A DNA stretch of 64,000 bases from a virus. Under the pieces are notes generated by a model. The model was not told the DNA's origin, made no database searches, and worked only from the letters and a program-made list of their open reading frames with translations. Made by a program: the position numbers and the translations under genes. Numbering within the stretch: the stretch's first letter is position 1; the number at the start of each line of letters is the position of its first letter. The stretch lies in the IMG/VR virus record IMGVR_UViG_3300044949_001956, positions 1 to 64,000 of that record. The stretch is one strand, 5' to 3'. Shown in pieces: positions 1 through 64,000 of this stretch.

Positions 1-2
1 AT

Positions 3-443
3 ATCGAGCTGCACTGGTCGATGGACTACATCGCAGCCAACGGTAGAAGGTTTCTGATCATACACGGCGACCAGTACGACACGTTTCTGATACAGAATAC
101 GTTCATCGCCAAGCTTGGTTCGTTCGCGTATGACTGGCTTGTGGCATTGAACTCCTGCTTGTCCTTTATCAGGAGAAAGTTTGGGTTTGGCTACTGGTCT
201 CTCTCACAGTACGTGAAGCTAAGAGCCAAGACCGCAACTAACGTTGTTGACATCTTCGAGAACACCATGTGTGACGCTATAAGGAAAGACGGATACGACG
301 GTGTCATCTGCGGTCACATACACATGCCCAAGATAATGGAACGCGCAGACGGTTTCAAGTACATCAACTGCGGCGACTGGACAGAGTCATGCACTGCCGT
401 TGCTGAAACGTATGATGGTAAGTTCGTACTACTGTATATATGA
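3..443 (+). CDS. LpxH-like metallophosphoesterase (5'-truncated by window edge)
   Basis: C-terminal part of a calcineurin-type metallophosphoesterase that resembles UDP-2,3-diacylglucosamine diphosphatase (LpxH/LpxH2), a lipid A pathway enzyme. Visible motifs are LIIHGDQYDTF, the metal-binding GHIHMP and the downstream YINCGDWTES. The frame is open to the left window edge, and the usual N-terminal DxH and GNHD motifs are missing, so the start lies outside the window. A role in lipid A or LPS metabolism would fit the heptose genes nearby, but many phage phosphoesterases of this type have no assigned substrate. Family is fairly sure; substrate is inferred. Confidence 0.7.
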   Translation: MELHWSMDYIAANGRRFLIIHGDQYDTFLIQNTFIAKLGSFAYDWLVALNSCLSFIRRKFGFGYWSLSQYVKLRAKTATNVVDIFENTMCDAIRKDGYDGVICGHIHMPKIMERADGFKYINCGDWTESCTAVAETYDGKFVLLYI

Positions 444-452
444 GGGAATCCT

Positions 453-629
453 ATGACACCTGAAGAGATCCAACGGGCTCTTGACTACGACCTGTTTGTA
501 GCCAGAGACAAGCGGACAGTCTTTCTACTGTCGGTCATCGTGTCGTTCTGTGATGACAGCCAATGGTGGACACTGCCTCAGCACGTCAGAGATGCCGTCA
601 ACGAACTGAAGGAACTTAGCAATGCCTGA
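453..629 (+). CDS. Small hypothetical protein (58 aa)
   Basis: Short reading frame starting MTPEEIQRALDYDLF, preceded by a good ribosome binding site (GAGGG, about 5 nt upstream). Its 3' end overlaps the start of the kinase gene that follows, so the two are probably translationally coupled. No domain recognised. The ribosome binding site, tight packing and protein-like composition support it as a real gene. Confidence 0.6.
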   Translation: MTPEEIQRALDYDLFVARDKRTVFLLSVIVSFCDDSQWWTLPQHVRDAVNELKELSNA

Positions 630-1110
630 ATTGATCATGCTTGTCGGACTGCCTGGCACCGGCAAGTCGACCTGGGTTCAGTCCCAGGGCTACTTTGAAA
701 AGCCGGACTGGATGGTCCTATCGACCGACAACTTCATCGAATCTTGCATCATCGGCACGAACGACACATACAGCGCTGTGTTTCCGTCCCTGATCAGACT
801 GGCAGAAAGGAACCTGGTGGAGGGACTTAACTACGCCTGCAGGGCTCGGATGAACATCGTGTGGGACCAGACCAACCTCTCTGCAGCCGGCCGAGCAAAG
901 AAGCTCAAGCAGCTGCCCATCTGCTACAAGAAGACGGCCCGAGTGTTCCCCGTGCCGTCCAACCACTCTGAGTGGCTCAACTCGGAAGAGCGCTACGGTA
1001 AGGTCATCCCGCAGAACGTGCTTGACAGCATGCATGCCATCTTCGAGCAGCCCACCATCTACGAGGGGTTTGATGAGATCATCACCCCGTACGTGTTCAG
1101 GGATCCCTGA
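622..1110 (+). CDS. P-loop polynucleotide 5'-kinase-like protein
   Basis: 162-residue P-loop kinase. It has a Walker A motif GLPGTGKST near residue 9, an STDNF segment as in T4 PseT-type kinases, and WDQTNLS followed by RAKKL, the typical substrate/lid region of polynucleotide kinases. T4 Pnkp is longer because it also carries a phosphatase domain, which is absent here. The likely role is 5' phosphorylation of nucleic acid ends in repair of DNA or tRNA. It overlaps the 58-residue gene upstream and runs convergently into hldD, overlapping it by 14 nt. Kinase fold is confident; substrate is inferred. Confidence 0.75.
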   Translation: MPELIMLVGLPGTGKSTWVQSQGYFEKPDWMVLSTDNFIESCIIGTNDTYSAVFPSLIRLAERNLVEGLNYACRARMNIVWDQTNLSAAGRAKKLKQLPICYKKTARVFPVPSNHSEWLNSEERYGKVIPQNVLDSMHAIFEQPTIYEGFDEIITPYVFRDP

Positions 1111-1912
1111 TCCAGTCTAGAACATCAGTCCAGTCCATAGAGCAGACCTCATCCAACCGGGTGCGGTCTGCTTTAGTATAGCGCTGATACTGCGCCTTGA
1201 GTTCCTCGGGCATGTCTATCTCTGCTATCTTGGAGTTCTCCTTGATGGCGATAGTCACCGCAACCTGCAGGAAGCTCTTGGGTGATCCTGTACCCACATT
1301 CCATATGTCGGACTGATTTACATACAGAAGCCTGTCGTGAACTTGGCACACGTCGTCGACGTGAACAAAGTCGCGGAAGTACTTGTCTGAATCCTTAAAC
1401 ACCTTGATGGTGCCGGTCTCTCTGGCTTGCTTCCTGAACTTGGTCACAGGACTTGCTTGATCGCCCTTGTGGTCCTCGTGGTCTCCATACACGTTGAAGT
1501 ACCTGAACCCTTGAACCGGCACTCTCCAGTTGCCGGCTTTCACGTATTGGTCGAACGCATACTTCGACCACGCATATGGACTACGAGGTTGACCCGGCGC
1601 TGACTCGCTGAAGTCGGGTCCAGGTCCGTACACACTAGCGCTGCTGGCGTATTGGAACCTTACCCCCAGTTCGTTGCACATGGACAGCAGGTCGATGCTG
1701 AACAGCAGATTCTGCTCTAGTATCTTGTTGATGTCCTTCTCGGTCGTACTGGATATGGCGCCTAGATGGATGACAGCATCTAGTCCTGACACGCGAGGCA
1801 AGGTCTTGTCTGGGTCATACTCATAGCCCTCAACCTCGTGCCCACGGGCAGTCAAGTGCTTGACCATGTTCTGCCCGATGAAGCCCTGGTGACCGGTGAC
1901 TAGTACCTTCAT
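1097..1912 (-). CDS. hldD: ADP-L-glycero-D-manno-heptose 6-epimerase
   Basis: Extended short-chain dehydrogenase of 271 residues. It shows the N-terminal nucleotide-binding VTGHQGFIGQN, the catalytic YAWSK (YxxxK), and a GFRYFNVYGDHEDHKG segment typical of HldD/RfaD. In the known pathway it epimerises ADP-D-glycero-heptose to the L,D form used in LPS core. Its start overlaps the end of hldE by 4 nt (ATGA), so the two form an operon. It is shorter than the roughly 310 residues of E. coli HldD. Confidence 0.88.
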   Translation of the reverse strand: MKVLVTGHQGFIGQNMVKHLTARGHEVEGYEYDPDKTLPRVSGLDAVIHLGAISSTTEKDINKILEQNLLFSIDLLSMCNELGVRFQYASSASVYGPGPDFSESAPGQPRSPYAWSKYAFDQYVKAGNWRVPVQGFRYFNVYGDHEDHKGDQASPVTKFRKQARETGTIKVFKDSDKYFRDFVHVDDVCQVHDRLLYVNQSDIWNVGTGSPKSFLQVAVTIAIKENSKIAEIDMPEELKAQYQRYTKADRTRLDEVCSMDWTDVLDWIRDP

Positions 1913-3078
1913 CTTAACTTCTCTATGATGCTGGTGGTGGAGAGATTGCCCACAAGTGGGATGATGACCACCTCAGCCAAGTCGTTGCCCACCACAGTCT
2001 CGGTGGTGTAGTCACCACCCTTGGTGATCACGTCTGGTCGCAGGTTCTCTATGACTCTTCTGGGCGTGTCCGCGTCAAAGATCACCACCTCGTCAACCGA
2101 CTCTAGAGACTCAAGCAGAGCCTTTCGATCCTCCTGCTTGTTCACGGGTCTGTCGTTGCCCTTGAGTCTTCTGACTGACTCATCCGAGTTGAGACCCACA
2201 ACAAGTCTACCGCCGAGCTTCTTGGACTCTCTCAACAGCTCTATGTGACCTCGATGGAGGATGTCAAAGCATCCGTTTGTAAAGACGGTCTTGACTCTCC
2301 TGATGTCGTCTTGTGTCAGGACGTAGGTGCCGAACTTGGTCACGCTGAGTCCCGCCAGCTTGTTTGCTTTGGTGCACGCCATGACCAGATCGTCACCCAG
2401 TGACAAGTAGTAAGTCATGCTGGCAATGAACACGTCACCTGCGCCCGTGACGTCGCTGACCGAGTGCTCGTCGCCCTTTATGTGTGTTGTAGAGTCCTTG
2501 GTGTACACAGACACACCATCTCTACCTCGTGTGACAACCAGAGCTCCTATCTGATACTTGTAGAGCATTCTTGCAGGACTGTTTTGGTAGTCCTCCTTGT
2601 CCGTGTAGTCAACCAGTTCCTTCTGGTTGAGCTTGACGATGTCTGCGCCGATGTAGTTCTCGAGGCGCTTCTTGGGATCTACAATGACCTTACAGCCGAA
2701 GCTCTTGCACCGAGTGATGATCCTATGGGTGTAGTGCAGGTAACCCTTGTTGTAGTCGCTCAGTACGCAGTACTCGATTCCAGTCAGATCAAGGTAGTCT
2801 ACATCATTGTTTATGGTGTACTGCTCGTTGTCAGAGCGAAACACGAGGTGATTATCACACACGTACCTCTTCTTGATGGCGTGGTTCGTCACATCAAAGT
2901 AGTGATCCACTTCGGCTCCTAGGGCCTGCAAGTTTGCCACCACGTTGCCCGAGCCACCGTCACGGCACTCGTACGACACCTCCTTGAAGATGGGTATGGG
3001 CGACTCCGGCGAGATCCTCTCCACCTTGCCCGTGATGTACTCATCTAGAATGTAGTCACCTATGACTGCTATTGTCAT
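1909..3078 (-). CDS. hldE: Bifunctional heptose 7-phosphate kinase / heptose 1-phosphate adenylyltransferase
   Basis: 389-residue protein. The N-terminal PfkB-type kinase domain has DGGSGNVVANLQALG and the catalytic VTGAGDVF. The C-terminal nucleotidyltransferase domain has FTNGCFDILHRGH and KGGDYT. This is the HldE architecture, which makes ADP-D-glycero-beta-D-manno-heptose. It is somewhat shorter than bacterial HldE (about 475 residues), with the loss mainly in the kinase half. It is coupled to the nuclease gene upstream and to hldD downstream by 4-nt overlaps. Both active-site signatures are intact. Confidence 0.88.
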   Translation of the reverse strand: MTIAVIGDYILDEYITGKVERISPESPIPIFKEVSYECRDGGSGNVVANLQALGAEVDHYFDVTNHAIKKRYVCDNHLVFRSDNEQYTINNDVDYLDLTGIEYCVLSDYNKGYLHYTHRIITRCKSFGCKVIVDPKKRLENYIGADIVKLNQKELVDYTDKEDYQNSPARMLYKYQIGALVVTRGRDGVSVYTKDSTTHIKGDEHSVSDVTGAGDVFIASMTYYLSLGDDLVMACTKANKLAGLSVTKFGTYVLTQDDIRRVKTVFTNGCFDILHRGHIELLRESKKLGGRLVVGLNSDESVRRLKGNDRPVNKQEDRKALLESLESVDEVVIFDADTPRRVIENLRPDVITKGGDYTTETVVGNDLAEVVIIPLVGNLSTTSIIEKLR

Positions 3079-3740
3079 TCTGCAAAAATCTCTAGTGCTC
3101 TGTCAACATAATCGTCCCTGTTCTTCACAAAGATCTGGGCGTCGTCGTGGTCGACCGCAATGGCCACCACGATCTGAGGAAACTTGTGCTCGGTCAGCTC
3201 TTCAGCCATCATCGAGTAGACCGTAGCCTGAAGGAAGTAAGACTGAATGTCTTCCTCTTCTTTCCTGCGCTTGGAGGTCTTGAAGTCGATCACCGAGTTG
3301 ACACCCAGCCAACCAGCAAGCAAGTCAGTCCGACCTGCGGTCCCCAGTCTCTTGGACCAGAGCGGAACCTCTAGTCCGTATACGGTGCCGATGCAGAGGT
3401 CGAGGTGCTTCTTGATCGAGCTGAAGGTGACCAGGTTGAAGGGCATCGCACCCCTCTTGTAGTCCGGATCATTGCTCAGGTACTTCTCACAGAGGAGATG
3501 GACTGCAGATCCCCGCCCGGCCGCCTGAGTGGACACCCTCTTGGCCTCTTCCTCACCGACTCGAGCCTTCCAAGCCTCAAGCCCTGGATTCTTGAGCTTC
3601 TGACCCAGTACTGTGGTCACCGACGGCAAGTTACCAGCAGGCGTCTTGTAGTATCGCTTGCCGTCTACATACTCAGTCTCTAAGTCCGGCAGATACACCG
3701 GGTTGTGAAGGAATCCCTTGTGTCGATTTGTCGTGATCAT
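3075..3740 (-). CDS. PD-(D/E)XK (RecB/Cas4-like) exonuclease
   Basis: 221 residues. The conserved nuclease core is visible as GRTDLLAGW followed by VIDFKTSKR (D-x(n)-DxK) and then a QATVYS helix typical of the RecB/Cas4/MGME1 group. An N-terminal LPSVTTVLG segment is also typical of MGME1-like phage exonucleases. The likely role is DNA end processing in recombination or degradation of host DNA. It overlaps hldE and the dCMP deaminase gene by 4 nt on either side. Confidence 0.8.
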   Translation of the reverse strand: MITTNRHKGFLHNPVYLPDLETEYVDGKRYYKTPAGNLPSVTTVLGQKLKNPGLEAWKARVGEEEAKRVSTQAAGRGSAVHLLCEKYLSNDPDYKRGAMPFNLVTFSSIKKHLDLCIGTVYGLEVPLWSKRLGTAGRTDLLAGWLGVNSVIDFKTSKRRKEEEDIQSYFLQATVYSMMAEELTEHKFPQIVVAIAVDHDDAQIFVKNRDDYVDRALEIFAE

Positions 3741-4177
3741 GCCAGCTTTATCTCAACCCCCGCTTCTAGAGCCATGACGTGACTGTACTCAAAGCTTTCT
3801 TGCCACTTCTCCGTGGCGTCACCTGAAATGCACACGAATATCCGCTTGACGCCAGACTGGATCAGCCCTCTGGTGCAGTCTGCACAGGGTAGTAGAGTGA
3901 CGTATGCTGTGCACCCCTCAAGTGGGATTCCGTTCCTGGCTGCATTAAATATAGCATTACGCTCTGCATGCTCGGTCCAGAAGTACTTCTCTGGCTTCTC
4001 GTGCCTGATGTCGATGTCGTCGTTGACGCCTCGACAAAAGCCGTTGTAGCCAGTAGTCCGAACTTCGTGGTTAGGTCCGACTATGACGCACCCGACCTTA
4101 GTCGATCGGTCCTTGGACTTGGTGGCCACCAGTTCGGCCATCTGCATGAAGTACTCGTCCCAATTCACCTGTTTCAT
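3737..4177 (-). CDS. dCMP deaminase
   Basis: 146-residue zinc-dependent deaminase with the catalytic HAE (TEHAERNAIFNAARNG) and the zinc-binding PCADCTRGL. It converts dCMP to dUMP, supplying substrate for the thymidylate synthase ThyX encoded at about 26.4-27.1 kb. T4 encodes an analogous enzyme (cd). It is divergent from the secreted nuclease gene with only 18 nt between the two start codons, so the two must share or overlap their control regions. Confidence 0.9.
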   Translation of the reverse strand: MKQVNWDEYFMQMAELVATKSKDRSTKVGCVIVGPNHEVRTTGYNGFCRGVNDDIDIRHEKPEKYFWTEHAERNAIFNAARNGIPLEGCTAYVTLLPCADCTRGLIQSGVKRIFVCISGDATEKWQESFEYSHVMALEAGVEIKLA

Positions 4178-4195
4178 CCTATTGAGGGTTCAATC

Positions 4196-4642
4196 ATGAA
4201 GACACTAGTTGCTCTACTTCTTATTTTAGGCCTCACGGCTACGTCAGCTCTAGCTCAGAGGCGCAACCCAGAGTTCATTCAGTACGACTGGAAGGTCATC
4301 AGGGTGATCGACGGCGACACGATCGAGTTTGAAGCCCCATGGGTGCCACCGCCCATCCGTCAGAGGATTGCCCTTCGAGTGTTTGGGGTCGACACGCCAG
4401 AGAAGGGTCACAGAGCGCAGTGTCCGCAGGAAGCGACCAGAGCTCAAGCGGCGACCGAGTTCACCAGGCAGGCCATATCAAACAGCCGTACTGTCCGAGC
4501 GGCCATTACCGACTGGGACAAGTACGGCGGTAGGATCCTCGGTGACGTCATCCTAGACAACGGCGTGAGCCTCAGGGCATTGCTGATCCAGAACGGTCAC
4601 GCCCGTGCCTACTTTGGTGAAACCAAGCAGAGCTGGTGCTAG
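4196..4642 (+). CDS. Secreted staphylococcal-nuclease-like thermonuclease
   Basis: 148 residues with an N-terminal signal peptide (MKTLVALLLILGLTATSALA, cleavage after ALA). The SNase/OB-fold core shows VIDGDTIEF, LRVFGVDTPE and DKYGGRILG, which hold the calcium-binding Asp, the catalytic Arg and the Glu of the family. The start chosen has a GAGGG ribosome binding site and opens with the signal peptide. It is one of few plus-strand genes here. Export to the periplasm or beyond is inferred. It may degrade extracellular or periplasmic DNA of host or competing phage. Confidence 0.85.
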   Translation: MKTLVALLLILGLTATSALAQRRNPEFIQYDWKVIRVIDGDTIEFEAPWVPPPIRQRIALRVFGVDTPEKGHRAQCPQEATRAQAATEFTRQAISNSRTVRAAITDWDKYGGRILGDVILDNGVSLRALLIQNGHARAYFGETKQSWC

Positions 4643-5040
4643 TCTTTACTCTTGTACTTGTCAAAGTTTGAGTGGTCGTAGCAGGTGAGTCTGTAACCAC
4701 CATCACTTGGCCACCCACAGGTAGCATGGCTGAAGCAGTTTGGCTCGTCACACACCCGGGCAAACTTCTTCAGCTCCTTGTTCTCTATTGCCTGCTCTTG
4801 AATGACTTTTATAAGAGCAGGCGCCGTGCTGTAGTCCAGCTCGTTGGTGATGTTCATGCCGCCCGCCTCATAGAGAGGTACATATGCGTCAGGACCAAAG
4901 CCAAGTAGATTGTAGATCAGATAGCGAAACGAACCTGGATTCTCTCCGTGCTCGTCGATCTTCGAGATGACCCAGGCTGCAATCTCGAGCTTGGTATCAT
5001 AGTCATACTTGGCCACAAGGGCGTCGTAGTCCTCACTCAT
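4639..5040 (-). CDS. Hypothetical protein (133 aa)
   Basis: Starts MSEDYDALVAKYDYDTKLE. This start was chosen because GGAGGAAG lies directly upstream and because it overlaps the preceding stop codon as ATGA. The C-terminal third has several cysteines and histidines (RVCDEPNCFSHATCGWP and CYDHS), suggesting a small zinc-binding site. No family recognised. It converges on the thermonuclease gene with a 4-nt overlap. Confidence 0.65.
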   Translation of the reverse strand: MSEDYDALVAKYDYDTKLEIAAWVISKIDEHGENPGSFRYLIYNLLGFGPDAYVPLYEAGGMNITNELDYSTAPALIKVIQEQAIENKELKKFARVCDEPNCFSHATCGWPSDGGYRLTCYDHSNFDKYKSKD

Positions 5041-5216
5041 TTCTCTTCCTCCCAGAATCGGCAGTAGAAGTGTGCGCCGAACGCCTCGATCTCTGGTCGA
5101 GGATATCCCTCCTCGACCAGCCACTCTACCAAATCACTCATCCTATCATTCGGGATGGCCTTAGGAAACCCGTATTTCCATCCCGACGGTGGATCAACAT
5201 ATCTAACAGTCTTCAT
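5037..5216 (-). CDS. Small hypothetical protein (59 aa)
   Basis: Begins MKTVRYVDPPSGWKYGFPK and ends FYCRFWEEEK. It is linked by ATGA overlaps to phoH upstream and to the 133-residue gene downstream, which strongly supports translation as part of that operon. No recognised domain. Confidence 0.7.
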   Translation of the reverse strand: MKTVRYVDPPSGWKYGFPKAIPNDRMSDLVEWLVEEGYPRPEIEAFGAHFYCRFWEEEK

Positions 5217-5983
5217 AGTACGGTGATCATACCCCTGTCCTCTAGGTCCTCTCTGGCGATGATGTACTCCTTCACCAGGTCAGACCTCACGATATCATCT
5301 CGATTGAACTCGATGACGTTGAAGCTTCTCATCTTGTTAATGACCTTAAAGAAGTCCTTGAAGCCCGATACGTCCCTGCGGCCGTCCAAGTCGTTCTGCT
5401 TGATGTCGCCCGCAAACACCACCTTGCAGTTCTTGCCGATGCGAGTGAACACGCTGTGCAGCTCACCTGGAGTCATGTTCTGGAACTCATCAACAATGAT
5501 CACGGCGTCGTTGATGGTGATGCCTCGGACGAACGATGTGGTCATGAACTCGACTACGTTCTTAGTCTTCATGTACTCGTAGGCGTCGCCTCTGCCGAAG
5601 AGCTCCGAGAAGATGGAGTAGTAGGGCGCCTCGTAGACCTTGGACTTTTCCTTGTTGGATCCAGGCAGGAATCCCATGTCTCTGGTAGGGACCACGCTCC
5701 TGACGATGATCATCTTGTCGTGGGTCTTCCTCTCCATGATATCGGTCATGCCGAGGTATATGGACAGGAATGACTTACCAGTGCCAGCGGTGCCGACCAG
5801 GAGAAGGTGTTGGTCTTGGTCGTAAGCGTCAAACGTCAGCCGCTGATTGTCAGTGAGTGGTCGGAACTGTTTGAGGGTAAAGTTAAGTCGTTCAGATATC
5901 TGTGTGGCACCCCCTCCCTCTCCCGACTGTCTCTGGATCCTGCGCTCTTTCTTTGTGAGCTTTCTTTGTCTGGGTGCCTGCAT
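5213..5983 (-). CDS. phoH: PhoH-like ATPase
   Basis: 256 residues. It has a Walker A (GTAGTGKSF), a Walker B-type IIVDEFQNM and the conserved GDIKQNDL of the PhoH/helicase superfamily 1 group. PhoH-like genes are very common in marine phages; their biochemical role in infection is not settled (ATPase, possibly RNA-related, linked to phosphate stress in bacteria). A basic N-terminal segment (RKLTKKERRIQRQ) is typical of T4-like PhoH. The window also carries pstS, another phosphate-linked gene. Confidence 0.9.
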   Translation of the reverse strand: MQAPRQRKLTKKERRIQRQSGEGGGATQISERLNFTLKQFRPLTDNQRLTFDAYDQDQHLLLVGTAGTGKSFLSIYLGMTDIMERKTHDKMIIVRSVVPTRDMGFLPGSNKEKSKVYEAPYYSIFSELFGRGDAYEYMKTKNVVEFMTTSFVRGITINDAVIIVDEFQNMTPGELHSVFTRIGKNCKVVFAGDIKQNDLDGRRDVSGFKDFFKVINKMRSFNVIEFNRDDIVRSDLVKEYIIAREDLEDRGMITVL

Positions 5984-5992
5984 GAGGACTCT

Positions 5993-6241
5993 CTAAAACG
6001 TGTTGATGTTGCTCCGAGTGAGGCCGCGTGAGTGAGCCTTCTTGATTTCCTTCAGACGATCCCGGAAGCCGCTATCCGGTTTCTTGAGCCCCAGGCGGAT
6101 TGAGTCGCCTAGGGCGGGAGCGCTGTGGAACACTTGCTGCATGTGTGGATTGCTAGCCACAAACTCCTCGCGCTCGTTCATCGACATTATGACGGTGAAC
6201 TCCTCACTTGTATTTAGGTCTTTGAAGGTGTAAGACGGCAT
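5993..6241 (-). CDS. Conserved small T4-like phage protein (82 aa)
   Basis: Begins MPSYTFKDLNTSEEFTV and ends LTRSNINTF. The N-terminal strand pattern resembles the FmdB-type zinc ribbon fold, but the zinc-binding cysteines are missing. I recognise the pattern (MPxYxFK...GFRDxLKEIK...INTF) from marine T4-like phages, where it has no assigned function. It lies in a run of overlapping or abutting small genes between phoH and rnh. Confidence 0.65.
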   Translation of the reverse strand: MPSYTFKDLNTSEEFTVIMSMNEREEFVASNPHMQQVFHSAPALGDSIRLGLKKPDSGFRDRLKEIKKAHSRGLTRSNINTF

Positions 6242-6444
6242 CAGCGGTGCCTCCGGTTGTCATCCAAGTCATCCTCGTCATCGTCGATCTCTAGTAGACC
6301 GTTGACATTCTTTGCTCGGATCAGGTTCTTGATCTTCTTGGATCGTCGGTGCTCGTTGAGGCTCTTTCGATCAATGTAGTCGTAGTGGGCATAGTCGTCG
6401 TACCAGTTGTTGTGACCGTAACCCTTAGGCTTAGACTTGCTCAT
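6241..6444 (-). CDS. Hypothetical acidic/basic small protein (67 aa)
   Basis: Tyr/Asp-rich N-terminus (GHNNWYDDYAHYDYIDRK), a basic middle (EHRRSKKIKNLIRAKN) and a strongly acidic tail (EIDDDEDDLDDN). No family assigned. It abuts its neighbours with 1-4 nt overlaps, consistent with an operon. Confidence 0.6.
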   Translation of the reverse strand: MSKSKPKGYGHNNWYDDYAHYDYIDRKSLNEHRRSKKIKNLIRAKNVNGLLEIDDDEDDLDDNRRHR

Positions 6445-6857
6445 GTATCAATCAGTCCCGGGAATGCTAGATTTACTACCTCAATGGTGATGCCTGGATA
6501 AGGGATCTTCTTATCCTTTGCCGCTAGAACCAACTTGGCGTCCTCTGGATCCAGTGATTCTAGAAGTTCGATGAACAGCGCCTCACGGCGGAGCTGCTTC
6601 AGGTTGGGGTTGCCGTTCTCTAGGAACAGGTAAAACTTTCGGGCCTCCGTGAAGAGCCTGTGCTGCTGATCAACTAGATCACACGGCCTGTAGGGAGGAT
6701 CACCCTCTGGCAATAGCCACTTGACTCGTGGGTCAAGCGCTACCCAGAGAACTTGTCGGAGGGGAACTGTGTCATGAGCCCTGAGTACGTTGGCTCGGTC
6801 TTGATCCGTCGTGCCTTGAGAGGCCTTCTTTAGGATCTCACTGATACTGAGTTTCAT
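6441..6857 (-). CDS. Conserved T4-like phage protein, DUF6433-like
   Basis: 138 residues. It matches from memory a conserved marine T4-like family: MKLSISEIL at the start, a central PPYRPCDLVDQQH, then RREALFIELLESLDPEDA and a C-terminal KKIPYPGITxxVVxxAFPGL. Function unknown. It is immediately downstream of the RNase H gene, as in related phages, suggesting a link to replication. Confidence 0.65.
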   Translation of the reverse strand: MKLSISEILKKASQGTTDQDRANVLRAHDTVPLRQVLWVALDPRVKWLLPEGDPPYRPCDLVDQQHRLFTEARKFYLFLENGNPNLKQLRREALFIELLESLDPEDAKLVLAAKDKKIPYPGITIEVVNLAFPGLIDT

Positions 6858-7712
6858 TTAGACAAAGTCTCCAATGGAGTCTGTGAGGTTGCGAAGTCGG
6901 TTGACGATGAAGTAGTTGAGCAAGTTCGGGCTCTTCTTGCCGCCCTGTGAGGTGTAGCTCTCAAGGATGTTCTGGCGCACGTTGGCGGGAATCTGAGTCA
7001 GGTCGATGAGCTGCTTGTTCCGAATGTAGTTCCGGAAGTTCGGGTGGTCGTACTTGCCATCTAGATTTAGGGCAGCCAAAGTGTCCAGCTTCTTCTGTGT
7101 GACTGGAGACTGGCGCTTGCCGATCACGAAGCTGTTGTCATCACTGAGGATGTTGGGAATGCCGTCACCAGCGTCGCCCTTGATGATGTGCTCGAGCAGG
7201 AAGCGATCAGGGTCGTTGCAGATGATCTTCTTCTTGCGGACCGGGTCGTACTGCTGAACGTTGATGTACTGCTGCAGCTGCTGGAAGTCCTTGTCGCCAG
7301 AGAGGATCAGGATCTTCTCGTTGGTGTTGCCGAACTCCTGGCAGAGCGTTCCGATTACGTCGTCGGCCTCGGCAGACTCCACGTCGATCACTCGGTAGGG
7401 GAAGAACTCCTTGAGCTCGCCACGAATCTTACCCAGACACTCGAAGATGGCCTTCCAGTCAAGCTCGGATTCGGCCTGGGACTTCTTGCGATTGGCCTTG
7501 TAGTAGGGAAACAGCTGACGGCGCCAGTAGTTCTTGTTGTCGCAGGCGATCACGAACTCGCCGAAGTCAGGGCCGAACTTGGTCTTGTACATGCGGATGG
7601 AGTTGAGCACCATGTGGCGCACCATCCCCTCATCCACCTTGGCGTTGGTGTGGTTGCCAAGCTGGACCATGATGTTGGAAAGCATTACCTGGGACAGGTC
7701 AAGAATGATCAT
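6858..7712 (-). CDS. rnh: T4-type RNase H / 5'-3' flap exonuclease
   Basis: 284 residues of the FEN-1/5'-nuclease family. Acidic active-site motifs are visible: N-terminal MIILDLSQ, YKANRKK (the basic arch region), ESAEADDVIGTL, LSGDKDFQQL and KGDAGDGIPN. In T4 this enzyme removes RNA primers and flaps during lagging-strand synthesis. All catalytic carboxylate clusters look intact. It sits in the phoH-to-rnh run of small genes. Confidence 0.88.
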   Translation of the reverse strand: MIILDLSQVMLSNIMVQLGNHTNAKVDEGMVRHMVLNSIRMYKTKFGPDFGEFVIACDNKNYWRRQLFPYYKANRKKSQAESELDWKAIFECLGKIRGELKEFFPYRVIDVESAEADDVIGTLCQEFGNTNEKILILSGDKDFQQLQQYINVQQYDPVRKKKIICNDPDRFLLEHIIKGDAGDGIPNILSDDNSFVIGKRQSPVTQKKLDTLAALNLDGKYDHPNFRNYIRNKQLIDLTQIPANVRQNILESYTSQGGKKSPNLLNYFIVNRLRNLTDSIGDFV

Positions 7713-7727
7713 TGTGTATAGAGCTCT

Positions 7728-8111
7728 TCAGCTCTGCTCCTCTGTGGGTGTGATGATGATCTTTACTTTGTCAGACACTTCTAGGTTCCCTTCGCTGTCA
7801 AGCTGAACGAAGAGGTTGTCGGCAATGATCTGCAGTGGGTGACTCATGCCGTAGACTTTGTTGAGAAAGGATCGAGCAGCCTCTACGATGAGAGCGCCGT
7901 CCTTGAGGAAGACCATCTCATCGGAGGGCTGAAAGCCCGCTAGAGCAAGGTTGTCAAACATCATGGGGATGACTTGCTCTAGTGTCTGCTGTATGTGGGC
8001 TTGCCTGACAACGTCTACTGTGTCCTCAACTTCTTCCATGCTCTGGGGAGCCATCTCACCCAGAGGCGACTGGCGCTTCCTGGGAAAGGGAATGACGTTG
8101 TCAATTTCCAT
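7728..8111 (-). CDS. Hypothetical protein (127 aa)
   Basis: Starts MEIDNVIPFPRKRQSP. This ATG was chosen over an upstream GTG (at 8129) because a sigma70-like promoter (-35 at 8141-8146, -10 at 8118-8123, 17-bp spacer) would place the transcript start almost exactly at this ATG. The protein has a helical middle region and ends EVSDKVKIIITPTEEQS. No family assigned. Start-site choice is uncertain. Confidence 0.55.
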   Translation of the reverse strand: MEIDNVIPFPRKRQSPLGEMAPQSMEEVEDTVDVVRQAHIQQTLEQVIPMMFDNLALAGFQPSDEMVFLKDGALIVEAARSFLNKVYGMSHPLQIIADNLFVQLDSEGNLEVSDKVKIIITPTEEQS

Positions 8112-8117
8112 GATTGT

Positions 8118-8146
8118 ATTGTATCTCACCTGGGATTAGAAGTCAA
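8118..8146 (-). promoter_or_regulatory. Sigma70-type promoter upstream of the 127-aa gene
   Basis: On the minus strand, TTGACT, a 17-bp spacer and TACAAT. The predicted +1 is at or next to the ATG at 8111, implying a leaderless or nearly leaderless message. Confidence 0.55.
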
Positions 8147-8150
8147 TCAA

Positions 8151-8158
8151 TATTTATA
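8151..8158 (-). promoter_or_regulatory. T4-type late promoter TATAAATA
   Basis: Perfect T4 late consensus on the minus strand, just upstream of the sigma70-type promoter for the 127-aa gene and overlapping the 3' end of gmhA. Confidence 0.5.
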
Positions 8159-8738
8159 GCTTTAGAGACTCACGGTCTGTAGCGTCTCGGTACCTGATCC
8201 GCTGAGAGATGGCGTGTAGGATCATCATGTGCACATCTTCTACTACGCCGTAGTTGAATGAAGGAACGTGCACGTTGATTTGGGACATCAGTGATGCATA
8301 CCCACCGGTAAAGCCGGTAAGGGCAATCGTTTTAGCGCCCAGCTCGTTTGCCGCGGTGATACCATTTATGATGTTCTGTGAATTGCCGCTGGCTGACATC
8401 GCCAGCACCACGTCGCCGTATTGACACCGATGGTAGCGCAACTGCTTGGCAAAGATGTGCTCGTAGCCTATGTCGTTGGCAAGAGCGGTCACAAGCGGCC
8501 CGTTGCTCGCTAGACTGATAGCCTTCGCGGTGAGGATGTCGTGCTTGTTGGTGTCCTCGTTGAGGCCCTTCATGTAGTCGCAGACCCAGTGATCTGCATT
8601 GGCTGCCGATCCGCCGTTACCCATGATGTAGAGTCTGGCACAGCCGTCGATTGCTTTAAAGGCTTGCTCTAAGATCTCTCGGTTGATCCCTGCTGTAGCA
8701 AGATTGACTGCCCCAAAGTACTCGTCAAAGCTGTTCAT
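8154..8738 (-). CDS. gmhA: Sedoheptulose 7-phosphate isomerase
   Basis: 194-residue SIS-domain protein. It has YIMGNGGSAANADHW, the sugar-phosphate loop of GmhA, followed by SASGNSQNI and ALTGFTGG. It makes D-glycero-D-manno-heptose 7-phosphate, the first committed step to LPS heptose. Its start overlaps the end of the HddA-like kinase gene by 4 nt. Together with hddA, hldE and hldD it gives the phage most of a heptose pathway. Confidence 0.88.
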   Translation of the reverse strand: MNSFDEYFGAVNLATAGINREILEQAFKAIDGCARLYIMGNGGSAANADHWVCDYMKGLNEDTNKHDILTAKAISLASNGPLVTALANDIGYEHIFAKQLRYHRCQYGDVVLAMSASGNSQNIINGITAANELGAKTIALTGFTGGYASLMSQINVHVPSFNYGVVEDVHMMILHAISQRIRYRDATDRESLKL

Positions 8739-9709
8739 AGCTTGAATGCCTCACTTCCGATGTCTGTGAACGAGATGTGGAACTGCTTGTAGTGCTTCCG
8801 CATGTGGGTCTTGAAGCTGGCGTGGCGCTCGTGCGGGACGTAGAAGAGCATGTACCCACCGCCGCCTGCGCCCAATAGCTTGCCGCCGATGGCTCCCGCC
8901 TTCCTCCCCTCCTCGTACATCGCGTCAATATGAGGGTTAGAGATAGAGCTTGCCAGCTTCTTCTTTTGCTCCCAGGTCGTGTGCAGCAGGGCGCCGAAGT
9001 CATGAAGCTTTTCAGACTTCAGGAGCTTGAGACCTTCCTCTGCAATTTGGACCAGCTCCTTGGTGGCATCAACCGTCGACTTGGTCTGCAGGTTGGCGAC
9101 CTGCTCCCCGAGTATATCAGACGTCTTTCTATTCACGCCGGTTGAATAGCAGATGAGTCGCTCGTTGAGCACGCCAAGGATTGCGGAGCTCAGTGGTATT
9201 GGGGTCACCTCTACACCAGAGCTGTCGAACCGGATGCAGTTGAATCCACCGTAAGCTGCCGCATACTGGTCCTGCTTGCCGATGGGCTCTCCGCAGAAGT
9301 CGATCTCGATGTTGCTTGCAAGCTCTGCTAGGTCTCTCTTATTATACGGCAGGCACTTGAGCTTGTAAAGGGCATTCACCAGCGCTACGGTGAAAGTCGA
9401 CGACGAGCCGAGACCCGTGCCCTTGGTCGGAACGTCAGAGAAAGAGCAGATCTCTATCTTGCGCTGAGTCTCAAATATGCCAAGGGCATGCCTGATCCTG
9501 TCGTGCTTGAGTTCACTGGCGTCCTTGACCACTTCCATCTCTGAGTAGACTGCACGAACGTGGTCAGTCTCGCAGGGGTTTACGGCTATCTTGATGCGTC
9601 GGTCAATAGCCGTAGAGATCACCATCCCGGGTGAGTTCCTGTAGAACTGCGGGATGTCACTGCCCCCTCCGAAGAACGAGATCCGGAGGGGAGCCGAGGA
9701 GATGATCAT
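8735..9709 (-). CDS. hddA: GHMP-family heptose 7-phosphate 1-kinase-like protein
   Basis: 324 residues. It has SAPLRISFFGGGSD at the N-terminus, the ATP-binding GLGSSSTFTVALVNAL and the C-terminal GGKLLGAGGGGYMLF, the three GHMP kinase motifs. Its sequence pattern and pairing with gmhA point to D-glycero-alpha-D-manno-heptose 7-phosphate kinase (HddA), the kinase of the GDP-heptose route. The start was chosen at MIISSAPLR, whose ATG overlaps the upstream stop (ATGA). Another sugar kinase of the family is the alternative. Confidence 0.8.
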   Translation of the reverse strand: MIISSAPLRISFFGGGSDIPQFYRNSPGMVISTAIDRRIKIAVNPCETDHVRAVYSEMEVVKDASELKHDRIRHALGIFETQRKIEICSFSDVPTKGTGLGSSSTFTVALVNALYKLKCLPYNKRDLAELASNIEIDFCGEPIGKQDQYAAAYGGFNCIRFDSSGVEVTPIPLSSAILGVLNERLICYSTGVNRKTSDILGEQVANLQTKSTVDATKELVQIAEEGLKLLKSEKLHDFGALLHTTWEQKKKLASSISNPHIDAMYEEGRKAGAIGGKLLGAGGGGYMLFYVPHERHASFKTHMRKHYKQFHISFTDIGSEAFKL

Positions 9710-10707
9710 GCTGTCTTGTACGTGAACTTGGGCGTTGGAAATGCCCTGGACTCTACAGTTGGGTATTCGGCTCGAAGTGACCGAATGAGGTCTTCCCACT
9801 GACTGGCGATCTTTGTCGCGTTAAACCTGACATCTGCATACTGCTTGACAAAGCCCAGGTAGTTGATGGCATTATCCTGGTGCACCACCTGAATGGCATT
9901 CTCCAGTAGGTGATAGAACTTAGAGGCATGCTGATTGTGGTCGTCGATGAACTGGTACATGGATGTCAATCCACCAGACGTGTCAGCAAGACCAGCCAGA
10001 TTTGGATGCAGACACAGGCATCCAGCGCTCATGGCCTCAATCAGTGCTCGGGAGTTGCACTCCTGCCAGATTGAGGGGTAAGCAAAGATGTGAGCCTTCT
10101 GAAGGTGCTCTCGGACCACGTCGTTCGGCTGAGAGCCGTGGTACGTGATCTGCGGGTGGGACTTGCAGCGCTCGAAGAGCTCCTGGTATGGCTTGTCGGA
10201 CTCTTCCCACCCGTAGATGGAGAAGCTAGAGAACACGTCCAGGTGGATGTTCTTGTGCTTTTTCGCTAGTTCCTCAAAGACCGGGATCAGCAGGGCAAGG
10301 CCGCGCTGAGGTGTCGAGGTGTAGATGAGTCGGACTTCATCCTTGGACTTCTCTACCCACTGGATCGGTTCGATGGGTGTCTCGATGGTGACGCACTTGT
10401 CGTTCTGCGGTACACCCAGATATGTGACGTACTGGTTGTACTGCCAGTTGCCACAGAATACCAGCTTGTGGAACCTATCCCTACTGGACTGATCCTTGAG
10501 GTGGTTGGTCTCAGGGTCAAGTGGGAGGTCATGGAGCCAGTAGACTCGAATCTTGCTCTCGTCAAGGCCTCGAACACGACTGCAGATGACCTGCATGTTG
10601 TCCTGGGCTAGTAGGTCGGGTGATAGCTTTGCCGCCACCATCCTCTTGGTCTGCTCGGTTCCTCCGTTAGACTTTACGGAGATTTCGTTCTCTTCAAAGA
10701 TTGCCAT
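9706..10707 (-). CDS. GT-B glycosyltransferase (family 4-like)
   Basis: 333 residues. The C-terminal Rossmann half has RLIYTSTPQRGL, HIFAYPSIWQECNSRALIEAMSAG and a later GG motif, matching the donor-binding EX7E region of GT4/GT1 enzymes. The N-terminal half is short. The start (MAIFEENEISVKSNGGTEQ) retains the glycine-rich acceptor-side loop. Likely adds a sugar to LPS, capsule or modified DNA, and the surrounding heptose and GalE genes favour a surface glycan. It overlaps galE by 14 nt. Confidence 0.78.
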   Translation of the reverse strand: MAIFEENEISVKSNGGTEQTKRMVAAKLSPDLLAQDNMQVICSRVRGLDESKIRVYWLHDLPLDPETNHLKDQSSRDRFHKLVFCGNWQYNQYVTYLGVPQNDKCVTIETPIEPIQWVEKSKDEVRLIYTSTPQRGLALLIPVFEELAKKHKNIHLDVFSSFSIYGWEESDKPYQELFERCKSHPQITYHGSQPNDVVREHLQKAHIFAYPSIWQECNSRALIEAMSAGCLCLHPNLAGLADTSGGLTSMYQFIDDHNQHASKFYHLLENAIQVVHQDNAINYLGFVKQYADVRFNATKIASQWEDLIRSLRAEYPTVESRAFPTPKFTYKTA

Positions 10708-11671
10708 TGCGATACTCCCATGCAGACCGCATCATGAGATCAAGGTCATCAGCACCGTACTGGTACTTGAAGCCGGTCTGCTTTATGAACTTGTTTGGAT
10801 TTGCTACAAGGAAAGGCGGATCGCCTACTCGGCGTGGGCCTTCAACCACCTCAACTTCTGCACAGGCCTTGCTGAAGCAGTCAATCATCTGGCGGACAGA
10901 GTAGCCCATGTTTGTGCCGAGATTGAACTTGTGGTGGCAGGGATTTGAGCCCTCTAGGTATTTATCCGCGTGAATCAGAGCTCGGGCTACGTCGACCACG
11001 TGGAGGTAGTCGCGAATCGGTGTGCCGTCATGCGTATCGTAGTCGGTGCCGTTGATGATGAACGGCTCCTTCTTCATCGACCGGTCACATAGCTGGTTGA
11101 CGATGTGCGGTGTCTCAGGTAGCTGGCCGACATCCCCGTATGCGCCTACGACACAGAAGAAGCGGAACGACACCGCACGGATGTGACCCAACTTGTAGTA
11201 GGAGTCAAGCATCTGCTCGGTCCAGAGTTTGGACAAGCCGTAGTTGTTGGGAGGATCCAGACGACTAGTTTCCCTGAGCACTCGGTCAGAGATGCCGTAT
11301 GTCGCCGCCGTGCTGGCAAAGATAAACTTGTTTGAAGGGGTGAGCTCTCTGATCAAATTGAGAGTCTTGGCGGTGTTGTTCTTAAAGTAGAGTAGAGGCT
11401 CGATGGCACTTGGGCCAAGGAGACTGTTTGCGGCTAGGTGAAAGATGGTTGCATCCTTGTACTCGTGGTACACGTGCATCGCTTGCTCGGATACAAAGTC
11501 TGCTGCCAGGAAGTCGTCGCAGTACTTCACCCTGTTTGCGCCGTTGATCCAGTCAAGCTGACAGTTTGGGTCGTTGTCAATGCCGACGACGTAGTAGCCG
11601 TTCTCCTTGAGCAACTTGCACAGAACAGAGCCGATGTAGCCGTAGGCTCCGGTTACAATAGCTGTCTTCAT
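10694..11671 (-). CDS. galE: UDP-glucose 4-epimerase-like NAD-dependent epimerase
   Basis: 325-residue extended SDR. It has the NAD-binding VTGAYGYIGSVL, ASTAATYG, the catalytic YGLSK and the GalE-like GTPIRDYLHVVDVARA. GalE interconverts UDP-glucose and UDP-galactose (or the N-acetyl forms). It overlaps the glycosyltransferase and cytidylyltransferase genes, forming one surface-sugar operon. Confidence 0.85.
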   Translation of the reverse strand: MKTAIVTGAYGYIGSVLCKLLKENGYYVVGIDNDPNCQLDWINGANRVKYCDDFLAADFVSEQAMHVYHEYKDATIFHLAANSLLGPSAIEPLLYFKNNTAKTLNLIRELTPSNKFIFASTAATYGISDRVLRETSRLDPPNNYGLSKLWTEQMLDSYYKLGHIRAVSFRFFCVVGAYGDVGQLPETPHIVNQLCDRSMKKEPFIINGTDYDTHDGTPIRDYLHVVDVARALIHADKYLEGSNPCHHKFNLGTNMGYSVRQMIDCFSKACAEVEVVEGPRRVGDPPFLVANPNKFIKQTGFKYQYGADDLDLMMRSAWEYRNGNL

Positions 11672-12084
11672 TGCTTCAGTCTCTCCCTCAATTTGGTGGA
11701 GCTGAAGTCATGGAGTCGAGGAATGTAGGAGACTTCGATGCCCCTGGCGTTGCAGATATCCTCGCCAGTGATCCTCTTACCGTCATAATCAGATCCGACA
11801 AAGCGAGCCTGAATATCCAGAGTCGCCATCATGTTGACCAGATCACGCTCGGTATCATACGGCACAATCAGGTCAACGCAAGACAAGCCATCCAGCTGTA
11901 GGTATCTCTCGAATACAGACTGGATGGGCTTGTTCTTTGAGTCAGGCCTGTCGATTGTTGGATCTGTGTGGAGTCCGACAATCAGCAGGTTGCATCGTCG
12001 ACGACACTCTTGAATAAAGTGCACGTGGCCCGGATGCAGTAGATCAAACGCTCCGCAAGTGAAGCCGTTGCGATAGCTTTCCAT
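11668..12084 (-). CDS. Cytidylyltransferase-like nucleotidyltransferase
   Basis: 138 residues with the HxGH family signature GAFDLLHPGHVHFIQ near residue 11, a VGSDYDG segment and a C-terminal SSTKLRERL that corresponds to the ISSTxIR motif. The size is that of stand-alone glycerol-3-phosphate cytidylyltransferase (TagD) or the HldE C-terminal domain. It could activate a polyol- or heptose-phosphate with CTP, ATP or GTP. Its place in the sugar operon supports a nucleotide-sugar role, but the nucleotide and sugar are unknown. Confidence 0.75.
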   Translation of the reverse strand: MESYRNGFTCGAFDLLHPGHVHFIQECRRRCNLLIVGLHTDPTIDRPDSKNKPIQSVFERYLQLDGLSCVDLIVPYDTERDLVNMMATLDIQARFVGSDYDGKRITGEDICNARGIEVSYIPRLHDFSSTKLRERLKQ

Positions 12085-12098
12085 GATGTAGGGTGCCT

Positions 12099-12458
12099 TT
12101 AGGCCTGACGCGTTACAAAGTTCTTTCTGATCTTTGTGGCGCCGAAGTACGCTACGACTAGGTCCTCAACCACCTGCTCGTCGTAGGGCTTGCAGCTGAA
12201 CACGTCTAGGTACATCGTGTCGTTCTCGTCCACAAAGTGAGCGCAGATGTTGCTGGTCTCAATCAACTGGACCAGGGTATAGCCCGCCTTATTGCCGCTG
12301 CCGAACTTTACAATCTGAGGCTCGCCGTAGGCCACCATGTCGATGTCCTTGACGAGCTTCTTAGTAAAGTCATAGATGACCTTGTCGTTTGTAATAGCGG
12401 CATGACTGCATCCCGAGCAGTCGAGCATGAGGTGGTAACCCCAGTGAGACATCAGCAT
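12099..12458 (-). CDS. speD: S-adenosylmethionine decarboxylase, phage-type
   Basis: 119 residues. It starts MLMSHWGYHLMLDCSGC and contains VAYGEPQIVKFGSGNKAGYT and the LIETSNICAHF segment where the pyruvoyl-forming serine is expected. This is the divergent AdoMet decarboxylase-like family I associate with marine T4-like phages. It would make decarboxylated AdoMet for polyamine synthesis. A second, canonical SpeD lies at 52184-52555. Confidence 0.75.
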   Translation of the reverse strand: MLMSHWGYHLMLDCSGCSHAAITNDKVIYDFTKKLVKDIDMVAYGEPQIVKFGSGNKAGYTLVQLIETSNICAHFVDENDTMYLDVFSCKPYDEQVVEDLVVAYFGATKIRKNFVTRQA

Positions 12459-12470
12459 TGTTTCCTTTGG

Positions 12471-12746
12471 TTAGTAGTTGTCGAGGACTTGACAGTACGT
12501 GACCGACTCGATCCGGAAGGAGCGCCAGGCTGCCTTCTCTAGATCCCAAGCCGCAATCACGTCTGTGTTTTGGTTGTGGAAGTTCTTCTCGCTCTGCTGC
12601 TCTTCAAGGCTCTTCACGTAGGAAGCAGGGAGAAGTCGGGGCATGAGAGTGCACCGCATCGCGCGGTTCTCGCCGTTCACCTTGGTGAAGTGAACCTCAA
12701 TGGCGTTGTTCCTGAGATCAGACAGGAGCTTGTCACGCTGGTACAT
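12471..12746 (-). CDS. WYL_2 / Sm-like SH3-fold phage protein
   Basis: 91 residues. The pattern VxFTKVNGExRxMRCTL at the start and a C-terminal AWDLEKAAWRSFRIESV matches the small T4-like family annotated as WYL_2 or DUF2693. It probably forms a small beta-barrel that may bind nucleic acid. Function unknown. Confidence 0.65.
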   Translation of the reverse strand: MYQRDKLLSDLRNNAIEVHFTKVNGENRAMRCTLMPRLLPASYVKSLEEQQSEKNFHNQNTDVIAAWDLEKAAWRSFRIESVTYCQVLDNY

Positions 12747-12760
12747 TATATAGGGTTCCT

Positions 12761-13012
12761 CTACTCGTTGAGAAGGATCTGTGAAGAGCCCTTGTTGAGC
12801 TCCTCACTGAGTTCATTATAACCGCCGATGTACATGCCGTCAACTACAATGACAGGGAATGTCTTGGCGTCCGGGAACTTCTCGAGAAGCATCTCTCTGG
12901 TGAAGTGGACATTCAGCTCTTGGACATTAAACTGGATGCCCTTCTGCATCATGAGTCGAGCTGCAGCCATGCAGTAGTTGCAGCCGTCCTTAGAGTACAT
13001 CTCGACCTTCAC
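12761..13012 (-). CDS. nrdC: Glutaredoxin
   Basis: 83-residue thioredoxin-fold protein with a CNYC redox motif (SKDGCNYCMAAARLM), a cis-proline TFPVIVVDG and the glutathione-binding IGGYNEL. As in T4 (NrdC), it probably reduces the ribonucleotide reductase encoded about 2-6 kb further along (nrdA/nrdB). Its start overlaps the upstream gene by 4 nt. Confidence 0.88.
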   Translation of the reverse strand: MKVEMYSKDGCNYCMAAARLMMQKGIQFNVQELNVHFTREMLLEKFPDAKTFPVIVVDGMYIGGYNELSEELNKGSSQILLNE

Positions 13013-13434
13013 AGAATGGTCTCCGAGGCGCCCGCCTGGACCACAGTGTAGCGCTGTGCCGGGTTCGACATGCTAGCAAAGTAGTTGACGAACTTGGAGA
13101 GAGCCTCATCCACGTTTGCAGCATTCACGATCCTGCGCTGGTCTGCAATTACGGGAGGATCGCCGCCCTGATCTAGACGAACCTTGCCTTCAACGAGGTA
13201 TGTCGACGATGTCGCGACAGCCACCGCGGGAATAGCAACTTGAGGGGTGGGAACATTAGGCTCAGTACGAGCAATCACATCATCCAGCACGTTTGCTGGA
13301 TCTTCAAATGCAGGAGCCACAGCGCCGCTGCTCATGACCTGCTGATACAGGGCATCGCTGTCCTCATAGTTGAACTCTGCTGCAGGATCTTGAGTCTCTG
13401 CAGGCTTGTTCTTTGAACCCTTTGGTCTTGCCAT
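13009..13434 (-). CDS. Hypothetical protein (141 aa)
   Basis: Starts MARPKGSKNKPAETQDP, a basic, proline-rich N-terminus reminiscent of AT-hook-like phage proteins. The middle is Ala/Pro/Val-rich and low-complexity, and the C-terminal part (VNAANVDEALSKFVNYFASM) looks folded. The ATG was chosen for the AGGAG site about 9 nt upstream. Function unknown. Confidence 0.6.
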   Translation of the reverse strand: MARPKGSKNKPAETQDPAAEFNYEDSDALYQQVMSSGAVAPAFEDPANVLDDVIARTEPNVPTPQVAIPAVAVATSSTYLVEGKVRLDQGGDPPVIADQRRIVNAANVDEALSKFVNYFASMSNPAQRYTVVQAGASETIL

Positions 13435-13435
13435 T

Positions 13436-13921
13436 TCACCTATTCTCCTGAAAAATTTCGATATCAAGCGTTGCAACCCCTCTTTCAAGTATACCCAGGC
13501 GCCGCGCCGTTCCCATGCTCAGGTCGAACTCTCGCCCTCTGACGTAGGGCCCTCGATCATTGACTCTTGCAATGACCTCAGCGCCAGTCTCGGGATTCGT
13601 GAATCTGACCCATGTGTTGAACGGGAGAGTCCTGTGAGCGACCGTCAGGTCGTTAGGGTTGTACCTCTCTCCGTTGGCTGTCACGGTGCCGTGTCTGTAC
13701 CACGAGACCACCGCTCTGTATTTAGTTCGTGTAACTACACTCCTAGAAGGGCGAACCCTTCTAGTCTCTTGAGTAAGAGCATTCGCGTTTCCGACTCGGG
13801 CGTCGGGTCTTGTCACCTCTGATGGCGAGTTGTTTCTGTTGTTCAATGTGGACGCCGTAGTGGGTCCGTATATTGCTATGCTCAAACCCAAAAGTGCAGC
13901 AATAAAGATGCACTTTTGCAA
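13436..13921 (-). CDS. RlpA-like double-psi beta-barrel exported protein
   Basis: 161 residues with a signal peptide (MQKCIFIAALLGLSIAIYG). The RlpA-type DPBB domain shows VSWYRHG, TANGERYNPNDLTVAHRTLP and RVNDRGPYVRGREFDLS, including the catalytic Asp of RlpA lytic transglycosylases. It lacks the SPOR domain of full-length RlpA. The likely target is peptidoglycan in the periplasm, perhaps in lysis or cell-wall remodelling. A TA-rich late-like box (CTAAATAA) lies just upstream. Confidence 0.82.
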   Translation of the reverse strand: MQKCIFIAALLGLSIAIYGPTTASTLNNRNNSPSEVTRPDARVGNANALTQETRRVRPSRSVVTRTKYRAVVSWYRHGTVTANGERYNPNDLTVAHRTLPFNTWVRFTNPETGAEVIARVNDRGPYVRGREFDLSMGTARRLGILERGVATLDIEIFQENR

Positions 13922-13945
13922 GGTTTGTCTCCTTCGTTGGTTTAT

Positions 13946-14410
13946 TTAGGCGGCAAGATCCTTGAACCGATCCGCTGCAATTGAGGCAGCAAACGCGTCA
14001 GGCTTTATCTTGGGCCGCATGTTACAGGTGCCAGCGATGTAGCCGATGGCCTGTGAGACTACGCAAGAAGATCCGTAGCGCTCGTTTGGGTTGATGTCTA
14101 GATGTATTTCACAGGGCCTAGCTCCTATAGCTTCTGCCAGCTTGAAGTAAAGACTGGCGACTTTGGTCACCTCGTTCATCAGTCTGATTGATGGCTTGTT
14201 TGGTCTATAGTCGTAGTCCCTTTCCCTTGTTACCTCTCCAAAGATCTTGCACCCATGCTTGCCGTCTATGTGGATCACCACGACTGTGGCGTAGTCAGCA
14301 AACCACTGGTCTCCGACTTTGAAGCGCTCGGAATCGCCTCCGATGTATATCTTGGACTCGTGCGAGGACCGCATGATGTAGTCTCGCGCCTCATCTAGAT
14401 CAAGTTTCAT
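13946..14410 (-). CDS. DUF458 (YkuK-type) RNase H-like protein
   Basis: 154 residues. IYIGGDSERF near the N-terminus, VVVIHIDGKHGCKIFG, IHLDINPNERYGSS and the C-terminal KIKPDAFAASIAADR match the DUF458/YkuK family, predicted to have a ribonuclease H-like fold. The conserved Asp residues (GGDS, LDIN, KPDA) look intact. The substrate is unknown. Confidence 0.75.
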   Translation of the reverse strand: MKLDLDEARDYIMRSSHESKIYIGGDSERFKVGDQWFADYATVVVIHIDGKHGCKIFGEVTRERDYDYRPNKPSIRLMNEVTKVASLYFKLAEAIGARPCEIHLDINPNERYGSSCVVSQAIGYIAGTCNMRPKIKPDAFAASIAADRFKDLAA

Positions 14411-14447
14411 TGGTGAATTCCGAACTCAGTCACTTGGTAACTATATA

Positions 14448-14861
14448 TCAAGTTGAGCTGAAGTCAACCTTTTTCAGGTGGACCTTGTGGATCTTACAAG
14501 AGACCCACTCGTTGTAGAAGCGCTCAGACTCTAGAGCGCCCATGGTGAACTGGTACCTGGCCTCAAAGTAGTTTAGCTCGCCCTTCGACTTACAGAGCCG
14601 AACTATCTCTCTCTTGTACTTGTCCTGACCAAGAGACTGGACTTCCTCGATGAGGACCTTGTTAGATCCCCAGTAGGTCTTCCAGTCGGAGTCGACAAGG
14701 ATCTTTTTCTTCTTGCCCTTGACCGTCTTGGTCCTCTTGAACTTTAGGAGCTTCTTGCCGATGTACTGGCGTCCAGAGTCAAGGTTGGTTATGATGTACA
14801 CGAAGCCGATGAAGTCACTGAGCGAGTCCTCGATGACCGGCTCCCCATAGTAAAGCCACAT
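14448..14861 (-). CDS. GIY-YIG-like endonuclease
   Basis: 137 residues. The GIY-YIG core is present as FVYIITNLDSGRQYIGKK, followed by DWKTYWGSN and a conserved Glu in NYFEARYQF. It looks like the free-standing GIY-YIG proteins of T4-like phages (Seg-type homing nucleases or repair nucleases). Its start codon and ribosome binding site lie inside a 9-bp hairpin (14860-14881), which suggests tight translational control as known for T4 homing endonucleases. Confidence 0.75.
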   Translation of the reverse strand: MWLYYGEPVIEDSLSDFIGFVYIITNLDSGRQYIGKKLLKFKRTKTVKGKKKKILVDSDWKTYWGSNKVLIEEVQSLGQDKYKREIVRLCKSKGELNYFEARYQFTMGALESERFYNEWVSCKIHKVHLKKVDFSST

Positions 14862-14881
14862 GGGAAAGTCTCCTTTCCCAT
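14860..14881 (-). promoter_or_regulatory. Hairpin sequestering the GIY-YIG gene's Shine-Dalgarno and start codon
   Basis: A perfect 9-bp stem (ATGGGAAAG / CTTTCCCAT on the minus strand) with a 4-nt loop. The stem and loop cover AGGAG and the first two bases of the ATG at 14861, so the folded mRNA would block ribosome entry. Confidence 0.65.
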
Positions 14882-14894
14882 ACTTATGGCTCCC

Positions 14895-15116
14895 TTACTC
14901 GTCTTCTTCCAGATCCGCAATGATGCCCTCTTCAATGAGGACCTCATCTAGAACGAAGTCGATGTCTGCACACTCATCCAGGTTGTCACAGTCGTAGTCC
15001 TGGAAGAGCTCGACGAGCTCCTTGTAGATTGTCTTCCTGTCGTCTTCGTCGCCGACATATCGGGCGATCGTTTCCGCTATTTCAGCAAATATGCTAGCGC
15101 CTGTGCTCCATCCCAT
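14895..15116 (-). CDS. Hypothetical acidic protein (73 aa)
   Basis: Strongly acidic (DEDDRKTIYKELVELFQDYD, then a C-terminal EEGIIADLEEDE). It is directly downstream of nrdB, overlapping by 1 nt. It could be a small regulator or structural partner, but no family is recognised. Confidence 0.6.
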   Translation of the reverse strand: MGWSTGASIFAEIAETIARYVGDEDDRKTIYKELVELFQDYDCDNLDECADIDFVLDEVLIEEGIIADLEEDE

Positions 15117-16237
15117 CAGAGTGACATCCCCTTAAGTGACTCGGTTGACACGTCCTTCTTTACACCGCCGATGATGTAGGACGTGATTTGGGTTTCCTGA
15201 GGCGCTACCTGCACCTCACTGCCGCTGATCCACTTCTGTGTCCATGGCAGTGGATTAGATCCGCTCTTATATAGGAGCGGCAAGCCGACCGCCTGCAGTC
15301 GACGGTTGGTGATCCACTCGACGTAGTCAGACAAGAGCTCCATGTTGAGGCCGATCATCGAGCCGTCCTTGAACAGGTAATTGGCCCAGGCCTTCTCCTG
15401 CTCTGCGGCGGACTTGAACATTGCCAGGCACTCCTCGCGAGTCTCCTCACGGATCTTAGCGAAGTCTGGATCATCCTGCGGCAGAATCTTGAGCAACTGT
15501 TGTGTGCCCGCCAGGTGGAGGTTCTCATCACGGGCAATCAGCTTGATGATCTTGGCATTGCCCTCCATCTTCTTCAGTTCGGCAAATGCCCAGGAGCAGG
15601 CAAAGCTGACATAGAAGCGGATGCCCTCCAGGATGTTGACCGACACTAGAGCCAGCCAGAGAGACTTCTTGTGATTATACAGCACTTCCTCTGAGTGTAG
15701 GAAGGCATCGCCATGGTAACCTGTTATCTGCGCCAGGTTGTTGTAGTGGATCAGGTCATCGTAGTTCTTTGAGATGTCCTTGGCGCAGTCGACGATCTCC
15801 TGCATGTCCGTAATCTCGTCGAGCACCTTAGACGGGTCGCTGAAGATGTTGCGGATGATGTGAGTATAGGACCGAGAGTGTACCGACTCGCTGAACGTCC
15901 ACGCCACGATCCAGTTCTCGAGCTCGGGTAGTGAGCAGATGGGCCCGAAGGCGACCGTGGGCGCCCGACCCTGCACCGAGTCGAGCAGGATCTGACGCTT
16001 GAGGTTACTAGTGAAGATGTGCTGCTCGTGCTTGCTGAGAGAACGGTAGTCCTTGGTGTCCTTGGTAAGGTCGACCTCTTCCGGCACCCAGAAGAAGCCC
16101 ATCTGCTGACGGGTGAGCTTCTCTAGGAACGGATACTTCTGCTTGTCGAACCTGGCAATGGTCGGAGCGTCGTCAAAGAACGCCTTGACGCTCAGGTGGT
16201 CCTTCTTGTTATTAGAGTCGAATACGCTGTATGTCAT
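15116..16237 (-). CDS. nrdB: Ribonucleotide reductase class Ia, beta subunit
   Basis: 373 residues from MTYSVFDSNN. Ferritin-like R2 protein with the iron ligands in SESVHSRSYTHI and ARDENLH, and the radical tyrosine region (DLIHYNNLAQITG). It holds the diiron-tyrosyl cofactor used by NrdA. The start chosen is 2 nt from the upstream stop; a longer frame exists upstream but has no family match. The gene lies with nrdA and the glutaredoxin gene, as in T4-like phages. Confidence 0.92.
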   Translation of the reverse strand: MTYSVFDSNNKKDHLSVKAFFDDAPTIARFDKQKYPFLEKLTRQQMGFFWVPEEVDLTKDTKDYRSLSKHEQHIFTSNLKRQILLDSVQGRAPTVAFGPICSLPELENWIVAWTFSESVHSRSYTHIIRNIFSDPSKVLDEITDMQEIVDCAKDISKNYDDLIHYNNLAQITGYHGDAFLHSEEVLYNHKKSLWLALVSVNILEGIRFYVSFACSWAFAELKKMEGNAKIIKLIARDENLHLAGTQQLLKILPQDDPDFAKIREETREECLAMFKSAAEQEKAWANYLFKDGSMIGLNMELLSDYVEWITNRRLQAVGLPLLYKSGSNPLPWTQKWISGSEVQVAPQETQITSYIIGGVKKDVSTESLKGMSL

Positions 16238-16239
16238 CT

Positions 16240-16896
16240 CTATTCCCGTTGATCGTCTTCTGATTTCATGTACATGACTGTATCCGTATCGCCGAGGGAC
16301 CACTTTGACTCGGCTTCGACCGACCACTTAGTCTTTGCAACTCGGAAGTCCGGGAACTTCAGGGTGCTCGGGTTGTTGGACGGCTCGAGGATGATGGTGC
16401 GGTTGTTGGGCTGTGCGGCAAACTGACCGTTGTCGCACTTGATGAAATTGAAGGACTTGTGGTCCTCCGTATCCTCACTGAACCCTGTATTCAGTATATT
16501 ACCATCTGGAAAGCTACTGTCAACCGTAAACATGTAGGTGCCCCAAGTCCACTGCTTGTTCTTGTTTAGGAACTTGCACCGCAGACCACTGATGAGCTTT
16601 TTCTCTAGGATCGTAACGTCATATGACATGCAGTCCCAGATCTGCAGGTAATCAAGCGGTAGTAGTTCATCAGGGTTCACGTCCGTCCGCCAGACGTAGG
16701 CGTGGATCGGGAGCTTGTCATACAGCGCACCGTAGTTGTGCAGGTACGACTCGATCCTAAACGCCTCGCCTCGGATGGACTTCAGAGAGACCCAGAAGCA
16801 CGGCTCAAACTCGCCGTGCCCCTTCTCGAAGTCATAGAGAAACTCTCTGCGAACATAGCACCTCACAGGCGGTAGGTTCGCGATCAGGTGAGCCAT
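16240..16896 (-). CDS. Conserved phage protein between nrdA and nrdB (218 aa)
   Basis: Begins MAHLIANLPPVRCYVRREFL and has EFEPCFWVSLKSIRGEAF, GALYDKLPIHAYVW and LDYLQIWDCMSYDV. I recall similar proteins next to ribonucleotide reductase genes in marine T4-like phages; they have no assigned function. The position suggests co-expression with NrdA/NrdB. Confidence 0.65.
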   Translation of the reverse strand: MAHLIANLPPVRCYVRREFLYDFEKGHGEFEPCFWVSLKSIRGEAFRIESYLHNYGALYDKLPIHAYVWRTDVNPDELLPLDYLQIWDCMSYDVTILEKKLISGLRCKFLNKNKQWTWGTYMFTVDSSFPDGNILNTGFSEDTEDHKSFNFIKCDNGQFAAQPNNRTIILEPSNNPSTLKFPDFRVAKTKWSVEAESKWSLGDTDTVMYMKSEDDQRE

Positions 16897-16908
16897 TGTT
16901 CAGTTCCT

Positions 16909-19206
16909 TCAGATGGTGCAGGAGTCACAGGTCTCGTTGTCAAGTTCGGTCGACTGGATAGTCTCTGGCTGCTTCACCTCGAGCTCGCCGGCGCCGTCAG
17001 CGGTGTTGAAGTAGTATAGTTGCTTGCCGCCGTACTTATAGAACATGATGACGTGGCGGATGAGCTCCGACATGGGAATCTGCTCGTCCTCGTAGTGCTT
17101 CGGGTTGTAGCTCGTGTTCACCGAGATGCCCTGGTCAATGAACTTTTGCAGGACGGCGCAGATCTTCAGGTAGCCCTCAGGTGACTTCTGATCCCAGAGC
17201 AGGTCGTACTTGTTCTTGAGTCGACGAACCTCTGGCGCCACCTGCTTCAGCACGCCGTCCTTGGAGGTCTTGACGGAGACCAGGGCACGGATGGGCTCGA
17301 TGCCGTTGGTCGAGTTGCTGATCTGTGCCGATGTCTCGGACGGCATGAGCGCCATCAGAGTCGAGTTGCGGATGCCATGGATCCTCAGCTCTTCCCTCAG
17401 CAGGTCCCAGTCAAAGTCGTACGAGGGCTCTACCAGAGAGTCGACGTCTCGCTTGTACGTGTCGATGGGTAGGATGCCCTGGCTGTACTTTGTCTCGTTG
17501 AGAGCAAGGCACGACCCCTTCTCCTTGGCAAGCTCGATGGATGCCTTGATCAGGCTGTATGACCAGGCTTCTGTCCACTCGTGAAGTTTCTTCAAACCCT
17601 CCTCAGTGATGTTCTGGTATGACAGGTCATTCCTTGCCAGCCAGTAGGCCAAGTTGATAATGCCGATGCCGAGTGGGCGACGGTTCATCGTACCGATTTC
17701 AGCCGCACGGACGGGATAGTCTTGGTAGTCAAGGATCTCATCCAGACCGCGAACCGCCAGTTCACAAACTCGAGCAAAGTCATACTTGGACCTGATCTTA
17801 CCCCAGTTGACGGCAGCCAGGGTGCAGAGCGAGATCTCACCTTCCTCATCGAACACGTGCTTCAGTGGCTTGGTGGGCAGATCAATCTCCTGGCAGAGGT
17901 TGCTCATCTTGATCGGAGCAACTTCCTTGAGGAACGCGCCGTGGTCGTTGGCGTGATCCACGTTCATCAGATAGATACGTCCAGTATCCTTCCTCTCCTG
18001 TATGAAGGATGAGAAGAGGTCAATGGCGCTGATTGACTTCTTTCGTATCGAAGCGTCAGCTTCATACCCTTCGTAGAGAGTACGAAAGCGATCACAGTCA
18101 GTAAAGAATGCATCGTATAGTCCTGGGACATCTGATGGACTGAATAGGGTGATGTTGCCGCCTGTGAGCAAGCGCTCGTACATCACCTTGTTGAACTGCA
18201 CCGAGTAGTCCATGTGGCGCACTCGGTTGTCGTCGGTGCCCTTGTTGTTCTTGAGGACAAGCAGGTCCTCGACCTCAAGGTGCCAGATGGGATAGTGTAG
18301 AGTTGCGGCGCCGCCGCGGACGCCGCCCTGACTGCACGACTTTACAGCGGACTGAAAGAGCTTATAAAATGGAATAACACCAGTATGAGCAGCATCTCCA
18401 TTGCGAATTGGAGAGCCAATAGCGCGAATACGCCCAGCGCCAATGCCGATGCCAGCTTTTTGCGAGACGTACTTGACAATTGCGGAGGCTGATGCGTTGA
18501 TGGAGTCGAGAGAGTCATCTGTCTCGATGAGGACGCATGAACTAAACTGCTTTTGTGGCGTCCTAAGCCCAGCCATGATCGGCGTGGGGAGAGAGATTTC
18601 AAAGGTTGAGATTGCGTCATAGAAGTCCTTGACCCACTTCAAACGGGTTGTCTTTGGATAGTTGCGGAAGAGCGTCATCGAGATCAGCATGTACGCCATC
18701 TGAGGCGTCTCATAGAACTGACCGGTGACTCGGTTCTTTACTAGGTACTTGCCACGAAACTGCTCCATGCCGGCATAGGCGATGGCAAAGTCGCGCTCGT
18801 GGTCGAGTTGCTTGTTGAGCCAGTCGAACTGTGCCTGGGTGTAGTGTTGCCCGAGTTCCTTTGAGTAGTAGCCCCAGTCAGCAACGTGGTCGTAGTGTTC
18901 ATATAGAGAGCATGGCTCGGGTTGCCCATAGATCTCTTTGCGGAGATTGTAGTTGATTAGTCGTGAAGCAGCATACTGGTAGTTTGGAGCATCCTCAGAG
19001 ATCAACTCTGCAGTTGCCTTGATCAGAGTCTCCTGAATGTCCACGGTCTTGATCTTGTCGTAGAACTGGACCTGTGAGCGGATCTCAATCTCACTGGCGC
19101 TGGTGCCAGCCAGACCCTCACACGCCCAGGCGACCACCTTGTGGAATTTCTGGAGGTCCAGAGGCTCTAGTCGGCCGCCACGCTTAGTCACTCTAGTTGT
19201 TGTCAT
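16909..19206 (-). CDS. nrdA: Ribonucleotide reductase class Ia, alpha subunit
   Basis: 765 residues. N-terminal ATP-cone-like region (TKRGGRLEPLDLQKFHKVV), substrate-site SSCVLIETDDS, the active-site segment NLCQEIDLPTK, a finger loop with MPSETSAQISNSTNGIEP and a C-terminal CDSCTI that carries the redox-active cysteine pair. It reduces ribonucleoside diphosphates to deoxy forms. Length matches E. coli and T4 NrdA (about 750-760), and no intron or inserted element is seen. Confidence 0.95.
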   Translation of the reverse strand: MTTTRVTKRGGRLEPLDLQKFHKVVAWACEGLAGTSASEIEIRSQVQFYDKIKTVDIQETLIKATAELISEDAPNYQYAASRLINYNLRKEIYGQPEPCSLYEHYDHVADWGYYSKELGQHYTQAQFDWLNKQLDHERDFAIAYAGMEQFRGKYLVKNRVTGQFYETPQMAYMLISMTLFRNYPKTTRLKWVKDFYDAISTFEISLPTPIMAGLRTPQKQFSSCVLIETDDSLDSINASASAIVKYVSQKAGIGIGAGRIRAIGSPIRNGDAAHTGVIPFYKLFQSAVKSCSQGGVRGGAATLHYPIWHLEVEDLLVLKNNKGTDDNRVRHMDYSVQFNKVMYERLLTGGNITLFSPSDVPGLYDAFFTDCDRFRTLYEGYEADASIRKKSISAIDLFSSFIQERKDTGRIYLMNVDHANDHGAFLKEVAPIKMSNLCQEIDLPTKPLKHVFDEEGEISLCTLAAVNWGKIRSKYDFARVCELAVRGLDEILDYQDYPVRAAEIGTMNRRPLGIGIINLAYWLARNDLSYQNITEEGLKKLHEWTEAWSYSLIKASIELAKEKGSCLALNETKYSQGILPIDTYKRDVDSLVEPSYDFDWDLLREELRIHGIRNSTLMALMPSETSAQISNSTNGIEPIRALVSVKTSKDGVLKQVAPEVRRLKNKYDLLWDQKSPEGYLKICAVLQKFIDQGISVNTSYNPKHYEDEQIPMSELIRHVIMFYKYGGKQLYYFNTADGAGELEVKQPETIQSTELDNETCDSCTI

Positions 19207-19219
19207 TCGTTACCTCTTT

Positions 19220-19227
19220 TATAAATA
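19220..19227 (+). promoter_or_regulatory. T4-type late promoter TATAAATA
   Basis: Perfect late-promoter box on the plus strand in the gap between nrdA and the small membrane protein gene starting at 19248, about 20 nt before its ATG. Confidence 0.65.
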
Positions 19228-19247
19228 GCTGAAAAGTGGAGGACACC

Positions 19248-19535
19248 ATGGACGTAAACTCTTGGTTCAAGTTGGTAGCCGATTTAGGCTTTCCGATAGC
19301 CTCGGCTCTTGCGGGAGGCTACTTCGTGTTTCTGACCATGAAGTTCATCCTGTCAGGAGTCTTAAGTTCGGTGAAGAGCCTCAGCGGCATCATTACGGCT
19401 CTCGACAACAGAGTCAAGACAATGAACCACGACGTCATCCGAATTGATACCCTTGTCAGTAACGCGATGGGCGTCAAGCCTGACGTCGAGCGAATTGCAA
19501 GGGCAGACGGAAAGAACGACGCCCGTAGAGATTGA
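19248..19535 (+). CDS. Small membrane protein with one N-terminal TM segment (95 aa)
   Basis: Starts MDVNSWFKLVADLGFPIASA at an ATG with GGAGG 5 nt upstream. One hydrophobic segment at roughly residues 13-40 is followed by a coiled-coil-like amphipathic region. It resembles the next protein (19592-19921) in layout: a GFPI motif, a Gly-rich TM segment, then a helical tail. The pair may be holin-like or accessory envelope proteins expressed late. No family assigned. Confidence 0.65.
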   Translation: MDVNSWFKLVADLGFPIASALAGGYFVFLTMKFILSGVLSSVKSLSGIITALDNRVKTMNHDVIRIDTLVSNAMGVKPDVERIARADGKNDARRD

Positions 19536-19591
19536 CTATATATTCTTCCCACGCAAATTGAAACCAAAAAATCAGCACAAGGGTCAAAAAG

Positions 19592-19921
19592 ATGGGCGGT
19601 GTAGTAGAACTCATAAGCAAGTATGGGTTTCCGATCGTGGCGGCCGGCGGGCTTGGCTACTTTGTCTACTACGTTTGGATCTGGGCCACCAAGGAAATCA
19701 AGCCCGTCCTCTCAGACGCAAGCAGTGTACTTATAGCGCTCATAGACCGAATCCGAATGCTTGACAACGACTTGATCAGGCTCAACCAGAAGGTCAACGT
19801 AGTCCTCATGCTGCGAGAGATGGAGCATGAGGAACTGGTCAAGAAGGCGGCTGAGTTCCGTCAAGCGGATCGGGAGACCAAGAAGGAAGCGCCTCCCGAA
19901 AAGCCGCCTACTTCGAAGTAG
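19592..19921 (+). CDS. Small membrane protein with one N-terminal TM segment (109 aa)
   Basis: Starts MGGVVELISKYGFPIVAAGG. One TM segment (about residues 13-35) is followed by an amphipathic helix (ALIDRIRMLDNDLIRLNQKV) and a Lys/Pro-rich tail. It shares the GFPI-TM-helix layout with the protein at 19248-19535, suggesting tandem duplication and divergence. It converges on the cyclase gene, overlapping it by 14 nt. Confidence 0.65.
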   Translation: MGGVVELISKYGFPIVAAGGLGYFVYYVWIWATKEIKPVLSDASSVLIALIDRIRMLDNDLIRLNQKVNVVLMLREMEHEELVKKAAEFRQADRETKKEAPPEKPPTSK

Positions 19922-21932
19922 CCCTGTACACGCCGTCAAAGCCCTTCGGCGGAGAGTAACTTTCCATTCTCTCCGCCATCATCTTGTAGTAGTCAACCAG
20001 CTCGCCGTCAAACAGCGGCTTGAGGTTGGGCAGCATTGACCTGGCAATGTCCCACCTGCCCTTGCGATACGCGGTCAGGAACTCCTGATGCAGGTTCATC
20101 GCCAGTATGTCTCTGTTCTTGACTACGGTATAGATCGACACGGGCTCGGTCTTGCCCTTGACCGCTAGTAGGTCAAGCTCGACCACGTTGAACTCTCCCA
20201 TGACTTGCTCTGCGGTCTTTGGACCAAGGACCAACTTCACGCCGTATGGCTTTGACTGTCCCTCAAGCCTTGCCGCTAGGTTCACGCTGTCGCCCAAGCA
20301 CGTGTAGTCAAACCTCTGGTCACTGCCCATGTTGCCGACCACGACTGAACCCGTATTGATGCCCAGGCCCATGCCGAACGCAGGCACTCCCTCCTTGGCG
20401 ATCTCGTCGTTGAACCTCTTTAGGTCGTCAAGCATAGCAAGTGCCGTGCGGACTGCATCGACTGCGTGCTTTTCGTTGTCAAGCGGAGCATTCCAGAATG
20501 CCATCTGGGCATCGCCGATGTACTTATCAAGAGTGCCGTTGTTCTCTAAGATCTTTGCTGTCATGGCAGTCATGTAGCGATTCATGATCTGAGTCAGGCC
20601 CTGGACGTTGTCGCCGTAGTGCTCAGAGATGGTGGTGAATCCTCGAACGTCGGTGAACATGATCGACAGCTCTCTGGTCTCACCGCCGAGCTTCAAGAGC
20701 TCTGGATTCTTCTGCAGCTTCTCCACCATGTCGGGAGACAGGTACGTGCCGAACTGCTTCTTGATCTGCTGCTTGAGTCTGAACTCCTCCATGGCTCTAG
20801 AGAATGCGGCAGCGGAGAACACAAGTATTGCTGCGGTGATAGGGAACACGGCGTCAAATAGGACCATGTACTCGGCTCTGGCAAACAGCGAGGCGTAGGC
20901 GACCCACCCGATTACAAACACCACGACTGGTCCGCCGACTATCAGTCTCGTCCGTAGGGCCATCAGTATTACCAGTAGACCGACAAGGAGCGATACAGCT
21001 AGCTCGTACGTGTCTGCCTCTGCCTGTCTGGTCACAAACAGTCGATTTATGACAGATGACAGCTCAGTCGCTATGACCTTTGCCGGCAGCATCTCGCCGT
21101 GACTTGTGGCGACCGGGTTGCTGAATCCCTCGGCGGTCAGTGACAGGATGACTATCGTTCCGTCCAGATCATCCGGGAGGTCCAGCACTGAGTATGATTC
21201 GTACCTGAACGAGCGAACGGGCCAAAGTCGACTGTTGGGGTCTGTGTATAGCAGAGGTTGCCCGGGTATCCTCAGCACCTCTACACCCAGATCGTTTGAT
21301 CTGATCTGAAAGCTGACCTCGTCGGACAGCACTCGAAGAGTCTCTAGAATCAGTGATGGATAGACCTTGTCGCCCACCGACACAAGCATCGGACTGCGAC
21401 GAACTACGCCGTCGGGCTCTGGCATGGTGGCTATCATGCCCACGCCAGATGCCGCTTCAGCAAACTGAGGCAGCGGCGGTATGGCGCCGGGCCATGAGGG
21501 CAGGACGTCGTTGATAGGAGGACCGATCAGGGCATAGCCTCTGTCCCTGGCAAACGGCTCTCTTGCCTGTGTTGTCGGCGCCTGAGCCAGGATGACCGTG
21601 TGCTCTCTCAGGGCATTCTCTAGGTCTGAGTCCTTGCCTGACCTATCAGTCTCCGAGAACAGTATGGGCACCACTATAGCCGCGGCGCCTCTGTCCATGA
21701 TGTCGTTGATGTATCGGGCGACAACATCTCTGGGCCATGGCCATTGACCGTTCTGCTGTAGAGCCGCCTCGTCTATGTTGACTAGCACTATCCCCGGATC
21801 GTTGATGACGGCCTGCTGGCGCTCGAGGAAGTCAAAGTACTTCATCCTTGCAACCTCAACGGGCCATGGATCAAAAGCTCTGATCGCCAGTAAGGCGACT
21901 AGGATCAATGCGGAGAGGATGTATTTCTTCAT
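19908..21932 (-). CDS. CHASE2-domain class III adenylate/guanylate cyclase
   Basis: 674 residues. N-terminal TM segment, an extracytoplasmic CHASE2 domain (about 30-320, with INDPGIVLVNIDEAALQQ and WPWPRDVVARYINDI), three TM segments near 330-400, then a class III catalytic domain. The catalytic motifs look intact: ELSIMFTDVRGFTTISE (metal-binding Asp), DKYIGDAQMAFW and GINTGSVVVGNMGS with LGDSVNLAARLEG. The start at MKKYILSAL overlaps the upstream stop by 1 nt (TAATG), making it the last gene of the curli-like operon. It would make cAMP or cGMP at the inner membrane in response to a periplasmic signal. Very unusual cargo for a phage. Confidence 0.9.
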   Translation of the reverse strand: MKKYILSALILVALLAIRAFDPWPVEVARMKYFDFLERQQAVINDPGIVLVNIDEAALQQNGQWPWPRDVVARYINDIMDRGAAAIVVPILFSETDRSGKDSDLENALREHTVILAQAPTTQAREPFARDRGYALIGPPINDVLPSWPGAIPPLPQFAEAASGVGMIATMPEPDGVVRRSPMLVSVGDKVYPSLILETLRVLSDEVSFQIRSNDLGVEVLRIPGQPLLYTDPNSRLWPVRSFRYESYSVLDLPDDLDGTIVILSLTAEGFSNPVATSHGEMLPAKVIATELSSVINRLFVTRQAEADTYELAVSLLVGLLVILMALRTRLIVGGPVVVFVIGWVAYASLFARAEYMVLFDAVFPITAAILVFSAAAFSRAMEEFRLKQQIKKQFGTYLSPDMVEKLQKNPELLKLGGETRELSIMFTDVRGFTTISEHYGDNVQGLTQIMNRYMTAMTAKILENNGTLDKYIGDAQMAFWNAPLDNEKHAVDAVRTALAMLDDLKRFNDEIAKEGVPAFGMGLGINTGSVVVGNMGSDQRFDYTCLGDSVNLAARLEGQSKPYGVKLVLGPKTAEQVMGEFNVVELDLLAVKGKTEPVSIYTVVKNRDILAMNLHQEFLTAYRKGRWDIARSMLPNLKPLFDGELVDYYKMMAERMESYSPPKGFDGVYRATSK

Positions 21933-23326
21933 TATTGCCCCTGTATCACCGTTATGGCTGCACAACTAGCGGTAGCGCAGTTGTGAGTGATTGAGTAGTG
22001 CTGTTGGGTGCTGCCCGTCTGTGTAGTCGTGATGGAAGTTGAACCGCCGCTTAACTCGATCCTCGCCATGTGGTTGCCAGAACCAGACTGATTCACGTTT
22101 ACGGTCTTGTTGCCGCCCAATAGGTTGATCTCAGCATAGTGTGACCCTGCGTTCTGTTGCTGCACCGTTATGGAGTTCACGTTGTTGCCTACAGTAGCAA
22201 GAACTCCTCTGGAACCACCGGTGCCTGATTGATTTATGGTTGTAGAGTTATTGCTTCCTTGGATGGTGGTCTCTATGTAGTTTGTGCTGTTATTGGAGTT
22301 CTGTGTGATGTTGGCGATGTTATTGGATCCATTGACTGTGTACTGCGTAAAGTTCCTTGTGCCCAGCTGAGTGACATTGGCTGTATTGGAGTTGCCGACC
22401 TGCTCGATGATCACTCTGCTGTCACCAGTTGCAGTAAACGTCTGCACACGTCCTGTAAATGCGGCATTGGAGTTGAATGGCGTGGCACTACCGCCGCAGC
22501 AAAGAGAGGGTGCGGCCGCGGGCGGGGGCGGGGCGGATGAGCCAGCATTTGGCTGGACGGGAGCAAACGTCTGCCCGTTCAGTGTGGTCGTGCCCTGAAT
22601 CTCATCAACTAGTAGGATCGGACTCAAAGCTGTATCACCAAGGTTAAAGCTAGCAAACCCCAGTGTGTATGTTCCTGTTTCCGGAACCGTAAATGTTGCC
22701 ACCTGCCATCCAGTTGAGCCGTAGCTGCCGGTAGAGTAGTTGCCCGTGCCGGGATTAGTAAACCCAAGCAGTCCGTATCTGCGCTGTAGGTTGTTCAGCG
22801 TTGGAATCTTGCTTGCATCCGTAGAGTGGACCAACGTGATCAGAGAGCCGTCATTGAACGGCGTGTAGTCAGAGGAGATGTACTGCCACGCTATGCTGTA
22901 GGTTACCCCGACTTGTAGTGCAACTGATCGCCTCAACCAGACTCCGTTTGTTGGGGTAGGATTACCACCACCGGTTTGAGCTTGCTGCTGCAGCATAGTT
23001 CTTATGGCTGTATTGTCTGCCTGCAGCAATCCAAGGCTAGACACTATGGAATCAAATCCAGGAGCTCCGGAGCCAGCTTGTAGTGAGGCCATGTGTGTTC
23101 CATGCGGCGTGACATTCCATGTCTTACCGCCACCTGGCGCAAAGTTAGTTACTCCTGTGACAACAGCCACGCCCACACCATTGGCGCCCCAACCTGTAGG
23201 ACCACGGGTTGCATTGTTGCTTGCGGTCCATCCAGTTAGGTTGCCAAGCTCAAATCCATAGTTGTCCTGAGCCGTTGCTGTGGTAGCAAACAGCAGTACA
23301 AACAATGCGGCAAGTAATCTGATCAT
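21932..23326 (-). CDS. Exported adhesin-like protein with C-terminal curlin-type repeats
   Basis: 464 residues. Signal peptide ends at TATAQ. The N-terminal about 240 residues look like a beta-sandwich module (NYGFELGNLTGWTAS, then VPETGTYTLGFASFNLGD), typical of exported surface proteins. A Pro/Ala linker follows (about 265-285). The C-terminal about 170 residues carry curlin-like repeats with the N-x-A/T-x-x-x-Q-x-G spacing (NSNTANVTQLG, NNIANITQ, NNSTTINQSG). A likely curli-associated fibre subunit or tip adhesin. It overlaps the FecR gene by 4 nt. Confidence 0.75.
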   Translation of the reverse strand: MIRLLAALFVLLFATTATAQDNYGFELGNLTGWTASNNATRGPTGWGANGVGVAVVTGVTNFAPGGGKTWNVTPHGTHMASLQAGSGAPGFDSIVSSLGLLQADNTAIRTMLQQQAQTGGGNPTPTNGVWLRRSVALQVGVTYSIAWQYISSDYTPFNDGSLITLVHSTDASKIPTLNNLQRRYGLLGFTNPGTGNYSTGSYGSTGWQVATFTVPETGTYTLGFASFNLGDTALSPILLVDEIQGTTTLNGQTFAPVQPNAGSSAPPPPAAAPSLCCGGSATPFNSNAAFTGRVQTFTATGDSRVIIEQVGNSNTANVTQLGTRNFTQYTVNGSNNIANITQNSNNSTNYIETTIQGSNNSTTINQSGTGGSRGVLATVGNNVNSITVQQQNAGSHYAEINLLGGNKTVNVNQSGSGNHMARIELSGGSTSITTTQTGSTQQHYSITHNCATASCAAITVIQGQ

Positions 23327-24408
23327 CTGTTCCAGATCCTTACTGTTACTCTGCTTCCACCGTCACCGCTGACCCTAGACTGAGTGTCGACCTCATTGAT
23401 AGAGATGCTGTATGTCGTGTTGTCGGTGCGCTCGCCGGTGTAGATTCTGATCACGTTGTTGCGCTGCTCGTCCTCTCTGTGATACCAGTTTCTACCCCTC
23501 TCGTTCCCACAAGCGTTGAATGGCCAACACGGGTTCGTGGGGGACACGTCGCCTTGCATCTCCGCTGTGGATGACACAAGCAATCTAGTCGATGAAGATG
23601 ACTCTGATTGTTGGTGATTGGATTCAGCGCTACTGGAGGAAGTCGCTCTCTGCTCCTCGCTCGACACAGCACTGCGGTTGCGGTCCCTTTCTCTAGCCTC
23701 ATTGCGCTGCTGCTCTGCAGCCAATATGCCCTCGGGCTTGCGCAGGGCTAGATCATTGCTGATGGTGGCTATGTTTGCTTCTATTCGGACTGGGGGCAGG
23801 GGTTGCTGATTAGCGTCTGTAACGTACGTGGCTGTAAATGGCTGAGTCAGGGTAACAGACCCCGCTGCCGTTATGACGTCGATTATGCCCACTGTGCAGT
23901 TGCCAGAGATCTCAAAGCGATTGATTTCTCTGGGGTCATTGCACGAGGGAAGCAGCACCACAAAGCTACGCCCCGCTTCATCCACCGACATCGCCATGTC
24001 AGTTCCCCTTACAGCAACTGTGGCTGTAGGAGTTGAGATGTTTAGGTTCTGTCGATTGGATCTAGCTATCTGACCAGACGTGTACTGAACTGTGCCCAGA
24101 GTGACTCTCATCGCCATCCTGCCAGCATCGGATCGGTTGGGATCGAACACGAAGCTGTCGATGACTAGTCTGGAGTTCTCTTTGATCTTGACTCTGGTGT
24201 TGTCCTGGAACGTGATGTTGGTCTCCGCTCTGGAGCCAACAAGCACGGTGTCCATGCTCTCTATGCTTGTGTTCTGTTGACCCGGTATAGAGTTTGAACC
24301 TCGTCTGATTTCAACGGTTGTCCCCGTCTGCTCAGAGACTCTGCCGACGGCAGCGTGAGCCACCGTCGGCATTAGGCATAACAATAATCCCACCAGTAGC
24401 TTTTTCAT
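23323..24408 (-). CDS. Exported FecR-domain protein
   Basis: 361 residues. Signal peptide (MKKLLVGLLLCLMPTVAHA) and then a FecR-type beta domain (about 40-150) with VLVGSRAETNITFQDNTRVKIK and LNISTPTATVAVRGTDM. There is no anti-sigma TM arrangement; it is a secreted FecR-domain protein. The second half is Ser/Gln/Arg-rich and low-complexity, then ends in a beta-like region. FecR-domain proteins occur in some bacterial surface and biofilm loci. It sits between the two curlin-repeat genes, so a role in the fibre or its assembly is likely. Confidence 0.78.
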   Translation of the reverse strand: MKKLLVGLLLCLMPTVAHAAVGRVSEQTGTTVEIRRGSNSIPGQQNTSIESMDTVLVGSRAETNITFQDNTRVKIKENSRLVIDSFVFDPNRSDAGRMAMRVTLGTVQYTSGQIARSNRQNLNISTPTATVAVRGTDMAMSVDEAGRSFVVLLPSCNDPREINRFEISGNCTVGIIDVITAAGSVTLTQPFTATYVTDANQQPLPPVRIEANIATISNDLALRKPEGILAAEQQRNEARERDRNRSAVSSEEQRATSSSSAESNHQQSESSSSTRLLVSSTAEMQGDVSPTNPCWPFNACGNERGRNWYHREDEQRNNVIRIYTGERTDNTTYSISINEVDTQSRVSGDGGSRVTVRIWNR

Positions 24409-24412
24409 GCTA

Positions 24413-25081
24413 CTATCTGCCGGTGGAGATCGTTACTGCGTTTGAGTTACCGGTTGTAGTTAGATTAACAGTCGTGTCTGCGGTGCCATGCTGAGTGATA
24501 GAGTGCGTGTTGCTTGTGCCGGTGATTGCGGCGACAAGTACGTGACCTGCACCAGCGCTTGCCCCAGTCATTGAGCTTGTAAGTGTGTTAGAGTCACCGA
24601 GGATCGTGATAGAGCTTGAGCTGCTGTTTGTGGTGATGGTCTGTGTCACAGCATTTGAGTTGCCTGTGATGTCAAGTGTGTTGGTGATGTTGCTGCCTCT
24701 GATAGTTGAGGTAACGGTGTTGAGATCACCAGCGATCGTCATTGTGCTAGTTACGGCCGTGCATGCAGTCGTGTTGTTGCCGCAGTTGAACGTGATCTGG
24801 TTTGTGTCGCCAGTCACGGTCTTTGTGATGGTGTTGTTGTCACCGATCACCTCATAGTCAATGATGTTGGCGTCACCTGTCTGAGTTGTCGATAGTGTGT
24901 TGTTGCTACCAGTGATGCTAGATGGGGACTGTGCAGTTCCTACGCGGTTGGTGTTTCCCATCTGTGTGATGTTAACTGTATTGGTGCTACCGACCTGCTC
25001 GATGTGAACTAGGTTCTGAGCAAGCAGAGGTGAAGCTGTTAGTAGAAAAAGACCTACTGCAGCTACTATTTTTCTGAGCAT
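24413..25081 (-). CDS. Curlin-repeat amyloid subunit-like protein (CsgA/CsgB type)
   Basis: 222 residues from MLRKIVAAVGLFLL (start chosen for GGACGG upstream). A signal peptide is followed by an almost purely repetitive Asn/Thr/Gly/Gln sequence with N-T-V-x-x-x-Q-x-G type units (HIEQVGSTNTVNITQMGNTN, NNTLSTTQTGDAN, NSNAVTQTITTN, SNTHSITQHG). This repeat pattern is diagnostic of curlin subunits that form amyloid. It follows csgG by 16 nt and precedes the FecR gene by 4 nt. Confidence 0.82.
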   Translation of the reverse strand: MLRKIVAAVGLFLLTASPLLAQNLVHIEQVGSTNTVNITQMGNTNRVGTAQSPSSITGSNNTLSTTQTGDANIIDYEVIGDNNTITKTVTGDTNQITFNCGNNTTACTAVTSTMTIAGDLNTVTSTIRGSNITNTLDITGNSNAVTQTITTNSSSSSITILGDSNTLTSSMTGASAGAGHVLVAAITGTSNTHSITQHGTADTTVNLTTTGNSNAVTISTGR

Positions 25082-25097
25082 TTTCCGTCCTATTTGA

Positions 25098-25907
25098 TTA
25101 TGGTGAAGTGGGTGCAAATTGCCAGACGCCTCTTCGTTCACCATCAAATATTATTTCAGTTACAGCGCCCAAAATAGCCAATTGTACTGCATAGTTCATG
25201 CTTTCATTAGAAGCAGCACCGGTCTCCATCTCCAATGACCGTGTGCCGAGTTCATTGAACCTGAGCACACTTACCTTGTCTTGCCAGCTGACAACAGTCT
25301 TGCTGACAGTTACCGACGAAAGAACTTCGCCCGTGGCTACGCTTACAGCACGAAGGTTGACCACTACTTCATCTTGCCTGTACTCGGTTAGACCGCCGAT
25401 GCCCAGGACCCTGGCGCCAAGACCGCCACTCATTAGATTTGAGTCGTAGCCTATGATGCCGCCTTCAAAGATCATGCCGGCAAACACGAGCGGTGGGAGT
25501 GGTCTTGCGTTTGGACCCTCATACAGCTCGCGCATCTGACGAATCAGCTGGCGCTCCTTGATCAGGTTGTCCAATCCGCCTCGCTCGACTACTCGGAACC
25601 AACGGCCGTTGCCAACCGTCTGCAGCGTACGAACTAGATACGCGTCAGCACCCTGAGTCACTGCGGAGCTCAAGGTGGCTATGTTTTGACTTGCTCTTCT
25701 CTGACCTGTTAGGTCTCTGAACTGATACACGGCAACCGTGACTGCACCTGTGGCAGGCGCCGGTATCTCTCTGGGAGTTTCTAGTGCTGGATTGACAAGC
25801 TCCGGGTCTCTTGTTCCGAGCCCGACTTGCTCTCGTAGGTCTCTACCGAGCTGACCGCAGCCAGACAGTAGCAGACCCGCTAAGATGATGATGGGGATGT
25901 TCTTCAT
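25098..25907 (-). CDS. csgG: Curli secretion channel lipoprotein CsgG
   Basis: 269 residues. Lipoprotein signal with lipobox LLLSGC. The CsgG core is visible as VAVYQFRDLTGQR, GRWFRVVERGGLDNLIKERQLIR, FAGMIFEGGIIGYDSN, EYRQDEVVVNLRAVSVATGEVL and the C-terminal NYAVQLAILGAV. Length matches E. coli CsgG (277). It forms the outer-membrane pore for curli subunits. The ATG overlaps the csgF stop by 4 nt (ATGA). Confidence 0.92.
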   Translation of the reverse strand: MKNIPIIILAGLLLSGCGQLGRDLREQVGLGTRDPELVNPALETPREIPAPATGAVTVAVYQFRDLTGQRRASQNIATLSSAVTQGADAYLVRTLQTVGNGRWFRVVERGGLDNLIKERQLIRQMRELYEGPNARPLPPLVFAGMIFEGGIIGYDSNLMSGGLGARVLGIGGLTEYRQDEVVVNLRAVSVATGEVLSSVTVSKTVVSWQDKVSVLRFNELGTRSLEMETGAASNESMNYAVQLAILGAVTEIIFDGERRGVWQFAPTSP

Positions 25908-26356
25908 GGCGCCATCCACCCAAAGTCCCCGATGGGCACATTCATGGTGGTGACTGAACCGGCAGAGTCCCTGATGGTCACTGCTATCAGATTACCGGTC
26001 TTTGAGTACGATATAGTACCGCCATTGAAGGCAAAGGTACCCGAGGCTTGAGCACCAGTGCCTTCAAATAGCTTTTCGGTAATCTGTCTGGCTAGTTCGT
26101 TGTAGACTCTACTCTCTAGGTTTGTGATGAACCTAGCCATAGTGGTGTTCTGAGCTGTCTGCTCGGCTCTGAGCTGCGCTGCCTTTCTTTCGGCTTCGAC
26201 AGCTATCCTTCTTGACAGCTCCATGTTGTAGACAGTAAGCACATGACTGCTGTAGCCAACACCCGAGAAGGCAGGCGAGTTGAATTGGAAGAGTATTTCA
26301 CTTGATTTCGCGGGATTAATGATGAAGACCATAACGATGAGAAGCAGTGCTCTCAT
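25904..26356 (-). CDS. csgF: Curli assembly component CsgF
   Basis: 150 residues with a signal peptide (MRALLLIVMVFIINPAKS) followed by ILFQFNSPAFSGVG, the conserved mature N-terminus of CsgF that plugs the CsgG pore. The rest is helical and then a beta-rich tail. First gene of the operon csgF-csgG-curlin-fecR-adhesin-cyclase. The ribosome binding site GGAGAC is paired with GTCTCC just downstream of a late-promoter box, suggesting late-specific translation. Confidence 0.88.
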   Translation of the reverse strand: MRALLLIVMVFIINPAKSSEILFQFNSPAFSGVGYSSHVLTVYNMELSRRIAVEAERKAAQLRAEQTAQNTTMARFITNLESRVYNELARQITEKLFEGTGAQASGTFAFNGGTISYSKTGNLIAVTIRDSAGSVTTMNVPIGDFGWMAP

Positions 26357-26361
26357 TCGAT

Positions 26362-26394
26362 GTCTCCTGGACCACTATTGGTCCTTGCGGAGAC
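26362..26394 (-). promoter_or_regulatory. Hairpin over the csgF ribosome binding site
   Basis: Nested stems on the minus strand: outer GTCTCC (26394-26389) with GGAGAC (26367-26362) and inner GGACC/GGTCC. The outer stem covers the csgF Shine-Dalgarno. A transcript starting from the adjacent late promoter would begin within the 5' arm and could not form the full outer stem. Confidence 0.55.
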
Positions 26395-26402
26395 TATTTA
26401 TG
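26395..26402 (-). promoter_or_regulatory. T4-type late promoter (CATAAATA) for the curli operon
   Basis: Minus-strand CATAAATAG, one mismatch from TATAAATA, about 40 nt before the csgF ATG and directly next to the 5' arm of the hairpin over its ribosome binding site. Confidence 0.6.
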
Positions 26403-26404
26403 GT

Positions 26405-27055
26405 TTAACTCTGGGTTAGGAACTTGAAGTACTTACTAATTTCACCCCAGGCAGACGTGGCGACCTCGATGTGCTCCTTCTGTGTGCCGTTCTCCATGCG
26501 GAGCTCACAGTAGTGGATCCAGGAACGCAGAGTGCCGTTCATATACATTCGTGAGAGAGTCAGGCCCTCAGGCAGTACTGCACGTGCCTGTTCCTTAGCG
26601 ATACCAGCTTTGATAGCTTCACTGTATACAAATTCAGCAGTATCCCACACGCTACGCTGATGGAAATGCCACCAGTCTTGCAGTTCTTGGTCTTCAACCT
26701 CAATGCTGTTCTGTCGATTCTTGGTGTCCTGCAGTCGAGCCTCGCGAGTCACAAAGCCGAGGTCCTTGGTCGGATCGGCGTAGCGCTGGGAAAACTCCTG
26801 GAAAGAGAATGAGCGGTGCCGAAGGATCTGTCGGGCAATGTCACGTGTCGTCTCGATTTCCATGACCACGTTGACCATCTCGAACACGCTGAAGTGCTTG
26901 TGGCGGATGCAGTATCGAAGAAGCTTCTCGCTTGTCTCGGAGTTGATCTGGTTGGATGGATTGGAGACTCGAGCCGCATACGCAATGAACTGATCTGAGG
27001 TATCTACGCCCTCGATCAGTGGGTTGGTGATGGCTACAATCTTAGCGCTGTTCAT
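26405..27055 (-). CDS. thyX: Flavin-dependent thymidylate synthase
   Basis: 216 residues from MNSAKIVAITNP, with AGGAA about 8 nt upstream. The ThyX motif RHRSFSFQEFSQRY (RHRxxSxxxxSxR) is intact, and the C-terminal part has LPEGLTLSRMYMNGTLRSW. It makes dTMP from dUMP with FAD and methylene-THF, using dUMP from the dCMP deaminase. It overlaps the small gene upstream by 14 nt. Confidence 0.93.
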   Translation of the reverse strand: MNSAKIVAITNPLIEGVDTSDQFIAYAARVSNPSNQINSETSEKLLRYCIRHKHFSVFEMVNVVMEIETTRDIARQILRHRSFSFQEFSQRYADPTKDLGFVTREARLQDTKNRQNSIEVEDQELQDWWHFHQRSVWDTAEFVYSEAIKAGIAKEQARAVLPEGLTLSRMYMNGTLRSWIHYCELRMENGTQKEHIEVATSAWGEISKYFKFLTQS

Positions 27056-27245
27056 TCTGAATGTTCCTCTCATGGTATCCTGTCGTGAACATGTGCCAGA
27101 GCTTCATGTCACGCTTTGGTAGGTCAAGCGCCATCTTCATGTAGAAACGGCCGTTATCTCGATCGTCGTCGTCTGCACAGTGACGACCCTCAAGGTAAGC
27201 GTAGAGGACTTCCTGGTCCTTAAGCTTCATCGGTCGGCGGTCCAT
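27042..27245 (-). CDS. Small hypothetical protein (67 aa)
   Basis: Starts MDRRPMKLKDQEVLYAYLEG at an ATG 12-15 nt after AGGAG. Contains DDDDRDNGRFYMKMALDLPKRD. No family recognised. It overlaps thyX downstream and the 77-aa gene upstream, consistent with an operon. A start at 27230 is the alternative. Confidence 0.6.
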   Translation of the reverse strand: MDRRPMKLKDQEVLYAYLEGRHCADDDDRDNGRFYMKMALDLPKRDMKLWHMFTTGYHERNIQNEQR

Positions 27246-27453
27246 TTTGCTTGAGTGTCTCCTGCGCTGCTTCATTCATGGCTTCCATGAGCCCGATATC
27301 GGAATCCTTTACGGCATCTGTCAGGACTTTCATGATTCCGATCTTTGCAAAGGCACGGATTGCATCCCATTCCATTTCAAACATGACCGTTGCAGATCCG
27401 TCCTCGTTGTCGATGATCTTTGTGATTTCCATCTTACCAAGCTCGTTGCTCAT
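27220..27453 (-). CDS. Small hypothetical protein (77 aa)
   Basis: Starts MSNELGKMEITKIIDNEDGS with GGAG about 7 nt upstream. Looks like a small alpha/beta protein (ATVMFEMEWDAIRAFAKIG) with a helical C-terminus. No assigned function. It overlaps both neighbours. Confidence 0.6.
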   Translation of the reverse strand: MSNELGKMEITKIIDNEDGSATVMFEMEWDAIRAFAKIGIMKVLTDAVKDSDIGLMEAMNEAAQETLKQNGPPTDEA

Positions 27454-27775
27454 GTTTGGCTCCCATCTTCTCAATTACAAACTTAGCCAGTTGCTCTATT
27501 CGTTGGCGCTCTGGATGACCGTGGATCCACATGCCCGTGAAGGGATCAAAGTTCTTGCGGAACCATTTATCCAGGTCAGGTCGTCGCGTGTCTACACTCA
27601 GGTCGATCGACTTAGCAAGCTCGTCAAACTCGGAGTCCGACATGACGGGGCAGTGCAGAATTTCATAGGCAAATGCGGCTACCGTAAGCCGAATCCTGCG
27701 CCGAGTCTCATCACACACCCTGTCACTATAGGGCCCGTTGTCGACTTCGTCAACCAAAAAGGCTTCCAGGTTCAT
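27434..27775 (-). CDS. Conserved phage protein with NAD-ligase Ia-like motif (113 aa)
   Basis: Starts MNLEAFLVDEVDNGPYSDR; its ATG overlaps the primase stop (ATGA). It contains AAFAYEILHCPVMSDSEFDE, which resembles the YYxxxxPxxSDxEFD segment of the N-terminal Ia domain of NAD-dependent DNA ligases, followed by TGMWIHGHPERQRIEQL. No ligase catalytic domain is present. Seen from memory as a stand-alone phage protein of unknown role. Confidence 0.6.
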   Translation of the reverse strand: MNLEAFLVDEVDNGPYSDRVCDETRRRIRLTVAAFAYEILHCPVMSDSEFDELAKSIDLSVDTRRPDLDKWFRKNFDPFTGMWIHGHPERQRIEQLAKFVIEKMGAKHEQRAW

Positions 27776-28803
27776 GCTTTGCTCCACTTGGTGAGCTCGA
27801 GTCGGGCTCGGAGGTCACTGAAGGTGTGAGTGTCGATGATGTACCGAATGAAGTCCTGGCTCAGGCCTGACATGACCATGTCGTTCACGTCCTTGGCCTC
27901 TAGGTTCTCTGGCCAGATGCAGACCCTGTAGCCGTTGATGATGGCACGCTCTAGCTTCTTGCGAGTCTCTGCACTACGAGGCTCGTTGTCGTACACGACC
28001 ACCATGTTCTTCTTCGGCATGTCCTTGACTGCCGCAACTAGATCACCGCCTGCGGTGGCGATGGCGTTGGGGATGAACATGGAGTCGATCGGGCCCTCTA
28101 GCACGTAGGTAGTCTTGTTGAAGTCGACGTCGTCCAGCCCGTAGACCTTGGGCACAGACTCGTCGTTGACTATGGTAATATACCTCACTTTGCTGTTGGA
28201 GTCAATAGACCTGCCCTGGAAAGCGTGCATCTTCTGGTCCTTATCCAGGAAGGGGATAAGTAACCTTGCCTCGTCCTTCTCGGTAGTCTTCTCACTGAAC
28301 TTGCCAGGAATCACCTCGTTGCACCAAGAGTAGAAGTTCGGGCACAAGAACATCTTGGCGTGGAACCGGTTGGGGATCTTGCGGGACTCGACATAGACCT
28401 TAACAGGATGGTCGTGGTGAAGCTGACTGATCTTCTTCAGTCCCTTGAGCGGACCGCCCTTGAGGTACACGGGCTTGGCGAGCTTCTTGACGAACTCATC
28501 CAGCTCACTCTTCCTGATGTCGACCTTCTTCTCGTCCTTGAGCTTCTCTAGGACAAACTCGGAGTAGAGCCTGACGTCGAGCTCTTCGAGGAACTTGTTG
28601 AAGTTGGTGGACTTGCCGCAGTTGTGACAGTGGTAGAGGGTGTTTCCCTTCTTCGAGTACATGAAGCCTCGAGCCTTGCGGTTGTCCGACAAGGAGTCAC
28701 CGCAGAAGGGACACGAGAAGTTGTATAGGGTGTTGGACTTGCGCTTGTAGTTTCGGAGCCTATTGGACACCAGTCCAATGTATTTCTGTTCCAGCCAGTG
28801 CAT
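27772..28803 (-). CDS. 61: DNA primase (gp61-like)
   Basis: 343 residues. An N-terminal zinc-binding domain has CPFC near residue 31 and YHCHNC near residue 58. The TOPRIM domain has TYVLEGPIDSMFIPNA and VVVYDNEPR, carrying the catalytic Glu and Asp residues. It makes RNA primers for lagging-strand synthesis with the helicase at 40859-42268. Driven by its own early promoter at 28838-28865. Confidence 0.9.
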   Translation of the reverse strand: MHWLEQKYIGLVSNRLRNYKRKSNTLYNFSCPFCGDSLSDNRKARGFMYSKKGNTLYHCHNCGKSTNFNKFLEELDVRLYSEFVLEKLKDEKKVDIRKSELDEFVKKLAKPVYLKGGPLKGLKKISQLHHDHPVKVYVESRKIPNRFHAKMFLCPNFYSWCNEVIPGKFSEKTTEKDEARLLIPFLDKDQKMHAFQGRSIDSNSKVRYITIVNDESVPKVYGLDDVDFNKTTYVLEGPIDSMFIPNAIATAGGDLVAAVKDMPKKNMVVVYDNEPRSAETRKKLERAIINGYRVCIWPENLEAKDVNDMVMSGLSQDFIRYIIDTHTFSDLRARLELTKWSKA

Positions 28804-28837
28804 ATTGGTAAAGATCCATGTTTATCGGTCACTAACC

Positions 28838-28865
28838 ATTATACCGATCCAGGATCAAAAGTCAA
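28838..28865 (-). promoter_or_regulatory. Early sigma70-type promoter for primase
   Basis: Minus-strand TTGACT, 16-bp spacer, TATAAT, about 35 nt before the primase ATG. Confidence 0.7.
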
Positions 28866-29248
28866 CTGAAGATTTTGAAGTACTTTTCTACCATGCCAAG
28901 GATGAAGCCGACTGTTATAGCGGATCCAGTTACAAGTAAAGCGAGCTTCTCGAGCTTGGAGACCTTGGCCTCTAAGCGCTCGTGGTGTGCGTCGGACGCT
29001 TCTCTGGACTTCTTGATCTCTTCGAGGATGGCGCCGTCCTCTTCCTTCATGGTCACGTAGACCTCCTTGAGCTTTGCCTCGAGGTCCTCACGTCGCTTTT
29101 CTATCATGAAGTTGATGTGGTCCGTACTCTTCTCTTGCTGTGAGAGCCTGAGCTCCTGGACCGCAAGCATCTTTGACAGGTCCGCCGAGACTGCGGCAAG
29201 TCTCTGTATGGCGTCGTCAATCTTTGAAAAGCGAAGCTCGTCCGACAC
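28862..29248 (-). CDS. Coiled-coil protein with C-terminal membrane anchor (128 aa)
   Basis: Residues 1-100 are highly charged and heptad-like (coiled coil), and residues about 103-122 (LALLVTGSAITVGFILGMV) form one TM segment near the C-terminus. This layout is common for small phage membrane proteins (holin-associated or virion-related), but no family is recognised. It ends inside the primase promoter region. Confidence 0.65.
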   Translation of the reverse strand: MSDELRFSKIDDAIQRLAAVSADLSKMLAVQELRLSQQEKSTDHINFMIEKRREDLEAKLKEVYVTMKEEDGAILEEIKKSREASDAHHERLEAKVSKLEKLALLVTGSAITVGFILGMVEKYFKIFS

Positions 29249-29250
29249 GA

Positions 29251-29436
29251 CTACATTTCCTTGGAGATGTCGCGAAGTGTCTTTCGCTTCAGCATGGGAA
29301 ACAGGACTCTGAGCTTTTTGCCCTTCTTGGGAACTCCGGGCTCACCCTTGGGACCGACGCCGATTCCCTCGATGCCGCCGCTGCCTACGTTGTTCAACGG
29401 AACAGAGGATTGAAGGTCTTCTTTTAGCTTACTCAT
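29251..29436 (-). CDS. Small Gly-rich conserved phage protein (61 aa)
   Basis: Starts MSKLKEDLQSSVPLNNVGSG with AGGAAT upstream. Contains GGIEGIGVGPKGEPGVPKK and a basic C-terminus (KRKTLRDISKEM). I recall similar small proteins in marine T4-like phages near structural genes. Function unknown. Confidence 0.6.
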   Translation of the reverse strand: MSKLKEDLQSSVPLNNVGSGGIEGIGVGPKGEPGVPKKGKKLRVLFPMLKRKTLRDISKEM

Positions 29437-29830
29437 TCCTGATTCCTCTGAGTGCGTCGACAATCTTTTGGTCTAGCGGTATCTCATCTGTATCGACTAC
29501 GGTGTATTTACCGACATTGTGAATCACGGGCGGTAGGGCATTCAGCAGTATCAGAAACGGCTTTATGCAGTGGTACTGCTTCTCCGTCTTTAAAAACAGT
29601 ATCTTCGCAAGGTGAATGCCGAAGCAGTTGTGGAGAGTGATCACGTGGTTCAGGATCAGTCTCTCTTTCAGTTCACCCGCATCCTCATACCTAGTGAGTA
29701 GTTTCTTGATATAGCGGATCCTGTTCAGGTCCTCAAGAAATTCCTCGGATGACTGCATTCCAGGGTTGTCATACACCTTGGCGCAGTAAACGAGGAAGTT
29801 CTCTTCTGTCAGGCGCTCTCTTGGATCCAC
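29429..29830 (-). CDS. Conserved T4-like phage protein, DUF7207-like (about 133 aa)
   Basis: Contains LTEENFLVYCAKVYDNPGMQ, EEFLEDLNRIRYIKKLLTRY and ELKERLILNHVITLHNCFG, matching from memory a widely conserved small T4-like phage family of unknown function. The start is uncertain: GTG at 29830 overlaps the upstream stop (TAGTG), and TTG at 29836 is the alternative. Confidence 0.65.
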   Translation of the reverse strand: MDPRERLTEENFLVYCAKVYDNPGMQSSEEFLEDLNRIRYIKKLLTRYEDAGELKERLILNHVITLHNCFGIHLAKILFLKTEKQYHCIKPFLILLNALPPVIHNVGKYTVVDTDEIPLDQKIVDALRGIRNE

Positions 29831-30108
29831 TACCAAGAGAGAGTCAGTGTCGTCTTACCCCAGCGATTGTTAGCTACACACACGTATAGGCTGGTGCCGT
29901 CGTAAGCTATCTGACCGGGGGAGCCGTTTGCCGTGTTGCTAGCGGGCGCACTGTTTGAGATGAGCCTGGCAGCAACTGAGTTGGCAAAGTTGGCGGTGGT
30001 AATCGTCCTAACGCTGGCGTTAGAAGCGGGGTTGACTAGCACAACTACCCTGTCCGTAGTGGACAGGGTGTTGGCTATCGGTAGTGCAGATATCTTTACG
30101 TCGGCCAT
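29830..30108 (-). CDS. Tail-fibre-type small structural protein (92 aa)
   Basis: Starts MADVKISALPIANTLSTTDR and ends in a beta-rich GQIAYDGTSLYVCVANNRWG. This N-terminal MADxKISxLP pattern and the YDGxxLYVCxxxxxW ending are typical of T4-like marine phage fibre or baseplate-associated proteins. Probably a virion component. AAGGAAC lies upstream of the ATG. Confidence 0.65.
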   Translation of the reverse strand: MADVKISALPIANTLSTTDRVVVLVNPASNASVRTITTANFANSVAARLISNSAPASNTANGSPGQIAYDGTSLYVCVANNRWGKTTLTLSW

Positions 30109-30122
30109 AACAAATTAGTTCC

Positions 30123-30845
30123 TTACACGCCAGGGAATAGTGTGTTGTCAGATGCGGCGTCGTTGACCGCAGCGGGTGTACCGAATGCTGCAGTCTGAGC
30201 GCCGAGAGATCCCATGGCGATGATCGTCTCGTGATGGATCCTGCCGGCACGACCACCAGCTGTAACCACCAGATTTGTGACTGTGTTGTTACCGGCTGCT
30301 GTTCCACCTGTGGCATTTGTCACCGAGATGTTTGATGTCGGAATAGTCACCAGGTCAAACCCAGCGCCTGAATTGGCGATCGTGAACGATAGAGACCCAC
30401 CGGTGGCGTTTGTCGTGAACGTGATGCGCGCATTTGCACCGCCGACGGCGGGTGACCTCACGGTGATGATGTCGGCGTTGTTGTAGCCGGTTAGTGTGGC
30501 ATTGGCTGCAATGCTCGCGATCGGGCCCGTGCCAGCTCTGCGGAAGTTCCAGCCAGCATGAGCGCCACGCTCCTTGCTGTTGTTGAGAACGTTGTTTGAC
30601 ATTTCCGTAGCGGATACGCCGAACACGCCAGTTTCAAGGCCAGGAATAAAGGCGCCCGGTGTGGTGTTGCTGAACAGGTTAACGTCGGTCGCTGCACGTG
30701 TTCCGCTCGTGTTACCGAAGTCGGCGTTCGGACCACCGCCGCCATTGACCAGTGCGTATAGACCGATAGGCGCACCGGTGGATGTGACCCTGACCGTAGT
30801 CGAGTTGGCTGTAACGGCCTGGTCGTTTCTGCCCCAAGATGACAT
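30123..30845 (-). CDS. Virion structural protein (240 aa)
   Basis: Starts MSSWGRNDQAVTANSTTVR. Gly/Ala/Thr-rich, beta-rich sequence with HAGWNFRRAGTGPIAS and a C-terminal GRAGRIHHETIIAMGS. The MSSWG N-terminus and the GRAGRxxxET segment are recognisable from marine T4-like virion proteins. The gene has a late-type promoter box (AATAAATA, 30873-30880) and AAGGAG before its ATG. Confidence 0.7.
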   Translation of the reverse strand: MSSWGRNDQAVTANSTTVRVTSTGAPIGLYALVNGGGGPNADFGNTSGTRAATDVNLFSNTTPGAFIPGLETGVFGVSATEMSNNVLNNSKERGAHAGWNFRRAGTGPIASIAANATLTGYNNADIITVRSPAVGGANARITFTTNATGGSLSFTIANSGAGFDLVTIPTSNISVTNATGGTAAGNNTVTNLVVTAGGRAGRIHHETIIAMGSLGAQTAAFGTPAAVNDAASDNTLFPGV

Positions 30846-30872
30846 TTAGCTACTCCTTATGAGTGTTTTTCT

Positions 30873-30880
30873 TATTTATT
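30873..30880 (-). promoter_or_regulatory. T4-type late promoter (AATAAATA)
   Basis: Minus strand, one mismatch to TATAAATA, about 28 nt upstream of the 240-aa virion protein gene. Confidence 0.5.
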
Positions 30881-30881
30881 A

Positions 30882-33269
30882 TTAGAAGAGCTTGCTCACC
30901 GCGGACTTCATTGAGTCCTTGCTGGCGTGAAGCTTGTTAGCAAAGTCATCCTTTTCCTGCGAAGTCCTCATGGAGCCATAGACTGCCATGACGTGCTTGG
31001 CTAGGTGCTTACCGACCTTGGTCTTTGCGCCGTCCTTGTGCTCGAAGTGTGGCTCAGATCCCTCGATTGCATGGGAAATCTTTGTGAGCTGCTGGATGGG
31101 ATGCCTGTGAGTGTCGTCACCCTCTGCCTCACCGCCGGACTTCTTCGGACGCCCGCGACCCTCCTCGAGCTCGATTTCCTCGTTGGTGCTCTTGCGTGTG
31201 GGATTGAGCTTGGTGTGCCAGTGTTCCTTGCTGGCAACGGCATAATCAGCTCCTCTCTTTTCGGCATGCTTTTTTGCTGTTGCTGTATTTGCATGCGTCG
31301 AGACCACCTTCTTTGAGTCCTTGTGGTAGACTACAAACTGCTCCTCGATCTCGACTTCTTCCTTGCGGACCTTCTTCTCGTCGGAGATGGTGTAGTCAGC
31401 CGTGTTCTTCTTCACGCCAAATCCTGACTGGTCCTGGTTGGCGCCGCGGATAGGGGCGGAAACGATCGTGGGCTTAGCTTCGTCGAGCTGTGCGGCAATG
31501 GACTCGATGCGCTCTAGCTCTTCAGCTGTAAACTCGAACTCTTCGCGAGCAGGAACGTTGGCGTGCATGTATCCAGACCTGCCGCTCTTGTTCATCTTGG
31601 CCTTAGCGAGATCAGTCCCGAGAGTCCTCTTGCGGATTGTCGTCTGCAGGTCTTTTACGTCGGACTTTTGGCCAAAATCACGGGCCATCCTGTTGCTATA
31701 CTGGAGTTCCTTCCTTGCAGAATCTGCTTCTTTCTTAGCGCCCTTGGTGTAGGACTGCAGCGTTGCCTTGCTGATCTCATCAAGCTGTTCTTCTTCCTTC
31801 ATGCCCTGTGCAGCCTTGTGAGCCTTCATGGCCTTCTGCTTGCGAATTGCAAGAGCCTTTCTTTCGGGAGAGATCCCAGCGGGTAGCTTCTTTTCCTGCT
31901 TGGCGATTAGGTCAAGGCGACGCTTTGTCGCGAACTGATCACCTTCCTCGATCTCGACTTCTTCGTTGCGCTGCTTGGCGTAGTATGCGCCAAGGGCCTG
32001 CTTCATGCGCTCCTTCTTGGACTTGCCCTCAAACTTGGGATTCTTTGAGTGCACGAAGTCACTGATCCACTTGCCGGCAGGATCGGACTTCTTCAGGACT
32101 TCCTCGAGCTGCTCTTCGGTGAGGGAGTCGACATCGGATTCAACTTCCTCGCTGTGGAGCTTCTTCATGTTCTTCTTGAAGTAGTCCATGGCCTTCTGCT
32201 TGTAGTCGGCGCCGTGCTCGTCCTTGCTGAACGTCTTGTGCGGCTTCTCACCTGCAGCCATGACCGTGGCTGATGGGGACTTACCTGGGCGGGGACCTGA
32301 GTACGAGACGTATGGCTTGATTGCTTCCTCGATCTCTGTCTCTTCCTTCTTCAGGACACCGCGGCCGACCAGCACGTCCTTGTGCGTGATCTTGTCCTTG
32401 GGATGAGCAAGGGCAGCTAGCTTCTTCTCCTTGTGTGACTTAGGAGAAGTGTGCTTCTTGCTTTCCTTCTTCACATCATCATCGTCGTCGCCGTTCTCGT
32501 CGTCCAACTTGTCATTGGTCTCCGGATCAAGGTCGACATCGGTCTTGGCTTCCTTGGCGTGCTTCTTTTCCATGATGCTTCTAGTGGCGTTGATCAGGCT
32601 GGAAGACAGCCCAAAATCAATCTTTGACATGGTGGGTCTCTCCTCGACAATCTTTGTTTTGATTTCAGCCTGCTTTGACAGCTTTGATTTCTCTGATGTG
32701 GACTCTGCATCGTCGGGTCTAGCGACGTTCTTGATCTTGACACGAGCCTCGGTGCCAGATGATTCTTCCTTGACATAGCTGGTTCTGCCAAGATTTCTGT
32801 GCTGAGGGAGATCGGGCACACTTTCTCCACGCTTCTTGAGGACGTGGTGAACTGCTAGGAGGCGCTCACTTGTGCTAGGGTCGGACTTCTTGTCTATGTG
32901 ATCGCCTGACCACCTGTCATGCATGCCCTTGAGATCGGCCGTATCTCTCTTATCCATTGCTGCAACGTGGACCTTCATGGGCCTATCTGGAATCCACTTG
33001 CCCTTTGCCTCGCTGATCTCTTCCTTAGCCATACGCAGTGTCTCCTTGGCTCGCTGTGCGGCCGCTTTAGTTCTGTTGATGATGTCTTGCTCTTTCTTGG
33101 CCTTGGAGTCATTTGCTTTATTAACAGCGGCCTTTTCGTGAGCAAAGTTTCTTGCTGCTCCTACGTCCTTACCGGAGTTATCCGACCAGTCATCTGGCTT
33201 AGAAGTAGATGTCCTGCGAAACGCAGCATCCTTTGATCCGACTAGTTTGCCTTGACTTACAGTGCTCAT
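30882..33269 (-). CDS. Large Lys/Glu-rich head-associated protein with repeated protease-type sites
   Basis: 795 residues, extremely rich in Lys, Glu, Asp and Ala, mostly predicted coil or helix. Acidic clusters recur: EETEIEEA, EEVEIEEGD, EEVEIEEQ and EEIELEEG, each followed by a new folded-looking block (for example QFVVYHKDSKKVVSTHA). Several fit the T4 prohead protease rule (I/L-x-E then A/G/S). It resembles prohead core or internal proteins of T4-like phages, perhaps processed into several fragments. It overlaps the Dps gene by 4 nt. Confidence 0.6.
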   Translation of the reverse strand: MSTVSQGKLVGSKDAAFRRTSTSKPDDWSDNSGKDVGAARNFAHEKAAVNKANDSKAKKEQDIINRTKAAAQRAKETLRMAKEEISEAKGKWIPDRPMKVHVAAMDKRDTADLKGMHDRWSGDHIDKKSDPSTSERLLAVHHVLKKRGESVPDLPQHRNLGRTSYVKEESSGTEARVKIKNVARPDDAESTSEKSKLSKQAEIKTKIVEERPTMSKIDFGLSSSLINATRSIMEKKHAKEAKTDVDLDPETNDKLDDENGDDDDDVKKESKKHTSPKSHKEKKLAALAHPKDKITHKDVLVGRGVLKKEETEIEEAIKPYVSYSGPRPGKSPSATVMAAGEKPHKTFSKDEHGADYKQKAMDYFKKNMKKLHSEEVESDVDSLTEEQLEEVLKKSDPAGKWISDFVHSKNPKFEGKSKKERMKQALGAYYAKQRNEEVEIEEGDQFATKRRLDLIAKQEKKLPAGISPERKALAIRKQKAMKAHKAAQGMKEEEQLDEISKATLQSYTKGAKKEADSARKELQYSNRMARDFGQKSDVKDLQTTIRKRTLGTDLAKAKMNKSGRSGYMHANVPAREEFEFTAEELERIESIAAQLDEAKPTIVSAPIRGANQDQSGFGVKKNTADYTISDEKKVRKEEVEIEEQFVVYHKDSKKVVSTHANTATAKKHAEKRGADYAVASKEHWHTKLNPTRKSTNEEIELEEGRGRPKKSGGEAEGDDTHRHPIQQLTKISHAIEGSEPHFEHKDGAKTKVGKHLAKHVMAVYGSMRTSQEKDDFANKLHASKDSMKSAVSKLF

Positions 33270-33703
33270 GACTTCAGCGTAGCCCTCAGCATCCAGCCGT
33301 GCTTCTCGTGCACGTCGATCCTGCCAGCGAGGTAATCTGCAAGACCTTCCTTACCAGCCTTTACTGCTAGATTAAAGGCCTTGGTGAGCTCTGCAATGAC
33401 CTTGACGTTGTCTGATAGGAGCTCTTGGACCATACCACGAGCTGTGGGAATGTTGATCTGATCGTCGACCACAGACAGTTGAGCAAACCTGCTCATGCTA
33501 CCAGGCGCATACTGATCTAGTGTCCTGATCCTCTCGGCAACTTCATCGACCGATCCCCAGATGTCCTCATAGATGTCACCGAACAGCTTGTGGTACTCGC
33601 TGAAGTTGGGCCCTTCAACGTTCCAGTGGAAGTTATGAGCCTTGAGGTACATGGCAAAGTTGCTTGCCAGTACCACCTTCATCTGCTGAATTAGGTCGGC
33701 CAT
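33266..33703 (-). CDS. dps: Dps-like ferritin
   Basis: 145 residues. Helical ferritin-like protein with KAHNFHWNVEGPNFSEYH and DIYEDIWGSVDEVAERIR, the Dps ferroxidase site His/Asp/Glu pattern. Dps stores iron and shields DNA from oxidative damage. Dps-like genes occur in some marine phages. It lies among virion genes, so the product may be packaged or bind phage DNA; this is inference. Confidence 0.85.
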   Translation of the reverse strand: MADLIQQMKVVLASNFAMYLKAHNFHWNVEGPNFSEYHKLFGDIYEDIWGSVDEVAERIRTLDQYAPGSMSRFAQLSVVDDQINIPTARGMVQELLSDNVKVIAELTKAFNLAVKAGKEGLADYLAGRIDVHEKHGWMLRATLKS

Positions 33704-34080
33704 TGCTTCTTTGCCTTCTTGGTTGTCTTCTTAGCGGGAGAGGCAGGTGCCTTCGGTGCGGCTGCCTTCCTCTTAGCCTTTGGGGCAGGCGGCGGAGCCT
33801 CTACGACAACTGGCGCTGGAGGTGCAACTGGTGCAGGCTCAGGCTTTGCTGCCTCCGCTGCAATCACCTTGACCTGCTCAACGACCGCCGTAACCGCAGC
33901 CTTGGCGTCTGCATCAGTGACCTTGCCGTCCTTGTTTACGTCGGCGACTGCCTTCACATCATCCATATTCACCTTGCCGTCCTTGTTTACGTCAAGGGCG
34001 CCGTCGGGTGATGCCTTCTTGAAGAAGAACCAAGCGCCGACCGCAGCAACGCCAAAAGCCAAAAGTGTTAGATACCACAT
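33691..34080 (-). CDS. Membrane-anchored protein with two EF-hand-like loops
   Basis: 129 residues. An N-terminal TM segment (WYLTLLAFGVAAVGAWFFF) is followed by two calcium-binding loop signatures DVNKDGKVNMDD and DVNKDGKVTDAD, close to dockerin/EF-hand consensus. A Pro/Ala/Lys-rich tail (about 85-129) follows, ending KKTTKKAKKQWPT. Calcium binding is a prediction from the Asp/Asn spacing. It overlaps the dps gene by 13 nt. Confidence 0.75.
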   Translation of the reverse strand: MWYLTLLAFGVAAVGAWFFFKKASPDGALDVNKDGKVNMDDVKAVADVNKDGKVTDADAKAAVTAVVEQVKVIAAEAAKPEPAPVAPPAPVVVEAPPPAPKAKRKAAAPKAPASPAKKTTKKAKKQWPT

Positions 34081-34105
34081 ATTATCCTCCGTTGATCAAA
34101 TGTTC

Positions 34106-35029
34106 TTACCACGCCCTGCAAGACCAGTACCTGGCCTTCGTGCGAGGACCTGGGTTGTCGCAGTTGTGTCTAGCTCTGAAGTTCTTTCTGCGGCCCGGAA
34201 TGTGCTTCTTGATCGTCATGTTCGGATCGCCGAACTCGACCTTGACCACGTTGCCCTTCTCGTTCTTGACGTAGACCTTGGACTTCTTCACGTCGCCCTT
34301 CATGGGCTTACCGAGAGCAACATTTCTGCCCTGGTACTCCGCCTCGTCCATGCCCAGGCACTCACGGACCACTCTCTTGACTACCTGCCCCGGCGTGCTC
34401 TTCTTGTAGATGCTTGTCAAGGAATCTGTTCCTATCATCCGATTGATCGGCTTGTTGGGGTCGATGGACTCCTTTGCAGACCTAAGCGCATCGGGTGTAG
34501 GAGCACCCTTCTCGCCGGGCTTCCTCATCTTCTCGCCAGATCCTGCAGCAATGCGCTTCCTCTTGGCATGGATGTTTGCCCATAGGCTCTCACGCAGGTC
34601 CTTGTCAGCGCCGTGGTATGTTCCCTTGCCCTTAGTTATGTAGGAGTTGACTCTAGCCATTCCCCACTGCTGCGGCGTGGTGCCGGGACGATGACCTGTG
34701 CGCCAGGCTGCAACGCCGCGGTTATAGACCTTGCGGAGGGTGCCGATAGAGACGCCAGATGCCTTAGCCTTCTTGGCGAGCCCTGCCGTCGCTGTCTCGT
34801 CGATCTCTGCTTCCTCACCGAACTTAGCCCTGTACGCCTTGGTGTGCTTTGATTCCTTGGTCTTGGCGGTCTTGTCGCCAGGGGCGGGCTCGTAAGCGGC
34901 TGGGTTCTTTGGGTCCATCTTGCTTGTCTTCTTCCAATGAGCAGCACGAGCCTTCGCGGTCGACGATGAGAGACCTGACACGTATGCCTTGGTCAGCCCA
35001 GATTCTTTGTCTTTTGGGTTCTTCTTCAC
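34106..35029 (-). CDS. DUF5824-type conserved virion-associated protein
   Basis: 307 residues, GTG start after GGAG. Contains SGLTKAYVSGLSSSTAKARA, KGTYHGADKDLRE, GSGEKMRKPGEKGAPTP and a C-terminal RKNFRARHNCDNPGPRTKARYW. These are hallmarks of a family common in marine T4-like phages. Very basic, so nucleic-acid or head association is plausible. EAEIDET near residue 75 may be a prohead-protease site. A late-type box AATAAATA lies at 35052-35059. Confidence 0.7.
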   Translation of the reverse strand: MKKNPKDKESGLTKAYVSGLSSSTAKARAAHWKKTSKMDPKNPAAYEPAPGDKTAKTKESKHTKAYRAKFGEEAEIDETATAGLAKKAKASGVSIGTLRKVYNRGVAAWRTGHRPGTTPQQWGMARVNSYITKGKGTYHGADKDLRESLWANIHAKRKRIAAGSGEKMRKPGEKGAPTPDALRSAKESIDPNKPINRMIGTDSLTSIYKKSTPGQVVKRVVRECLGMDEAEYQGRNVALGKPMKGDVKKSKVYVKNEKGNVVKVEFGDPNMTIKKHIPGRRKNFRARHNCDNPGPRTKARYWSCRAW

Positions 35030-35051
35030 GTCAGTCTCCGCTGATTTTCAC

Positions 35052-35059
35052 TATTTATT
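35052..35059 (-). promoter_or_regulatory. T4-type late promoter (AATAAATA)
   Basis: Minus strand, about 23 nt upstream of the GTG start of the DUF5824-type gene. Confidence 0.5.
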
Positions 35060-35076
35060 CAATTTAGCCCTTCGAC

Positions 35077-36387
35077 CTATCGAGTGATCTCTTCCCAGTC
35101 CATGGATCCATACACCAATTCGGTGTTTGTAGAAGCTGATACCTCTAGAGTAAGTGCACTGGGTGTACCTGTTAGTCCGTTGCGCTCCAACTGAAACTTA
35201 AAGAGTGCTTCTCTTAGGATGTCGATGGATGTACTGCCCTGTGTTGTAGAGGTGAAGAATCCACTGGCTAGAATTCTTCCACCTGAAACGGCTGTGCCAG
35301 CAATCGTGTACTCAATCGCAGAATCTGCGCCTGCATCAGCCCATGACCCAGTTGTTACAGTAGCACCTGATGTCACCCTCCATGCGTAGATACCTGTAGA
35401 AACACCCATTAGTGATATAGCGGTGGGAATAACGATAGCATCCAGCGCTGTAGATTTGAGTCTTATGGAAACAACGGGATAGTAAGTTCCAGCTGTCGTT
35501 AATGCCTTGGGTGCAGTGATAGCTGTACCTACTGCCTGTTGAAGCCCTCTAAGCTCGTAGCCGCCTTCTGAAATAACGGTGGAACAGACCTGCTTCATTT
35601 TGCTAGACGTGGCTGTAGCTCCACCGTTATTCTTGATCTCGTACCTCAGTGGAAGGCTAGCTGTAGTCATGTACGTGGAGTCAATAAGATTAGCGTGGTG
35701 GAATGAGTGACAGTGGATTAGCTTGCCGTCAATGACGAATCCACACCTTACAGTTCCTACACCTAACCACTCGATGTCAAAGAATGAAATCTGAGCCTTG
35801 GTCACGTCGAGGCTGATCTTCGATGGGCTTGAAGTTACGTTGCCGAGAAGTGTGTCGACATTCCAGTTTTGCTGGGCGACGCGTGTCTCGGTGACGACCC
35901 CACTTACAAGTGACCTCTCAACGAAGTTGACTGTTGTACCGTCCACTTCCAGATAGATGCCGTTCTGAGCACCAAAGTAACCCACTCTCTGTCTCAGATT
36001 GGTCTTGGGTGCATTAAAGACAAAGGTGTTCAGGACCTGTAGAGACTTACCTGGCTGATATGAAAATACCTTGTTGGTCTCACGGACAATCTCTGCATCA
36101 GCTGTGGTGGGTAGATTCAACTCGATCAGACCAGCATTGGCATTGAACGCGTATGTGGTGCCTGCCGTATTAGACGTGTGCCACAGCCCGTTGTCTTTAT
36201 AGCGATGAGAGGAATCAAATAGTGTGAAGGGCAACGCTACTCTACTGCGGCCGAATGCATCGACAGCAACACCGCTTGGGTTGGCTGGTCCGACCAGATT
36301 GCCGTACTGGTCTGCAAGCATGACCACCTCAAAGATGGTCTTCCCATCGGGGAGATACTGGTGTGAGTCTTTTCTAAACTGCGCCAT
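35077..36387 (-). CDS. Virion structural protein, fibre/whisker-like (436 aa)
   Basis: Starts MAQFRKDSHQYLPDGKTIFE and contains FGRSRVALPFTLFDSSHRYK, NAGLIELNLPTTADAEIVRE and SFFDIEWLGVGTVRCGFVIDG, a pattern I recognise from marine T4-like virion proteins. Beta-rich throughout. It ends just before the internal-protein cluster. The exact virion position is unknown. Confidence 0.7.
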   Translation of the reverse strand: MAQFRKDSHQYLPDGKTIFEVVMLADQYGNLVGPANPSGVAVDAFGRSRVALPFTLFDSSHRYKDNGLWHTSNTAGTTYAFNANAGLIELNLPTTADAEIVRETNKVFSYQPGKSLQVLNTFVFNAPKTNLRQRVGYFGAQNGIYLEVDGTTVNFVERSLVSGVVTETRVAQQNWNVDTLLGNVTSSPSKISLDVTKAQISFFDIEWLGVGTVRCGFVIDGKLIHCHSFHHANLIDSTYMTTASLPLRYEIKNNGGATATSSKMKQVCSTVISEGGYELRGLQQAVGTAITAPKALTTAGTYYPVVSIRLKSTALDAIVIPTAISLMGVSTGIYAWRVTSGATVTTGSWADAGADSAIEYTIAGTAVSGGRILASGFFTSTTQGSTSIDILREALFKFQLERNGLTGTPSALTLEVSASTNTELVYGSMDWEEITR

Positions 36388-36390
36388 GAC

Positions 36391-37092
36391 TTATCTCTTG
36401 ACCTGCTCTCTGATGACTTGCATGACCGTCTGATAGCACTCGGACACCCGAGACCTCATGGGCCTGATGTTCTTGTTCTTGTGGGCGACGAGTATCATCG
36501 ACTGAGTCTTCTTGATGTCGCCGTACTCTTTCTTCCTCTGGGCCGCGGTGCCACCCTTGGTCTTCCTGAACTTCTCCAGCTCTGAGTGACTGACGTGGCT
36601 GAGCTCGGGCCTGCGCACTATGTCAACGTGTTGGGCTCTACCCGTCTTTGGATGATACCCGTGCACGTTGACGCCGCCCATCTTCCTCATCTTCTGCCAG
36701 ATACCCAAGCCGCCGACTGACTGCTCTTTACCGGTCAGAATGTGGTTGTGCTTCGTGATGAGATGGTGATACAGCTTGTGCACACCCGCCCCCGGGCGGG
36801 CGACCGCCATCTCGATGGCGTGGGACTTGCCCTGTTTGACTGCATTGACGTGGGCGTCCACCTTGTCGTCGTGACCGACTACGCTGAAGTGGTGATCACC
36901 TGCTTCATCAACGCCGTGGTAGACCTTGCGACCGTCTTCCATGGTGGAGTGCAGCTTCATCTTCTTTTTGGCGCCTGGATCGACCGACTTCTTTACGTCA
37001 GCGATGCCCTTACCCAAGAGCTTCTTGTATGCAAATCCGCCTGCTGTTCTCTTGATGTCGGTCCTCAGAACCGCTTCGTCTAGGTCTTCCAT
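36391..37092 (-). CDS. Possible head-packaged GNAT-like protein (233 aa)
   Basis: Starts MEDLDEAVLRTDIKRTAGG; LDE followed by Ala fits a prohead-protease cut near residue 6. The middle has GKSHAIEMAVARPGAGVHKLYHHL and HNHILTGKEQSVGGLGIWQKM, which resembles a GNAT-like acyltransferase fold of phage proteins. The C-terminus is basic. Family assignment is tentative. Its ATG overlaps the end of the upstream ligase-nucleotidyltransferase gene (TGATG). Confidence 0.5.
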   Translation of the reverse strand: MEDLDEAVLRTDIKRTAGGFAYKKLLGKGIADVKKSVDPGAKKKMKLHSTMEDGRKVYHGVDEAGDHHFSVVGHDDKVDAHVNAVKQGKSHAIEMAVARPGAGVHKLYHHLITKHNHILTGKEQSVGGLGIWQKMRKMGGVNVHGYHPKTGRAQHVDIVRRPELSHVSHSELEKFRKTKGGTAAQRKKEYGDIKKTQSMILVAHKNKNIRPMRSRVSECYQTVMQVIREQVKR

Positions 37093-39179
37093 CAGAACAC
37101 GGTTCCCTTTGCCTTTTTAGCATTTATGGACTTTGAGTGATCAATGAAGCCTCTGAGTCCCCACTTCTGGAGTCTCTTGTTTAGGTCCTTGACCTCTGCG
37201 TCGTACACCTTGAGATTCTTGTCGTGGTAGTCATTGATTGCATCGGATGAAACGACGGGATTGCCGGTCACCAATCCGAGACCTCGGATATCAGCTGTGG
37301 ACTCCTCATTGAGCTTGCCGCGACGCTTTAGCTCCGCTCTGGCTCTGGTACCGATAACATCATTCCTCTTGGCATATTTACCTAGCGATATGTTGCTGGT
37401 CTCAGGCCCTATCCTTATGTCCATGGCCTTACGCACGTCGTCGTATAGTTCTCTGGAATGCTCTGGGTTGACGTGCTGTGGAATTCCCTTCTTGAACTCG
37501 CCGAACTTACCTGTCATGGCATGACCGCGCATCTTCGATGCAGACATTCCAGACACGCCTTCGGCATCAGGATCTCTCTCACCCGCGGAAACCACGTTGA
37601 TCGACTTGAAGTTGAACTCCTTGTGTGGTCCGTTGTAGCGGTCAAGCAACTTCTTGTACTCGTCGATCCTGTCGGAGCCAGCGACCATTGTGACGTGCGT
37701 GACGCCTCGGCTGTGCAGGTCCTTGAGCTGATGTATGAACGTCGGAGCTTCCTTACTTGCAACGGACATGTTAGCATTGGGAAAGAACCTCTGAGCGTGC
37801 TTGAGCTTCTGCTCTGCTGACAGCGGATTTTTCTCTGGATCTTGAGAGTGTGAGAGAACTATCGAGTGACCTGCCTTGTTTGCGTTGGCCAACTCCATGA
37901 CTCGATCGACCAGGGCGCCGTGACCGACGGTCGGTGGGTTCATCCGCCCGAACGCGAACACGTGGTGGATCTCGCTCTCAGTCGGTGCAGTTGCCTCTGG
38001 GTCGCCCTTGCCTCTGTTATTGGCAAAGTTGAGTCTGGAGAACTCCGCCCTGTCAACCAGCTTTGTTGGTCTGCCGTTTCTGATGGAAACAAATCCCTCG
38101 GGCTTGACTTGCTTGCCGCCCACGGTGTGCTCAAACTCTGTAGGATTACCTAAGGCTTTAACCAGAGTGTCCTTGGCCTGCTGCAGGTGACTGTGAAGCT
38201 CTAGAGCCTTAGAGAACTGATCGGCATTCCCTCCCACGTCGTCGATAAACTTGTTGTACTGATCCTCTTTTCTTTTCTTTGCGGAATCAGTCTTTACCTT
38301 CGAGACGTCGGACTCCCTCTTGGCCTCTAGGTGCTTGCTGTATCCCGCAGCTGTGGGCTTGGTTCCGTCCCTGACAGTTTGGTTGATGTAAGGCTTTAGG
38401 TACTGATCGTGTGCAGAGAGCTTGTCAAACATGCCCAAGTCGAGAGCCCTGTAGGCTTCCAGAGCATTGTCCTTGTGACCCTGGTATTCCTGCTGCACCT
38501 TGCTGGTGTATCTGGATGGATCAACTTCCTTGATCTCTGGGTTCACCAGGTTGACGTGCGGATCCTGCTTGAACGCACCGTGGTCTACATCAAAGCCCGC
38601 TTTCATGTCGGCCAGCTTCTTGCCGGAGTACTTGGTGTGTACCACAAATCCGATCTTTGATGCGGCAATCTTTCTACCCTGAGGCGAGTCCTTATCGGCG
38701 GAGTACGTTATGGTGTTGGGCGCAAACTTGTATCTGCCGTTCTCATCTTCTACGTCGGGTCTCTCGTACAGGAAGTCTCCCTGATAGACTCCGCCCGTGT
38801 GCGGCATGACCTTGGGGAGGTGCTCTAGGGCGGCCTTCAGCTTTGCTGCCAGACCAGGAGCGTGACCGTGATTCCTGTCAACGTCTTCTGGGGTGTAGTT
38901 GATCTTGGGATTGACATTGAACGCCGACTTTGATGCCACAAAGAAGTTGCCAGTCTCTGGGTCCTTGCCGAATACCACACTGGGTGATCCGTCATACTTC
39001 ACAGTCAGTCTTGACTTTGACTTCTTGCCCAACAGAATGTTGTGGACATCTTCAAGGTTGTCAGCTGCATGGGCAACGCCCTCGTCACCGCCGTGGATGA
39101 TGTGATCCTCTGCATGCTCTAAGTGCTTAAGCTTGTCAACGTCCAGAGACTCAGTAAGAAATCTTGCAAATGCTAACAC
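37092..39179 (-). CDS. Ligase-like / nucleotidyltransferase fusion with capsid-targeting-like N-terminus
   Basis: 695 residues. N-terminus MLAFARFLTESLDVDKL resembles a T4 capsid-targeting sequence (cleavage after LTE). Residues about 57-380 carry ligase-type motifs: KYDGSPS near 61 (motif I KxDG), GGVYQGDFLYE, and EGFVSIRNG with KLV (motifs IV and V). Residues about 400-570 form an HxGH-type nucleotidyltransferase: FAFGRMNPPTVGHG and GMSASKMRGH (the ISST-type motif). A likely role is nucleic acid end repair or NAD-linked chemistry delivered with the DNA. Domain calls are by eye. Confidence 0.65.
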   Translation of the reverse strand: MLAFARFLTESLDVDKLKHLEHAEDHIIHGGDEGVAHAADNLEDVHNILLGKKSKSRLTVKYDGSPSVVFGKDPETGNFFVASKSAFNVNPKINYTPEDVDRNHGHAPGLAAKLKAALEHLPKVMPHTGGVYQGDFLYERPDVEDENGRYKFAPNTITYSADKDSPQGRKIAASKIGFVVHTKYSGKKLADMKAGFDVDHGAFKQDPHVNLVNPEIKEVDPSRYTSKVQQEYQGHKDNALEAYRALDLGMFDKLSAHDQYLKPYINQTVRDGTKPTAAGYSKHLEAKRESDVSKVKTDSAKKRKEDQYNKFIDDVGGNADQFSKALELHSHLQQAKDTLVKALGNPTEFEHTVGGKQVKPEGFVSIRNGRPTKLVDRAEFSRLNFANNRGKGDPEATAPTESEIHHVFAFGRMNPPTVGHGALVDRVMELANANKAGHSIVLSHSQDPEKNPLSAEQKLKHAQRFFPNANMSVASKEAPTFIHQLKDLHSRGVTHVTMVAGSDRIDEYKKLLDRYNGPHKEFNFKSINVVSAGERDPDAEGVSGMSASKMRGHAMTGKFGEFKKGIPQHVNPEHSRELYDDVRKAMDIRIGPETSNISLGKYAKRNDVIGTRARAELKRRGKLNEESTADIRGLGLVTGNPVVSSDAINDYHDKNLKVYDAEVKDLNKRLQKWGLRGFIDHSKSINAKKAKGTVF

Positions 39180-39199
39180 GGTTGAGGATCTCCGGGGGT

Positions 39200-40207
39200 T
39201 CAGTGACCAAGAATCTTCTTTATCTTTTTGGCGCCCTCATCCGTACCGATGTGGGTGTGTGACTTGTCTAGCTTCCTGATCATGAACTGAACGGTGCGGG
39301 CGTTGTCGTTCACCCTGTCCTTCTGTCGGATCCTAAATCTACCGACACCCTCCATTGATGGGAGACCGAGCTTGTGCCTGTCCTTGTCTCGGCTCAGACC
39401 TGCTCTGTACGTGCCGTGGGAGTCTAGATGAACAACATCGACGTGGTGGTCCTTCATGTACGCGTGAGCTGGAGACAAGTCATGATCGTCTGAAAACACC
39501 TCTTCAGCTGTGGTCCGATGCGCTGGCTTTACGTAGTCCTTACCCTGCACGTCGTTGATGTGGTCAATCAGCTTCTTCTTTTTGCCGTTTACCGTAACGT
39601 GGGCCTTTTCAATTGCTGCGGCGTACTCCGGTCTATTCTGTCTGGCCTTATCGCTGATGTGCCAGCGCCCGGTCTTCGGATGTCTCGTGAGAGTTAGCTG
39701 ACCGAAGGCAGCCGTGAGATTTGACTTGTGCTCTCCTGTAACCGCGGATTCATTTGTGGTGACGCCCTCAGAACCACTGATCTTCTTTTGAGTCTTGCCT
39801 CTCTTGTCGATGAGATGAAAGTCATTTCCTGCCGTAGACCCTGCACCCCCGCCACTCATCAGACCATGACCGTTAAGGTGCTTGACCAGGGTGTTTTCCT
39901 GAGCCAGACCTATGTTCTTTCTGTCACTGACCTTCTTGATCTTGCTGATGGGGACAGCGACCTTGTTTGAACCTTCCTTGCTCACAACCACATGGTGCAC
40001 ACCGTTGCTGTCGACGTGATGTGAGTGCATGGTGACCTTATCACCTGTCCTGAAGTCTCCTACATCGCCGTCGATCTCGTGTGACAGAGGCTTGTGAGCC
40101 GGCTGTCCTGCAACAAATGGCTTAATATACTTGCTTGCATGATATTCACCTCTGGCGCCAGATGCGGTGAGCTTAGCTTCTGAGATAAAGCTAACAAATG
40201 AGAGCAT
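39200..40207 (-). CDS. Possible head-packaged PD-(D/E)XK-like nuclease (335 aa)
   Basis: N-terminus MLSFVSFISEAKLTASGARG closely parallels the T4 internal-protein targeting sequence (pattern M-K-T-Y-Q-E-F-I-A-E-A), with a predicted prohead-protease cut after ISE. The middle has NDFHLIDKRG and, 28 residues later, TGEHKSNLTAAFGQLTL, which fits a D-x(n)-E-x-K nuclease core and its following Gln. The C-terminus is basic. Driven by a late promoter at 40240-40247, beside a hairpin that touches its ribosome binding site. Confidence 0.55.
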   Translation of the reverse strand: MLSFVSFISEAKLTASGARGEYHASKYIKPFVAGQPAHKPLSHEIDGDVGDFRTGDKVTMHSHHVDSNGVHHVVVSKEGSNKVAVPISKIKKVSDRKNIGLAQENTLVKHLNGHGLMSGGGAGSTAGNDFHLIDKRGKTQKKISGSEGVTTNESAVTGEHKSNLTAAFGQLTLTRHPKTGRWHISDKARQNRPEYAAAIEKAHVTVNGKKKKLIDHINDVQGKDYVKPAHRTTAEEVFSDDHDLSPAHAYMKDHHVDVVHLDSHGTYRAGLSRDKDRHKLGLPSMEGVGRFRIRQKDRVNDNARTVQFMIRKLDKSHTHIGTDEGAKKIKKILGH

Positions 40208-40215
40208 GATTCTTC

Positions 40216-40239
40216 TCCACAGAGACTATTAGTTTGTGG
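40216..40239 (-). promoter_or_regulatory. Short hairpin next to the ribosome binding site of the 335-aa gene
   Basis: CCACA, directly after the late promoter, can pair with TGTGG, whose last bases are the first of the GGAGAAG ribosome binding site. The stem is only 5 bp. Confidence 0.4.
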
Positions 40240-40247
40240 TATTTATG
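40240..40247 (-). promoter_or_regulatory. T4-type late promoter (CATAAATA)
   Basis: Minus strand, immediately after the T-run of the terminator at 40249-40279 and about 33 nt before the ATG of the 335-aa gene. Confidence 0.6.
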
Positions 40248-40248
40248 C

Positions 40249-40279
40249 AAAAAGGGATCGGGCCCTAAGACCCGATCCC
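40249..40279 (-). terminator. Rho-independent terminator
   Basis: On the minus strand, a perfect 9-bp stem GGGATCGGG / CCCGATCCC with an 8-nt loop, followed by TTTTT. It ends the presumed noncoding transcript from 40389 and insulates the next late promoter. Confidence 0.85.
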
Positions 40280-40389
40280 CTGCATTCAAGAGTAAGACTG
40301 TCGAGCGGAACCCCACCGTGCTCCCGACTGTTCCTTTCGGTTATCCCCTGTGCCTCTGCTTGTCTAGATCAAGCAAGTCTTACTTCATT
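40249..40389 (-). ncRNA. Candidate structured noncoding RNA (about 140 nt)
   Basis: A perfect late promoter TATAAATA (40395-40402) is followed by about 110 nt without a usable reading frame and then a strong terminator (40249-40279). The transcript can fold: GTAAGACT (40383-40376) pairs with AGTCTTAC (40299-40292) and encloses a TGCTTG/CAAGCA hairpin (about 40357-40375) and a GTCG-GAGC/GCTCGAC stem (about 40300-40328). No similarity to a known RNA family was recognised. Promoter, terminator and multi-stem fold together support a real RNA. Confidence 0.65.
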
Positions 40390-40394
40390 GAGCT

Positions 40395-40402
40395 TATTTA
40401 TA
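40395..40402 (-). promoter_or_regulatory. T4-type late promoter TATAAATA
   Basis: Perfect late consensus on the minus strand, upstream of the candidate noncoding RNA and just beyond the end of the 85-aa gene. Confidence 0.7.
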
Positions 40403-40407
40403 CAAGT

Positions 40408-40665
40408 TTAGCCGATTCTATGAGACGGTTGCAAAATAAATGCAGGCGTCCACCCGTCGAAGGCCCGCCCTTCCTGTAGTGATTTGCGGAACTTATGAGC
40501 CTCATCAAACGTGTAAAACTGCTTGATGACCTGGTCAGTGGCCCGTTCGATTACCTGAAAGCCGTCATACTGAAACACGCCCTCAGGCTTTGCGGTCGGC
40601 TTGCCTAGGACATAGTACTTGCCCGGCTCGGGAGTCACGTTGTCTGAGTACATCTTCTTCTTCAC
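40408..40665 (-). CDS. Hypothetical protein (85 aa)
   Basis: Contains PGKYYVLGKPTAKPEG and a helical EAHKFRKSLQEG with a GWTPAFIL ending. No family recognised. Last gene of the helicase operon; its ATG overlaps the upstream stop. Confidence 0.6.
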   Translation of the reverse strand: MKKKMYSDNVTPEPGKYYVLGKPTAKPEGVFQYDGFQVIERATDQVIKQFYTFDEAHKFRKSLQEGRAFDGWTPAFILQPSHRIG

Positions 40666-40862
40666 TTCTTGATTGCATCCATGAGACGACGATATATCGT
40701 GATTGCTTCAGCGATATCCGCTACAGGTAGGTCGGGAAACTCTGGCTGTGGGGTAGAGTGCTGCCATCGGTTCTCCAAGACCATGCGCTTTGTAAACATC
40801 TGATCTCTTACTTCAGTCACTGCCATCTCTAGGACTTTAAACTTCAGTTCGTTATCTGTCAT
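40662..40862 (-). CDS. Hypothetical protein (66 aa)
   Basis: Starts MTDNELKFKVLEMAVTEVRD, helical, with TPQPEFPDLPVADIAEAITI. ATGA overlap with the helicase gene supports translation. It may be a helicase-associated small protein, but nothing in the sequence shows this. Confidence 0.6.
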   Translation of the reverse strand: MTDNELKFKVLEMAVTEVRDQMFTKRMVLENRWQHSTPQPEFPDLPVADIAEAITIYRRLMDAIKK

Positions 40863-42268
40863 GCAAATCCGTCCATCTTCTTGCTGCCAAACTTAGAGCG
40901 CTTCTTGAAGAAGTCAGAGTCACGCTCGCCAAACTCAGACTTGTCCATTACAGGTCGATCATCCATGATGCCATCCTGTGCGGCCTCATCCACATCATAC
41001 AACTTCATCTTGGATCTGTCAACACCAATGACAAACCTGCGGTTCTTAGCTGGATCATTGAAGCGGTTCTTCAACTGCTTGACCATGAGCTGATTGAGTG
41101 ACTCGAGTTCCTCGCTGTTGATCAGAGCGAACATGAAGTCAGCCGTGGCTGGCAGACCGAAGGACTCGGAGGTGTCCGTCAGATCGACGTCGCTGTTGCT
41201 GTAGCCGCTTCGAGTCGTCTGAGTGGCAGTGACGATGGGCACACTGAACTCGACTGCAAGGGCTCGAAGCTCCTCGGCTATGGCCTTGATGTAGGTGTAG
41301 CTGTTCACGTTGGCTGTGTACTTTACCCGACTCGATGCGCAGATGTTGATGTAGTCGATATAGATGATGTCGGGGATGAAGTTCTTCTTGAGCTTGAGCT
41401 CATTCAGCAGGTGTCTGAAGTTGGCGGAACCAGCCGATGAGGTCGGATATTCCTTGATGATGAGCTTGCCCGTGGTCTTGTTCTTGACTCTGGCGATCTT
41501 CTTCTGGAACGCGTCGAAGGGCATCACCGCAAGCTCGTCGATGGTCACGTCTAGCAGGTTGGAGTCGATGCGCTCAGCGATCCTCTCCTCGGCCATCTCC
41601 ATGGTGATGTAGAGGACGTTCTTACCGTCAAGCAGGTTGCCTGCCGCACAGTGACACATGAACATCGACTTACCGACGCCGGTGCCAGCCAGGCACACGC
41701 TGAGGGTCTTCTTGGGCAGACCGCCCTTCGTGATGGTATTGAAGTACTCTAGGTTGAAAGGAAGCCTTAGCTCCTTGCGGTGGTAGAACTCGTATCGGGC
41801 CTCGGCGTCGTCAAGGAAGTTGTGACCGATGTTGGTGTCAAAGCTCACCGCAAGTGCGTCGGACAGCACCTGAGGGATGGAGTCCTTGGTGAGCTTTGGA
41901 TCCTTGTTGTCGAGGATCTGGATAGACTTCATGATCCCGTTGTAGACTGCCTTCTCCTGGCAGAACTTCTCAGTCTTCTCGACTAGCCACTCGAGGTTGG
42001 TCTTGGGATCAAACTCGTCTAACTGGGTGATGGCATCCCGTACTGAAGTGTGTAGGTCCTCATCCGAGCCCCGACGAGAGTCGTTGTCGATGTGGAGGAT
42101 CTCGGTGGACGGGAACTTGTTGTACTTGTGGACGTAGTCCTCGATCAGCTCGAAGACGGACCTGTCAATGCGATCCTGAAAGTACTCGGACTTCAGGAAG
42201 GGGATGACCTTTCTCCCGAAGTCCTCGCGGTTGATCAGGTTAGTAAAGATGACTTTTTCAAACGTCAT
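40859..42268 (-). CDS. 41: Replicative DNA helicase (gp41/DnaB family)
   Basis: 469 residues. N-terminal helical domain, then a RecA-like ATPase with Walker A (AGTGVGKSMFM), ITMEMAEERIAERID, Walker B (PDIIYIDYINICASS) and TATQTTRSG. It unwinds DNA ahead of the polymerase and recruits the primase. Upstream lies a small gene, then uvsX, giving a replication-recombination operon. Confidence 0.92.
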   Translation of the reverse strand: MTFEKVIFTNLINREDFGRKVIPFLKSEYFQDRIDRSVFELIEDYVHKYNKFPSTEILHIDNDSRRGSDEDLHTSVRDAITQLDEFDPKTNLEWLVEKTEKFCQEKAVYNGIMKSIQILDNKDPKLTKDSIPQVLSDALAVSFDTNIGHNFLDDAEARYEFYHRKELRLPFNLEYFNTITKGGLPKKTLSVCLAGTGVGKSMFMCHCAAGNLLDGKNVLYITMEMAEERIAERIDSNLLDVTIDELAVMPFDAFQKKIARVKNKTTGKLIIKEYPTSSAGSANFRHLLNELKLKKNFIPDIIYIDYINICASSRVKYTANVNSYTYIKAIAEELRALAVEFSVPIVTATQTTRSGYSNSDVDLTDTSESFGLPATADFMFALINSEELESLNQLMVKQLKNRFNDPAKNRRFVIGVDRSKMKLYDVDEAAQDGIMDDRPVMDKSEFGERDSDFFKKRSKFGSKKMDGFA

Positions 42269-42486
42269 TCAGCCCTCTTGTAAATTCCGAGTACGTAGTT
42301 CTCTGCAGCATCCTCTACGTATTGGATACTTTTACCCTTAATCACCATGTAGTCAACAAGAGTCTCACCCTCATACAAGTCGATGACGTACGAAGAGCCT
42401 TCGTTGATGGACCAGACTACAGAGCGCCTGGATCCATCCGGACTTTGAAAACTGGATACGGAGACCTCTACATCAGACGTCATCAT
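42265..42486 (-). CDS. Small hypothetical protein between uvsX and helicase (73 aa)
   Basis: Starts MMTSDVEVSVSSFQSPDGSR, beta-rich with SINEGSSYVIDLYEGETLV. It starts inside the end of uvsX with GGAGG 6 nt upstream and ends overlapping the helicase ATG, so it is coupled to both. No family recognised. Confidence 0.65.
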   Translation of the reverse strand: MMTSDVEVSVSSFQSPDGSRRSVVWSINEGSSYVIDLYEGETLVDYMVIKGKSIQYVEDAAENYVLGIYKRAE

Positions 42487-43522
42487 CTTGATCCTCCGGC
42501 ATGATGTCATTCATGCCCAGGCTGTAGCGGCGCTGGATCCAGCCGGAGAAGTCAGTCTCGTCGAGCAGGGTCTTCCAGAAGTCACCGTTGTCGACGATGT
42601 CGGCTGCACGATAGTTCTTTGTGGCAATCTCACCGGTCTCCTGGTCAACACGGGCATACCAGCCCTGCTTTGGCTTGGTCATGAAGCCGCCCTCAAGTGC
42701 CAGATCGAGCAGACCAGACCACTTGTTGATGCCCGAGTCGTAGTTGACCGTAATGGGAATCTTGGACTTTTCCTTGACGTGGCGAGACTTTTCCACGTTG
42801 ATGATGAAGTGGTAGCCCTTGATCTCCTTGTCGTCCTTGTCCTGCTGACGGCCGATGATCCAGATGTTGTCGGCAGAGTAGTAGATGCCGGTACCGCCAC
42901 TGACCACGGGCTTCGAGAACATCTCCTGCGTCATGTACACGTGGTTCACGACGACCATCGGAATGTCCTTGAGGGTCAGGTGAGGTGTGACCATGCGGAA
43001 CAGAGACTTCAACTGCTTGGCTCGAGTCATGTCTGCCGCCGAACTCTGCTTTAGGGCATCCTCGACTTCCTTCTTCGAGGCCAAGTTGCCGACCGAGTCA
43101 ACGATGATCATGACCTTGTCGTCACGCTTCAGTTCCTGCAGCTGAGCCATCACGTCGAACTTTAGCTGCTCGATGTCGGTGATGGGCGTGTGGACCACGG
43201 ACTCCATCGGGACGCCAAACGACGAGAAGTAGGACTGAGGCGTGCCGAACTCCGAGTCATAGAACAGGATGATGCCGTCTGGGTGAGCCTTGAGGAAGGC
43301 GGCAGCCATGAGCAGAGAGAAGGCCGTCTTGAAGTGCTTGGACGGCGCCGCGAGTACCGTCAGACCCGGCGTGAGCCCGCCGTCAATGCGGCCAGACAGC
43401 GCCACGTTGATCATGGGGACTCGAGTCGGGATCATGTCCTTGCGGCCGTAGATCTTGGAGTCGGTGAGTGTAGCGGTGAAGTCTATGGTGCTGTTCTTGA
43501 TCAGGCGTTCTTTGAGAGACAT
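42473..43522 (-). CDS. uvsX: UvsX recombinase (RecA family)
   Basis: 349 residues. Walker A variant AAPSKHFKTAF, then GIILFYDSEFG, the Walker B-type VMIIVDSVGNLASK and VVVNHVYMTQEM, matching T4 UvsX (which also has a divergent GP-SKTF P-loop). It catalyses strand exchange and recombination-dependent replication. It has its own early promoter at 43553-43580. Confidence 0.92.
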   Translation of the reverse strand: MSLKERLIKNSTIDFTATLTDSKIYGRKDMIPTRVPMINVALSGRIDGGLTPGLTVLAAPSKHFKTAFSLLMAAAFLKAHPDGIILFYDSEFGTPQSYFSSFGVPMESVVHTPITDIEQLKFDVMAQLQELKRDDKVMIIVDSVGNLASKKEVEDALKQSSAADMTRAKQLKSLFRMVTPHLTLKDIPMVVVNHVYMTQEMFSKPVVSGGTGIYYSADNIWIIGRQQDKDDKEIKGYHFIINVEKSRHVKEKSKIPITVNYDSGINKWSGLLDLALEGGFMTKPKQGWYARVDQETGEIATKNYRAADIVDNGDFWKTLLDETDFSGWIQRRYSLGMNDIMPEDQDDDV

Positions 43523-43552
43523 GCTTAGCTCCTGTGGATGGATGTCGGATTT

Positions 43553-43580
43553 AGTATATCACCGGCTGGCAAAAAGTCAA
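43553..43580 (-). promoter_or_regulatory. Early sigma70-type promoter for uvsX
   Basis: Minus-strand TTGACT, 16-bp spacer, TATACT, about 30 nt before the uvsX ATG; AGGAGC precedes the ATG. Confidence 0.7.
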
Positions 43581-43795
43581 CCGTCAACTAGCTTGTTCAT
43601 CTTCTTGATGAATTCATCAATCCGTTGAACACGGTCCTTTCCAGCCCACTTGATGATGTCCTTGTCTGGGTTAGACTTGAGGTTCTTAAGCAGGGGCATG
43701 ATCATGTCCCGGAGTTGCTCTGCCTTGTCGTTCCTCTCGATGACTGTGGTGAGTTCTGACTCGTCCACAATGGAGAAACCGAAGTCGTCTTCCAT
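43577..43795 (-). CDS. Conserved small T4-like phage protein (72 aa)
   Basis: Starts MEDDFGFSIVDESELTTVIE and contains LRDMIMPLLKNLKSNPDKD and RIDEFIKKMNKL. I recall a similar short protein downstream of gp43-type polymerase genes in marine T4-like phages. Function unknown. Confidence 0.65.
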   Translation of the reverse strand: MEDDFGFSIVDESELTTVIERNDKAEQLRDMIMPLLKNLKSNPDKDIIKWAGKDRVQRIDEFIKKMNKLVDG

Positions 43796-43804
43796 AATTG
43801 TCTC

Positions 43805-46321
43805 CTAACCGAAGAAGTCTTCTAGAGTGTTGATCTTTTCTACCTGCCATCCGACAACCTCAAGCAGGGATCGGATGGGCTCCAGAAATGACTTCTGGAA
43901 CTGAATCTCGTAGTCCACATAGCGATGCAGGTCTAGCTCAGTGGGCAGCTCATCCAGGATGGCGATCACGTGGTCACCGATGGGGTTGGGCGTCTTGAGG
44001 TACGCAAACTTCACCTTGTCGCCGTCGCCGATCATCTGGTACTTCTTGTCGAGGTCCCGCTTCCTGAGCAGGTCGTTGTATAGCAGGGCGCCCTTGACGT
44101 GGATCGGCGTGCCCTTCATGTACACGGAGTGTCTGTCACGGTACTTATCCATCCCCTTCATGCCTCGGGGGAACGCCACCTCCTCGAAGGGCAGCTTCAT
44201 GAACTGACCCTTGAACTCGGCGATGAATGCCTGGACCGTGACCTCGTCCTCGTTCATGATGATGCGGAGGGCCTTCTTGATGCTCGCCCGACACGCCTTG
44301 GGAGTAGAGGACCGAACCGCCTCGATGCCCATGACCTTGAGCTGAGGCTCCGTGTACCGAACGTCCTCGATGTCGAGGGCATTCAGTATGTACATCTTGC
44401 GGGCCTTCCAGATGCCCTTGTTGGCGATGGTCTCCCGCTTCATGAACATCTTCTGAGAGTAGGCGTGCATGTAGTCTGCCAGACCCTCATACGACTTGTT
44501 GATGACCGACTGGATCTTGCTCTTGCAGAACTTGTCCAGAGCCTCGACAATCTTGTCCCGGTCGGTGACCCCAAGCAACTTGACCAGCGGATCCATGTTG
44601 ACGTAGATCGAGTCGGTGTCAGCCGCGATCACGTAGTCGATGTCATTGGTCTTGAGCAGACCGTTGAGGTACTCGTTGAAGTCCCGCTCGATCCACCGGA
44701 TGGACAGCTGACCAGACATGGTGATCGCCTCAGCCAAGTCGAAGTCAAACCACCGGAAGTACTCGTTGGCCAAGGCGCCGTAAGCTGAGTTCAACTGGAT
44801 CTTCTTGGCGAGCTGCAGGTTGTGGTACCTGGCGATCCTGTTGGTGACCTCTCGGCGCTTGTCACTGTCAGCGGTCAGAGTCTCGAGTTCTCGCTTGGCC
44901 TCGAGCATCTTTTTCTTGTACTCGGTGCGGTCGTTGTACATCTTCTCCATCAGCGCCGGCAGGAAGCCCTGCTTGTCCTTGGAGAACTTCACGCCGTTGG
45001 CAGCATATGCTACCCCCTGCTCCTCGATAACCGCGTGCTTGTCCAGGATCGAGTCGATCACCGGGAAGTAGGGCTCTCGACTGAGCTTGGTCTCCGGGCT
45101 GATGTTGTACTGCATGATCAGGTGCGGATACAGGCTGTTCAAGTCAAACGACACCACCCAGTCATACATGCCGGGCTTGACTTCCTTCACGTGACCGCCG
45201 ACTAGCGACTGGCTGAAGTCGCCCTTCTTAAACTGAGGGATGACAACGGCACGGTCCATCAGGTAGTTGTGGATGATCACGTCCCAGGGAAGCACGGTGG
45301 TCATTACGTCGCTGTAGTTGACCTTGGCGTCGTAGGCAAAGGCGATGACCTGGTCGATGAACTTGAGCTTCTCCTCAAGCAAGTCGACTACGGTGGTGTC
45401 CTGGATGTTATAGTCGATGAACAGCTCGAAGTTCTTGCGGTAGAGGTCATCAAGACTGGTGTAGCCCTGAGCCTTGTAGTCGAGCTTCTTGATCTGGAGG
45501 TTCTCGACCTCAGCGATGGACTCTAGCTTGTAGCTCTCCTGCTGCTCGAACTTGAACTTCTTGTAGAGGTTGAGGTAGTCCAGGATGCTGATCCCAGCCG
45601 GCGTGAATGCCTGGTTCTCTCGGCCGTGGATCTCTACGGTCCGCTCCTCGAGGATGCCCCACGGTGAGAGCTTCTTGGCCTCTGCCATGCCCAGGACGTT
45701 CTTAATCCTGTTCACGATGTAGGGCAAGTCGAAGAACTCTATGTTCCAGCCGGTCAAGATGTCGGGCTGATAGCGTCCAGACTGCCAGATCTTCAGGAAG
45801 TTGTTGAGGAGGTGCCACTCGTCCTTGCACTTGATGTAGTGCACGTTGTCGGCCTTGGGCTTGTAGTCAAAGTAGCCCAGCACCACCTTCTCGCCTCGGC
45901 GGCTGAGGGTGATGGCGGTGATTTCCTTGTCGGCGGCTGCAATGTCTGGGAACCCATCAGACGAGTCCGTCTCGATGTCGATGCCGATCACGTTGATCCA
46001 CGAGGGATCGTAGTCAAGCTCGCCGTGGAACTTGTCGTAGATGTAGAGGTACTTGAAGTGGTTGAGGCCGTAGATGTCTACGTTCGACACGTCGGAGTAG
46101 CGCTTGATGAAGTCCCGAGCGTCCGAGATGGACTCGAAGTCCATCCGCTCGACTGGTCGGCCGTCTAGGGTCCGGTACTTCGTGTTCCCGTCCCGGCGAC
46201 TCGACAAGAACATGTAGGGCTTGTAGTCGATGATGTCCTGAACGCGACGATTGTCACTGGTGTAGCCGCGGAGATAGATTTTGTCTCCGCGGCTGTAAAC
46301 GTTGGTGTAGAACTTTGCCAT
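43805..46321 (-). CDS. 43: Family B DNA polymerase (gp43)
   Basis: 838 residues. The 3'-5' exonuclease has GIDIETDSSDGFPD, and the polymerase has motif A (SFDLNSLYPHLIMQYNISP), motif B (KKIQLNSAYGALANEY) and motif C (IAADTDSIYVN). All catalytic Asp residues appear intact in both active sites. Length is close to cyanophage gp43 and slightly below T4 (898). No intein or split is seen. Own early promoter at 46352-46379. Confidence 0.96.
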   Translation of the reverse strand: MAKFYTNVYSRGDKIYLRGYTSDNRRVQDIIDYKPYMFLSSRRDGNTKYRTLDGRPVERMDFESISDARDFIKRYSDVSNVDIYGLNHFKYLYIYDKFHGELDYDPSWINVIGIDIETDSSDGFPDIAAADKEITAITLSRRGEKVVLGYFDYKPKADNVHYIKCKDEWHLLNNFLKIWQSGRYQPDILTGWNIEFFDLPYIVNRIKNVLGMAEAKKLSPWGILEERTVEIHGRENQAFTPAGISILDYLNLYKKFKFEQQESYKLESIAEVENLQIKKLDYKAQGYTSLDDLYRKNFELFIDYNIQDTTVVDLLEEKLKFIDQVIAFAYDAKVNYSDVMTTVLPWDVIIHNYLMDRAVVIPQFKKGDFSQSLVGGHVKEVKPGMYDWVVSFDLNSLYPHLIMQYNISPETKLSREPYFPVIDSILDKHAVIEEQGVAYAANGVKFSKDKQGFLPALMEKMYNDRTEYKKKMLEAKRELETLTADSDKRREVTNRIARYHNLQLAKKIQLNSAYGALANEYFRWFDFDLAEAITMSGQLSIRWIERDFNEYLNGLLKTNDIDYVIAADTDSIYVNMDPLVKLLGVTDRDKIVEALDKFCKSKIQSVINKSYEGLADYMHAYSQKMFMKRETIANKGIWKARKMYILNALDIEDVRYTEPQLKVMGIEAVRSSTPKACRASIKKALRIIMNEDEVTVQAFIAEFKGQFMKLPFEEVAFPRGMKGMDKYRDRHSVYMKGTPIHVKGALLYNDLLRKRDLDKKYQMIGDGDKVKFAYLKTPNPIGDHVIAILDELPTELDLHRYVDYEIQFQKSFLEPIRSLLEVVGWQVEKINTLEDFFG

Positions 46322-46351
46322 TACGAATCCTGAGAGTGCGGTGAGACCTTC

Positions 46352-46379
46352 AGTATATCACATGTAGAGCAAAGGTCAA
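46352..46379 (-). promoter_or_regulatory. Early sigma70-type promoter for DNA polymerase
   Basis: Minus-strand TTGACC, 16-bp spacer, TATACT, about 30 nt before the polymerase ATG. Confidence 0.65.
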
Positions 46380-47011
46380 CGGAAGATTTCAAGCGCTCTC
46401 TTGTATGAATCTCTGCGCTTGTCTAGGCCGTGCACAGAGGACATTGCGCCGGCGGGACCAGCGTTAATGATCCTGCTGACCTCGTCGATGTTGCCCTTGT
46501 CGGCAACTGCGTTCAGCTTGTTTGTCTCCCAGAACCAGCCGGCAGACATGCAGGCGCCCTCTGGGTTGTTCATGTAGTCCGACGCCTCTTCGGCTGTCAT
46601 ACCCATGGACTTGCCGAACGCCGTGTAGTTGTTCTTGCCGGTCAGCTGAATGAACCCGCGGCCGCGGTACCTCCAGCCGTCGCCCGAGGCCTCAGAGCCG
46701 TTGCCCATCCTGTCCCTGTAGACTCGGTTGGCGATCTTCTCTGGCGCCCTATCATAGGCATTGGGGTCGACATCCCTGAAATGCCTGGGGAACACCTCAG
46801 TCAGTCTCTTGGCGCTGTAGTTCAAGTTCTCTTCACGAGCCCTCAGACCGCCAGACTCGATGTCGATCTGCGCCATAAACGCGGCAACGCGCTCTGGTGT
46901 ATTGATGGAGTACTGCTCAAGCGCATGGTTCAGGTCGTCGACCAGGGGCTCGACCGTCGCGGCAGGCGTCTTGTTAAAAAATGCTGTAAGCTGCTCTCTT
47001 GTAACCTTCAT
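46376..47011 (-). CDS. GH19-type endolysin
   Basis: 211 residues from MKVTREQLTAFF, with GGAGG 5-6 nt upstream. A glycoside hydrolase family 19 (chitinase/lysozyme-like) domain: FMAQIDIESGGLRAREENLNYSA (first catalytic Glu), YRGRGFIQLTGKNNYTAFG and a C-terminal RIINAGPAGAM. No signal peptide, so it would need the phage's holin to reach peptidoglycan. Spanins are encoded 1 kb away on the other strand. Confidence 0.88.
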   Translation of the reverse strand: MKVTREQLTAFFNKTPAATVEPLVDDLNHALEQYSINTPERVAAFMAQIDIESGGLRAREENLNYSAKRLTEVFPRHFRDVDPNAYDRAPEKIANRVYRDRMGNGSEASGDGWRYRGRGFIQLTGKNNYTAFGKSMGMTAEEASDYMNNPEGACMSAGWFWETNKLNAVADKGNIDEVSRIINAGPAGAMSSVHGLDKRRDSYKRALEIFR

Positions 47012-47028
47012 GCGATCCTCCAATGAAA

Positions 47029-47051
47029 GAAGGGGGCAAAGCGCCCCCTTC
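47029..47051 (-). terminator. Rho-independent terminator between the DUF1127 gene and endolysin
   Basis: Minus-strand 9-bp GC-rich stem GAAGGGGGC / GCCCCCTTC with a 5-nt loop, then a short T-rich TTTC. It ends the hsp20-DUF1127 transcript just before the endolysin ribosome binding site. Confidence 0.7.
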
Positions 47052-47054
47052 TAC

Positions 47055-47234
47055 TTATACTCCAAACTTGGAGTTTGAAAGCCTCTCGGACAAGGCTTTT
47101 ATGTCGGACCTCTGGACTCCAATGTCCTGGAGGTCACGATCTGATAGTCGGTCCAGGTTGTTGATCTGCCTGTTGAACGCGACCGTGCCGCGAACCCCCT
47201 GAATAAAGTGGGACACGAAGTCCTTGAGAGCCAT
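47055..47234 (-). CDS. DUF1127 small protein
   Basis: 59 residues, starts MALKDFVSHFIQGVRGTVAF. The signature LDRLSDRDLQDIGVQRSDI is the DUF1127 (YjiS-like) motif, common in alphaproteobacteria, where such proteins have been linked to RNA binding and metabolic or stress control. Its ATG overlaps the hsp20 stop (TGATG), so it is translationally coupled to hsp20. It was probably captured from a host. Confidence 0.85.
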   Translation of the reverse strand: MALKDFVSHFIQGVRGTVAFNRQINNLDRLSDRDLQDIGVQRSDIKALSERLSNSKFGV

Positions 47235-47692
47235 CACTTGCTGCCCGCCTCCTTGACTTCGATCTTGCGGGGCTTCTTCTCTTCCGGGATCATGTGCTCG
47301 AGCCAAACCTTGAGCATGCCGTTGATGAGTTCGGCATTGTGGATCTCGACGTTGTCGGCCAGCGTGAAGCGGCGAGTAAATGCCCGACTGGCGATACCGT
47401 AGTGGAGGTAGTTAGCCTTCTCGTCATCAGTATCGGCGGCAGCGTTGCCCTTGATGACCAGCTTGCTGTCCTCGAGCGTGAGCTCGATATCCTGCTTGGT
47501 AAAGCCGGCAACCGCCATCTCGATCACGTACTTGTTGTCGTCGACCTTCTTGAGATTGAACGGAGGGTACGAGGCCGCATTGTTAGCGAGCCACTCGGAG
47601 CCTTCCTTGAGTGACTTGGCGAGCTTGTCAGCGCCGATGAAGAATCGGTCGAAGTTGCTCGAGTCGAACGTGTAGGTCTTCCAGTGTGTCAT
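47234..47692 (-). CDS. Small heat shock protein Hsp20 (alpha-crystallin family)
   Basis: 152 residues. Alpha-crystallin domain with YPPFNLKKVDDNKYVIEMAVAG, LVIKGNAA, AFTRRFTLADNVEIHNAELING and the C-terminal KIEV anchor. Hsp20 prevents aggregation of unfolded proteins, and such genes are common in marine T4-like phages. Own promoter at 47752-47779 and a leader of about 55 nt; AGGAG lies 6 nt before the ATG. Confidence 0.93.
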   Translation of the reverse strand: MTHWKTYTFDSSNFDRFFIGADKLAKSLKEGSEWLANNAASYPPFNLKKVDDNKYVIEMAVAGFTKQDIELTLEDSKLVIKGNAAADTDDEKANYLHYGIASRAFTRRFTLADNVEIHNAELINGMLKVWLEHMIPEEKKPRKIEVKEAGSK

Positions 47693-47751
47693 GTCTTTCT
47701 CCTGTTAAAGCGAGATTGGTGTTGTGGATGCCCATTCGGCGCACCCAATGC

Positions 47752-47779
47752 ATATATAGGCGCATTCTTGTAGGAGTCA
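47752..47779 (-). promoter_or_regulatory. Sigma70-type promoter for hsp20
   Basis: Minus-strand TTGACT, 16-bp spacer, TATATA. Confidence 0.6.
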
Positions 47780-47834
47780 ACGGAAATGTGAAAGGATTTT
47801 TACACTCCGTAAAGCTTTTAGAGGGTCAGTCAGT

Positions 47835-48032
47835 CTAGTGAAAAGATTTTTGTATCCGCTCCGCTGAGGTCACATACACGTCGGCGGTTTTTCGGTCTAA
47901 GATATAAATAGGAGTTAGATCGGCTGCCTTGAACTCCTCTCCGTACACAAGAAGCTTAGCAAAGCTGTTGTCGGTACCGGACAGGTAATCTGCAGCGATC
48001 CTAATCCTCTCCTCGGAGACTATCTCGAACAT
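47835..48032 (-). CDS. Hypothetical protein (65 aa)
   Basis: Starts MFEIVSEERIRIAADYLSGT, with AGGGAAAG upstream. Small alpha/beta sequence with TPIYILDRKTADVYVTSA. No family. Its start overlaps the divergent i-spanin start by 2 nt, so its control region lies inside the i-spanin gene. The opposite strand inside it carries a late promoter. Confidence 0.6.
   Translation of the reverse strand: MFEIVSEERIRIAADYLSGTDNSFAKLLVYGEEFKAADLTPIYILDRKTADVYVTSAERIQKSFH
47903..47910 (+). promoter_or_regulatory. T4-type late promoter TATAAATA for the spanin pair
   Basis: Perfect consensus on the plus strand, inside the oppositely oriented 65-aa gene and about 120 nt before the i-spanin ATG. Confidence 0.65.
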
Positions 48033-48399
48033 GATTCTTTCCCTACTCGGCTTAAATCGCCTCTGGCTCTACGCGGCACTTGCAGTGATGGCCATAGGCG
48101 CCATCACCACCACGTACTATGTATGGAAGTCGTCCATCGAGCGAGCAGCTCTCATGGAGTTCAACCGTGCTCAGCTAGAGCAGAACAGGAAGGACCAAGA
48201 GGAGTTCCTCCGAAGGCAAGAAGCACTAGAGGAGCAGCAGAGAGAAGCCACTAGAGCTCTGCTAGAGCAGAACAGAGACGTGCAGAACCGGATTGAAAGC
48301 ATCCAGGGGAACCTGAACTCTCCCGCGGCCGCGGCCGCGGACAGGCCCGCCTCTGACATATTGAAGCGCACAGTCGAGCAGTTGAGGGCAATCAGATGA
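48031..48399 (+). CDS. Inner-membrane spanin (Rz-like)
   Basis: 122 residues. N-terminal TM anchor (LWLYAALAVMAIGAITTTYYV), then a long periplasmic coiled coil (LEQNRKDQEEFLRRQEALEE) and an Ala-rich segment. It is followed by a lipoprotein gene overlapping by 4 nt, the classic Rz/Rz1 arrangement. Together the two fuse inner and outer membranes at lysis. Ribosome binding site GGAG upstream; late promoter at 47903-47910. Confidence 0.85.
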   Translation: MILSLLGLNRLWLYAALAVMAIGAITTTYYVWKSSIERAALMEFNRAQLEQNRKDQEEFLRRQEALEEQQREATRALLEQNRDVQNRIESIQGNLNSPAAAAADRPASDILKRTVEQLRAIR

Positions 48400-48767
48400 G
48401 AACCGTAGTCACCCTAGGAGCAGTACTTCTGCTGACCGCTTGCGCTTCACCAGAGCCGGTGGTGGTCACCTCGACAAAGTACAGAGTCGTGATGCCAGAG
48501 GACAGCATGTTCACTTGTGAGACTGTAAGCAGGTTCCCGGAGCCAAGAACTCTGACTGACCTGCAAGTCGCTAGGCTGCTCGCCGAACTGCATCAGAACA
48601 ACGTCAGGTGCAGGAACAGCATGCAGGCCATCCGTCAGTTTCTTGACGACGCCAAGATCAGAGTCGAAGAGGGAAGAGAGCCTCCCGCTAGACCGGAGAC
48701 TCCCGCCCCTGCACCAGCTGCACCGACAAGCGAGCAGCCAAGACAGAGACGAGTCCCGATCCGGTAA
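48396..48767 (+). CDS. Outer-membrane spanin lipoprotein (Rz1-like)
   Basis: 123 residues with a lipoprotein signal (VVTLGAVLLLTAC, lipobox LTAC) and a Pro/Ala-rich C-terminal third (PETPAPAPAAPTSEQP), as in o-spanins. Overlaps the i-spanin gene by 4 nt (ATGA). It converges on the His-rich lipoprotein gene with no gap. Confidence 0.82.
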   Translation: MRTVVTLGAVLLLTACASPEPVVVTSTKYRVVMPEDSMFTCETVSRFPEPRTLTDLQVARLLAELHQNNVRCRNSMQAIRQFLDDAKIRVEEGREPPARPETPAPAPAAPTSEQPRQRRVPIR

Positions 48768-48998
48768 TCACCACCTGCGCCAGTGATGGTGGTGGTGGCG
48801 GTAGACGTGGTGCTCTCGGTATACCACCACCGGTGTCCTAGTGCTGAAGTAGTAGACCTCAGGTCGAATCTCGGTGTGCGAGTAAACAGCGACCGGAGGC
48901 GGCGGATGGTAGATGGTCACCACCCTCGCCGGCTGGATGACCGTCGTGCAGCCCGTGGCGAGTAGGGCAAGCAGGCACACCGAGATTCGTTTGAGCAT
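48768..48998 (-). CDS. Small His-rich lipoprotein (76 aa)
   Basis: Signal with lipobox LLATGC, then a Val/Pro/Tyr-rich stretch and a histidine cluster at the C-terminus (REHHVYRHHHHHWRRW). Export and lipid attachment are clear from the sequence. The His cluster could bind metal. It overlaps the upstream gene by 1 nt. Function unknown. Confidence 0.7.
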   Translation of the reverse strand: MLKRISVCLLALLATGCTTVIQPARVVTIYHPPPPVAVYSHTEIRPEVYYFSTRTPVVVYREHHVYRHHHHHWRRW

Positions 48999-49174
48999 CA
49001 GTCCTCGTCCTTGATCAGGGGCTTGCCCACCACGTGAGTCGTGTTGGCGATGTACTTGGAGAACTGCACCGCCTCACCGATGGTGTTGAACGTCTTGGTG
49101 CGCTCGACAACAGACGGGCGCGAGTAGGACGGAAAGCCCTTGACCACCTCGGAGTAGACTACCTTCAGCATCAT
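48998..49174 (-). CDS. Small hypothetical early protein (58 aa)
   Basis: Starts MMLKVVYSEVVKGFPSYSRP, preceded by GGAG 5 nt upstream and by a sigma70-type promoter (49200-49228). Contains KTFNTIGEAVQFSKYIANTT. No family recognised. Coupled to the His-rich lipoprotein gene downstream. Confidence 0.65.
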   Translation of the reverse strand: MMLKVVYSEVVKGFPSYSRPSVVERTKTFNTIGEAVQFSKYIANTTHVVGKPLIKDED

Positions 49175-49199
49175 CGTGTCTCCATTGCCTGTTGTTGTG

Positions 49200-49228
49200 A
49201 CCATACCACATCTATATATCAAAGTCAA
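49200..49228 (-). promoter_or_regulatory. Early promoter cassette
   Basis: Minus-strand TTGACT, 17-bp spacer, TATGGT, followed by a leader with GGAGACA. Confidence 0.6.
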
Positions 49229-49235
49229 CCGATCT

Positions 49236-49619
49236 TTAAAGTCGGCGACTCCGAGAACCGAGACAGTTGCCGTCAGACGGGACTGCCACGCCGTAGCCGC
49301 CCTTGTTGTAGAGCTGAGTCACGCCGGCGACCTTGGCCATGACCTGTGTCTGCACGTGGGCCGACTCCTTGTAGAGGTTGGCCATGATGCCCTTGGCTCT
49401 ACCGCCGTCCACGATCGTATTACTGAGTTGAGGCTCTTCGGTCTTGTAAGACGGAATCTTGTTCTTGTGCAGCTTGGCCTTGGTCAACTGCTCGGGATGG
49501 ACGCCGTTGCGGCGAAGCCACGCCTCGTGCTCTGCCTTGGCCTGGACCTGCTTGGCGGTCGGCTTGGGCTTGCACTTGCCGTTCGAGTTGTACATCGGAC
49601 CAAGGAGGTGCATCGTCAT
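49236..49619 (-). CDS. Hypothetical conserved phage protein (127 aa)
   Basis: Starts MTMHLLGPMYNSNGKCKPKP. Contains HEAWLRRNGVHPEQLTKAKL, QLSNTIVDGGRAKGIMANLY and QLYNKGGYGVAVPSDGNCLG. I recall similar proteins in unrelated phages (pattern WLRxxGVHPxQL ... KGGLQ) without a function. Second gene of the transcript from the promoter at 49739-49767. Confidence 0.65.
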   Translation of the reverse strand: MTMHLLGPMYNSNGKCKPKPTAKQVQAKAEHEAWLRRNGVHPEQLTKAKLHKNKIPSYKTEEPQLSNTIVDGGRAKGIMANLYKESAHVQTQVMAKVAGVTQLYNKGGYGVAVPSDGNCLGSRSRRL

Positions 49620-49630
49620 AGGCTGATGCC

Positions 49631-49717
49631 TCAGAATACAAAGATGAGGAAGAAGGCAAACACGGCAAAGAGGGTGACGGCGCCGAGAGCCTCGAAGAGG
49701 ATGTTGGTCATCTGCAT
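49631..49717 (-). CDS. Single-TM microprotein (28 aa)
   Basis: A 28-codon frame, MQMTNILFEALGAVTLFAVF and on to a stop, almost entirely one hydrophobic helix. It has its own strong promoter (49739-49767) and a GGAGACA ribosome binding site directly upstream. The leader's ATG (MNNGD) is in frame. Likely a real early membrane microprotein, perhaps acting on the host envelope. Confidence 0.6.
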   Translation of the reverse strand: MQMTNILFEALGAVTLFAVFAFFLIFVF

Positions 49718-49738
49718 GTCTCCGTTGTTCATAGTCTC

Positions 49739-49767
49739 TTTATACCCTACCTGGCTTTTAAAGTCAA
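49739..49767 (-). promoter_or_regulatory. Early promoter cassette
   Basis: Minus-strand TTGACT, 17-bp spacer, TATAAA, followed by GAGACTATGAACAACGGAGA. One of the near-identical copies in this region. Confidence 0.75.
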
Positions 49768-49796
49768 CCACAGTTTTGTAACCGATTGTAACAGGA

Positions 49797-49864
49797 CTAC
49801 CAGCGATCTTGGTGGGCTAGGTGGGTTTCCCATCAGTCTGGATGGTTTAGATCGCTGGTAGCTG
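49797..49864 (-). repeat. Conserved hairpin element, copy 1
   Basis: Outer inverted repeat CTACCAGCGATCT / AGATCGCTGGTAG (13 bp, perfect) encloses a 19-nt core AGACTGATGGGAAACCCAC (minus-strand reading). A close copy lies on the plus strand at 62271-62341. Both sit just upstream of early promoters. Confidence 0.7.
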
Positions 49865-49872
49865 ACTTTCTT

Positions 49873-49933
49873 GGCTAACCCATTGAGATCCTAACAAAAC
49901 GCCCTATCCCACGGATAGGGCTAAGTTATTGAG
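49873..49933. repeat. Noncoding hairpin stretch with GGCTAACCCATTGAG element
   Basis: Contains GGCTAACCCATTGAG, a motif that recurs (inverted or partial) at 51529-51541, 52118-52145 and 62377-62406, and a strong GCCCTATCC / GGATAGGGC hairpin (about 49902-49922), followed on the minus strand by GTTTTG and so possibly a weak terminator for the gene at 49944-50042. Confidence 0.5.
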
Positions 49934-49943
49934 ACCAAATGAT

Positions 49944-50042
49944 TTATCCGTATATTGTCAAGACTATAAACAGCAAAACCGAAAAGCAGAGGAGGATCAC
50001 GTCTGCAGGACCCCATGGTGGGTCTCTCTCTGGGTCCTTCAT
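49944..50042 (-). CDS. Single-TM microprotein (32 aa)
   Basis: Starts MKDPERDPPWGPADVILLCF and continues as one hydrophobic helix to ...TIYG. The short charged Pro-rich N-terminus followed by a TM segment looks like a genuine small membrane protein. GAGGG lies about 10 nt upstream of the ATG. Last gene of the run starting at 51119. Confidence 0.5.
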   Translation of the reverse strand: MKDPERDPPWGPADVILLCFSVLLFIVLTIYG

Positions 50043-50043
50043 T

Positions 50044-50253
50044 TCATATGATCCCTCTGGTTATGTTTCGGTACTCGTACGGACCGTCGTTTATACCGGG
50101 GCGACGAAGATGAGGTAGTACGTACTGCCTCTCCCTGCGCTCTATGACTTCGAGCCAGACAGTCTCGACACAGACGTCTTCTTCTCGAACTTCGACTGGA
50201 TGCCATGCAAACCAGCGGTGCCACCCGTCTGGGTCTCTACGATTCCAGCGCAC
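50044..50253 (-). CDS. Hypothetical protein (69 aa)
   Basis: GTG start. Trp/Arg-rich N-terminus (RWNRRDPDGWHRWFAWHPVE), then ETVWLEVIERRERQYVLPHL. No other start is possible because of an in-frame stop just upstream. No family, but composition and position in a packed operon favour a real gene. Confidence 0.55.
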   Translation of the reverse strand: MRWNRRDPDGWHRWFAWHPVEVREEDVCVETVWLEVIERRERQYVLPHLRRPGINDGPYEYRNITRGII

Positions 50254-50261
50254 TGTTCACA

Positions 50262-50417
50262 TCATCGGTCATTGTGCATGTTGTCCTTCACAAAGTTAAT
50301 AGCAACAGCAAAGTGCAGGATAGAGGCGGCCCACCATTGCATTTCGCGCTCTGTAATCAGATAGATGAAGCCGAGTACTGTAAAGCTCACGGCCATCACG
50401 ATGTTAAAGATTTTCAT
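50262..50417 (-). CDS. Small two-TM membrane protein (51 aa)
   Basis: Starts MKIFNIVMAVSFTVLGFIYL and contains a second hydrophobic segment (WWAASILHFAVAINFV). Its ATG overlaps the upstream stop (TAATG), supporting coupled translation. No family. Confidence 0.6.
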   Translation of the reverse strand: MKIFNIVMAVSFTVLGFIYLITEREMQWWAASILHFAVAINFVKDNMHNDR

Positions 50418-50704
50418 TATCGCTTTACCGCCTCAAGATCATTCCTCAGTCGATCATTCTCTTCCACTTGTAAGACATAAGCATCATGATACTCGTGCCA
50501 CAACCCATCCAGAAGTGTGATGTTTTCCCTCAGCTGATCACGTTCAGCTAGCAGCATATAAAGAGTCGAGGCAGTCTCTCCGTGCATCTCAGCCAATCCG
50601 TGCGTAGAGGTCATATCAGCGTCAGAATGCTTACGCAGCCTCACAGCCTCATTTTCGTGCCACTTAGCCAGTCGGATAACGTCACTGGTGAGAATGTCGG
50701 TCAT
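50417..50704 (-). CDS. Hypothetical helical protein (95 aa)
   Basis: Starts MTDILTSDVIRLAKWHENEA with GGAGG 7 nt upstream. Highly helical and charged (DQLRENITLLDGLWHEYHDA). No family. Third gene of the transcript from the promoter at 51145-51173. Confidence 0.6.
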   Translation of the reverse strand: MTDILTSDVIRLAKWHENEAVRLRKHSDADMTSTHGLAEMHGETASTLYMLLAERDQLRENITLLDGLWHEYHDAYVLQVEENDRLRNDLEAVKR

Positions 50705-50706
50705 GC

Positions 50707-50907
50707 TCAATCCTCCAGCATCGAGATGGCGACCATCTGGTCGGGTTCAAAGATGAGAGACGTGCTCGGATATGAGCGCATCTCGTACGCGCACCTGAGG
50801 ATGACTCGAGTGGCGGTTTGGTTGACCTCGATCACAAACTTGTCCTCATCCTCGAGGTAGTCGCCGGGGCACACGTCCTCGGCTCGGATTTCCTTGCGGT
50901 ACCTCAT
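50707..50907 (-). CDS. Hypothetical protein (66 aa)
   Basis: Starts MRYRKEIRAEDVCPGDYLED with GGAGG about 10 nt upstream. Beta-rich, with a DEDKFVIEVNQTATRVILRC stretch that may form a small SH3-like barrel. No assigned function. Confidence 0.6.
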   Translation of the reverse strand: MRYRKEIRAEDVCPGDYLEDEDKFVIEVNQTATRVILRCAYEMRSYPSTSLIFEPDQMVAISMLED

Positions 50908-50909
50908 GA

Positions 50910-51119
50910 TCACTCAACCTCCAGTCGTTCACCATCAAGGAGCCGCTCGCAAGCCGGAGCGTCGACTCCAACTTCGTGAATGAAGTAGTCGTACTGCGTG
51001 GTGCGGTTAGCGGCCTCGAAGGTCCGAGCCGCAACCAGAGCGATCTCGCGAGTCGAATAAACGCCCAGGACGGTACCGGGCTCGTAAGTGATCTCACCCA
51101 TAAGAACGTAGACGGTCAT
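50910..51119 (-). CDS. Hypothetical early protein (69 aa)
   Basis: Starts MTVYVLMGEITYEPGTVLGV. Looks like an alpha/beta small protein of the kind seen in phage early regions (YFIHEVGVDAPACERLLDGE). Directly downstream of an early promoter (51145-51173) and AGGAGACAGACAG. Confidence 0.6.
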   Translation of the reverse strand: MTVYVLMGEITYEPGTVLGVYSTREIALVAARTFEAANRTTQYDYFIHEVGVDAPACERLLDGERLEVE

Positions 51120-51144
51120 CTGTCTGTCTCCTGTTTATGGTTTA

Positions 51145-51173
51145 ACTATAACCTAGATGGAAATTAAAGTCAA
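51145..51173 (-). promoter_or_regulatory. Early promoter cassette
   Basis: Minus-strand TTGACT, 17-bp spacer, TATAGT, then a leader with AGGAGACA before the 69-aa gene. Confidence 0.7.
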
Positions 51174-51184
51174 CCCCTATTTGA

Positions 51185-51451
51185 TTAACCCTTGGTAATT
51201 TCCGCCAGGGCGGCCTTGCCGGTCTTGCCGAGCGCATTGTTTGCCGTCAGAATCTGCACCCCGAGATCGTAGCTGATATGACCCTCACGGATAGCAGCCA
51301 CCACCTGGCGCTGGATCGCAAGCTTGCGCTCTGCAGCGTTTATGTTGGCCCGGTTTCGGGTGCCCGTGGAGTTCGGCCGCGGGCGGAGGGCATGCTGCAG
51401 GGAAGTGGGGAGCTTGGCGATGTCGGCCAGGGTTTTAATTTCCGTGATCAC
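51185..51451 (-). CDS. Hypothetical early protein (88 aa)
   Basis: GTG start chosen because GGAG lies 6 nt upstream; an in-frame ATG at 51472 (MDNGDTG) sits at the predicted +1 of the promoter and is the alternative. Basic, with ALRPRPNSTGTRNRANINAA and a helical AERKLAIQRQVVAAIREGHI. No family. Confidence 0.6.
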   Translation of the reverse strand: MITEIKTLADIAKLPTSLQHALRPRPNSTGTRNRANINAAERKLAIQRQVVAAIREGHISYDLGVQILTANNALGKTGKAALAEITKG

Positions 51452-51478
51452 ACCCGTGTCTCCGTTGTCCATAGTCTC

Positions 51479-51507
51479 TTTATACCCCATTCCGGGATTA
51501 AAGTCAA
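51479..51507 (-). promoter_or_regulatory. Early promoter cassette
   Basis: Minus-strand TTGACT, 17-bp spacer, TATAAA, then GAGACTATGGACAACGGAGA. Confidence 0.75.
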
Positions 51508-51537
51508 CCCCTATTTTTGTTATTAAAACTCAATGGG

Positions 51538-51777
51538 TTAGTCCAGCTCGACTTCCTCGACCTGGGACTGGGACTCTGTCAGTTCCTGGTGCTGCTCCAG
51601 GAGCTCCATCATGGCCCGGCACATCTCGTACATGTTGTTGAACGGGCGCTGCTCGTACTGGTTCAGCTGCAGCGGCTCTCCGTTCTCAAGCGCCTCTTCG
51701 ATACCCGCGGCACACTGCTTCATGGCAGCCATGGTGTTCTCGAACATGCAGTAGGACATGTTGGGGTAGTCGCGCAT
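51538..51777 (-). CDS. Hypothetical protein (79 aa)
   Basis: Starts MRDYPNMSYCMFENTMAAMK with AGGAGAG about 7 nt upstream. The MSYCxFENT segment occurs in many small phage and bacterial proteins of unknown function. The tail is acidic (ESQSQVEEVELD). Second gene after the promoter at 52079-52107. Confidence 0.65.
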   Translation of the reverse strand: MRDYPNMSYCMFENTMAAMKQCAAGIEEALENGEPLQLNQYEQRPFNNMYEMCRAMMELLEQHQELTESQSQVEEVELD

Positions 51778-51808
51778 TCTATCTCTCCTTCTGATGACGA
51801 TTTGTGGA

Positions 51809-52051
51809 TTAACCGACGACCTTGAAGCCGTCGAGTGCATTGTATGTCACGTAGCCGTCATTCTGCAGGATCGTGAGAGGAGGATTGGACTTCAGCTTCT
51901 CCACCCAATCCTCGAGCGTGTAGTGCTTGCAGAGGATCTTGATGTACTCGCCTTTCTTGACGGCACCGCGATACTTAAAGCGGGCGATGAAGTTACCCTG
52001 ATAGGTCAGGTAGCCACCGTGATATTCAAAGCCGGAACGTTCAAATTTCAT
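51809..52051 (-). CDS. Hypothetical early protein (80 aa)
   Basis: Starts MKFERSGFEYHGGYLTYQGN with GGAGACAGACAG directly upstream; an in-frame upstream ATG (MNNGDRQ) lies at the predicted +1. Beta-rich N-terminus, then YIKILCKHYTLEDWVEKLKS. No family. Confidence 0.6.
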   Translation of the reverse strand: MKFERSGFEYHGGYLTYQGNFIARFKYRGAVKKGEYIKILCKHYTLEDWVEKLKSNPPLTILQNDGYVTYNALDGFKVVG

Positions 52052-52078
52052 CTGTCTGTCTCCGTTGTTCATAGTCTC

Positions 52079-52107
52079 TTTATACCACCACCCGCTATAA
52101 AAGTCAA
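52079..52107 (-). promoter_or_regulatory. Early promoter cassette
   Basis: Minus-strand TTGACT, 17-bp spacer, TATAAA, then GAGACTATGAACAACGGAGA. Confidence 0.75.
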
Positions 52108-52117
52108 CCCCATACAA

Positions 52118-52145
52118 ATCAATGGGTTACGGCTAACCTATTGAT
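52118..52145. repeat. Hairpin ATCAATGGGTTA / TAACCTATTGAT
   Basis: 12-bp imperfect inverted repeat (one mismatch) with a 4-nt loop, directly upstream of the early promoter at 52079-52107. Related to the CAATGGGTTAG elements at 51529-51541, 49873 and 62377. Confidence 0.55.
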
Positions 52146-52183
52146 CTATATGGGGCTGTTTTTTTATAAAAAAGTAGGGTGTT

Positions 52184-52555
52184 TTAGATCAAGGGTTTAG
52201 CCTGACCCCTCTCCATGTAGTGGACCACGCACCTCTGAGCCCTGTAGAACTGCTTGATGGTGTCCAGACAGTCCATGGGGTCGCAGTCGCCGCACATGAA
52301 GGCATCTATGAGAGCAGACCCATGCTCTGGCCAGGTGTGGACCGAGATGTGAGACTCGGCAAGCACGATGACGCCGGTGTATCCGTGACCGTCTCCGAAG
52401 TGGTGCCAGCGCTCGGTGATGACGGTGGCGCCCGCCTCGTTTGCGGCTCTCTTCAGAGCCTCGGCGGCGCCGTCCATGTCCCAGAAGGGCATGGAACCGA
52501 CCTCACCCCACACGTCTACTACAAGGTGCCTTCCCAGAGGCCTAGTCTGATCCAT
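52184..52555 (-). CDS. speD: S-adenosylmethionine decarboxylase proenzyme, bacterial SpeD type
   Basis: 123 residues. It has the full class 1b signature VLAESHISVHTWPEHGSALI, with the pyruvoyl-forming Ser after HI and catalytic His, and FMCGDCDP. It makes decarboxylated AdoMet for spermidine synthesis. Length is the bacterial norm. This is the second AdoMet decarboxylase-like gene here (the other is at 12099-12458). GAGGG lies upstream. Confidence 0.9.
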   Translation of the reverse strand: MDQTRPLGRHLVVDVWGEVGSMPFWDMDGAAEALKRAANEAGATVITERWHHFGDGHGYTGVIVLAESHISVHTWPEHGSALIDAFMCGDCDPMDCLDTIKQFYRAQRCVVHYMERGQAKPLI

Positions 52556-52586
52556 CGCATGTGACCCTCAGCGTTGTTGCGGGTGG

Positions 52587-52594
52587 TATTTAGA
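52587..52594 (-). promoter_or_regulatory. Possible late promoter (TCTAAATA) for speD
   Basis: Minus strand, one mismatch to TATAAATA, about 35 nt before the speD ATG. Confidence 0.35.
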
Positions 52595-53186
52595 CCTGCC
52601 AGTTGAGGTTCGAGTTAAAGAAGACCATGCCGCTGAATCGAATGTAGCGCTGGGTCATGGTAGACGCCCTGCGGACCTCATCAGTAGTCACCATGTCAAG
52701 CAAGAAGCCGCGCTTACCGAACTGCTGGAACCAGTAGTTGGGATCCTGCTCGTTGACGTGGTGGTGTCCGCCCTGGCCGGGGAAAGCGTGGGTGACCACG
52801 ATGCGCTTGCACTTGCCGAACGTGTCCATGTAGTTGTCCATGTACTGCTCGGACACGTGCTCAAGAAACTCACAGGACCAGCCTAGGTCCCAGTAATCCC
52901 CAAATGGAGATCCAACTGGGGCGGGACCCTTGGTGTAGTCGTGGAGGACGTAGCGGTCTGGGTCCGGTCGCTCTAGGGTAAAGTCGCCGTCCACACCCAG
53001 TGACACAAGTCCCTTGCTGTGGGCAAGCTCTACCATCCCCCCGGGCCCGCACCCGACGTCGAGGTATGACTTCACGCCGAACTTGTTGATGAAGTGATCT
53101 AGAGCGCCCTCGTCGATGTGAGTCTCGTTCTGGTGCCCGCCAAGGTGAGAGGGAAGTCCATTGGCGTCGGTGATGACTAGCTTCAT
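52590..53186 (-). CDS. Class I SAM-dependent methyltransferase
   Basis: 198 residues from MKLVITDANGLPSHLGG. The SAM-binding motif YLDVGCGPGGMVELA and SLGVDGDFTLERP are clear, and WDLGWSCEFLEHV is the motif II region. The C-terminal half has THAFPGQGGHHHVNEQ. This is a common phage/FkbM-like family; the substrate is unknown, with sugars or peptides possible. Frames further upstream run into the tRNA-Tyr gene, so this ATG or the one at 53201 must be the start. Confidence 0.75.
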   Translation of the reverse strand: MKLVITDANGLPSHLGGHQNETHIDEGALDHFINKFGVKSYLDVGCGPGGMVELAHSKGLVSLGVDGDFTLERPDPDRYVLHDYTKGPAPVGSPFGDYWDLGWSCEFLEHVSEQYMDNYMDTFGKCKRIVVTHAFPGQGGHHHVNEQDPNYWFQQFGKRGFLLDMVTTDEVRRASTMTQRYIRFSGMVFFNSNLNWQV

Positions 53187-53212
53187 TCTGTATCCATCCA
53201 TGAGATCAAAAA

Positions 53213-53297
53213 TGGTGGGAGGTGCTGGGTTCGAACCAGCCGTGACCGAAGTCGCCGGATTTACAGTCCGGTGCCCGTCCACTCGAGCATACCTCCC
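53213..53297 (-). tRNA. tRNA-Tyr(GTA)
   Basis: 85 nt with acceptor GGGAGGT / ACCTCCC, discriminator A and encoded CCA. The anticodon loop is CTGTAAA, giving GTA. The long variable arm expected for Tyr is present. T-loop TTCGAAC. Confidence 0.92.
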
Positions 53298-53301
53298 AAA
53301 G

Positions 53302-53375
53302 TACCCGCTGTCGGATTCGAACCGACGCTGAAAGGCTTTTAAGGCCCATACCTCTGCCTGTTGGGTTAAGCGGGC
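53302..53375 (-). tRNA. tRNA with UAA anticodon (Leu-type) but short variable arm
   Basis: Acceptor GCCCGCT / AGCGGGT, T-arm GTCGG TTCGAAT CCGAC, anticodon loop CTTAAAA giving UAA, a Leu anticodon. The variable region is only about 5 nt, whereas tRNA-Leu is normally a class II tRNA with a long arm. CCA is not encoded. Charging identity is uncertain. Confidence 0.75.
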
Positions 53376-53389
53376 AGACACACTATATA

Positions 53390-53464
53390 TGGTAGTTCCT
53401 GTCAGATTCGAACTGACGACCTACTGATTAAGAGTCAGCTGCTCTACCGCTGAGCTAAGGAACT
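53390..53464 (-). tRNA. tRNA-Lys(CTT)
   Basis: Acceptor AGTTCCT / AGGAACT, anticodon loop CTCTTAA (CTT), T-loop TTCGAAT, encoded CCA. Confidence 0.9.
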
Positions 53465-53470
53465 GTAGGG

Positions 53471-53547
53471 TGGTGTTCCCGGCGAGACTCGAACTCACGA
53501 CCCCCAGATTAGGAATCTGGTGCTCTATCCAGCTGAGCTACGGGAAC
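53471..53547 (-). tRNA. tRNA-Arg(CCT)
   Basis: Acceptor GTTCCCG / CGGGAAC, anticodon stem CCAGA/TCTGG with loop TTCCTAA (CCT), T-loop TTCGAGT, encoded CCA. Confidence 0.92.
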
Positions 53548-53550
53548 AAG

Positions 53551-53844
53551 TCACTTGAAGAACTCATCTGCATTGAAGGCCTTGTCGTCGATCCACACGT
53601 CGTACGAGGGCTTACCCAACTTCAGGCTCGTGTACTTGCAACCCCAGTCGGCAAGCTGATTGTGAGTCAACTCAGTCCAGTCCTTGCCAGATCCAGAGCC
53701 GCGGGCCGTCCAGTAGTGGATCTCATGGCCTTGGTCATAGAGTCGATTGAACAAGTAGATCCGATCCATCAAGGGTTGTGCGTGGGGATAGTCGCCCTCG
53801 GTGTTGGTGCAGATCGTGCCGTCAATGTCAACCAGATACTTCAT
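53551..53844 (-). CDS. HAD-like phosphatase
   Basis: 97 residues from MKYLVDIDGTICTNTEGDYP. The HAD motif I DIDGT is present, YWTARGSGSG matches motif II (T/S), and DVWIDDKAFNADEFF gives the C-terminal acidic pair. Such minimal HADs occur beside capsule and LPS genes and in phages; it could dephosphorylate a sugar phosphate (for example a GmhB-type step missing from the heptose set), but this is inference. Overlaps the zinc-finger gene upstream by 17 nt. Confidence 0.78.
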   Translation of the reverse strand: MKYLVDIDGTICTNTEGDYPHAQPLMDRIYLFNRLYDQGHEIHYWTARGSGSGKDWTELTHNQLADWGCKYTSLKLGKPSYDVWIDDKAFNADEFFK

Positions 53845-54025
53845 CTGTAAACTTCTCGTAAGTGATTGTTGTCTTCTTGACCATGCGACCAGATCCACCG
53901 CAGGGCTTGCAAGGGATCTTGAACGTGTCGTACTCTCGCTTGTGGTAGTCGGTCATCTCACTGCCCCAGATGTAGCCCTTGCCCTCACAAGAGGCGCAGA
54001 GGATGACTTCAACGGTGGTCTTCAT
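53828..54025 (-). CDS. DnaJ-type zinc-finger small protein (65 aa)
   Basis: Starts MKTTVEVILCASCEGKGYIW. Two CxxCxGxG motifs (CASCEGKG and CKPCGGSG) make one DnaJ cysteine-rich zinc-binding unit without a J domain. Such proteins may act as small chaperone or RNA-binding factors. Start chosen because the region upstream is the tRNA-Pro gene. Confidence 0.75.
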   Translation of the reverse strand: MKTTVEVILCASCEGKGYIWGSEMTDYHKREYDTFKIPCKPCGGSGRMVKKTTITYEKFTDEVSG

Positions 54026-54044
54026 AGCGATTATCCTCTGGAGT

Positions 54045-54119
54045 TGGTCTGAGAGACAGGATTTGAACCTACAACCCCTGCGTCCCAAACGCAGTGCTCT
54101 ACCGTTGAGCTACTCTCAG
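54045..54119 (-). tRNA. tRNA-Pro(TGG)
   Basis: Acceptor CTGAGAG / CTCTCAG, anticodon stem CTGCG/CGCAG with loop TTTGGGA (TGG), T-loop TTCAAAT, encoded CCA. Confidence 0.92.
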
Positions 54120-54281
54120 TTAGATCTTAGTCTTTGCATCTAGCTCTTTGATTCGACGCTTGAAGTACTCTATCACACTTACCGTATCTTCGTCAACACT
54201 TTCCACAGGGATGAGGTTTAAGGTGTTGATCAGTTCATCTTCAAAGACAGACTTCTTGAGAACGTCGATGGAATAGCTCAA
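54120..54281 (-). CDS. Small hypothetical protein (53 aa), TTG start
   Basis: Open frame between two tRNA genes, starting at TTG with GGAGAG about 6 nt upstream: (L/M)SYSIDVLKKSVFEDELI and so on to ...KELDAKTKI. Helical, charged and protein-like. Not recognised; the rare start codon lowers confidence. Confidence 0.5.
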   Translation of the reverse strand: MSYSIDVLKKSVFEDELINTLNLIPVESVDEDTVSVIEYFKRRIKELDAKTKI

Positions 54282-54299
54282 TGCAATCTCTCCAAAAGG

Positions 54300-54390
54300 T
54301 GGCGGAAGGGGTGAGATTCGAACTCACGGTAGGGTATCAGCCTACGTCGGTTTTCAAGACCGGTGCCTTAAACCACTCGGCCACCCTTCC
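54300..54390 (-). tRNA. tRNA-Ser(TGA)
   Basis: Acceptor GGAAGGG / CCCTTCC, discriminator G, encoded CCA, D-arm TGGCCGAGTGG typical of Ser, loop CTTGAAA (TGA), long variable arm (TAGGCTGATACCCTA) as expected for Ser, T-loop TTCGAAT. Confidence 0.93.
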
Positions 54391-54401
54391 GCAAGCCCTA
54401 C

Positions 54402-54890
54402 TTAGAAGCGATAGTTCAGACCGAGGGTTACACGGTCCGCAGTCACGTCTCCACTAAAAGCCTCTACACGACGATAGCGAGCGTCGACCTGCCAGTTGGC
54501 GCTCAGGTTGTAAGCCACGCCTACGCCGGCATTCCACAGCGCCTGAGGATCATTGGCAGCATCGGCAAGTGCATTGAAGCCGTAGCCAGCGCCCACCAGG
54601 ACATACGGAACCACGGGACCCAGAGGATACCCAGCAGTCACGTTTGCAAAGACCGCCTGACCGCCACGCTGAGTCTCCGTCTGAGCGGTGAAGTCACCGA
54701 GTGCCTCTACAGCAAGGAAGCGGTTGACGCGATACCCTACGGTTGCAGTTCCGCCCCACTGGGCATCTTCAACCGAGCGGCCCTGAGTCGCTGCGGCGGC
54801 GCCGACATAGACGCCAGACTGAGCCGCGGCTTCAGTAGCAAAGGCGCCGACGGCAAGAGCAGCGACGAGAGCAATACCAGTCTTGTTCAT
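54402..54890 (-). CDS. Outer-membrane beta-barrel protein
   Basis: 162 residues. Signal peptide (MNKTGIALVAALAVGAFATEAAA), then alternating strands typical of an 8-stranded OMP barrel (GTATVGYRVNRFLAVEALGD, VDARYRRVEAF) ending in LGLNYRF, the BAM-type C-terminal Phe signature. OmpA-like/Omp25-like family. It could alter the infected cell surface or block superinfection (inference). GGAG lies 8 nt upstream of the ATG, just after the tmRNA gene. Confidence 0.8.
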   Translation of the reverse strand: MNKTGIALVAALAVGAFATEAAAQSGVYVGAAAATQGRSVEDAQWGGTATVGYRVNRFLAVEALGDFTAQTETQRGGQAVFANVTAGYPLGPVVPYVLVGAGYGFNALADAANDPQALWNAGVGVAYNLSANWQVDARYRRVEAFSGDVTADRVTLGLNYRF

Positions 54891-54919
54891 GTAGTTTCTC
54901 CATATCGAGTTGTGAGGTC

Positions 54920-55203
54920 GGTTGATTCTGTTTCTAGGCTCAACCGTAAGCCCAAGAGATTACGCCGCTAAGCGAGTCTCAACAAAGCCGTTATCGTTGG
55001 CGTTTGTGTTGGTTTGTTGCGTTGGGTAGCTTCCGCACCATTGCCTACTTCGACCCTTACTGTCATCAGTCGATCCTGTTTCCGCCCCAAAGGAAAACTG
55101 TGACGTATCATCACTGACAGAGGTCACAGCCGTGTTATTGGTGGAGCGGCGGAGTGCTGCCCTCCGGTCCTGTCTGACCTATTTGGTCGCTATCATCAGC
55201 AAC
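54920..55203 (-). ncRNA. ssrA: Two-piece (circularly permuted) tmRNA
   Basis: Read on the minus strand. The acceptor piece comes first and ends CCGCTCC-A-CCA (55148-55139), with a T-arm CGGAG/CTCCG just before. After an about 50-nt spacer (itself with a CTGTGAC/GTCACAG hairpin) the coding piece begins GGGGCGG (55088-55082), pairing with CCGCTCC to rebuild the 7-bp acceptor stem. The tag frame reads ANDNGFVETRLAA followed by TAA (stop at 54960-54962), matching proteobacterial tags (AND...LAA). Permuted tmRNA is the alphaproteobacterial form. Outer ends are approximate. The promoter lies directly upstream. Confidence 0.88.
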
Positions 55204-55207
55204 AAGG

Positions 55208-55215
55208 TATTTATA
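55208..55215 (-). promoter_or_regulatory. T4-type late promoter TATAAATA overlapping the tmRNA -10 box
   Basis: A perfect late consensus that shares bases with the sigma70-type -10 of the tmRNA promoter, so the same site could be used early and late. Confidence 0.55.
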
Positions 55216-55237
55216 CACCAGTCCTAGTCGAAGTCAA
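55210..55237 (-). promoter_or_regulatory. Early sigma70-type promoter for tmRNA
   Basis: Minus-strand TTGACT, 16-bp spacer, TATAAA. The predicted +1 (about 55203) is just before the acceptor piece; it overlaps the 3' end of the 103-aa gene. Confidence 0.75.
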
Positions 55238-55535
55238 CCTTTTCCGACACAAGAGTTCGAGTCTCAGTGACCTTAGTGACTTGAATCGTCTCGAGCTTTG
55301 GAGAGTAATAGCTGGGCCCGACCTTTGATCTTGCTACGCTTATAGCCTTCTCTTTGGTGTCGAACTTGTATGCCAGCGTCTCGTTGGTGATCCACTGAAA
55401 GATGTTGTACTGGTAGTCGATGGAGACCCAAGCTGGTACATTCTCCTCCATCATCACGTACCCGGCTGAGTTCTCAGACTGATTCATCCGGACCGATACC
55501 GTGTAGTACTCTGTCTTGATCTCGTTAACTGTCAT
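55224..55535 (-). CDS. Hypothetical protein (103 aa)
   Basis: Starts MTVNEIKTEYYTVSVRMNQS. Beta-rich with repeated Thr/Val, ending TETRTLVSEKVDFD. No family. Overlaps the 61-aa membrane protein gene by 4 nt. Confidence 0.6.
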   Translation of the reverse strand: MTVNEIKTEYYTVSVRMNQSENSAGYVMMEENVPAWVSIDYQYNIFQWITNETLAYKFDTKEKAISVARSKVGPSYYSPKLETIQVTKVTETRTLVSEKVDFD

Positions 55536-55717
55536 CGGTTCTTGATGAGCTTGTAGAGTTCTGGGGCTACAACAAAGGCTCCGAACACGAGGAAGGGCGC
55601 TGCAAGCATGAACAGTGACAGAGCAGCGCCGAAGATGAATCCTAGACCGATACCGAGTAAGATGTAGCCAAACGCTAGTATCAAAAGTCCGATGATGAGT
55701 CTTTCCTGATCAGGCAT
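55532..55717 (-). CDS. Small membrane protein with two TM segments (61 aa)
   Basis: Hydrophobic throughout (IIGLLILAFGYILLGIGLGF, then LSLFMLAAPFLVFGAFVV) with a short basic tail YKLIKNR. Coupled to neighbours by overlaps. Function unknown. Confidence 0.65.
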   Translation of the reverse strand: MPDQERLIIGLLILAFGYILLGIGLGFIFGAALSLFMLAAPFLVFGAFVVAPELYKLIKNR

Positions 55718-56030
55718 CTAACTCTCCCAGGGGATCAAAAATGTTGACTGTCTCTTCCTTTCTGGGTTCCATGATGACTCTACTGGGGTCATATCCAGTG
55801 TAGTACCAGAAGGCTATTCTAAGTGCGGACAGAGTCTTGAACTGTATGGAGGCGCCCTTGGCGATCATGATTGCCGCCGGCTCTCCGGAGCTCTTTCGTA
55901 CGTAGTCAATGAACTCCTCGTCGAAGAGGCACTGAGTTTCCAGTCGATTGATGTCACGAAGCAATGCCTCGCAAGTCTCTTTGTGCTTCTTGTTGAGGAA
56001 CGGAACGTCAGAGAACCTTATGTAAGCCAT
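55710..56030 (-). CDS. Hypothetical protein (106 aa)
   Basis: Starts MAYIRFSDVPFLNKKHKETC. Helical with ETQCLFDEEFIDYVRKSSGE and an acidic tail. No family. First gene of a three-gene run. Its ribosome binding site (GGGAGAG) is inside a 12-bp hairpin whose loop holds a late-promoter-like box. Confidence 0.65.
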   Translation of the reverse strand: MAYIRFSDVPFLNKKHKETCEALLRDINRLETQCLFDEEFIDYVRKSSGEPAAIMIAKGASIQFKTLSALRIAFWYYTGYDPSRVIMEPRKEETVNIFDPLGELDA

Positions 56031-56032
56031 CA

Positions 56033-56078
56033 GTCTCTCCCGTCAGTGTGTGTGCCTATTTAATGAGACGGGAGAGAC
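56033..56078 (-). promoter_or_regulatory. Hairpin covering the ribosome binding site of the 106-aa gene, with an internal late-type promoter
   Basis: Perfect 12-bp stem GTCTCTCCCGTC / GACGGGAGAGAC. The 3' arm contains GGGAGAG, the Shine-Dalgarno, 5 nt before the ATG. The 22-nt loop contains ATTAAATA (56057-56064), so transcripts starting there lose the 5' arm. Confidence 0.65.
56057..56064 (-). promoter_or_regulatory. T4-type late promoter-like box (ATTAAATA)
   Basis: Two mismatches to TATAAATA; lies in the loop of the hairpin at 56033-56078, about 27 nt before the ATG at 56030. Confidence 0.45.
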
Positions 56079-56095
56079 GCGGTTCAGTGCACCGC

Positions 56096-57139
56096 CTACG
56101 TCCAGATTGATTGACCGTTCGGACTACGAATACGATCTCTCCAAGCAGCTCGGATCAGCTCATGAGTCGCAGCAGGGAGCGGAATGTACTCTAGACGAGA
56201 GGCAATGTCACTGCCCTGACGGTATGCCCAATCAAAGAAGCGCATCGTATTCAAGCTGCCCGCCACCTTGTCCGCCGTCGGGTTGGTCGGCAACAGGATG
56301 TAGGTGGGCGAGGTGATCGGCCACACCGTCGCACCGTTCAGGTCGATGGTGTCGGCGGCGAAGTTCGGCACATTCCAATCGGCCGCCGCGGCGGTCGCCA
56401 GGAAGGCAGGCGGCTCCGGGCGCACGAAGTTGCCGGACTTGTTCCGGATCTGCGTGGTCGGCATCCGGTTCACCACGGCATAGGCGTTCTCGATGTAGCC
56501 GATCGTGCCCGGGGTGTTGCGGATGATGTTCGACACGCCTTCATTGCCGCGCGCGCCATTGCCCACCGGCCAGCGCACGGAGGTCCCGGCACCCGGACCA
56601 TTGCGCCACTCTTGGGAGATGCGCGAGAGATAGGTCGTCCACACCCAGGTCGTGCCCGAGCCATCGGCACGGTAGGCGACCGAAAGCGGCAGGTTCGGGA
56701 TACGGATGTCGCGGTTCAGCTCGGCGATCCGCGGATCGTTCCAGCGGGTGATCCGGCCGAAGAAGATGTCGGTGATGATTTCCGGCGTCAGGCGCAGCGC
56801 ATTGTCCGCCACACCCGGCAGGTTCGCGCTCAGCACGACCGAGCCCATGACGGTCGGGAACTGCAGAAGGTTGCGCTCGGCGAGCTGCGCCGTGGTCAGC
56901 GGCGCGTCAGAGGCGCCGAAATCGACCGTACGCGCGGTGATCTGGTTGATGCCGCCGCCGGAGCCGATTGACTGGTAGTTCAGCTGCACGCTGATGGCTT
57001 CTCGTGCGGCCTGCGCCCAGCGCTCATAGAGCGGACGGGGGAAGGTGGCGCCGGCGCCGGTGATCGTAAGTGTTTGTGCTGATAGACTGGGGGATGCTAG
57101 TAGAGCGGCACCAGTCAGCATTAATGTTCGTCGGTCCAT
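56096..57139 (-). CDS. pstS: Periplasmic phosphate-binding protein PstS
   Basis: 347 residues with a signal peptide (MDRRTLMLTGAALLASPSLSA). The P-binding sites are visible: ITGAGATFPRPLYERW, QSIGSGGGINQI, DFGASDAPL and VAYRADGSGTTWVW. It binds phosphate for the host Pst transporter. The middle of the gene (about 56.23-57.06 kb) is much richer in GC and GC-ending codons than its flanks, as expected for a recently host-derived gene. AAGGAG lies before the ATG. Confidence 0.92.
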   Translation of the reverse strand: MDRRTLMLTGAALLASPSLSAQTLTITGAGATFPRPLYERWAQAAREAISVQLNYQSIGSGGGINQITARTVDFGASDAPLTTAQLAERNLLQFPTVMGSVVLSANLPGVADNALRLTPEIITDIFFGRITRWNDPRIAELNRDIRIPNLPLSVAYRADGSGTTWVWTTYLSRISQEWRNGPGAGTSVRWPVGNGARGNEGVSNIIRNTPGTIGYIENAYAVVNRMPTTQIRNKSGNFVRPEPPAFLATAAAADWNVPNFAADTIDLNGATVWPITSPTYILLPTNPTADKVAGSLNTMRFFDWAYRQGSDIASRLEYIPLPAATHELIRAAWRDRIRSPNGQSIWT

Positions 57140-57179
57140 AATATCTCCTTTTCATGATGTACAAATCACATTTACAGAA

Positions 57180-57251
57180 AGCGGATGGCCAGACTCGAAC
57201 TGGTCTTCTACGGCTTGGAAGGCCGGGGCACAACCCTTATACCACACCCGC
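57180..57251 (-). tRNA. tRNA-Gly(TCC)
   Basis: Acceptor GCGGGTG / CATCCGC, anticodon loop CTTCCAA (TCC), T-loop TTCGAGT. CCA not encoded. 72 nt. Confidence 0.88.
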
Positions 57252-57499
57252 AAAACTAGCTGAGCCTCACGCCCTTGGCTCGAATGTTGTCTGGCATTAC
57301 CAATGAGCGACGTCCGCTATGCGGTCCGTATCCAGATCAAACATACTAGATGACGTTCTACTTTATCAGGTATGTCGCTCCCCCGTAGGCGAACTTACCA
57401 CGCCCATTATTCAGCACCACTGAGCCTGGACCCTTACGAACGCCTGACCACGATTGTAGAACTACGTCTCCTGTCACCTAGTATACCACTACTTAGTGT
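57252..57499. other. Mostly noncoding stretch between tRNA-Gly and phosphatase gene
   Basis: Apart from the 39-codon frame listed at 57358-57477, only fragments of protein-like sequence are seen on the minus strand (for example PDNIRAKGVRLS at about 57256-57291), broken by stops. No tRNA, promoter of the repeated type or strong hairpin recognised. It may hold decayed small genes. Confidence 0.4.
57358..57477 (-). CDS. Possible small protein (39 aa), GTG start
   Basis: Frame (V/M)TGDVVLQSWSGVRKGPGS and so on to ...YGGATYLIK looks protein-like, but the ribosome binding site is poorly placed (AGGAG lies inside the frame). Low confidence. Confidence 0.3.
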   Translation of the reverse strand: MTGDVVLQSWSGVRKGPGSVVLNNGRGKFAYGGATYLIK

Positions 57500-57862
57500 T
57501 CACCACTTATAGGCCCGCCGGATAATTTCGACAAGCTCCGGGTCCCGGTACTCATAGTTATCCGGGATCATGAGATTGAACACCGGCGTATTGAGACCGC
57601 AATCAGCCAGCAGCTTATTAACCACCATCTCATGGTCAAGCTGGACGCACACAATCTCATCCGCCCAAGTCAGCAGCACCCGATCCAGAGGGACCAGTGC
57701 ATAGTCGTGGATACCACAAGCCCGGGTGTTGTAGTTATACGGGTCCTGTGAAAGCACCCACGCGATGGTAGGAGACCGCAGAAGGCCCGCCGAACAAACC
57801 GTCAGAACCTTCTTGTATGAACCCTGGTGCGGGTTCTTGCAGTTGTGCAGCCGGTTCATCAT
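57500..57862 (-). CDS. Low-molecular-weight protein tyrosine phosphatase-like protein
   Basis: 120 residues. The CX5R loop is visible as VCSAGLLRSPT, preceded by a VLTV strand as in LMW-PTPs and the wider phage phosphatase group; ALVPLDRVLLTWADEIVCV follows. The Asp of the usual DPxx general-acid loop is not obvious. AAAGG lies 9 nt before the ATG. Likely a phosphatase on host or phage proteins. Confidence 0.75.
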   Translation of the reverse strand: MMNRLHNCKNPHQGSYKKVLTVCSAGLLRSPTIAWVLSQDPYNYNTRACGIHDYALVPLDRVLLTWADEIVCVQLDHEMVVNKLLADCGLNTPVFNLMIPDNYEYRDPELVEIIRRAYKW

Positions 57863-57991
57863 GTATGCATGCCTTTCTTCTGGAATACTTGTCGAAGACC
57901 AGGGCCCTGGAACCCATGGGTGGTTTTATCGGTTCTACCACCAGTCACCTTGAAGCCGTGTTCCCCATTAGCAACGGCTAGTCTTCGAACT

Positions 57992-58067
57992 TGGTGAGAG
58001 TGTGGTGGAGTCGAACCACCTCCGGCGTAGGCCACGTCTCCGCTCAGCTCCCAGCTCTTACACTCTC
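57992..58067 (-). tRNA. tRNA-like sequence, isotype unassigned
   Basis: 76 nt with acceptor GAGAGTG / CACTCTC (extendable to 8 bp), discriminator A, encoded CCA, and a perfect T-arm GGTGG TTCGACT CCACC. No anticodon stem-loop with a U33 fits the middle section, so it may be a degenerate or unusual tRNA. Confidence 0.5.
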
Positions 58068-58073
58068 AAACTT

Positions 58074-58168
58074 TGGTAGTCGTGACAGGACTCGAACCTG
58101 CAACCGCGCACCAATCTAGTGCATACGAGAGGTATAAGCTCTCCGCTCTGCCATTGAGCTACACGACC
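58074..58168 (-). tRNA. tRNA with UAU anticodon (Ile-type) and expanded variable arm
   Basis: 95 nt with acceptor GGTCGTG / CACGACT and encoded CCA. D-arm TAGCTCAATGGCAGAGC. Anticodon stem GAGAG/CTCTC with loop CTTATAC gives UAU. An 18-nt hairpin-forming insert (GCAC/GTGC) lies in the variable region, unusual for Ile. T-loop TTCGAGT. Confidence 0.75.
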
Positions 58169-58173
58169 AAAAA

Positions 58174-58250
58174 TGGTGCCCGCAGAGAGATTTGAACTCC
58201 CGACCTACTGATTACAAATCAGTTGCTGCTACCAGCTGAGCTATACGGGC
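58174..58250 (-). tRNA. tRNA-Thr(TGT)
   Basis: Acceptor GCCCGTA / TGCGGGC, anticodon stem ACTGA/TCAGT with loop TTTGTAA (TGT), T-loop TTCAAAT, encoded CCA. Confidence 0.9.
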
Positions 58251-58411
58251 TAGTTGGCTCGGGCTAACACCACCACGTTCGCAGTAGCGCTTGATCTCTT
58301 ATCGCACCCCCGAGCAGCACGATCGTATCCTACTACTAACCCGAACCGCTATCTCTGCTGTTACACTAACGATCCGGGATCTCAGCCCAAATAGGCGTAA
58401 GCTGAAGATTT

Positions 58412-58487
58412 TGGCTGGCCTGGCAGGGCTCGAACCTGCGACCCGGTGATTAACAGTCACCTGCTCTACCAGCTGAGCTACAGACCA
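58412..58487 (-). tRNA. tRNA-Asn(GTT)
   Basis: Acceptor TGGTCTG / CAGGCCA, anticodon stem GGTGA/TCACC with loop CTGTTAA (GTT), T-loop TTCGAGC, discriminator G, encoded CCA. The 160 bases before it (58251-58411) hold no gene I can support. Confidence 0.93.
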
Positions 58488-58501
58488 CAACCCATTATAT
58501 A

Positions 58502-58732
58502 TCAGGCAGCCTTGGTGCGGCGCTTGGCCTTCTCGACCAGTCGGTAGAAGTTCTTGGACTGACCCTTGGAGTTGGTGCGCTCGACAAGCTCGACCTGGAA
58601 GCCGTTCTCGCGGAGACGGTAAATCAGATGGTACGGCTGGCTGATGCGGAAGCGTGCAGCAATCTGCTTTGCGGTCAGTTCAGTGCCCGAGCGCATCGTG
58701 GTCAGAAGACGGTTATAAGCGGTAGTTTCCAT
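58502..58732 (-). CDS. Small winged-helix/HTH-type protein (76 aa)
   Basis: Starts METTAYNRLLTTMRSGTELT with AGGAGAT upstream. TAKQIAARFRISQPYHLIYR followed by RENGFQVELVERTNSKG looks like a helix-turn-helix with a beta wing. A DNA-binding regulator is the likely role. Its basic tail (KAKRRTKAA) supports nucleic-acid contact. Confidence 0.7.
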   Translation of the reverse strand: METTAYNRLLTTMRSGTELTAKQIAARFRISQPYHLIYRLRENGFQVELVERTNSKGQSKNFYRLVEKAKRRTKAA

Positions 58733-58743
58733 GTTATATCTCC

Positions 58744-58932
58744 TTAGAGGATGTCAATGAGTCGGCCGTTCTCATCAACGGCACGAACTCGGTGGTCCGG
58801 CAGCATTCGAGCCGCCGCTTCCATGTAAGACTGAACCAGTTGAGCCGAGGAGCCAGCGCCGTTACCGACTCGGTTGATAGTCGACCAGTCGGAGTACTTG
58901 TTGGCAACTTGGATCAGTAGATCGCCGTTCAT
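58744..58932 (-). CDS. Small hypothetical early protein (62 aa)
   Basis: Starts MNGDLLIQVANKYSDWSTIN. Contains QLVQSYMEAAARMLPDHRVR. AAGGAA lies about 11 nt upstream; promoter at 58965-58993. Transcribed with the winged-helix gene. No family. Confidence 0.6.
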   Translation of the reverse strand: MNGDLLIQVANKYSDWSTINRVGNGAGSSAQLVQSYMEAAARMLPDHRVRAVDENGRLIDIL

Positions 58933-58964
58933 GTGGAAGTTGGTTCCTTTTGGTTAACTCTTAT

Positions 58965-58993
58965 GTTATACCATGGGTGGGGTATAAAGTCAA
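58965..58993 (-). promoter_or_regulatory. Early promoter cassette
   Basis: Minus-strand TTGACT, 17-bp spacer, TATAAC, 33 nt before the 62-aa gene. Confidence 0.7.
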
Positions 58994-59036
58994 CCATAGT
59001 TTTGTAACAGAGTGCTACAGCAGGTTTGTATACAAA

Positions 59037-59477
59037 CTAGATTGTATACTCGAAGTTCACGGTGAACTCATTCTCCTGCAGTAGCTTGGCACCGTTTGAG
59101 AGGTGAAAGTCTCTAGCCATGTCCGTCTTGGGACTCAGAGTGACTGCTCGAGTCACACGAGGCTTGTTCCAGCGGATATGGGTGAGCGCTTGGGTGATGA
59201 TCTTTCGCCCAGAGCCCTTCTGGAAGGACCAGACCGAGTAGAAGCAAGCCACGTTGAAGCTCGACCACTCAGACAGAACGTCGGCTTCGGTCTTGGGTAC
59301 CGCACCGAGATAGGCGCCGCACAGCACCGCCTTCACGCTTATCTCCTCATGGAGCACAAAGCACTCTCGGTTTGCCGCTATTCGCTGCCAATGAGTTATG
59401 TTAGGCCTGACTGGATCGGTCTGAAGTACCTGCGACCAGTGCTCACTGTGTGTCCTGACTGCGGTCAATTGCTCCAT
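59037..59477 (-). CDS. GNAT-like acetyltransferase
   Basis: 146 residues. The central strand-loop-helix CFYSVWSFQKGSGRKIITQA matches the acetyl-CoA pyrophosphate loop (Q/R-x-x-G-x-G/A), followed by FHLSNGAKLLQENEF, the family's C-terminal strand. The substrate is unknown. Probably acetylates a small molecule or host protein. Confidence 0.7.
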   Translation of the reverse strand: MEQLTAVRTHSEHWSQVLQTDPVRPNITHWQRIAANRECFVLHEEISVKAVLCGAYLGAVPKTEADVLSEWSSFNVACFYSVWSFQKGSGRKIITQALTHIRWNKPRVTRAVTLSPKTDMARDFHLSNGAKLLQENEFTVNFEYTI

Positions 59478-59519
59478 GATGTCACCCCAAGTTTGACTTG
59501 CAGTACTATATAACCTACC

Positions 59520-59717
59520 TCAGTAGGCGGGGGTAAAGTACTCTAGGGTCTTCTTGATGGCCCTGTAGTGCTCGTCGATCTCCTTGATATTCTCGAGTCG
59601 ATTGCCGAGTCCATACTTGAGCACCATGTCGAGCTCGGAGTGCATTGCGCGCTCGAGGATCTCGAGGTGGTACTTTAGAAAGTCGATCGTAACTGCTTCG
59701 TCGTGGATCTTGCTCAT
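59520..59717 (-). CDS. Hypothetical protein (65 aa)
   Basis: Starts MSKIHDEAVTIDFLKYHLEI. All-helical (ERAMHSELDMVLKYGLGNRL). No family. First of a run of small genes in this block. Confidence 0.55.
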   Translation of the reverse strand: MSKIHDEAVTIDFLKYHLEILERAMHSELDMVLKYGLGNRLENIKEIDEHYRAIKKTLEYFTPAY

Positions 59718-59718
59718 G

Positions 59719-60021
59719 TCAGAGTGTTCTCACAATGGTGTGTCTAAAGCGAGTGGTAGAGCCATAGGCTTCCCAGGATGGCTGTCTAAGCTCTCGAAGA
59801 AGACCTAGCTTTGCATTCTCTAGGTCCGCGGACCTCAAGGCATCATCTTGGGCCTTTGCAAAGATTATAGTTTCCTTCTCGCCCAGCACCTCTTCCTTGA
59901 TCTTGTATGCGGTGGTCCTGACTACGTACCGCTTCTTGCCCTTGGTATCCTTCACGTACTTGGTGAAGTACCCGTAGGGCTTGCTGTCCCAGATGTCATC
60001 TAGCTCTTCTTTGCTGAGCAT
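59719..60021 (-). CDS. Hypothetical protein (100 aa)
   Basis: Starts MLSKEELDDIWDSKPYGYFT. Basic beta-rich middle (DTKGKKRYVVRTTAYKIKEE) and helical end. No family recognised. Confidence 0.55.
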   Translation of the reverse strand: MLSKEELDDIWDSKPYGYFTKYVKDTKGKKRYVVRTTAYKIKEEVLGEKETIIFAKAQDDALRSADLENAKLGLLRELRQPSWEAYGSTTRFRHTIVRTL

Positions 60022-60022
60022 G

Positions 60023-60217
60023 TCAGACCTTCATGATCGCACGGAGCATCTTCTCTTCAACGCCAGCTGCAAGAGCGACGTTGTAGAGCGTCCGGAGCTT
60101 TCGAATGGTCAAGTCGATGGCTTCCTGGTTGGAGATGCCCTCCAGGTCCTCGACTCCCATATAGGACAGGGAGTCGCAGAGGTGGTCGATCAATTCAGTC
60201 ACTTCGGACTCACTCAT
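60023..60217 (-). CDS. Hypothetical protein (64 aa)
   Basis: Starts MSESEVTELIDHLCDSLSYM with GGAGACAAGACC directly upstream, the same type of ribosome binding site as the other early genes. Helical, with ISNQEAIDLTIRKLRTLYNV. No family. Confidence 0.6.
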   Translation of the reverse strand: MSESEVTELIDHLCDSLSYMGVEDLEGISNQEAIDLTIRKLRTLYNVALAAGVEEKMLRAIMKV

Positions 60218-60251
60218 GGTCTTGTCTCCGTATGTTTGGATGTACACAGTG

Positions 60252-60578
60252 TTACGCGACATACCAGGTCTCGATCTCGTCTTCTACCTGGATGGACTCA
60301 GAGCCGTCGTACTCGGTGATCTTGAACCGAGTGCCCTGGGGAATCCACTCGATCTCCAGGTCATAAAAACCACTCCCGAGGTAGATGCCTGGGTACGTAT
60401 CTTCCAGATACTTGATCATGTCGTCCCTGCTCATGGACTTGCCGTCGGTCCGGACGTACTCGACGACAGTCGGATCAAACAAGATCGCTGGATGATCCTC
60501 ATTCCAAGTCGACCAGCCAGAGCCGAAGCTCGGGCTAAACAGTACGGCAACGTTGCCGCCTTCAATCACCTTGTGCAT
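60252..60578 (-). CDS. Conserved hypothetical protein (108 aa)
   Basis: Starts MHKVIEGGNVAVLFSPSFGS with GAGGAG about 9 nt upstream. Contains GWSTWNEDHPAILFDPTVVE and LEIEWIPQGTRFKITEYDGS, a pattern I have seen in phage and bacterial proteins of unknown function (VLFSPxFGxGW ... EWIPxGTxFxIxEYDGSE). Confidence 0.7.
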   Translation of the reverse strand: MHKVIEGGNVAVLFSPSFGSGWSTWNEDHPAILFDPTVVEYVRTDGKSMSRDDMIKYLEDTYPGIYLGSGFYDLEIEWIPQGTRFKITEYDGSESIQVEDEIETWYVA

Positions 60579-60585
60579 ATATCTA

Positions 60586-61026
60586 TCACTCCTCTGTTTG
60601 GCTGTCACTAACTATCACGAGTTCAGCTTGAAGCTCGCATCGAACCGTGTGTCGGCACTTCTTGTGGAACTGCCAGCCGGTGCACGTGCAGGACCAGAGT
60701 CGTGTGTGGCTATTCAGCTGCACGATATATACTTCACCGGTCTTGGACGAGGTCACGTTGTAGACCCGGTCCTTGATGGGCGCCTTCGGCTTTACCGGCT
60801 TGTCGTTGACAGCAACGATCCGATGCTCGGGCACCATGTTGAGGGCCCTGGTCTCCGAGTTGAGGAGACACACGTGAGGGCCCTTGAGCCAAGACGGTGC
60901 ACCGACCACGGTGCCACGAAGAGTGTCGGTCTTCCGTGCACGGTGCTTGCTGTCGTGAGCAAAGTACTGCAGAGTGTGAGCCATGTCGATGGTCACCTCG
61001 ACCTCAGAACCGATAGGCAATTCCAT
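60586..61026 (-). CDS. SWIM-type zinc-finger protein
   Basis: 146 residues. The C-terminal SWIM motif is visible as WSCTCTGWQFHKKCRHTVRC (CxCx(n)CxH). The N-terminal part is beta-rich (GSEVEVTIDMAHTLQYFAHD). SWIM domains bind DNA or protein; the role here is unknown. Own early promoter at 61052-61079 and AAGGAA before the ATG. Confidence 0.75.
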   Translation of the reverse strand: MELPIGSEVEVTIDMAHTLQYFAHDSKHRARKTDTLRGTVVGAPSWLKGPHVCLLNSETRALNMVPEHRIVAVNDKPVKPKAPIKDRVYNVTSSKTGEVYIVQLNSHTRLWSCTCTGWQFHKKCRHTVRCELQAELVIVSDSQTEE

Positions 61027-61051
61027 ATTGGTTTCCTTTATGTCACTACCG

Positions 61052-61079
61052 ATTATACCGAGGCCAAGGCAAAAGTCAA
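61052..61079 (-). promoter_or_regulatory. Early sigma70-type promoter for the SWIM gene
   Basis: Minus-strand TTGACT, 16-bp spacer, TATAAT, about 26 nt before the ATG. Confidence 0.7.
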
Positions 61080-61082
61080 CGA

Positions 61083-61505
61083 CTATGCTATCTTCTCCAT
61101 CTTGGACCGCACCTCGCGCTCGAGTCGATCCCAGCGACTGATCTTGCCGTTGCTGTAGGCAAAGTCGTCGCTCATCTCGTCCTGGTAGCGCCAGTTCTTA
61201 ATGTTGTCGAGGGTCTGCTGCAGCACCTCTCGAGTTATCTCAGGGAGATCCTCGATCTGTTCTCGGGCCCAGGTCAGCGCCTGTGAGCGGGTGGCAAAGG
61301 TACCCAGACGGGTATCGGTGCCGAGCTCTTCGCTGATGGGGTTGTAGACGGTGACGCCGAACTGCTCGCCGACCTTGTGGTGAGAGTTGTACACGAGCGT
61401 GCCGTAGACCTTCTGGGTGTCGTCGTCAATCAGGCGCCAGCCCTTGTACCAGACCTCACCCTGCTTGTTCTTGTAGTCGATGATCTTCTTGGCGACCAGG
61501 TTCAT
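61083..61505 (-). CDS. Hypothetical protein (140 aa)
   Basis: Starts MNLVAKKIIDYKNKQGEVWY with CGGAGAG upstream; its ATG overlaps the upstream stop (TGATG). Contains DTRLGTFATRSQALTWAREQ, a small alpha/beta pattern, and a charged C-terminus. No family. Confidence 0.6.
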   Translation of the reverse strand: MNLVAKKIIDYKNKQGEVWYKGWRLIDDDTQKVYGTLVYNSHHKVGEQFGVTVYNPISEELGTDTRLGTFATRSQALTWAREQIEDLPEITREVLQQTLDNIKNWRYQDEMSDDFAYSNGKISRWDRLEREVRSKMEKIA

Positions 61506-61771
61506 CACTTCTCTCCGTACTTGGCCTTGTCAAGGCTGCGGCGAATGCTGCTGACCAAGATCTCAGCGGAGTTGATCGCGGCCTCTGGGTTCATGCGGCC
61601 CGCACTGAAGAAGGCCGACTCGAGGCGACCGATGTGGGAGGAGTAGGCCGTCCGCCAGGCATCGGACTCCTTGGCGCCGTTCTTGACCAGAGTCTCGGCA
61701 TACTCCATGGTCAGCTTGAACGCGGTGTCCAGGAGCTGATTGATCCGAACGGAATCGGTGTTGTCGCTCAT
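61505..61771 (-). CDS. Hypothetical early protein (88 aa)
   Basis: Starts MSDNTDSVRINQLLDTAFKL with GGAGACAGACAG directly upstream; an in-frame leader ATG (MDNGDRQ) lies at the predicted +1. Helical, with NPEAAINSAEILVSSIRRSL. No family. Confidence 0.6.
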   Translation of the reverse strand: MSDNTDSVRINQLLDTAFKLTMEYAETLVKNGAKESDAWRTAYSSHIGRLESAFFSAGRMNPEAAINSAEILVSSIRRSLDKAKYGEK

Positions 61772-61798
61772 CTGTCTGTCTCCGTTGTCCATAGTCTC

Positions 61799-61827
61799 TT
61801 TATAACCCAGGTCGCTTTTAAAGTCAA
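61799..61827 (-). promoter_or_regulatory. Early promoter cassette
   Basis: Minus-strand TTGACT, 17-bp spacer, TATAAA, then GAGACTATGGACAACGGAGA. Confidence 0.75.
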
Positions 61828-61835
61828 CCCCTATC

Positions 61836-62078
61836 TCAGTTATAATTCCAGGCTTCCATCGAGACCTGGTGACCCGCCGAAGCCCATTCGGCCCGAAAGC
61901 CGTTGAACAGGGAAATGGCGAGCTTGGAGCCCGACGTCTCGAAGATATCGTATACAGAGCGATCGCCGCTCTCGGCGTCAACTTCCCAGATGATCACCCG
62001 ATACGTGTCGAACCCCTGCAGCTCGGCGGGGAGCCGCTTTTGGGTGAGGTTCCGGGAGAGATCGATGTTGATGGCCAT
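61836..62078 (-). CDS. Hypothetical early protein (80 aa)
   Basis: Starts MAINIDLSRNLTQKRLPAEL with CGGAGACAGACACA upstream. Beta-alpha small protein with IIWEVDAESGDRSVYDIFET. No family. Confidence 0.6.
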   Translation of the reverse strand: MAINIDLSRNLTQKRLPAELQGFDTYRVIIWEVDAESGDRSVYDIFETSGSKLAISLFNGFRAEWASAGHQVSMEAWNYN

Positions 62079-62105
62079 TGTGTCTGTCTCCGTGTTGATA
62101 GTCCC

Positions 62106-62134
62106 TTTATACCACCACCCGCTTTTAAAGTCAA
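62106..62134 (-). promoter_or_regulatory. Early promoter cassette (variant leader)
   Basis: Minus-strand TTGACT, 17-bp spacer, TATAAA. The leader has ATC instead of the in-frame ATG seen in other copies. Confidence 0.72.
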
Positions 62135-62270
62135 CCCCTATCTTGCGGCACCCACCGGCAGACCCCCACAAAGGTACCCGCTAGGCAAAAAGTCAATAAA
62201 ATCAATAACTTAGCCGATCTAGGGGTTCTATACAAAATGTATAAGAATCAATGGTTTAGCCGATTCCATA

Positions 62271-62341
62271 CAGCTACCAGCGATCTAAGTCAGCTAGACT
62301 GATGGGAAACCCACTAGAGCGGCTTAGTACGATAGTAGCTG
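62271..62341 (+). repeat. Conserved hairpin element, copy 2
   Basis: Outer stem CAGCTAC...GTAGCTG with paired internal CG and TAAG blocks encloses the 19-nt core AGACTGATGGGAAACCCAC (62296-62314), identical to copy 1 at 49821-49839 (opposite strand). A TTTTT run follows, so it may also terminate transcription. Confidence 0.7.
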
Positions 62342-62376
62342 TTTTTAGGTGACCCGCAAAAATTATTTCCGAATCT

Positions 62377-62406
62377 TCTCAATGCGTTGAAGCTAACCCA
62401 TTGAGA
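62377..62406. repeat. Hairpin TCTCAATGCGTT / AACCCATTGAGA
   Basis: 12-bp imperfect stem directly upstream of the plus-strand early promoter; related to the elements at 49873, 51529 and 52118. Confidence 0.5.
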
Positions 62407-62414
62407 TGGCGTGG

Positions 62415-62443
62415 TTGACTTTTATAGCGGCTAGGGGTATAAA
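62415..62443 (+). promoter_or_regulatory. Early promoter cassette
   Basis: Plus-strand TTGACT, 17-bp spacer, TATAAA, then GAGACTATGAACAACGGAGA. Confidence 0.75.
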
Positions 62444-62470
62444 GAGACTATGAACAACGGAGACACACAA

Positions 62471-62671
62471 GTGGATCGGATTGATCGGAACAAGGTTCGC
62501 GAACTGACCCGTGCGCTGGAAGCCCGGGTGAACTCTCCCCACTACGTCATCGGCTGGCTGGAGTCCATGATCGCCTCGGTCGACTCGCCGGTCCGCCTGA
62601 CCAAGAAGCAGGTCAAGGCCTTCAACGAGATGCTCGACGACAACATCCGCTGGGCATCGGAGACGAAGTGA
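62471..62671 (+). CDS. Hypothetical early protein (66 aa)
   Basis: GTG start (VDRIDRNKVRELTRALEARV) with GGAG 8 nt upstream; the in-frame ATG at 62450 (MNNGDTQ) at the predicted +1 is the alternative. Helical, basic, with SPVRLTKKQVKAFNEMLDDN. No family. Confidence 0.6.
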   Translation: MDRIDRNKVRELTRALEARVNSPHYVIGWLESMIASVDSPVRLTKKQVKAFNEMLDDNIRWASETK

Positions 62672-62675
62672 CCTA

Positions 62676-62703
62676 TTGACTTTATTCTCAGATCGGATAT
62701 AAT
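62676..62703 (+). promoter_or_regulatory. Early sigma70-type promoter
   Basis: Plus-strand TTGACT, 16-bp spacer, TATAAT, 25 nt before the 160-aa gene, with ACGGAGACAGAC before the ATG. Confidence 0.75.
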
Positions 62704-62728
62704 CCACAAGCAATCAACGGAGACAGAC

Positions 62729-63211
62729 ATGACCAAGCTCATCAAGCAGGCTAACCGCCCCGGGCTCTACGTCTCGGACATCATCAACGAGCGCTACCAG
62801 ATCCTCGAGTCCGAGGTGTTCAAGTCCTCGTACTTCGTGTACGACCTGGTCAAGGACGACATGATCCGCTCCAACGACGGCAGCTGCAAGTACTTCGACT
62901 CGCTCGACTCGGCAATGGCAGTCGCTACCGGTCTGGGCATGGTCGCTAAGGCCGTCAAGGTCAAGCAGCCCAAGCCCGAGAAGATCAAGGAGCCCAAGGC
63001 GGCTGGCAAGCGCGACGAACTTCAGGCAGCCGGCCGGCCGAAGCCCAAGAAGGGCTCCGCCAACGGCACGATCATCGAGCTCATCAAGACGACTCAGATG
63101 ACTGACGCCGAGATCTCTGCCGAGGTCATGCGGCTCTTCCCCGACTGCAAGACCTGCAAGCCCTACGACGTCAAGTACCGCCGTCGCAAGGTCGAGGCGG
63201 GCGCCCTTTGA
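62729..63211 (+). CDS. Hypothetical protein with Lys/Pro linker and C-terminal HTH-like region (160 aa)
   Basis: Starts MTKLIKQANRPGLYVSDIIN. Residues 1-70 form a small alpha/beta domain; about 75-112 is a Lys/Pro-rich linker (KQPKPEKIKEPKAAGKR). The C-terminal part (ANGTIIELIKTTQMTDAEIS ... KPYDVKYRRRKV) resembles a winged-helix DNA-binding module. A DNA-binding early protein is likely. Overlaps the peptidase gene by 4 nt. Confidence 0.65.
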   Translation: MTKLIKQANRPGLYVSDIINERYQILESEVFKSSYFVYDLVKDDMIRSNDGSCKYFDSLDSAMAVATGLGMVAKAVKVKQPKPEKIKEPKAAGKRDELQAAGRPKPKKGSANGTIIELIKTTQMTDAEISAEVMRLFPDCKTCKPYDVKYRRRKVEAGAL

Positions 63212-63666
63212 TCACTCGCTACGGCGCCCCTAATAGGGCCAGTCCGGAACTGGCAGTCGAGGCTCTCGGGTTCTTTACCGAGAGCCTCATGAGCAAGCGT
63301 CTGTGCGCCAACCTCAAGATCAGGCTGTTCTTCAAGGACGACCTGCTCAAGAAGCACAGGCTTGAAGCTCAGTGCGCCTGGGAGGATGACAACCTCCGGC
63401 CCCGCGAGTTTGCCGTCACGGTCGACAGCGGGCTCACCAGGCATCGCATGCTGCTTTCACTGGCTCACGAGGCGGTGCACATCAAGCAGTACGCGACTGG
63501 CGAGCTGAGGTACTTCATCCGCGGGTGCGCCTGCAGGTGGCGGGGCAAGCCCATCAACGAGGATCGTATCCCCTACACCGAGCTCCCGTGGGAGATTGAG
63601 GCCTGGGGCCGCGAGCGTGAACTGTTGGAGTCATTCTTAGAGACAAGGAAGAGAGGCCGTGCCTAA
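63208..63666 (+). CDS. SprT-like zinc metallopeptidase
   Basis: 152 residues. The zincin helix is visible as LSLAHEAVHIKQYATGEL (HExxH), with a downstream Glu in PWEIEAWGRERELL as a possible third ligand. SprT-type proteases act on DNA-protein crosslinks or unknown substrates. Coupled to the upstream gene by a 4-nt overlap and to the ArfA-like gene by an 8-nt overlap. Confidence 0.78.
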   Translation: MITRYGAPNRASPELAVEALGFFTESLMSKRLCANLKIRLFFKDDLLKKHRLEAQCAWEDDNLRPREFAVTVDSGLTRHRMLLSLAHEAVHIKQYATGELRYFIRGCACRWRGKPINEDRIPYTELPWEIEAWGRERELLESFLETRKRGRA

Positions 63667-63790
63667 AAGGAATCCTGTGGCCAGAGCTCTGGCCTCGCGA
63701 CTCTTCGCCAAGAGAGTCGTGAAATCCAAAAAGATCTATAGCCGCAAGGCAAAAAGAAAGGGCGCCGATTTGGCGCCCTTTTCGCATTAG
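63659..63790 (+). CDS. arfA: ArfA-like alternative ribosome-rescue factor with terminator inside the frame
   Basis: 43 codons from GTG, with AGAGG just upstream. PKRNPVARALASRLFAKRVV followed by KSKKIYSRKAKRKG aligns by eye with the ArfA core (N-A-I-x-A-L-x-x-x-LF-x-x-RV-x-K-x-KK-x(n)-Y-x-RK). ArfA recruits RF2 to ribosomes stalled without a stop codon. A GC-rich terminator (63760-63782) lies before the stop codon, so the mRNA should end without a stop, exactly the arrangement known for proteobacterial arfA, where tmRNA then keeps levels low. Confidence 0.72.
   Translation: MPKRNPVARALASRLFAKRVVKSKKIYSRKAKRKGADLAPFSH
63760..63782 (+). terminator. Bidirectional terminator inside the arfA-like frame
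   Basis: Perfect 7-bp stem GGGCGCC / GGCGCCC, 5-nt loop, then TTTT on the plus strand and TTTCTTTTT on the minus strand. It serves both the arfA-like gene and the convergent gene at 63787-63999. Confidence 0.85.
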
Positions 63791-63999
63791 TCGAGGTCCT
63801 TGTTTCGTGACCCTGGTGTGTCTACCATCAGGTAGCGAGCCTTTTCGTTGACTCGATGTCGAGCCTCCAGGATTTCACGGACCTCGAAGAGTCTCTGGAC
63901 ACAGGCCCTGATGGTCCGCCTGGTGACCTCGTCGTTGGTTCCGTCCTCTAGATCTATGAGAGCGGCATGGAGGTTGTTGTCCACCGACCGGTCGACCAA
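63787..63999 (-). CDS. Hypothetical protein, 5' end at or beyond window edge
   Basis: At least 70 residues (the frame is open to position 63999, with only a TTG there): VDNNLHAALIDLEDGTNDEV and RACVQRLFEVREILEARHRV. Helical. No family. Probably truncated by the window. Confidence 0.5.
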   Translation of the reverse strand: MVDRSVDNNLHAALIDLEDGTNDEVTRRTIRACVQRLFEVREILEARHRVNEKARYLMVDTPGSRNKDLD

Positions 64000-64000
64000 A

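Follow-up and report, generated by a model that had tools for sequence, protein, structure and literature searches.

The phage DNA analyzed here carries a short promoter-leader cassette ahead of unrelated small genes, which we interpret, with moderate confidence, as a copied early cassette whose main protein start is SD-led and whose 5'-terminal AUG is also engaged by ribosomes. The window, that is, the whole stretch analyzed, comprises the first 64 kb of an IMG/VR virus record of 107,845 bp. Among its genes are those for a T4-type DNA polymerase, UvsX and a DnaB-like helicase, together with tRNAs and a permuted tmRNA of alphaproteobacterial type, and we therefore assign it to a T4-like phage, the host of which is probably an alphaproteobacterium. 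Among isolate phages, cyanophages have the closest polymerases (~48% identity), and relatives of one cassette-driven gene occur in the Sinorhizobium phages phiM12, phiM7, phiM19 and phiN3. A megablast of the phage against INPHARED returned nothing beyond short polymerase and tRNA matches.

The leader GAGACTATG(A/G)ACAACGGAGA is present in five exact copies, each behind a near-identical TTGACTTT-N-TATAAA promoter. The sequence GAGACTATGRACAACGGAGA occurs with zero mismatches at 49719–49738, 51459–51478, 52059–52078 and 61779–61798 on the minus strand and at 62444–62463 on the plus strand, far above chance, as shuffled sequence yields a mean of 0.02 occurrences even with up to three mismatches; the five shared leaders described in the earlier note are thus borne out. 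No extra copy of GAGACTATGRACAACGGAGA was found in the remainder of the 107.8-kb record, and a search of IMG/VR viral contigs with the exact cassette sequence did not find a second phage with a match. The window has 10 matches to the pattern TTGACT-N15-18-TATAAW, against an expectation of 0.01, with nine of the matches lying within 49200–62703, where at least three weaker promoter sites (49228, 51173 and 58993) are also located. The earlier estimate of at least ten TTGACT/TATAAA-like sites in this region therefore holds, as do the further sites reported before uvsX (43580) and the polymerase (46379). The cassettes, the related units and the genes behind them are as follows.

Cassette 1: 49711–49767, minus strand; -35 TTGACT at 49767, -10 TATAAA at 49744–49739, +1 ATG at 49732, SD GGAG, second start ATG at 49711
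Gene 1, behind cassette 1: 49631–49711, minus strand; 26-codon hydrophobic peptide
Cassette 2: 51449–51507, minus strand; -35 at 51507, +1 ATG at 51472, second start GTG at 51451
Gene 2, behind cassette 2: 51185–51451, minus strand; 88 aa, start confirmed by six orthologues that have ATG where this gene has GTG
Cassette 3: 52049–52107, minus strand; -35 at 52107, +1 ATG at 52072, second start ATG at 52051
Gene 3, behind cassette 3: 51809–52051, minus strand; 80 aa, PHROG 22119
Cassette 4: 61769–61827, minus strand; -35 at 61827, +1 ATG at 61792, second start ATG at 61771
Gene 4, behind cassette 4: 61505–61771, minus strand; 88 aa
Cassette 5: 62415–62473, plus strand, opposite to the others; -35 at 62415, +1 ATG at 62450, second start GTG at 62471
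Gene 5, behind cassette 5: 62471–62671, plus strand; 66 aa
Cassette 6: 62076–62134, minus strand; promoter and leader as in the others, +1 triplet ATC, start ATG at 62078
Gene 6, behind cassette 6: 61836–62078, minus strand; 80 aa
Related promoter-leader with ATA at +1: 51117–51173, minus strand; taaaccATAAACAGGAGACAGACAG followed by ATG, start ATG at 51119
Gene behind the ATA leader: 50910–51119, minus strand; 69 aa, PHROG 3002
Related promoter whose leader ends in ATCAACGGAGACAGAC followed by ATG, without a +1 ATG: 62676–62731, plus strand; gene at 62729–63211

Genes 1, 2, 4, 5 and 6 have no match in PHROGs, and no orthologues of gene 2 or gene 4 were found among isolate phages.

In the cassette, the -10 box TATAAA is followed by the six bases gagact and then by ATGAACAACGGAGACAGACAG directly before the start ATG. 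The seventh base after a -10 box is the usual +1, and the cassette ATG begins at exactly this base, in frame with the downstream gene in all five copies. From the +1 ATG to the next start codon (ATG or GTG) the distance is 21 nt in all five cassettes, and a perfect GGAG is located 8 nt upstream of this second start in each. Because the 21-nt spacing is constant, the frame agreement counts as one inherited event, not five; the observation of in-frame ATGs at the predicted +1 in the earlier note is accurate, yet the idea of five independent in-frame ATGs was rejected. Two sister sequences keep the SD block and have no +1 ATG, namely the sixth copy at 62134, with ATC at +1 and gggactATCAACACGGAGACAGACACA followed by ATG, and the related leader at 51173, with ATA at +1. 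Accordingly, the broken frames that the earlier note had envisaged for other copies are found in part: sister copies do lose the ATG, but the genome holds no copy with an out-of-frame +1 ATG. Folding of the 5' ends found no common structure that would mask the SD or the AUG.

Comparison of the six copies defines the borders of the repeated unit. Pairwise identity amounts to 82% between the -35 and +1 and, ungapped, to 66% within the leader, and falls to ~20–35%, near background, in both flanks and in the genes, in agreement with the earlier view that the driven genes are otherwise unrelated. The homology spans the -35 box to the start codon and ends abruptly on either side, and thus the copied unit consists of promoter, leader and start. 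Cassettes are present on both strands, with cassettes 5 and 3 forming an inverted match of 93% over 57 nt. Judged by these borders, the repeat is a copied promoter-leader cassette of ~57 bp that spreads expression signals in the manner of the T4 PeSLs. A stem-loop adjoining the promoter is strong at cassette 3, weaker at cassette 5 and not evident at the others; at cassette 3, a folded segment of 102 nt gave -36.3 kcal/mol as a single-fold value.

Strong stem-loop: 52110–52183, minus strand; 3' arm adjoins the -35 of cassette 3, a PeSL-like arrangement

For two of the driven genes, the start codon can be assigned by comparison with orthologues. Orthologues of gene 2 (+1 ATG at 51472) in six contigs, with 84–85% amino acid identity, place their ATG exactly at the GTG of the window, behind another leader (gatcttATAGGAAAGGGATACCGAT followed by ATG) without a usable in-frame upstream start. 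The gene 3 (+1 ATG at 52072) orthologue in contig L095, 96% identical, reads ggcaccATCAGATGGAGAACGACAG before the start and ATGAAATTC from it, with no upstream in-frame start. In more distant gene 3 orthologues (gaaaatATGATGAACGAGGGAAAAACG before and ATGACGAAG from the start), an in-frame +1 ATG is again present and encodes a different peptide. In addition, the PHROG 22119 profile alignment begins at residue 1 of the gene 3 protein read from the second start. On this comparison, the SD-led start is the conserved start for both testable genes (2 and 3), supporting the earlier suggestion that GGAG serves the later start; since their orthologues start at the second codon without the extension, MNNGD is not a conserved tag.

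In T4-like relatives (polymerase identity 56–84%), promoters of the same type precede single small genes, each lineage having its own leader. Contig L113 contains ~15 such units of the form TTGACA-N17-TATAAT-ccacttATAAACAGGAGA and onward to an ATG, with leaders of 18–36 nt irrespective of frame; its +1 triplets are mainly ATA, with ATC, ACA and GTA also found, and two are ATG, one in frame and one out. The pattern shared by these leaders is AT-N-AAC as the initial transcribed sequence with an SD after it, and a +1 ATG is one variant of that pattern. An out-of-frame +1 ATG at 20 nt is present in the polymerase leaders of several T4-like lineages, so the in-frame rule is not absolute; some other leaders have one as well.

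The in-frame 5'-terminal AUG is probably engaged by ribosomes and not inert, and its use is supported indirectly by a leaderless gene in the same phages and by a cross-phage in-frame bias of +1-AUG leaders.

Leaderless gene: 7728–8146, minus strand; -35 at 8146, -10 TACAAT followed by acaatc, ATG at 8111 at the predicted +1, no SD, 127 aa

This gene has no orthologue that we found in isolate phages, and is conserved in contigs L104 (66%) and L113 (52%), where its ATG lies 6 and 5 nt past the -10 (TATAAT-gacact-ATG and TATAAT-acact-ATG, respectively). Across 306 promoters, taken from the window and from T4-like loci that were not chosen by their +1 ATG, those ATGs with which an ORF of at least 50 codons begins peak at 6 nt past the -10 (14 of 35), a peak that includes four window cassettes and some genes that are mutual orthologues.

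For the cross-phage comparison, IMG/VR was scanned with TTGACA-N16-18-TATAAT-N6-ATGAAC and, as the counterpart, with ATAAAC in the last position; the samples are the matches listed and not random ones, and because cassettes are copied the genes counted are non-independent. Among the matches listed, most genes in ATGAAC contigs are plainly leaderless, and the SD-led start is in frame in 12 of 14 ATGAAC cases vs 11 of 64 ATAAAC cases. In the enlarged, gene-deduplicated sample, again among the matches listed, the in-frame fraction is 33/45 for +1-AUG leaders and 16/56 for non-AUG leaders (p=9e-6). Removal of the commonest lineage leaves 17/28 vs 6/38 (p=2e-4), and counting by loose leader clusters gives a weaker 7/11 vs 2/11 (p=0.08), both among the matches listed. 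Within one lineage, in-frame +1-AUG leaders measure 21, 24 and 27 nt, and ATA/TTA leaders are of every length. The frame bias might stem from leaderless genes in which an SD-like motif occurs incidentally, and this was checked with control 4-mers: GGAG was found 9 times in frame vs once out of frame and AGGA 9 times vs none, compared with ~0–3 each for the control words. Leaderless genes of this kind inflate the in-frame number somewhat, although the control 4-mers point to little inflation.

In the mechanism that we favor, the cassette combines a host sigma-70-type promoter, the bases transcribed first, the GGAG SD and the spacer to the start codon, and stands ahead of six or more single small genes that are unrelated to one another and lie on both strands. 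In this mechanism, translation starts mainly at the SD-led ATG or GTG located 21 nt 3' of +1. In five copies, the predicted transcript opens with an AUG in frame with this start, and ribosomes would most likely bind the 5'-terminal AUG too, in the fashion of leaderless mRNAs. Such binding would aid loading of the leader and/or give a minor isoform with seven additional residues (M-N/D-N-G-D-x-x), the peptide sequence of the extension itself probably being functionless. The transcription start, the ribosome engagement at the AUG and the early timing are what we infer, the last because the promoter is host-like. We further propose, tentatively, that several phage lineages may use dual-start leaders, in which the first codon is an AUG held to the reading frame of an SD-led start 15–30 nt downstream, so that leaderless and SD loading would proceed without conflict on one short mRNA; the copied cassette of this phage would spread the module to new genes.

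Of the two options offered in the earlier note, a copied leader is well supported by the cassette borders, the sister copies without ATG and the orthologues starting at the SD-led codon. The other, a leaderless N-terminal tag in which main initiation occurs at the +1 ATG and MNNGD/MDNGD functions on early proteins, is highly improbable. The reading frame is open and in frame in all five copies, the N/D exchange at residue 2 is conservative and the phage has leaderless genes, as such a tag would predict; however, orthologues of two of the five genes begin at the second codon without it, the 96%-identical orthologue among them, cassette 6 has no +1 ATG, a perfect GGAG precedes every second start, and other phages have different peptides at the same position (MNSNTQEHT, MNTKEHK and MMNERKND). 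The tag was rejected as the main role given the orthologues without the extension and the ATC of cassette 6. Somewhat doubtful, in our judgment, is the reading of the repeat as a plain copied 5' UTR, with the +1 ATG as a chance third-base variant of AT(A/C/G)AAC that never initiates, promoter and SD alone being of consequence. The ATC and ATA of the sister copies, the predominance of ATA and the leader lengths in every frame among relatives, the invariant 21 nt within the window and the near-identical gene 3 orthologue without the AUG all speak for it. Yet it leaves unexplained the cross-phage excess of in-frame +1-AUG leaders among the matches listed and the leaders of one lineage that differ in length (21/24/27) yet stay in frame, and the leaderless genes show these phages to make use of +1 AUGs.

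Another explanation, which we consider unlikely, is that the repeats are mainly PeSL-like recombination sites by which unrelated genes are shuffled in and out, their near-identity reflecting recent copying or homogenization and not selection on expression. It is consistent with an end of homology at the borders of cassettes that front different genes, with the presence of copies in both orientations, cassettes 3 and 5 matching at 93% over 57 nt, with the strong stem-loop next to the promoter of cassette 3, and with gene shuffling by PeSLs in T4-like phages as reported in work cited in PMC4503421. On the other hand, only cassette 3 has a clear stem-loop next to its promoter, with a weaker one at cassette 5, and no exchanged gene pairs were seen at the borders, no sufficiently close relative of the region having been found. 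A recombination role is compatible with the expression role.

If the in-frame 5' AUG is used, start-site annotation would be incomplete for many small phage genes, and the compact combination of leaderless and SD initiation might stay productive when infection disturbs host initiation. If it is unused, the unit would still be a promoter-plus-leader cassette giving new phage genes instant expression. A simple prediction at genome scale is an in-frame excess of +1-AUG leaders.

Several known systems resemble the cassette. In PeSLs, a terminator-like stem-loop is joined to each promoter. Promoter-early stem-loops are described as mobile cassettes that carry regulatory signals in T4-type phages (Arbiol et al. 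2010; Comeau et al. 2014, as cited in PMC4503421). As far as that citing account goes, the likeness lies in a T4-like phage with a host-like (sigma-70-type) promoter repeated before non-homologous small genes in a plastic region, and in one copy (cassette 3) with a stem-loop directly before the promoter; by the same account, the present unit differs in that the copied part runs through leader and SD to the start codon, in its inconstant stem-loop and in its in-frame +1 AUG. With its inconstant stem-loop, the cassette is PeSL-like, and membership among the PeSLs proper is not established.

Beck, Fleming and Janssen (2016; PMC4965119) studied 5'-terminal uAUGs on SD-led E. coli mRNAs and set in-frame cases aside. 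Such an AUG is bound by 70S ribosomes and is able to drive the gene downstream of it or to modulate that gene, and an AUG-to-AUC change reduced ptrB expression to below 8% (PMC4965119). The uAUG is placed at most 3 nt from the 5' end with an SD-led start downstream; the cassette ATG lies at the seventh base past the -10, at a predicted transcript start, and each of the five copies has GGAG 8 nt ahead of its second start. The leader is likewise short (26 nt in ptrB), and the AUG-to-AUC knock-out is the natural state of cassette 6. By comparison, the uAUGs chosen in that study are out of frame and belong to individual host genes, whereas here an in-frame uAUG is part of a copied phage cassette. 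In the alphaproteobacterium S. meliloti, 171 leaderless transcripts have been reported, every one starting with AUG (PMC3616915). The cassettes share with leaderless mRNAs the AUG at the predicted +1, and the phage has a true leaderless gene (8111), but all five fall outside the sole-start leaderless class as each adds an SD and a second start. Cluster K mycobacteriophages carry start-associated sequences before many unrelated small genes, linked to translation initiation (PMC3203893). The likeness, by description only, is that of a repeat standing ahead of the start codons of many small, mutually unrelated phage genes; the phages and the sequence are unrelated, the repeat here includes the promoter, and an inverted-repeat extension, as in the cluster K ESAS, is not a constant part of it.

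As a separate observation that counts against ribosome engagement, the 96%-identical gene 3 orthologue manages without the AUG.

Families of copied promoter-leader cassettes are also found in other phages. In the T4-like relative L113 (G006:C1:39601-59441), about 15 single-gene cassettes stand in succession at about 12300-19200, all of which share a TTGACA-N17-TATAAT-ccacttATAAACAGGAGA leader, with the palindrome GGCCNNTGGCC inside the leader of some. Another phage lineage (L134, L145, L160, L171, L188, L196, L197, L210 and L236) carries numerous TATAAT-acacac-ATN...GGAGCACA cassettes leading into ATG, and its leaderless orthologous genes encode MN..RKKRVDR. In several T4-like lineages, the ATG at the predicted +1 lies out of frame, 20 nt upstream of polymerase genes (L114 12289, L117 15547, L038 7037, L068, L074 and L081), and might serve translational control.

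The following features accompany the cassettes in the window:

49631-49711 (-), hydrophobic peptide gene of 26 codons (MTNILFEALGAVTLFAVFAFFLIFVF), driven by cassette 1
49821-49864 and 62271-62314, 44-nt inverted repeat pair (CTACCAGCGATCT...), 91% complementary, 12.4 kb between
49870-49887, 51529-51546, 52119-52144 and 62379-62404, second small repeat family (TAACCCATTGA/TCAATGGGTTA)
52184-52555 (-), S-adenosylmethionine decarboxylase-like gene (PHROG 3125)
54869-55256 (-), permuted tmRNA carried by the phage, alphaproteobacterial in type (Rfam tmRNA_permuted and alpha_tmRNA)
56096-57139 (-), phosphate/solute-binding-protein-like gene (Pfam PBP_like_2)

The cassette 1 product is probably a single-pass membrane peptide; its gene is absent from ORF lists with a length limit. 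The 44-nt pair has one arm close to each end of the region where the cassettes cluster and could be a hairpin, origin or recombination element; the second family forms hairpins upstream of several cassettes. The tmRNA encodes the tag ANDNGFVETRLAA, and a TTGACT...TATAAA promoter at 55237 overlaps its predicted ends. Similar promoter-led sequences are present in the loci L009 and L026. The decarboxylase-like and binding-protein-like genes are possible auxiliary metabolic genes.

Follow-up and report, generated by a model that had tools for sequence, protein, structure and literature searches.

A perfect 12-bp hairpin on the minus strand of a cyanophage-like T4 relative covers the ribosome-binding site (RBS) of a conserved gene behind pstS and holds in its loop a candidate late-promoter element, ATTAAATA. 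We give a probability of roughly one half to the reading that this is an RNA time gate of the type represented by T4 e, gene 49, and I-TevI. RNA entering from upstream (from pstS and early promoters) would contain both arms, fold into the 12-bp hairpin, and hide the GGAG of the Shine-Dalgarno (SD) sequence; the downstream 106-aa gene would thus be silent on the long RNA, and translational coupling would extend this silence to the overlapping 61- and 103-aa genes. A gp55-type late polymerase would start RNA in the loop, at the non-consensus ATTAAATA, and this RNA, being without the 5′ arm, would be translated. The sequestering half of the switch is strong; the late-promoter half is only plausible. 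The following features, listed in the direction of transcription, are located in the window, i.e., the 64,000-nt stretch of DNA analysed, itself part of a 107,845-bp viral record:

58965..58993, minus strand: sigma70-like promoter TTGACT-17-TATAAC, the nearest upstream candidate able to read into the hairpin
56096..57139, minus strand: gene for a pstS-like phosphate-binding protein (PHROG 5385, E 2.8e-58)
56067..56078, minus strand: 5′ arm of the hairpin, GTCTCTCCCGTC (from sequence and fold), present only in RNA entering from upstream, i.e., from the pstS side
56045..56066, minus strand: 22-nt loop, TCATTAAATAGGCACACACACT (from sequence and fold)
56057..56064, minus strand: ATTAAATA, candidate late-promoter element within the loop, one mismatch (at position 2) from NATAAATA
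56033..56044, minus strand: 3′ arm, GACGGGAGAGAC (from sequence and fold), including the SD GGAG (56040-56037)
55710..56030, minus strand: conserved gene for a 106-aa helical protein (from the ORF and its relatives), controlled by the hairpin in our proposal
55532..55717, minus strand: 61-aa ORF for a hydrophobic membrane protein, overlapping the end of the 106-aa gene (ATGCCTGA)
55224..55535, minus strand: 103-aa ORF, with an ATGA overlap with the 61-aa ORF

All 12 pairs of the GTCTCTCCCGTC/GACGGGAGAGAC stem (minus strand, 56078-56033) are of the Watson-Crick type, and exactly this 12-bp stem is predicted by RNAfold, the same stem being obtained in the minus-strand context; the perfect pairing proposed in the first-pass annotation is thus confirmed from both sequence and fold. 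That annotation had placed the hairpin at 56031-56078; the structure is present, with a true extent of 56033-56078, as 56031-56032 form a TG spacer between the 3′ arm and the ATG at 56030. Its assignment of GGGAGAG (56041-56035) as the SD was correct, the motif lying in the 3′ arm with GGAG 6 nt upstream of the ATG. This start codon is secure, given an N-terminus common to four relatives. For the plus strand of the 88-nt hairpin region, the minimum free energy is -29.3 kcal/mol (z -2.6).

The record contains five perfect stems of at least 12 bp (loop of at most 40), this hairpin being one of them, compared to 0 or 1 in ten first-order shuffles; intergenic perfect stems outnumber the first-order shuffle expectation, and two further perfect 12-bp stems fall within coding sequence. 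A comparable stem over the RBS of the 106-aa gene arose in 2 of 20,000 shuffles of the upstream sequence (~1e-4), while, when corrected for all 107 genes by taking the best stem over any one of them, the chance was 2/200 shuffles (~0.01 family-wise). The loop motif by itself is only modestly unusual: a site within one mismatch of ATAAATA occurs in 1.4% of random minus-strand stretches of loop size and in 3.8% of intergenic ones. Opening the SD in upstream-initiated RNA is predicted to cost 18.6 kcal/mol, which tops the 153 starts of the record (their median being 4.9); for T4 leaders, identical code returns 14.2 (e), 15.6 (gene 49), and 11.3 kcal/mol (I-TevII). For RNA begun 6 nt past ATTAAATA, the cost drops to 5-10 kcal/mol, depending on the length of coding sequence included, the residual cost reflecting a possible pairing of GAGAGAC with GTTCTCT within the gene; the late RNAs of T4 e and gene 49 come down to 2-3 kcal/mol. 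The contrast between long and short RNA is thus clear, yet the predicted SD relief is incomplete. Of the earlier suggestion that read-through RNA would be untranslatable for the next gene, what stands is an in silico sequestration of the RBS, predicted by anatomy, statistics, and energetics alike. We consider it very likely that this sequestration is functional, and it would presumably block translation.

RNA reading through into the hairpin would presumably arise from the promoter at 58965 or from further sigma70-like candidates upstream of pstS on the same strand (61052, 61799, and 62106); no minus-strand terminator-like site was found between 58965 and the hairpin, and the pstS stop codon lies 17 nt upstream of the 5′ arm. 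On the downstream side, the 106-aa protein matched no Pfam or PHROG family, and its two-helix model gave PDB matches at chance level only. The 61-aa ORF has a weak holin-family match (E 0.042) that falls below the cut-off, and the 103-aa ORF likely belongs to the same operon; a relative of the latter, checked for hairpin carriers, provided nothing useful. A role for the hairpin in restraining a membrane-active late operon may be envisaged, speculatively.

The record is that of a T4-superfamily, cyanophage-like phage, with a DNA polymerase that is nearest, among named phages, to those of cyanophages (~48%). It encodes a sliding clamp, a clamp loader, and RegA, along with UvsX-, gp41-, and PhoH-like ORFs (by inspection), tRNAs, a tmRNA, and pstS. 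Late transcription of the gp55 type is indicated by a gp55 homologue (78574-79083, E 1.6e-53), by the sliding clamp, and by the strand bias of NATAAATA, with 20 copies on the minus strand, which is rich in coding sequence, vs 3 on the plus strand. Near starts in relatives, ATAAATA ranked first in three of four record sets in an unbiased search of 7-mers. The early promoters of the phage are clear sigma70-like TTGACT-17-TATAAA/T elements, several of them upstream of pstS on the same strand.

Other elements of the record are described here in their own right. The tmRNA gene (window 54916-55256, minus strand) is permuted and of alphaproteobacterial type, with TTGACT-16-TATAAATA at its start. A 13-bp, PeSL-like stem (window 49797-49861) lies directly upstream of the early promoter TTGACTTT-TATAAAGAGACTATG, and its promoter/leader is repeated at 51484, 52084, 61804 (minus), and 62438 (plus). 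A 15-bp perfect stem at record positions 67077-67144 (minus; L002 3577-3644), with the extended -10-like TGTTATAATGG in its 38-nt loop, precedes a 124-aa ORF of no known family, the RBS of which is uncovered. A curli operon (window 21932-26356, minus strand) encoding CsgF, CsgG, curlin-repeat proteins, and a FecR protein adjoins an adenylate-cyclase-like ORF; a further 18 viral contigs contain relatives of csgF, in many cases with TAAATA located within an RBS hairpin. In the window's own csgF leader, a canonical CATAAATA abuts the stem GTCTCC/GGAGAC; this leader was rejected as a second switch, its SD relief being small (8.4 to 6.8 kcal/mol).

Evidence on the late-promoter claim for ATTAAATA is divided. 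In its favour, the distance from ATTAAATA to the ATG is 26 nt, with the NATAAATA sites of the record typically located 20-41 nt upstream of starts; a gp55 homologue is encoded; and two of the four orthologues of the 106-aa gene (L090 and L091, both behind tRNAs) carry the canonical AATAAATA 18-20 nt before the start. Transcription would be predicted to begin at ~56051, 7 nt before the 3′ arm, based on the usual T4 late-promoter distance. Against it, the mismatch at position 2 hits a conserved A, most canonical NATAAATA sites in the record then run into an A-rich stretch that ATTAAATA does not have, and near starts in close relatives TTAAATA stands at background (2/42) vs 39/112 for ATAAATA. 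With this same 2/42, NTTAAATA was rejected as a standard late variant of the phage group. The csgF leaders of other phages display NTTAAATA, NCTAAATA, and NGTAAATA at promoter distance and within hairpins, with 16/44 for these variants vs 0/19 for ATAAATA (these being related loci and not independent), and the exact ATTAAATA is found in one csgF leader (L103). The odds that ATTAAATA is a working promoter are judged to be about even.

No single reading does better than the late-promoter switch, the main rival of which is a constitutive or otherwise opened hairpin. Under this rival, which we regard as possible if doubtful, the hairpin would hide the RBS with no internal promoter, either keeping the gene low on the pstS transcript or being opened by another route, i.e., by cleavage in the A/U-rich loop and subsequent loss of the 5′ arm, or by a binding protein. 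All of the hairpin evidence fits it equally, the loop motif is off consensus, and the A/U-rich loop could serve as a cleavage site; moreover, pstS ribosomes would terminate 17 nt before the arm, such that coupling would not open the hairpin. It nevertheless has to treat as a 1-4% coincidence that the loop contains a promoter-like element at a suitable distance, and must contend with the canonical late promoter at that position in two orthologues and with the recurrence of similar promoter-bearing hairpins in other phages. It is unlikely that the gate is the same but with a loop promoter (TGAACC-17-TTAAAT) read by a host-type sigma70 instead of gp55, in the manner of the cassettes of a 335-kb phage (G042) described below: sigma70 cassettes of other phages have near-identical arms (CTCTCCCGT/ACGGGAGAG), but only ~7/12 consensus positions are matched (by inspection), the site is absent from the promoter-scan output, and the early promoters of this phage have the clear architecture given above.

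Still less room is left for a terminator or 3′-end stabiliser of pstS mRNA that plays no part in the next gene, a quite improbable role for a hairpin which, although stable and 17 nt past the pstS stop, has a 22-nt loop and a 3′ arm coinciding with the SD, no T-run following either arm and no terminator having been called. Being a GC stem without a T-run, it was rejected as an intrinsic terminator; a riboswitch or other Rfam RNA was also rejected, since the covariance-model matches in the window comprise tRNAs and the tmRNA only. That the inverted repeat arose by chance is very improbable at ~1e-4 for the 106-aa gene and 0.01 family-wise, even with two other perfect 12-bp stems lying inside coding sequence and with the hairpin not being conserved in the closest orthologue (L089), which is also located behind pstS, with a 17-nt gap and no hairpin; this absence counts against the late-promoter gate as well. 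In the pstS relatives L085-L088, a different gene follows pstS and no inverted repeat of at least 8 bp is found there.

As a late-promoter switch, the hairpin would probably join a known class and not constitute a new kind. By the documented rule, RNA initiated upstream folds shut, whereas late RNA begun inside the structure is translated (PMC3014915, PMC2988022), making T4 e and soc, the precedents named in the first-pass annotation, apt. As in the T4 gene e leader, the SD is predicted to be buried in a stem made only by upstream-initiated RNA (PMC3014915); the late promoter of e lies inside the structure, TATAAATA occurring once in the 5′ arm and a second time in the loop. Compared with e, the present leader has a longer, GC-rich stem and a candidate promoter element that is non-consensus, and it precedes a gene that is not recognised as a lysis gene. 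The same logic applies to the leaders of T4 gene 49, soc, I-TevI/II/III, and segB, as well as Aeh1 mobE, for several of which it is experimentally documented (PMC2988022, PMC3014915); the gene 49 and I-TevII structures were reproduced in the present analysis. Those leaders have canonical or mapped late promoters, whereas the candidate here is 1 base off. The PeSL (promoter early + stem-loop) cassettes of T4-like phages, described in work cited in PMC4503421, likewise combine an intergenic hairpin with a promoter; in PeSLs the stem-loop is a terminator beside an early promoter, whereas here the stem covers the RBS and the promoter-like motif sits in the loop.

Across 1.14 Mb of relatives, in which some loci are near-duplicates, TAAATA is the top hexamer among 15 letter permutations in the loops of RBS-covering stems (21 vs 0-12), also when only strong stems (score of at least 11) are counted (9 vs 0-4). 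The highest-scoring of these is the 56033-56078 hairpin, followed by csgF in L109/L110 (arms TGTCTGCTCCT/AGGAGCAGACA with CTTAAATA) and L102. The csgF leaders of L109/L110 count among the independent look-alikes, as do hairpins ahead of an M15-type endolysin gene (L083/L084) and a spanin-like gene (L078/L079), identified by inspecting the translated ORF; the latter two are lysis genes, as is T4 e. The broader proposal that all late leaders of the group are hairpinned was rejected (3/136 at p 0.01). In T4-like relatives, ATAAATA also abuts the 5′ arm of intrinsic terminators (e.g., L041:1871, L049:239, L051:8791, L060:636, L069:1500, and L081:9319), as it does in the present record at ~47030-47060 (minus; TATAAGTA); this holds for 18/347 sites, 16 of them at an offset of -3 to +1, and mostly ahead of a GH19-type endolysin gene. 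Given this abutment, late transcription would be expected to begin within the arm, its RNA thus escaping a terminator that halts early read-through.

A scan of other viral contigs for the arm core yielded ~12 distinct sites, 8 of which have an ATG 3-12 nt past GGGAGAG (by eye). At several, a sigma70 promoter spans the hairpin, with TTGACA, the 5′ arm in the spacer, TATAAA in the loop, and the SD in the 3′ arm. One 335,552-bp phage (IMGVR_UViG_3300031957_002643; G042) has ~ten cassettes of the form TTGACA-[anti-SD arm in 17-nt spacer]-[TATAAA in loop]-SD arm-ATG ahead of different genes, among them:

L146:3250-3283 and L147:2022-2055: examples of the cassettes
Record positions 161630, 227650, 267975, 148267, 149890, 126764, 123860, and 46350: cassettes

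This record has 8 exact matches to the pattern and none to its reverse. Its promoter-SD leaders number 31, and in this set pairing between spacer and SD is better for the native combinations than for swapped ones (0/5000 permutations); between some cassettes the stem sequences vary with pairing kept. To judge from this layout, only read-through RNA could fold shut; because the promoter's own RNA lacks the arm, the spacer/SD pairing would be best explained by selection on read-through RNA. In the fold-back inhibition of IS10/IS50 transposase mRNA, the RBS is hidden in read-through RNA, whereas transcripts from the promoter of the element itself are active; this resembles the proposed gate, albeit in a transposon context and with a sigma70 promoter. 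The cassettes of the 335-kb phage may be more novel than the 56033-56078 hairpin itself. Tentatively, a promoter inside a hairpin that silences read-through RNA might be a general phage design and not a T4 speciality, encompassing late promoters (this hairpin, csgF, endolysin, and spanin) as well as the multi-copy sigma70 cassettes of the 335-kb phage, in which the -35/-10 spacer doubles as the anti-SD arm.

If true, the proposed switch would mean that the T4 lysozyme-type gate also operates in a cyanophage-like relative of T4, on a non-lysis gene located behind pstS, an auxiliary metabolic gene. It would also suggest insulation between a captured metabolic gene, with likely early expression, and the late gene that follows. 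The comparative matches suggest that such gates are commoner than documented, and that they can be found by a simple search for an RBS and its complement with a promoter element in between.
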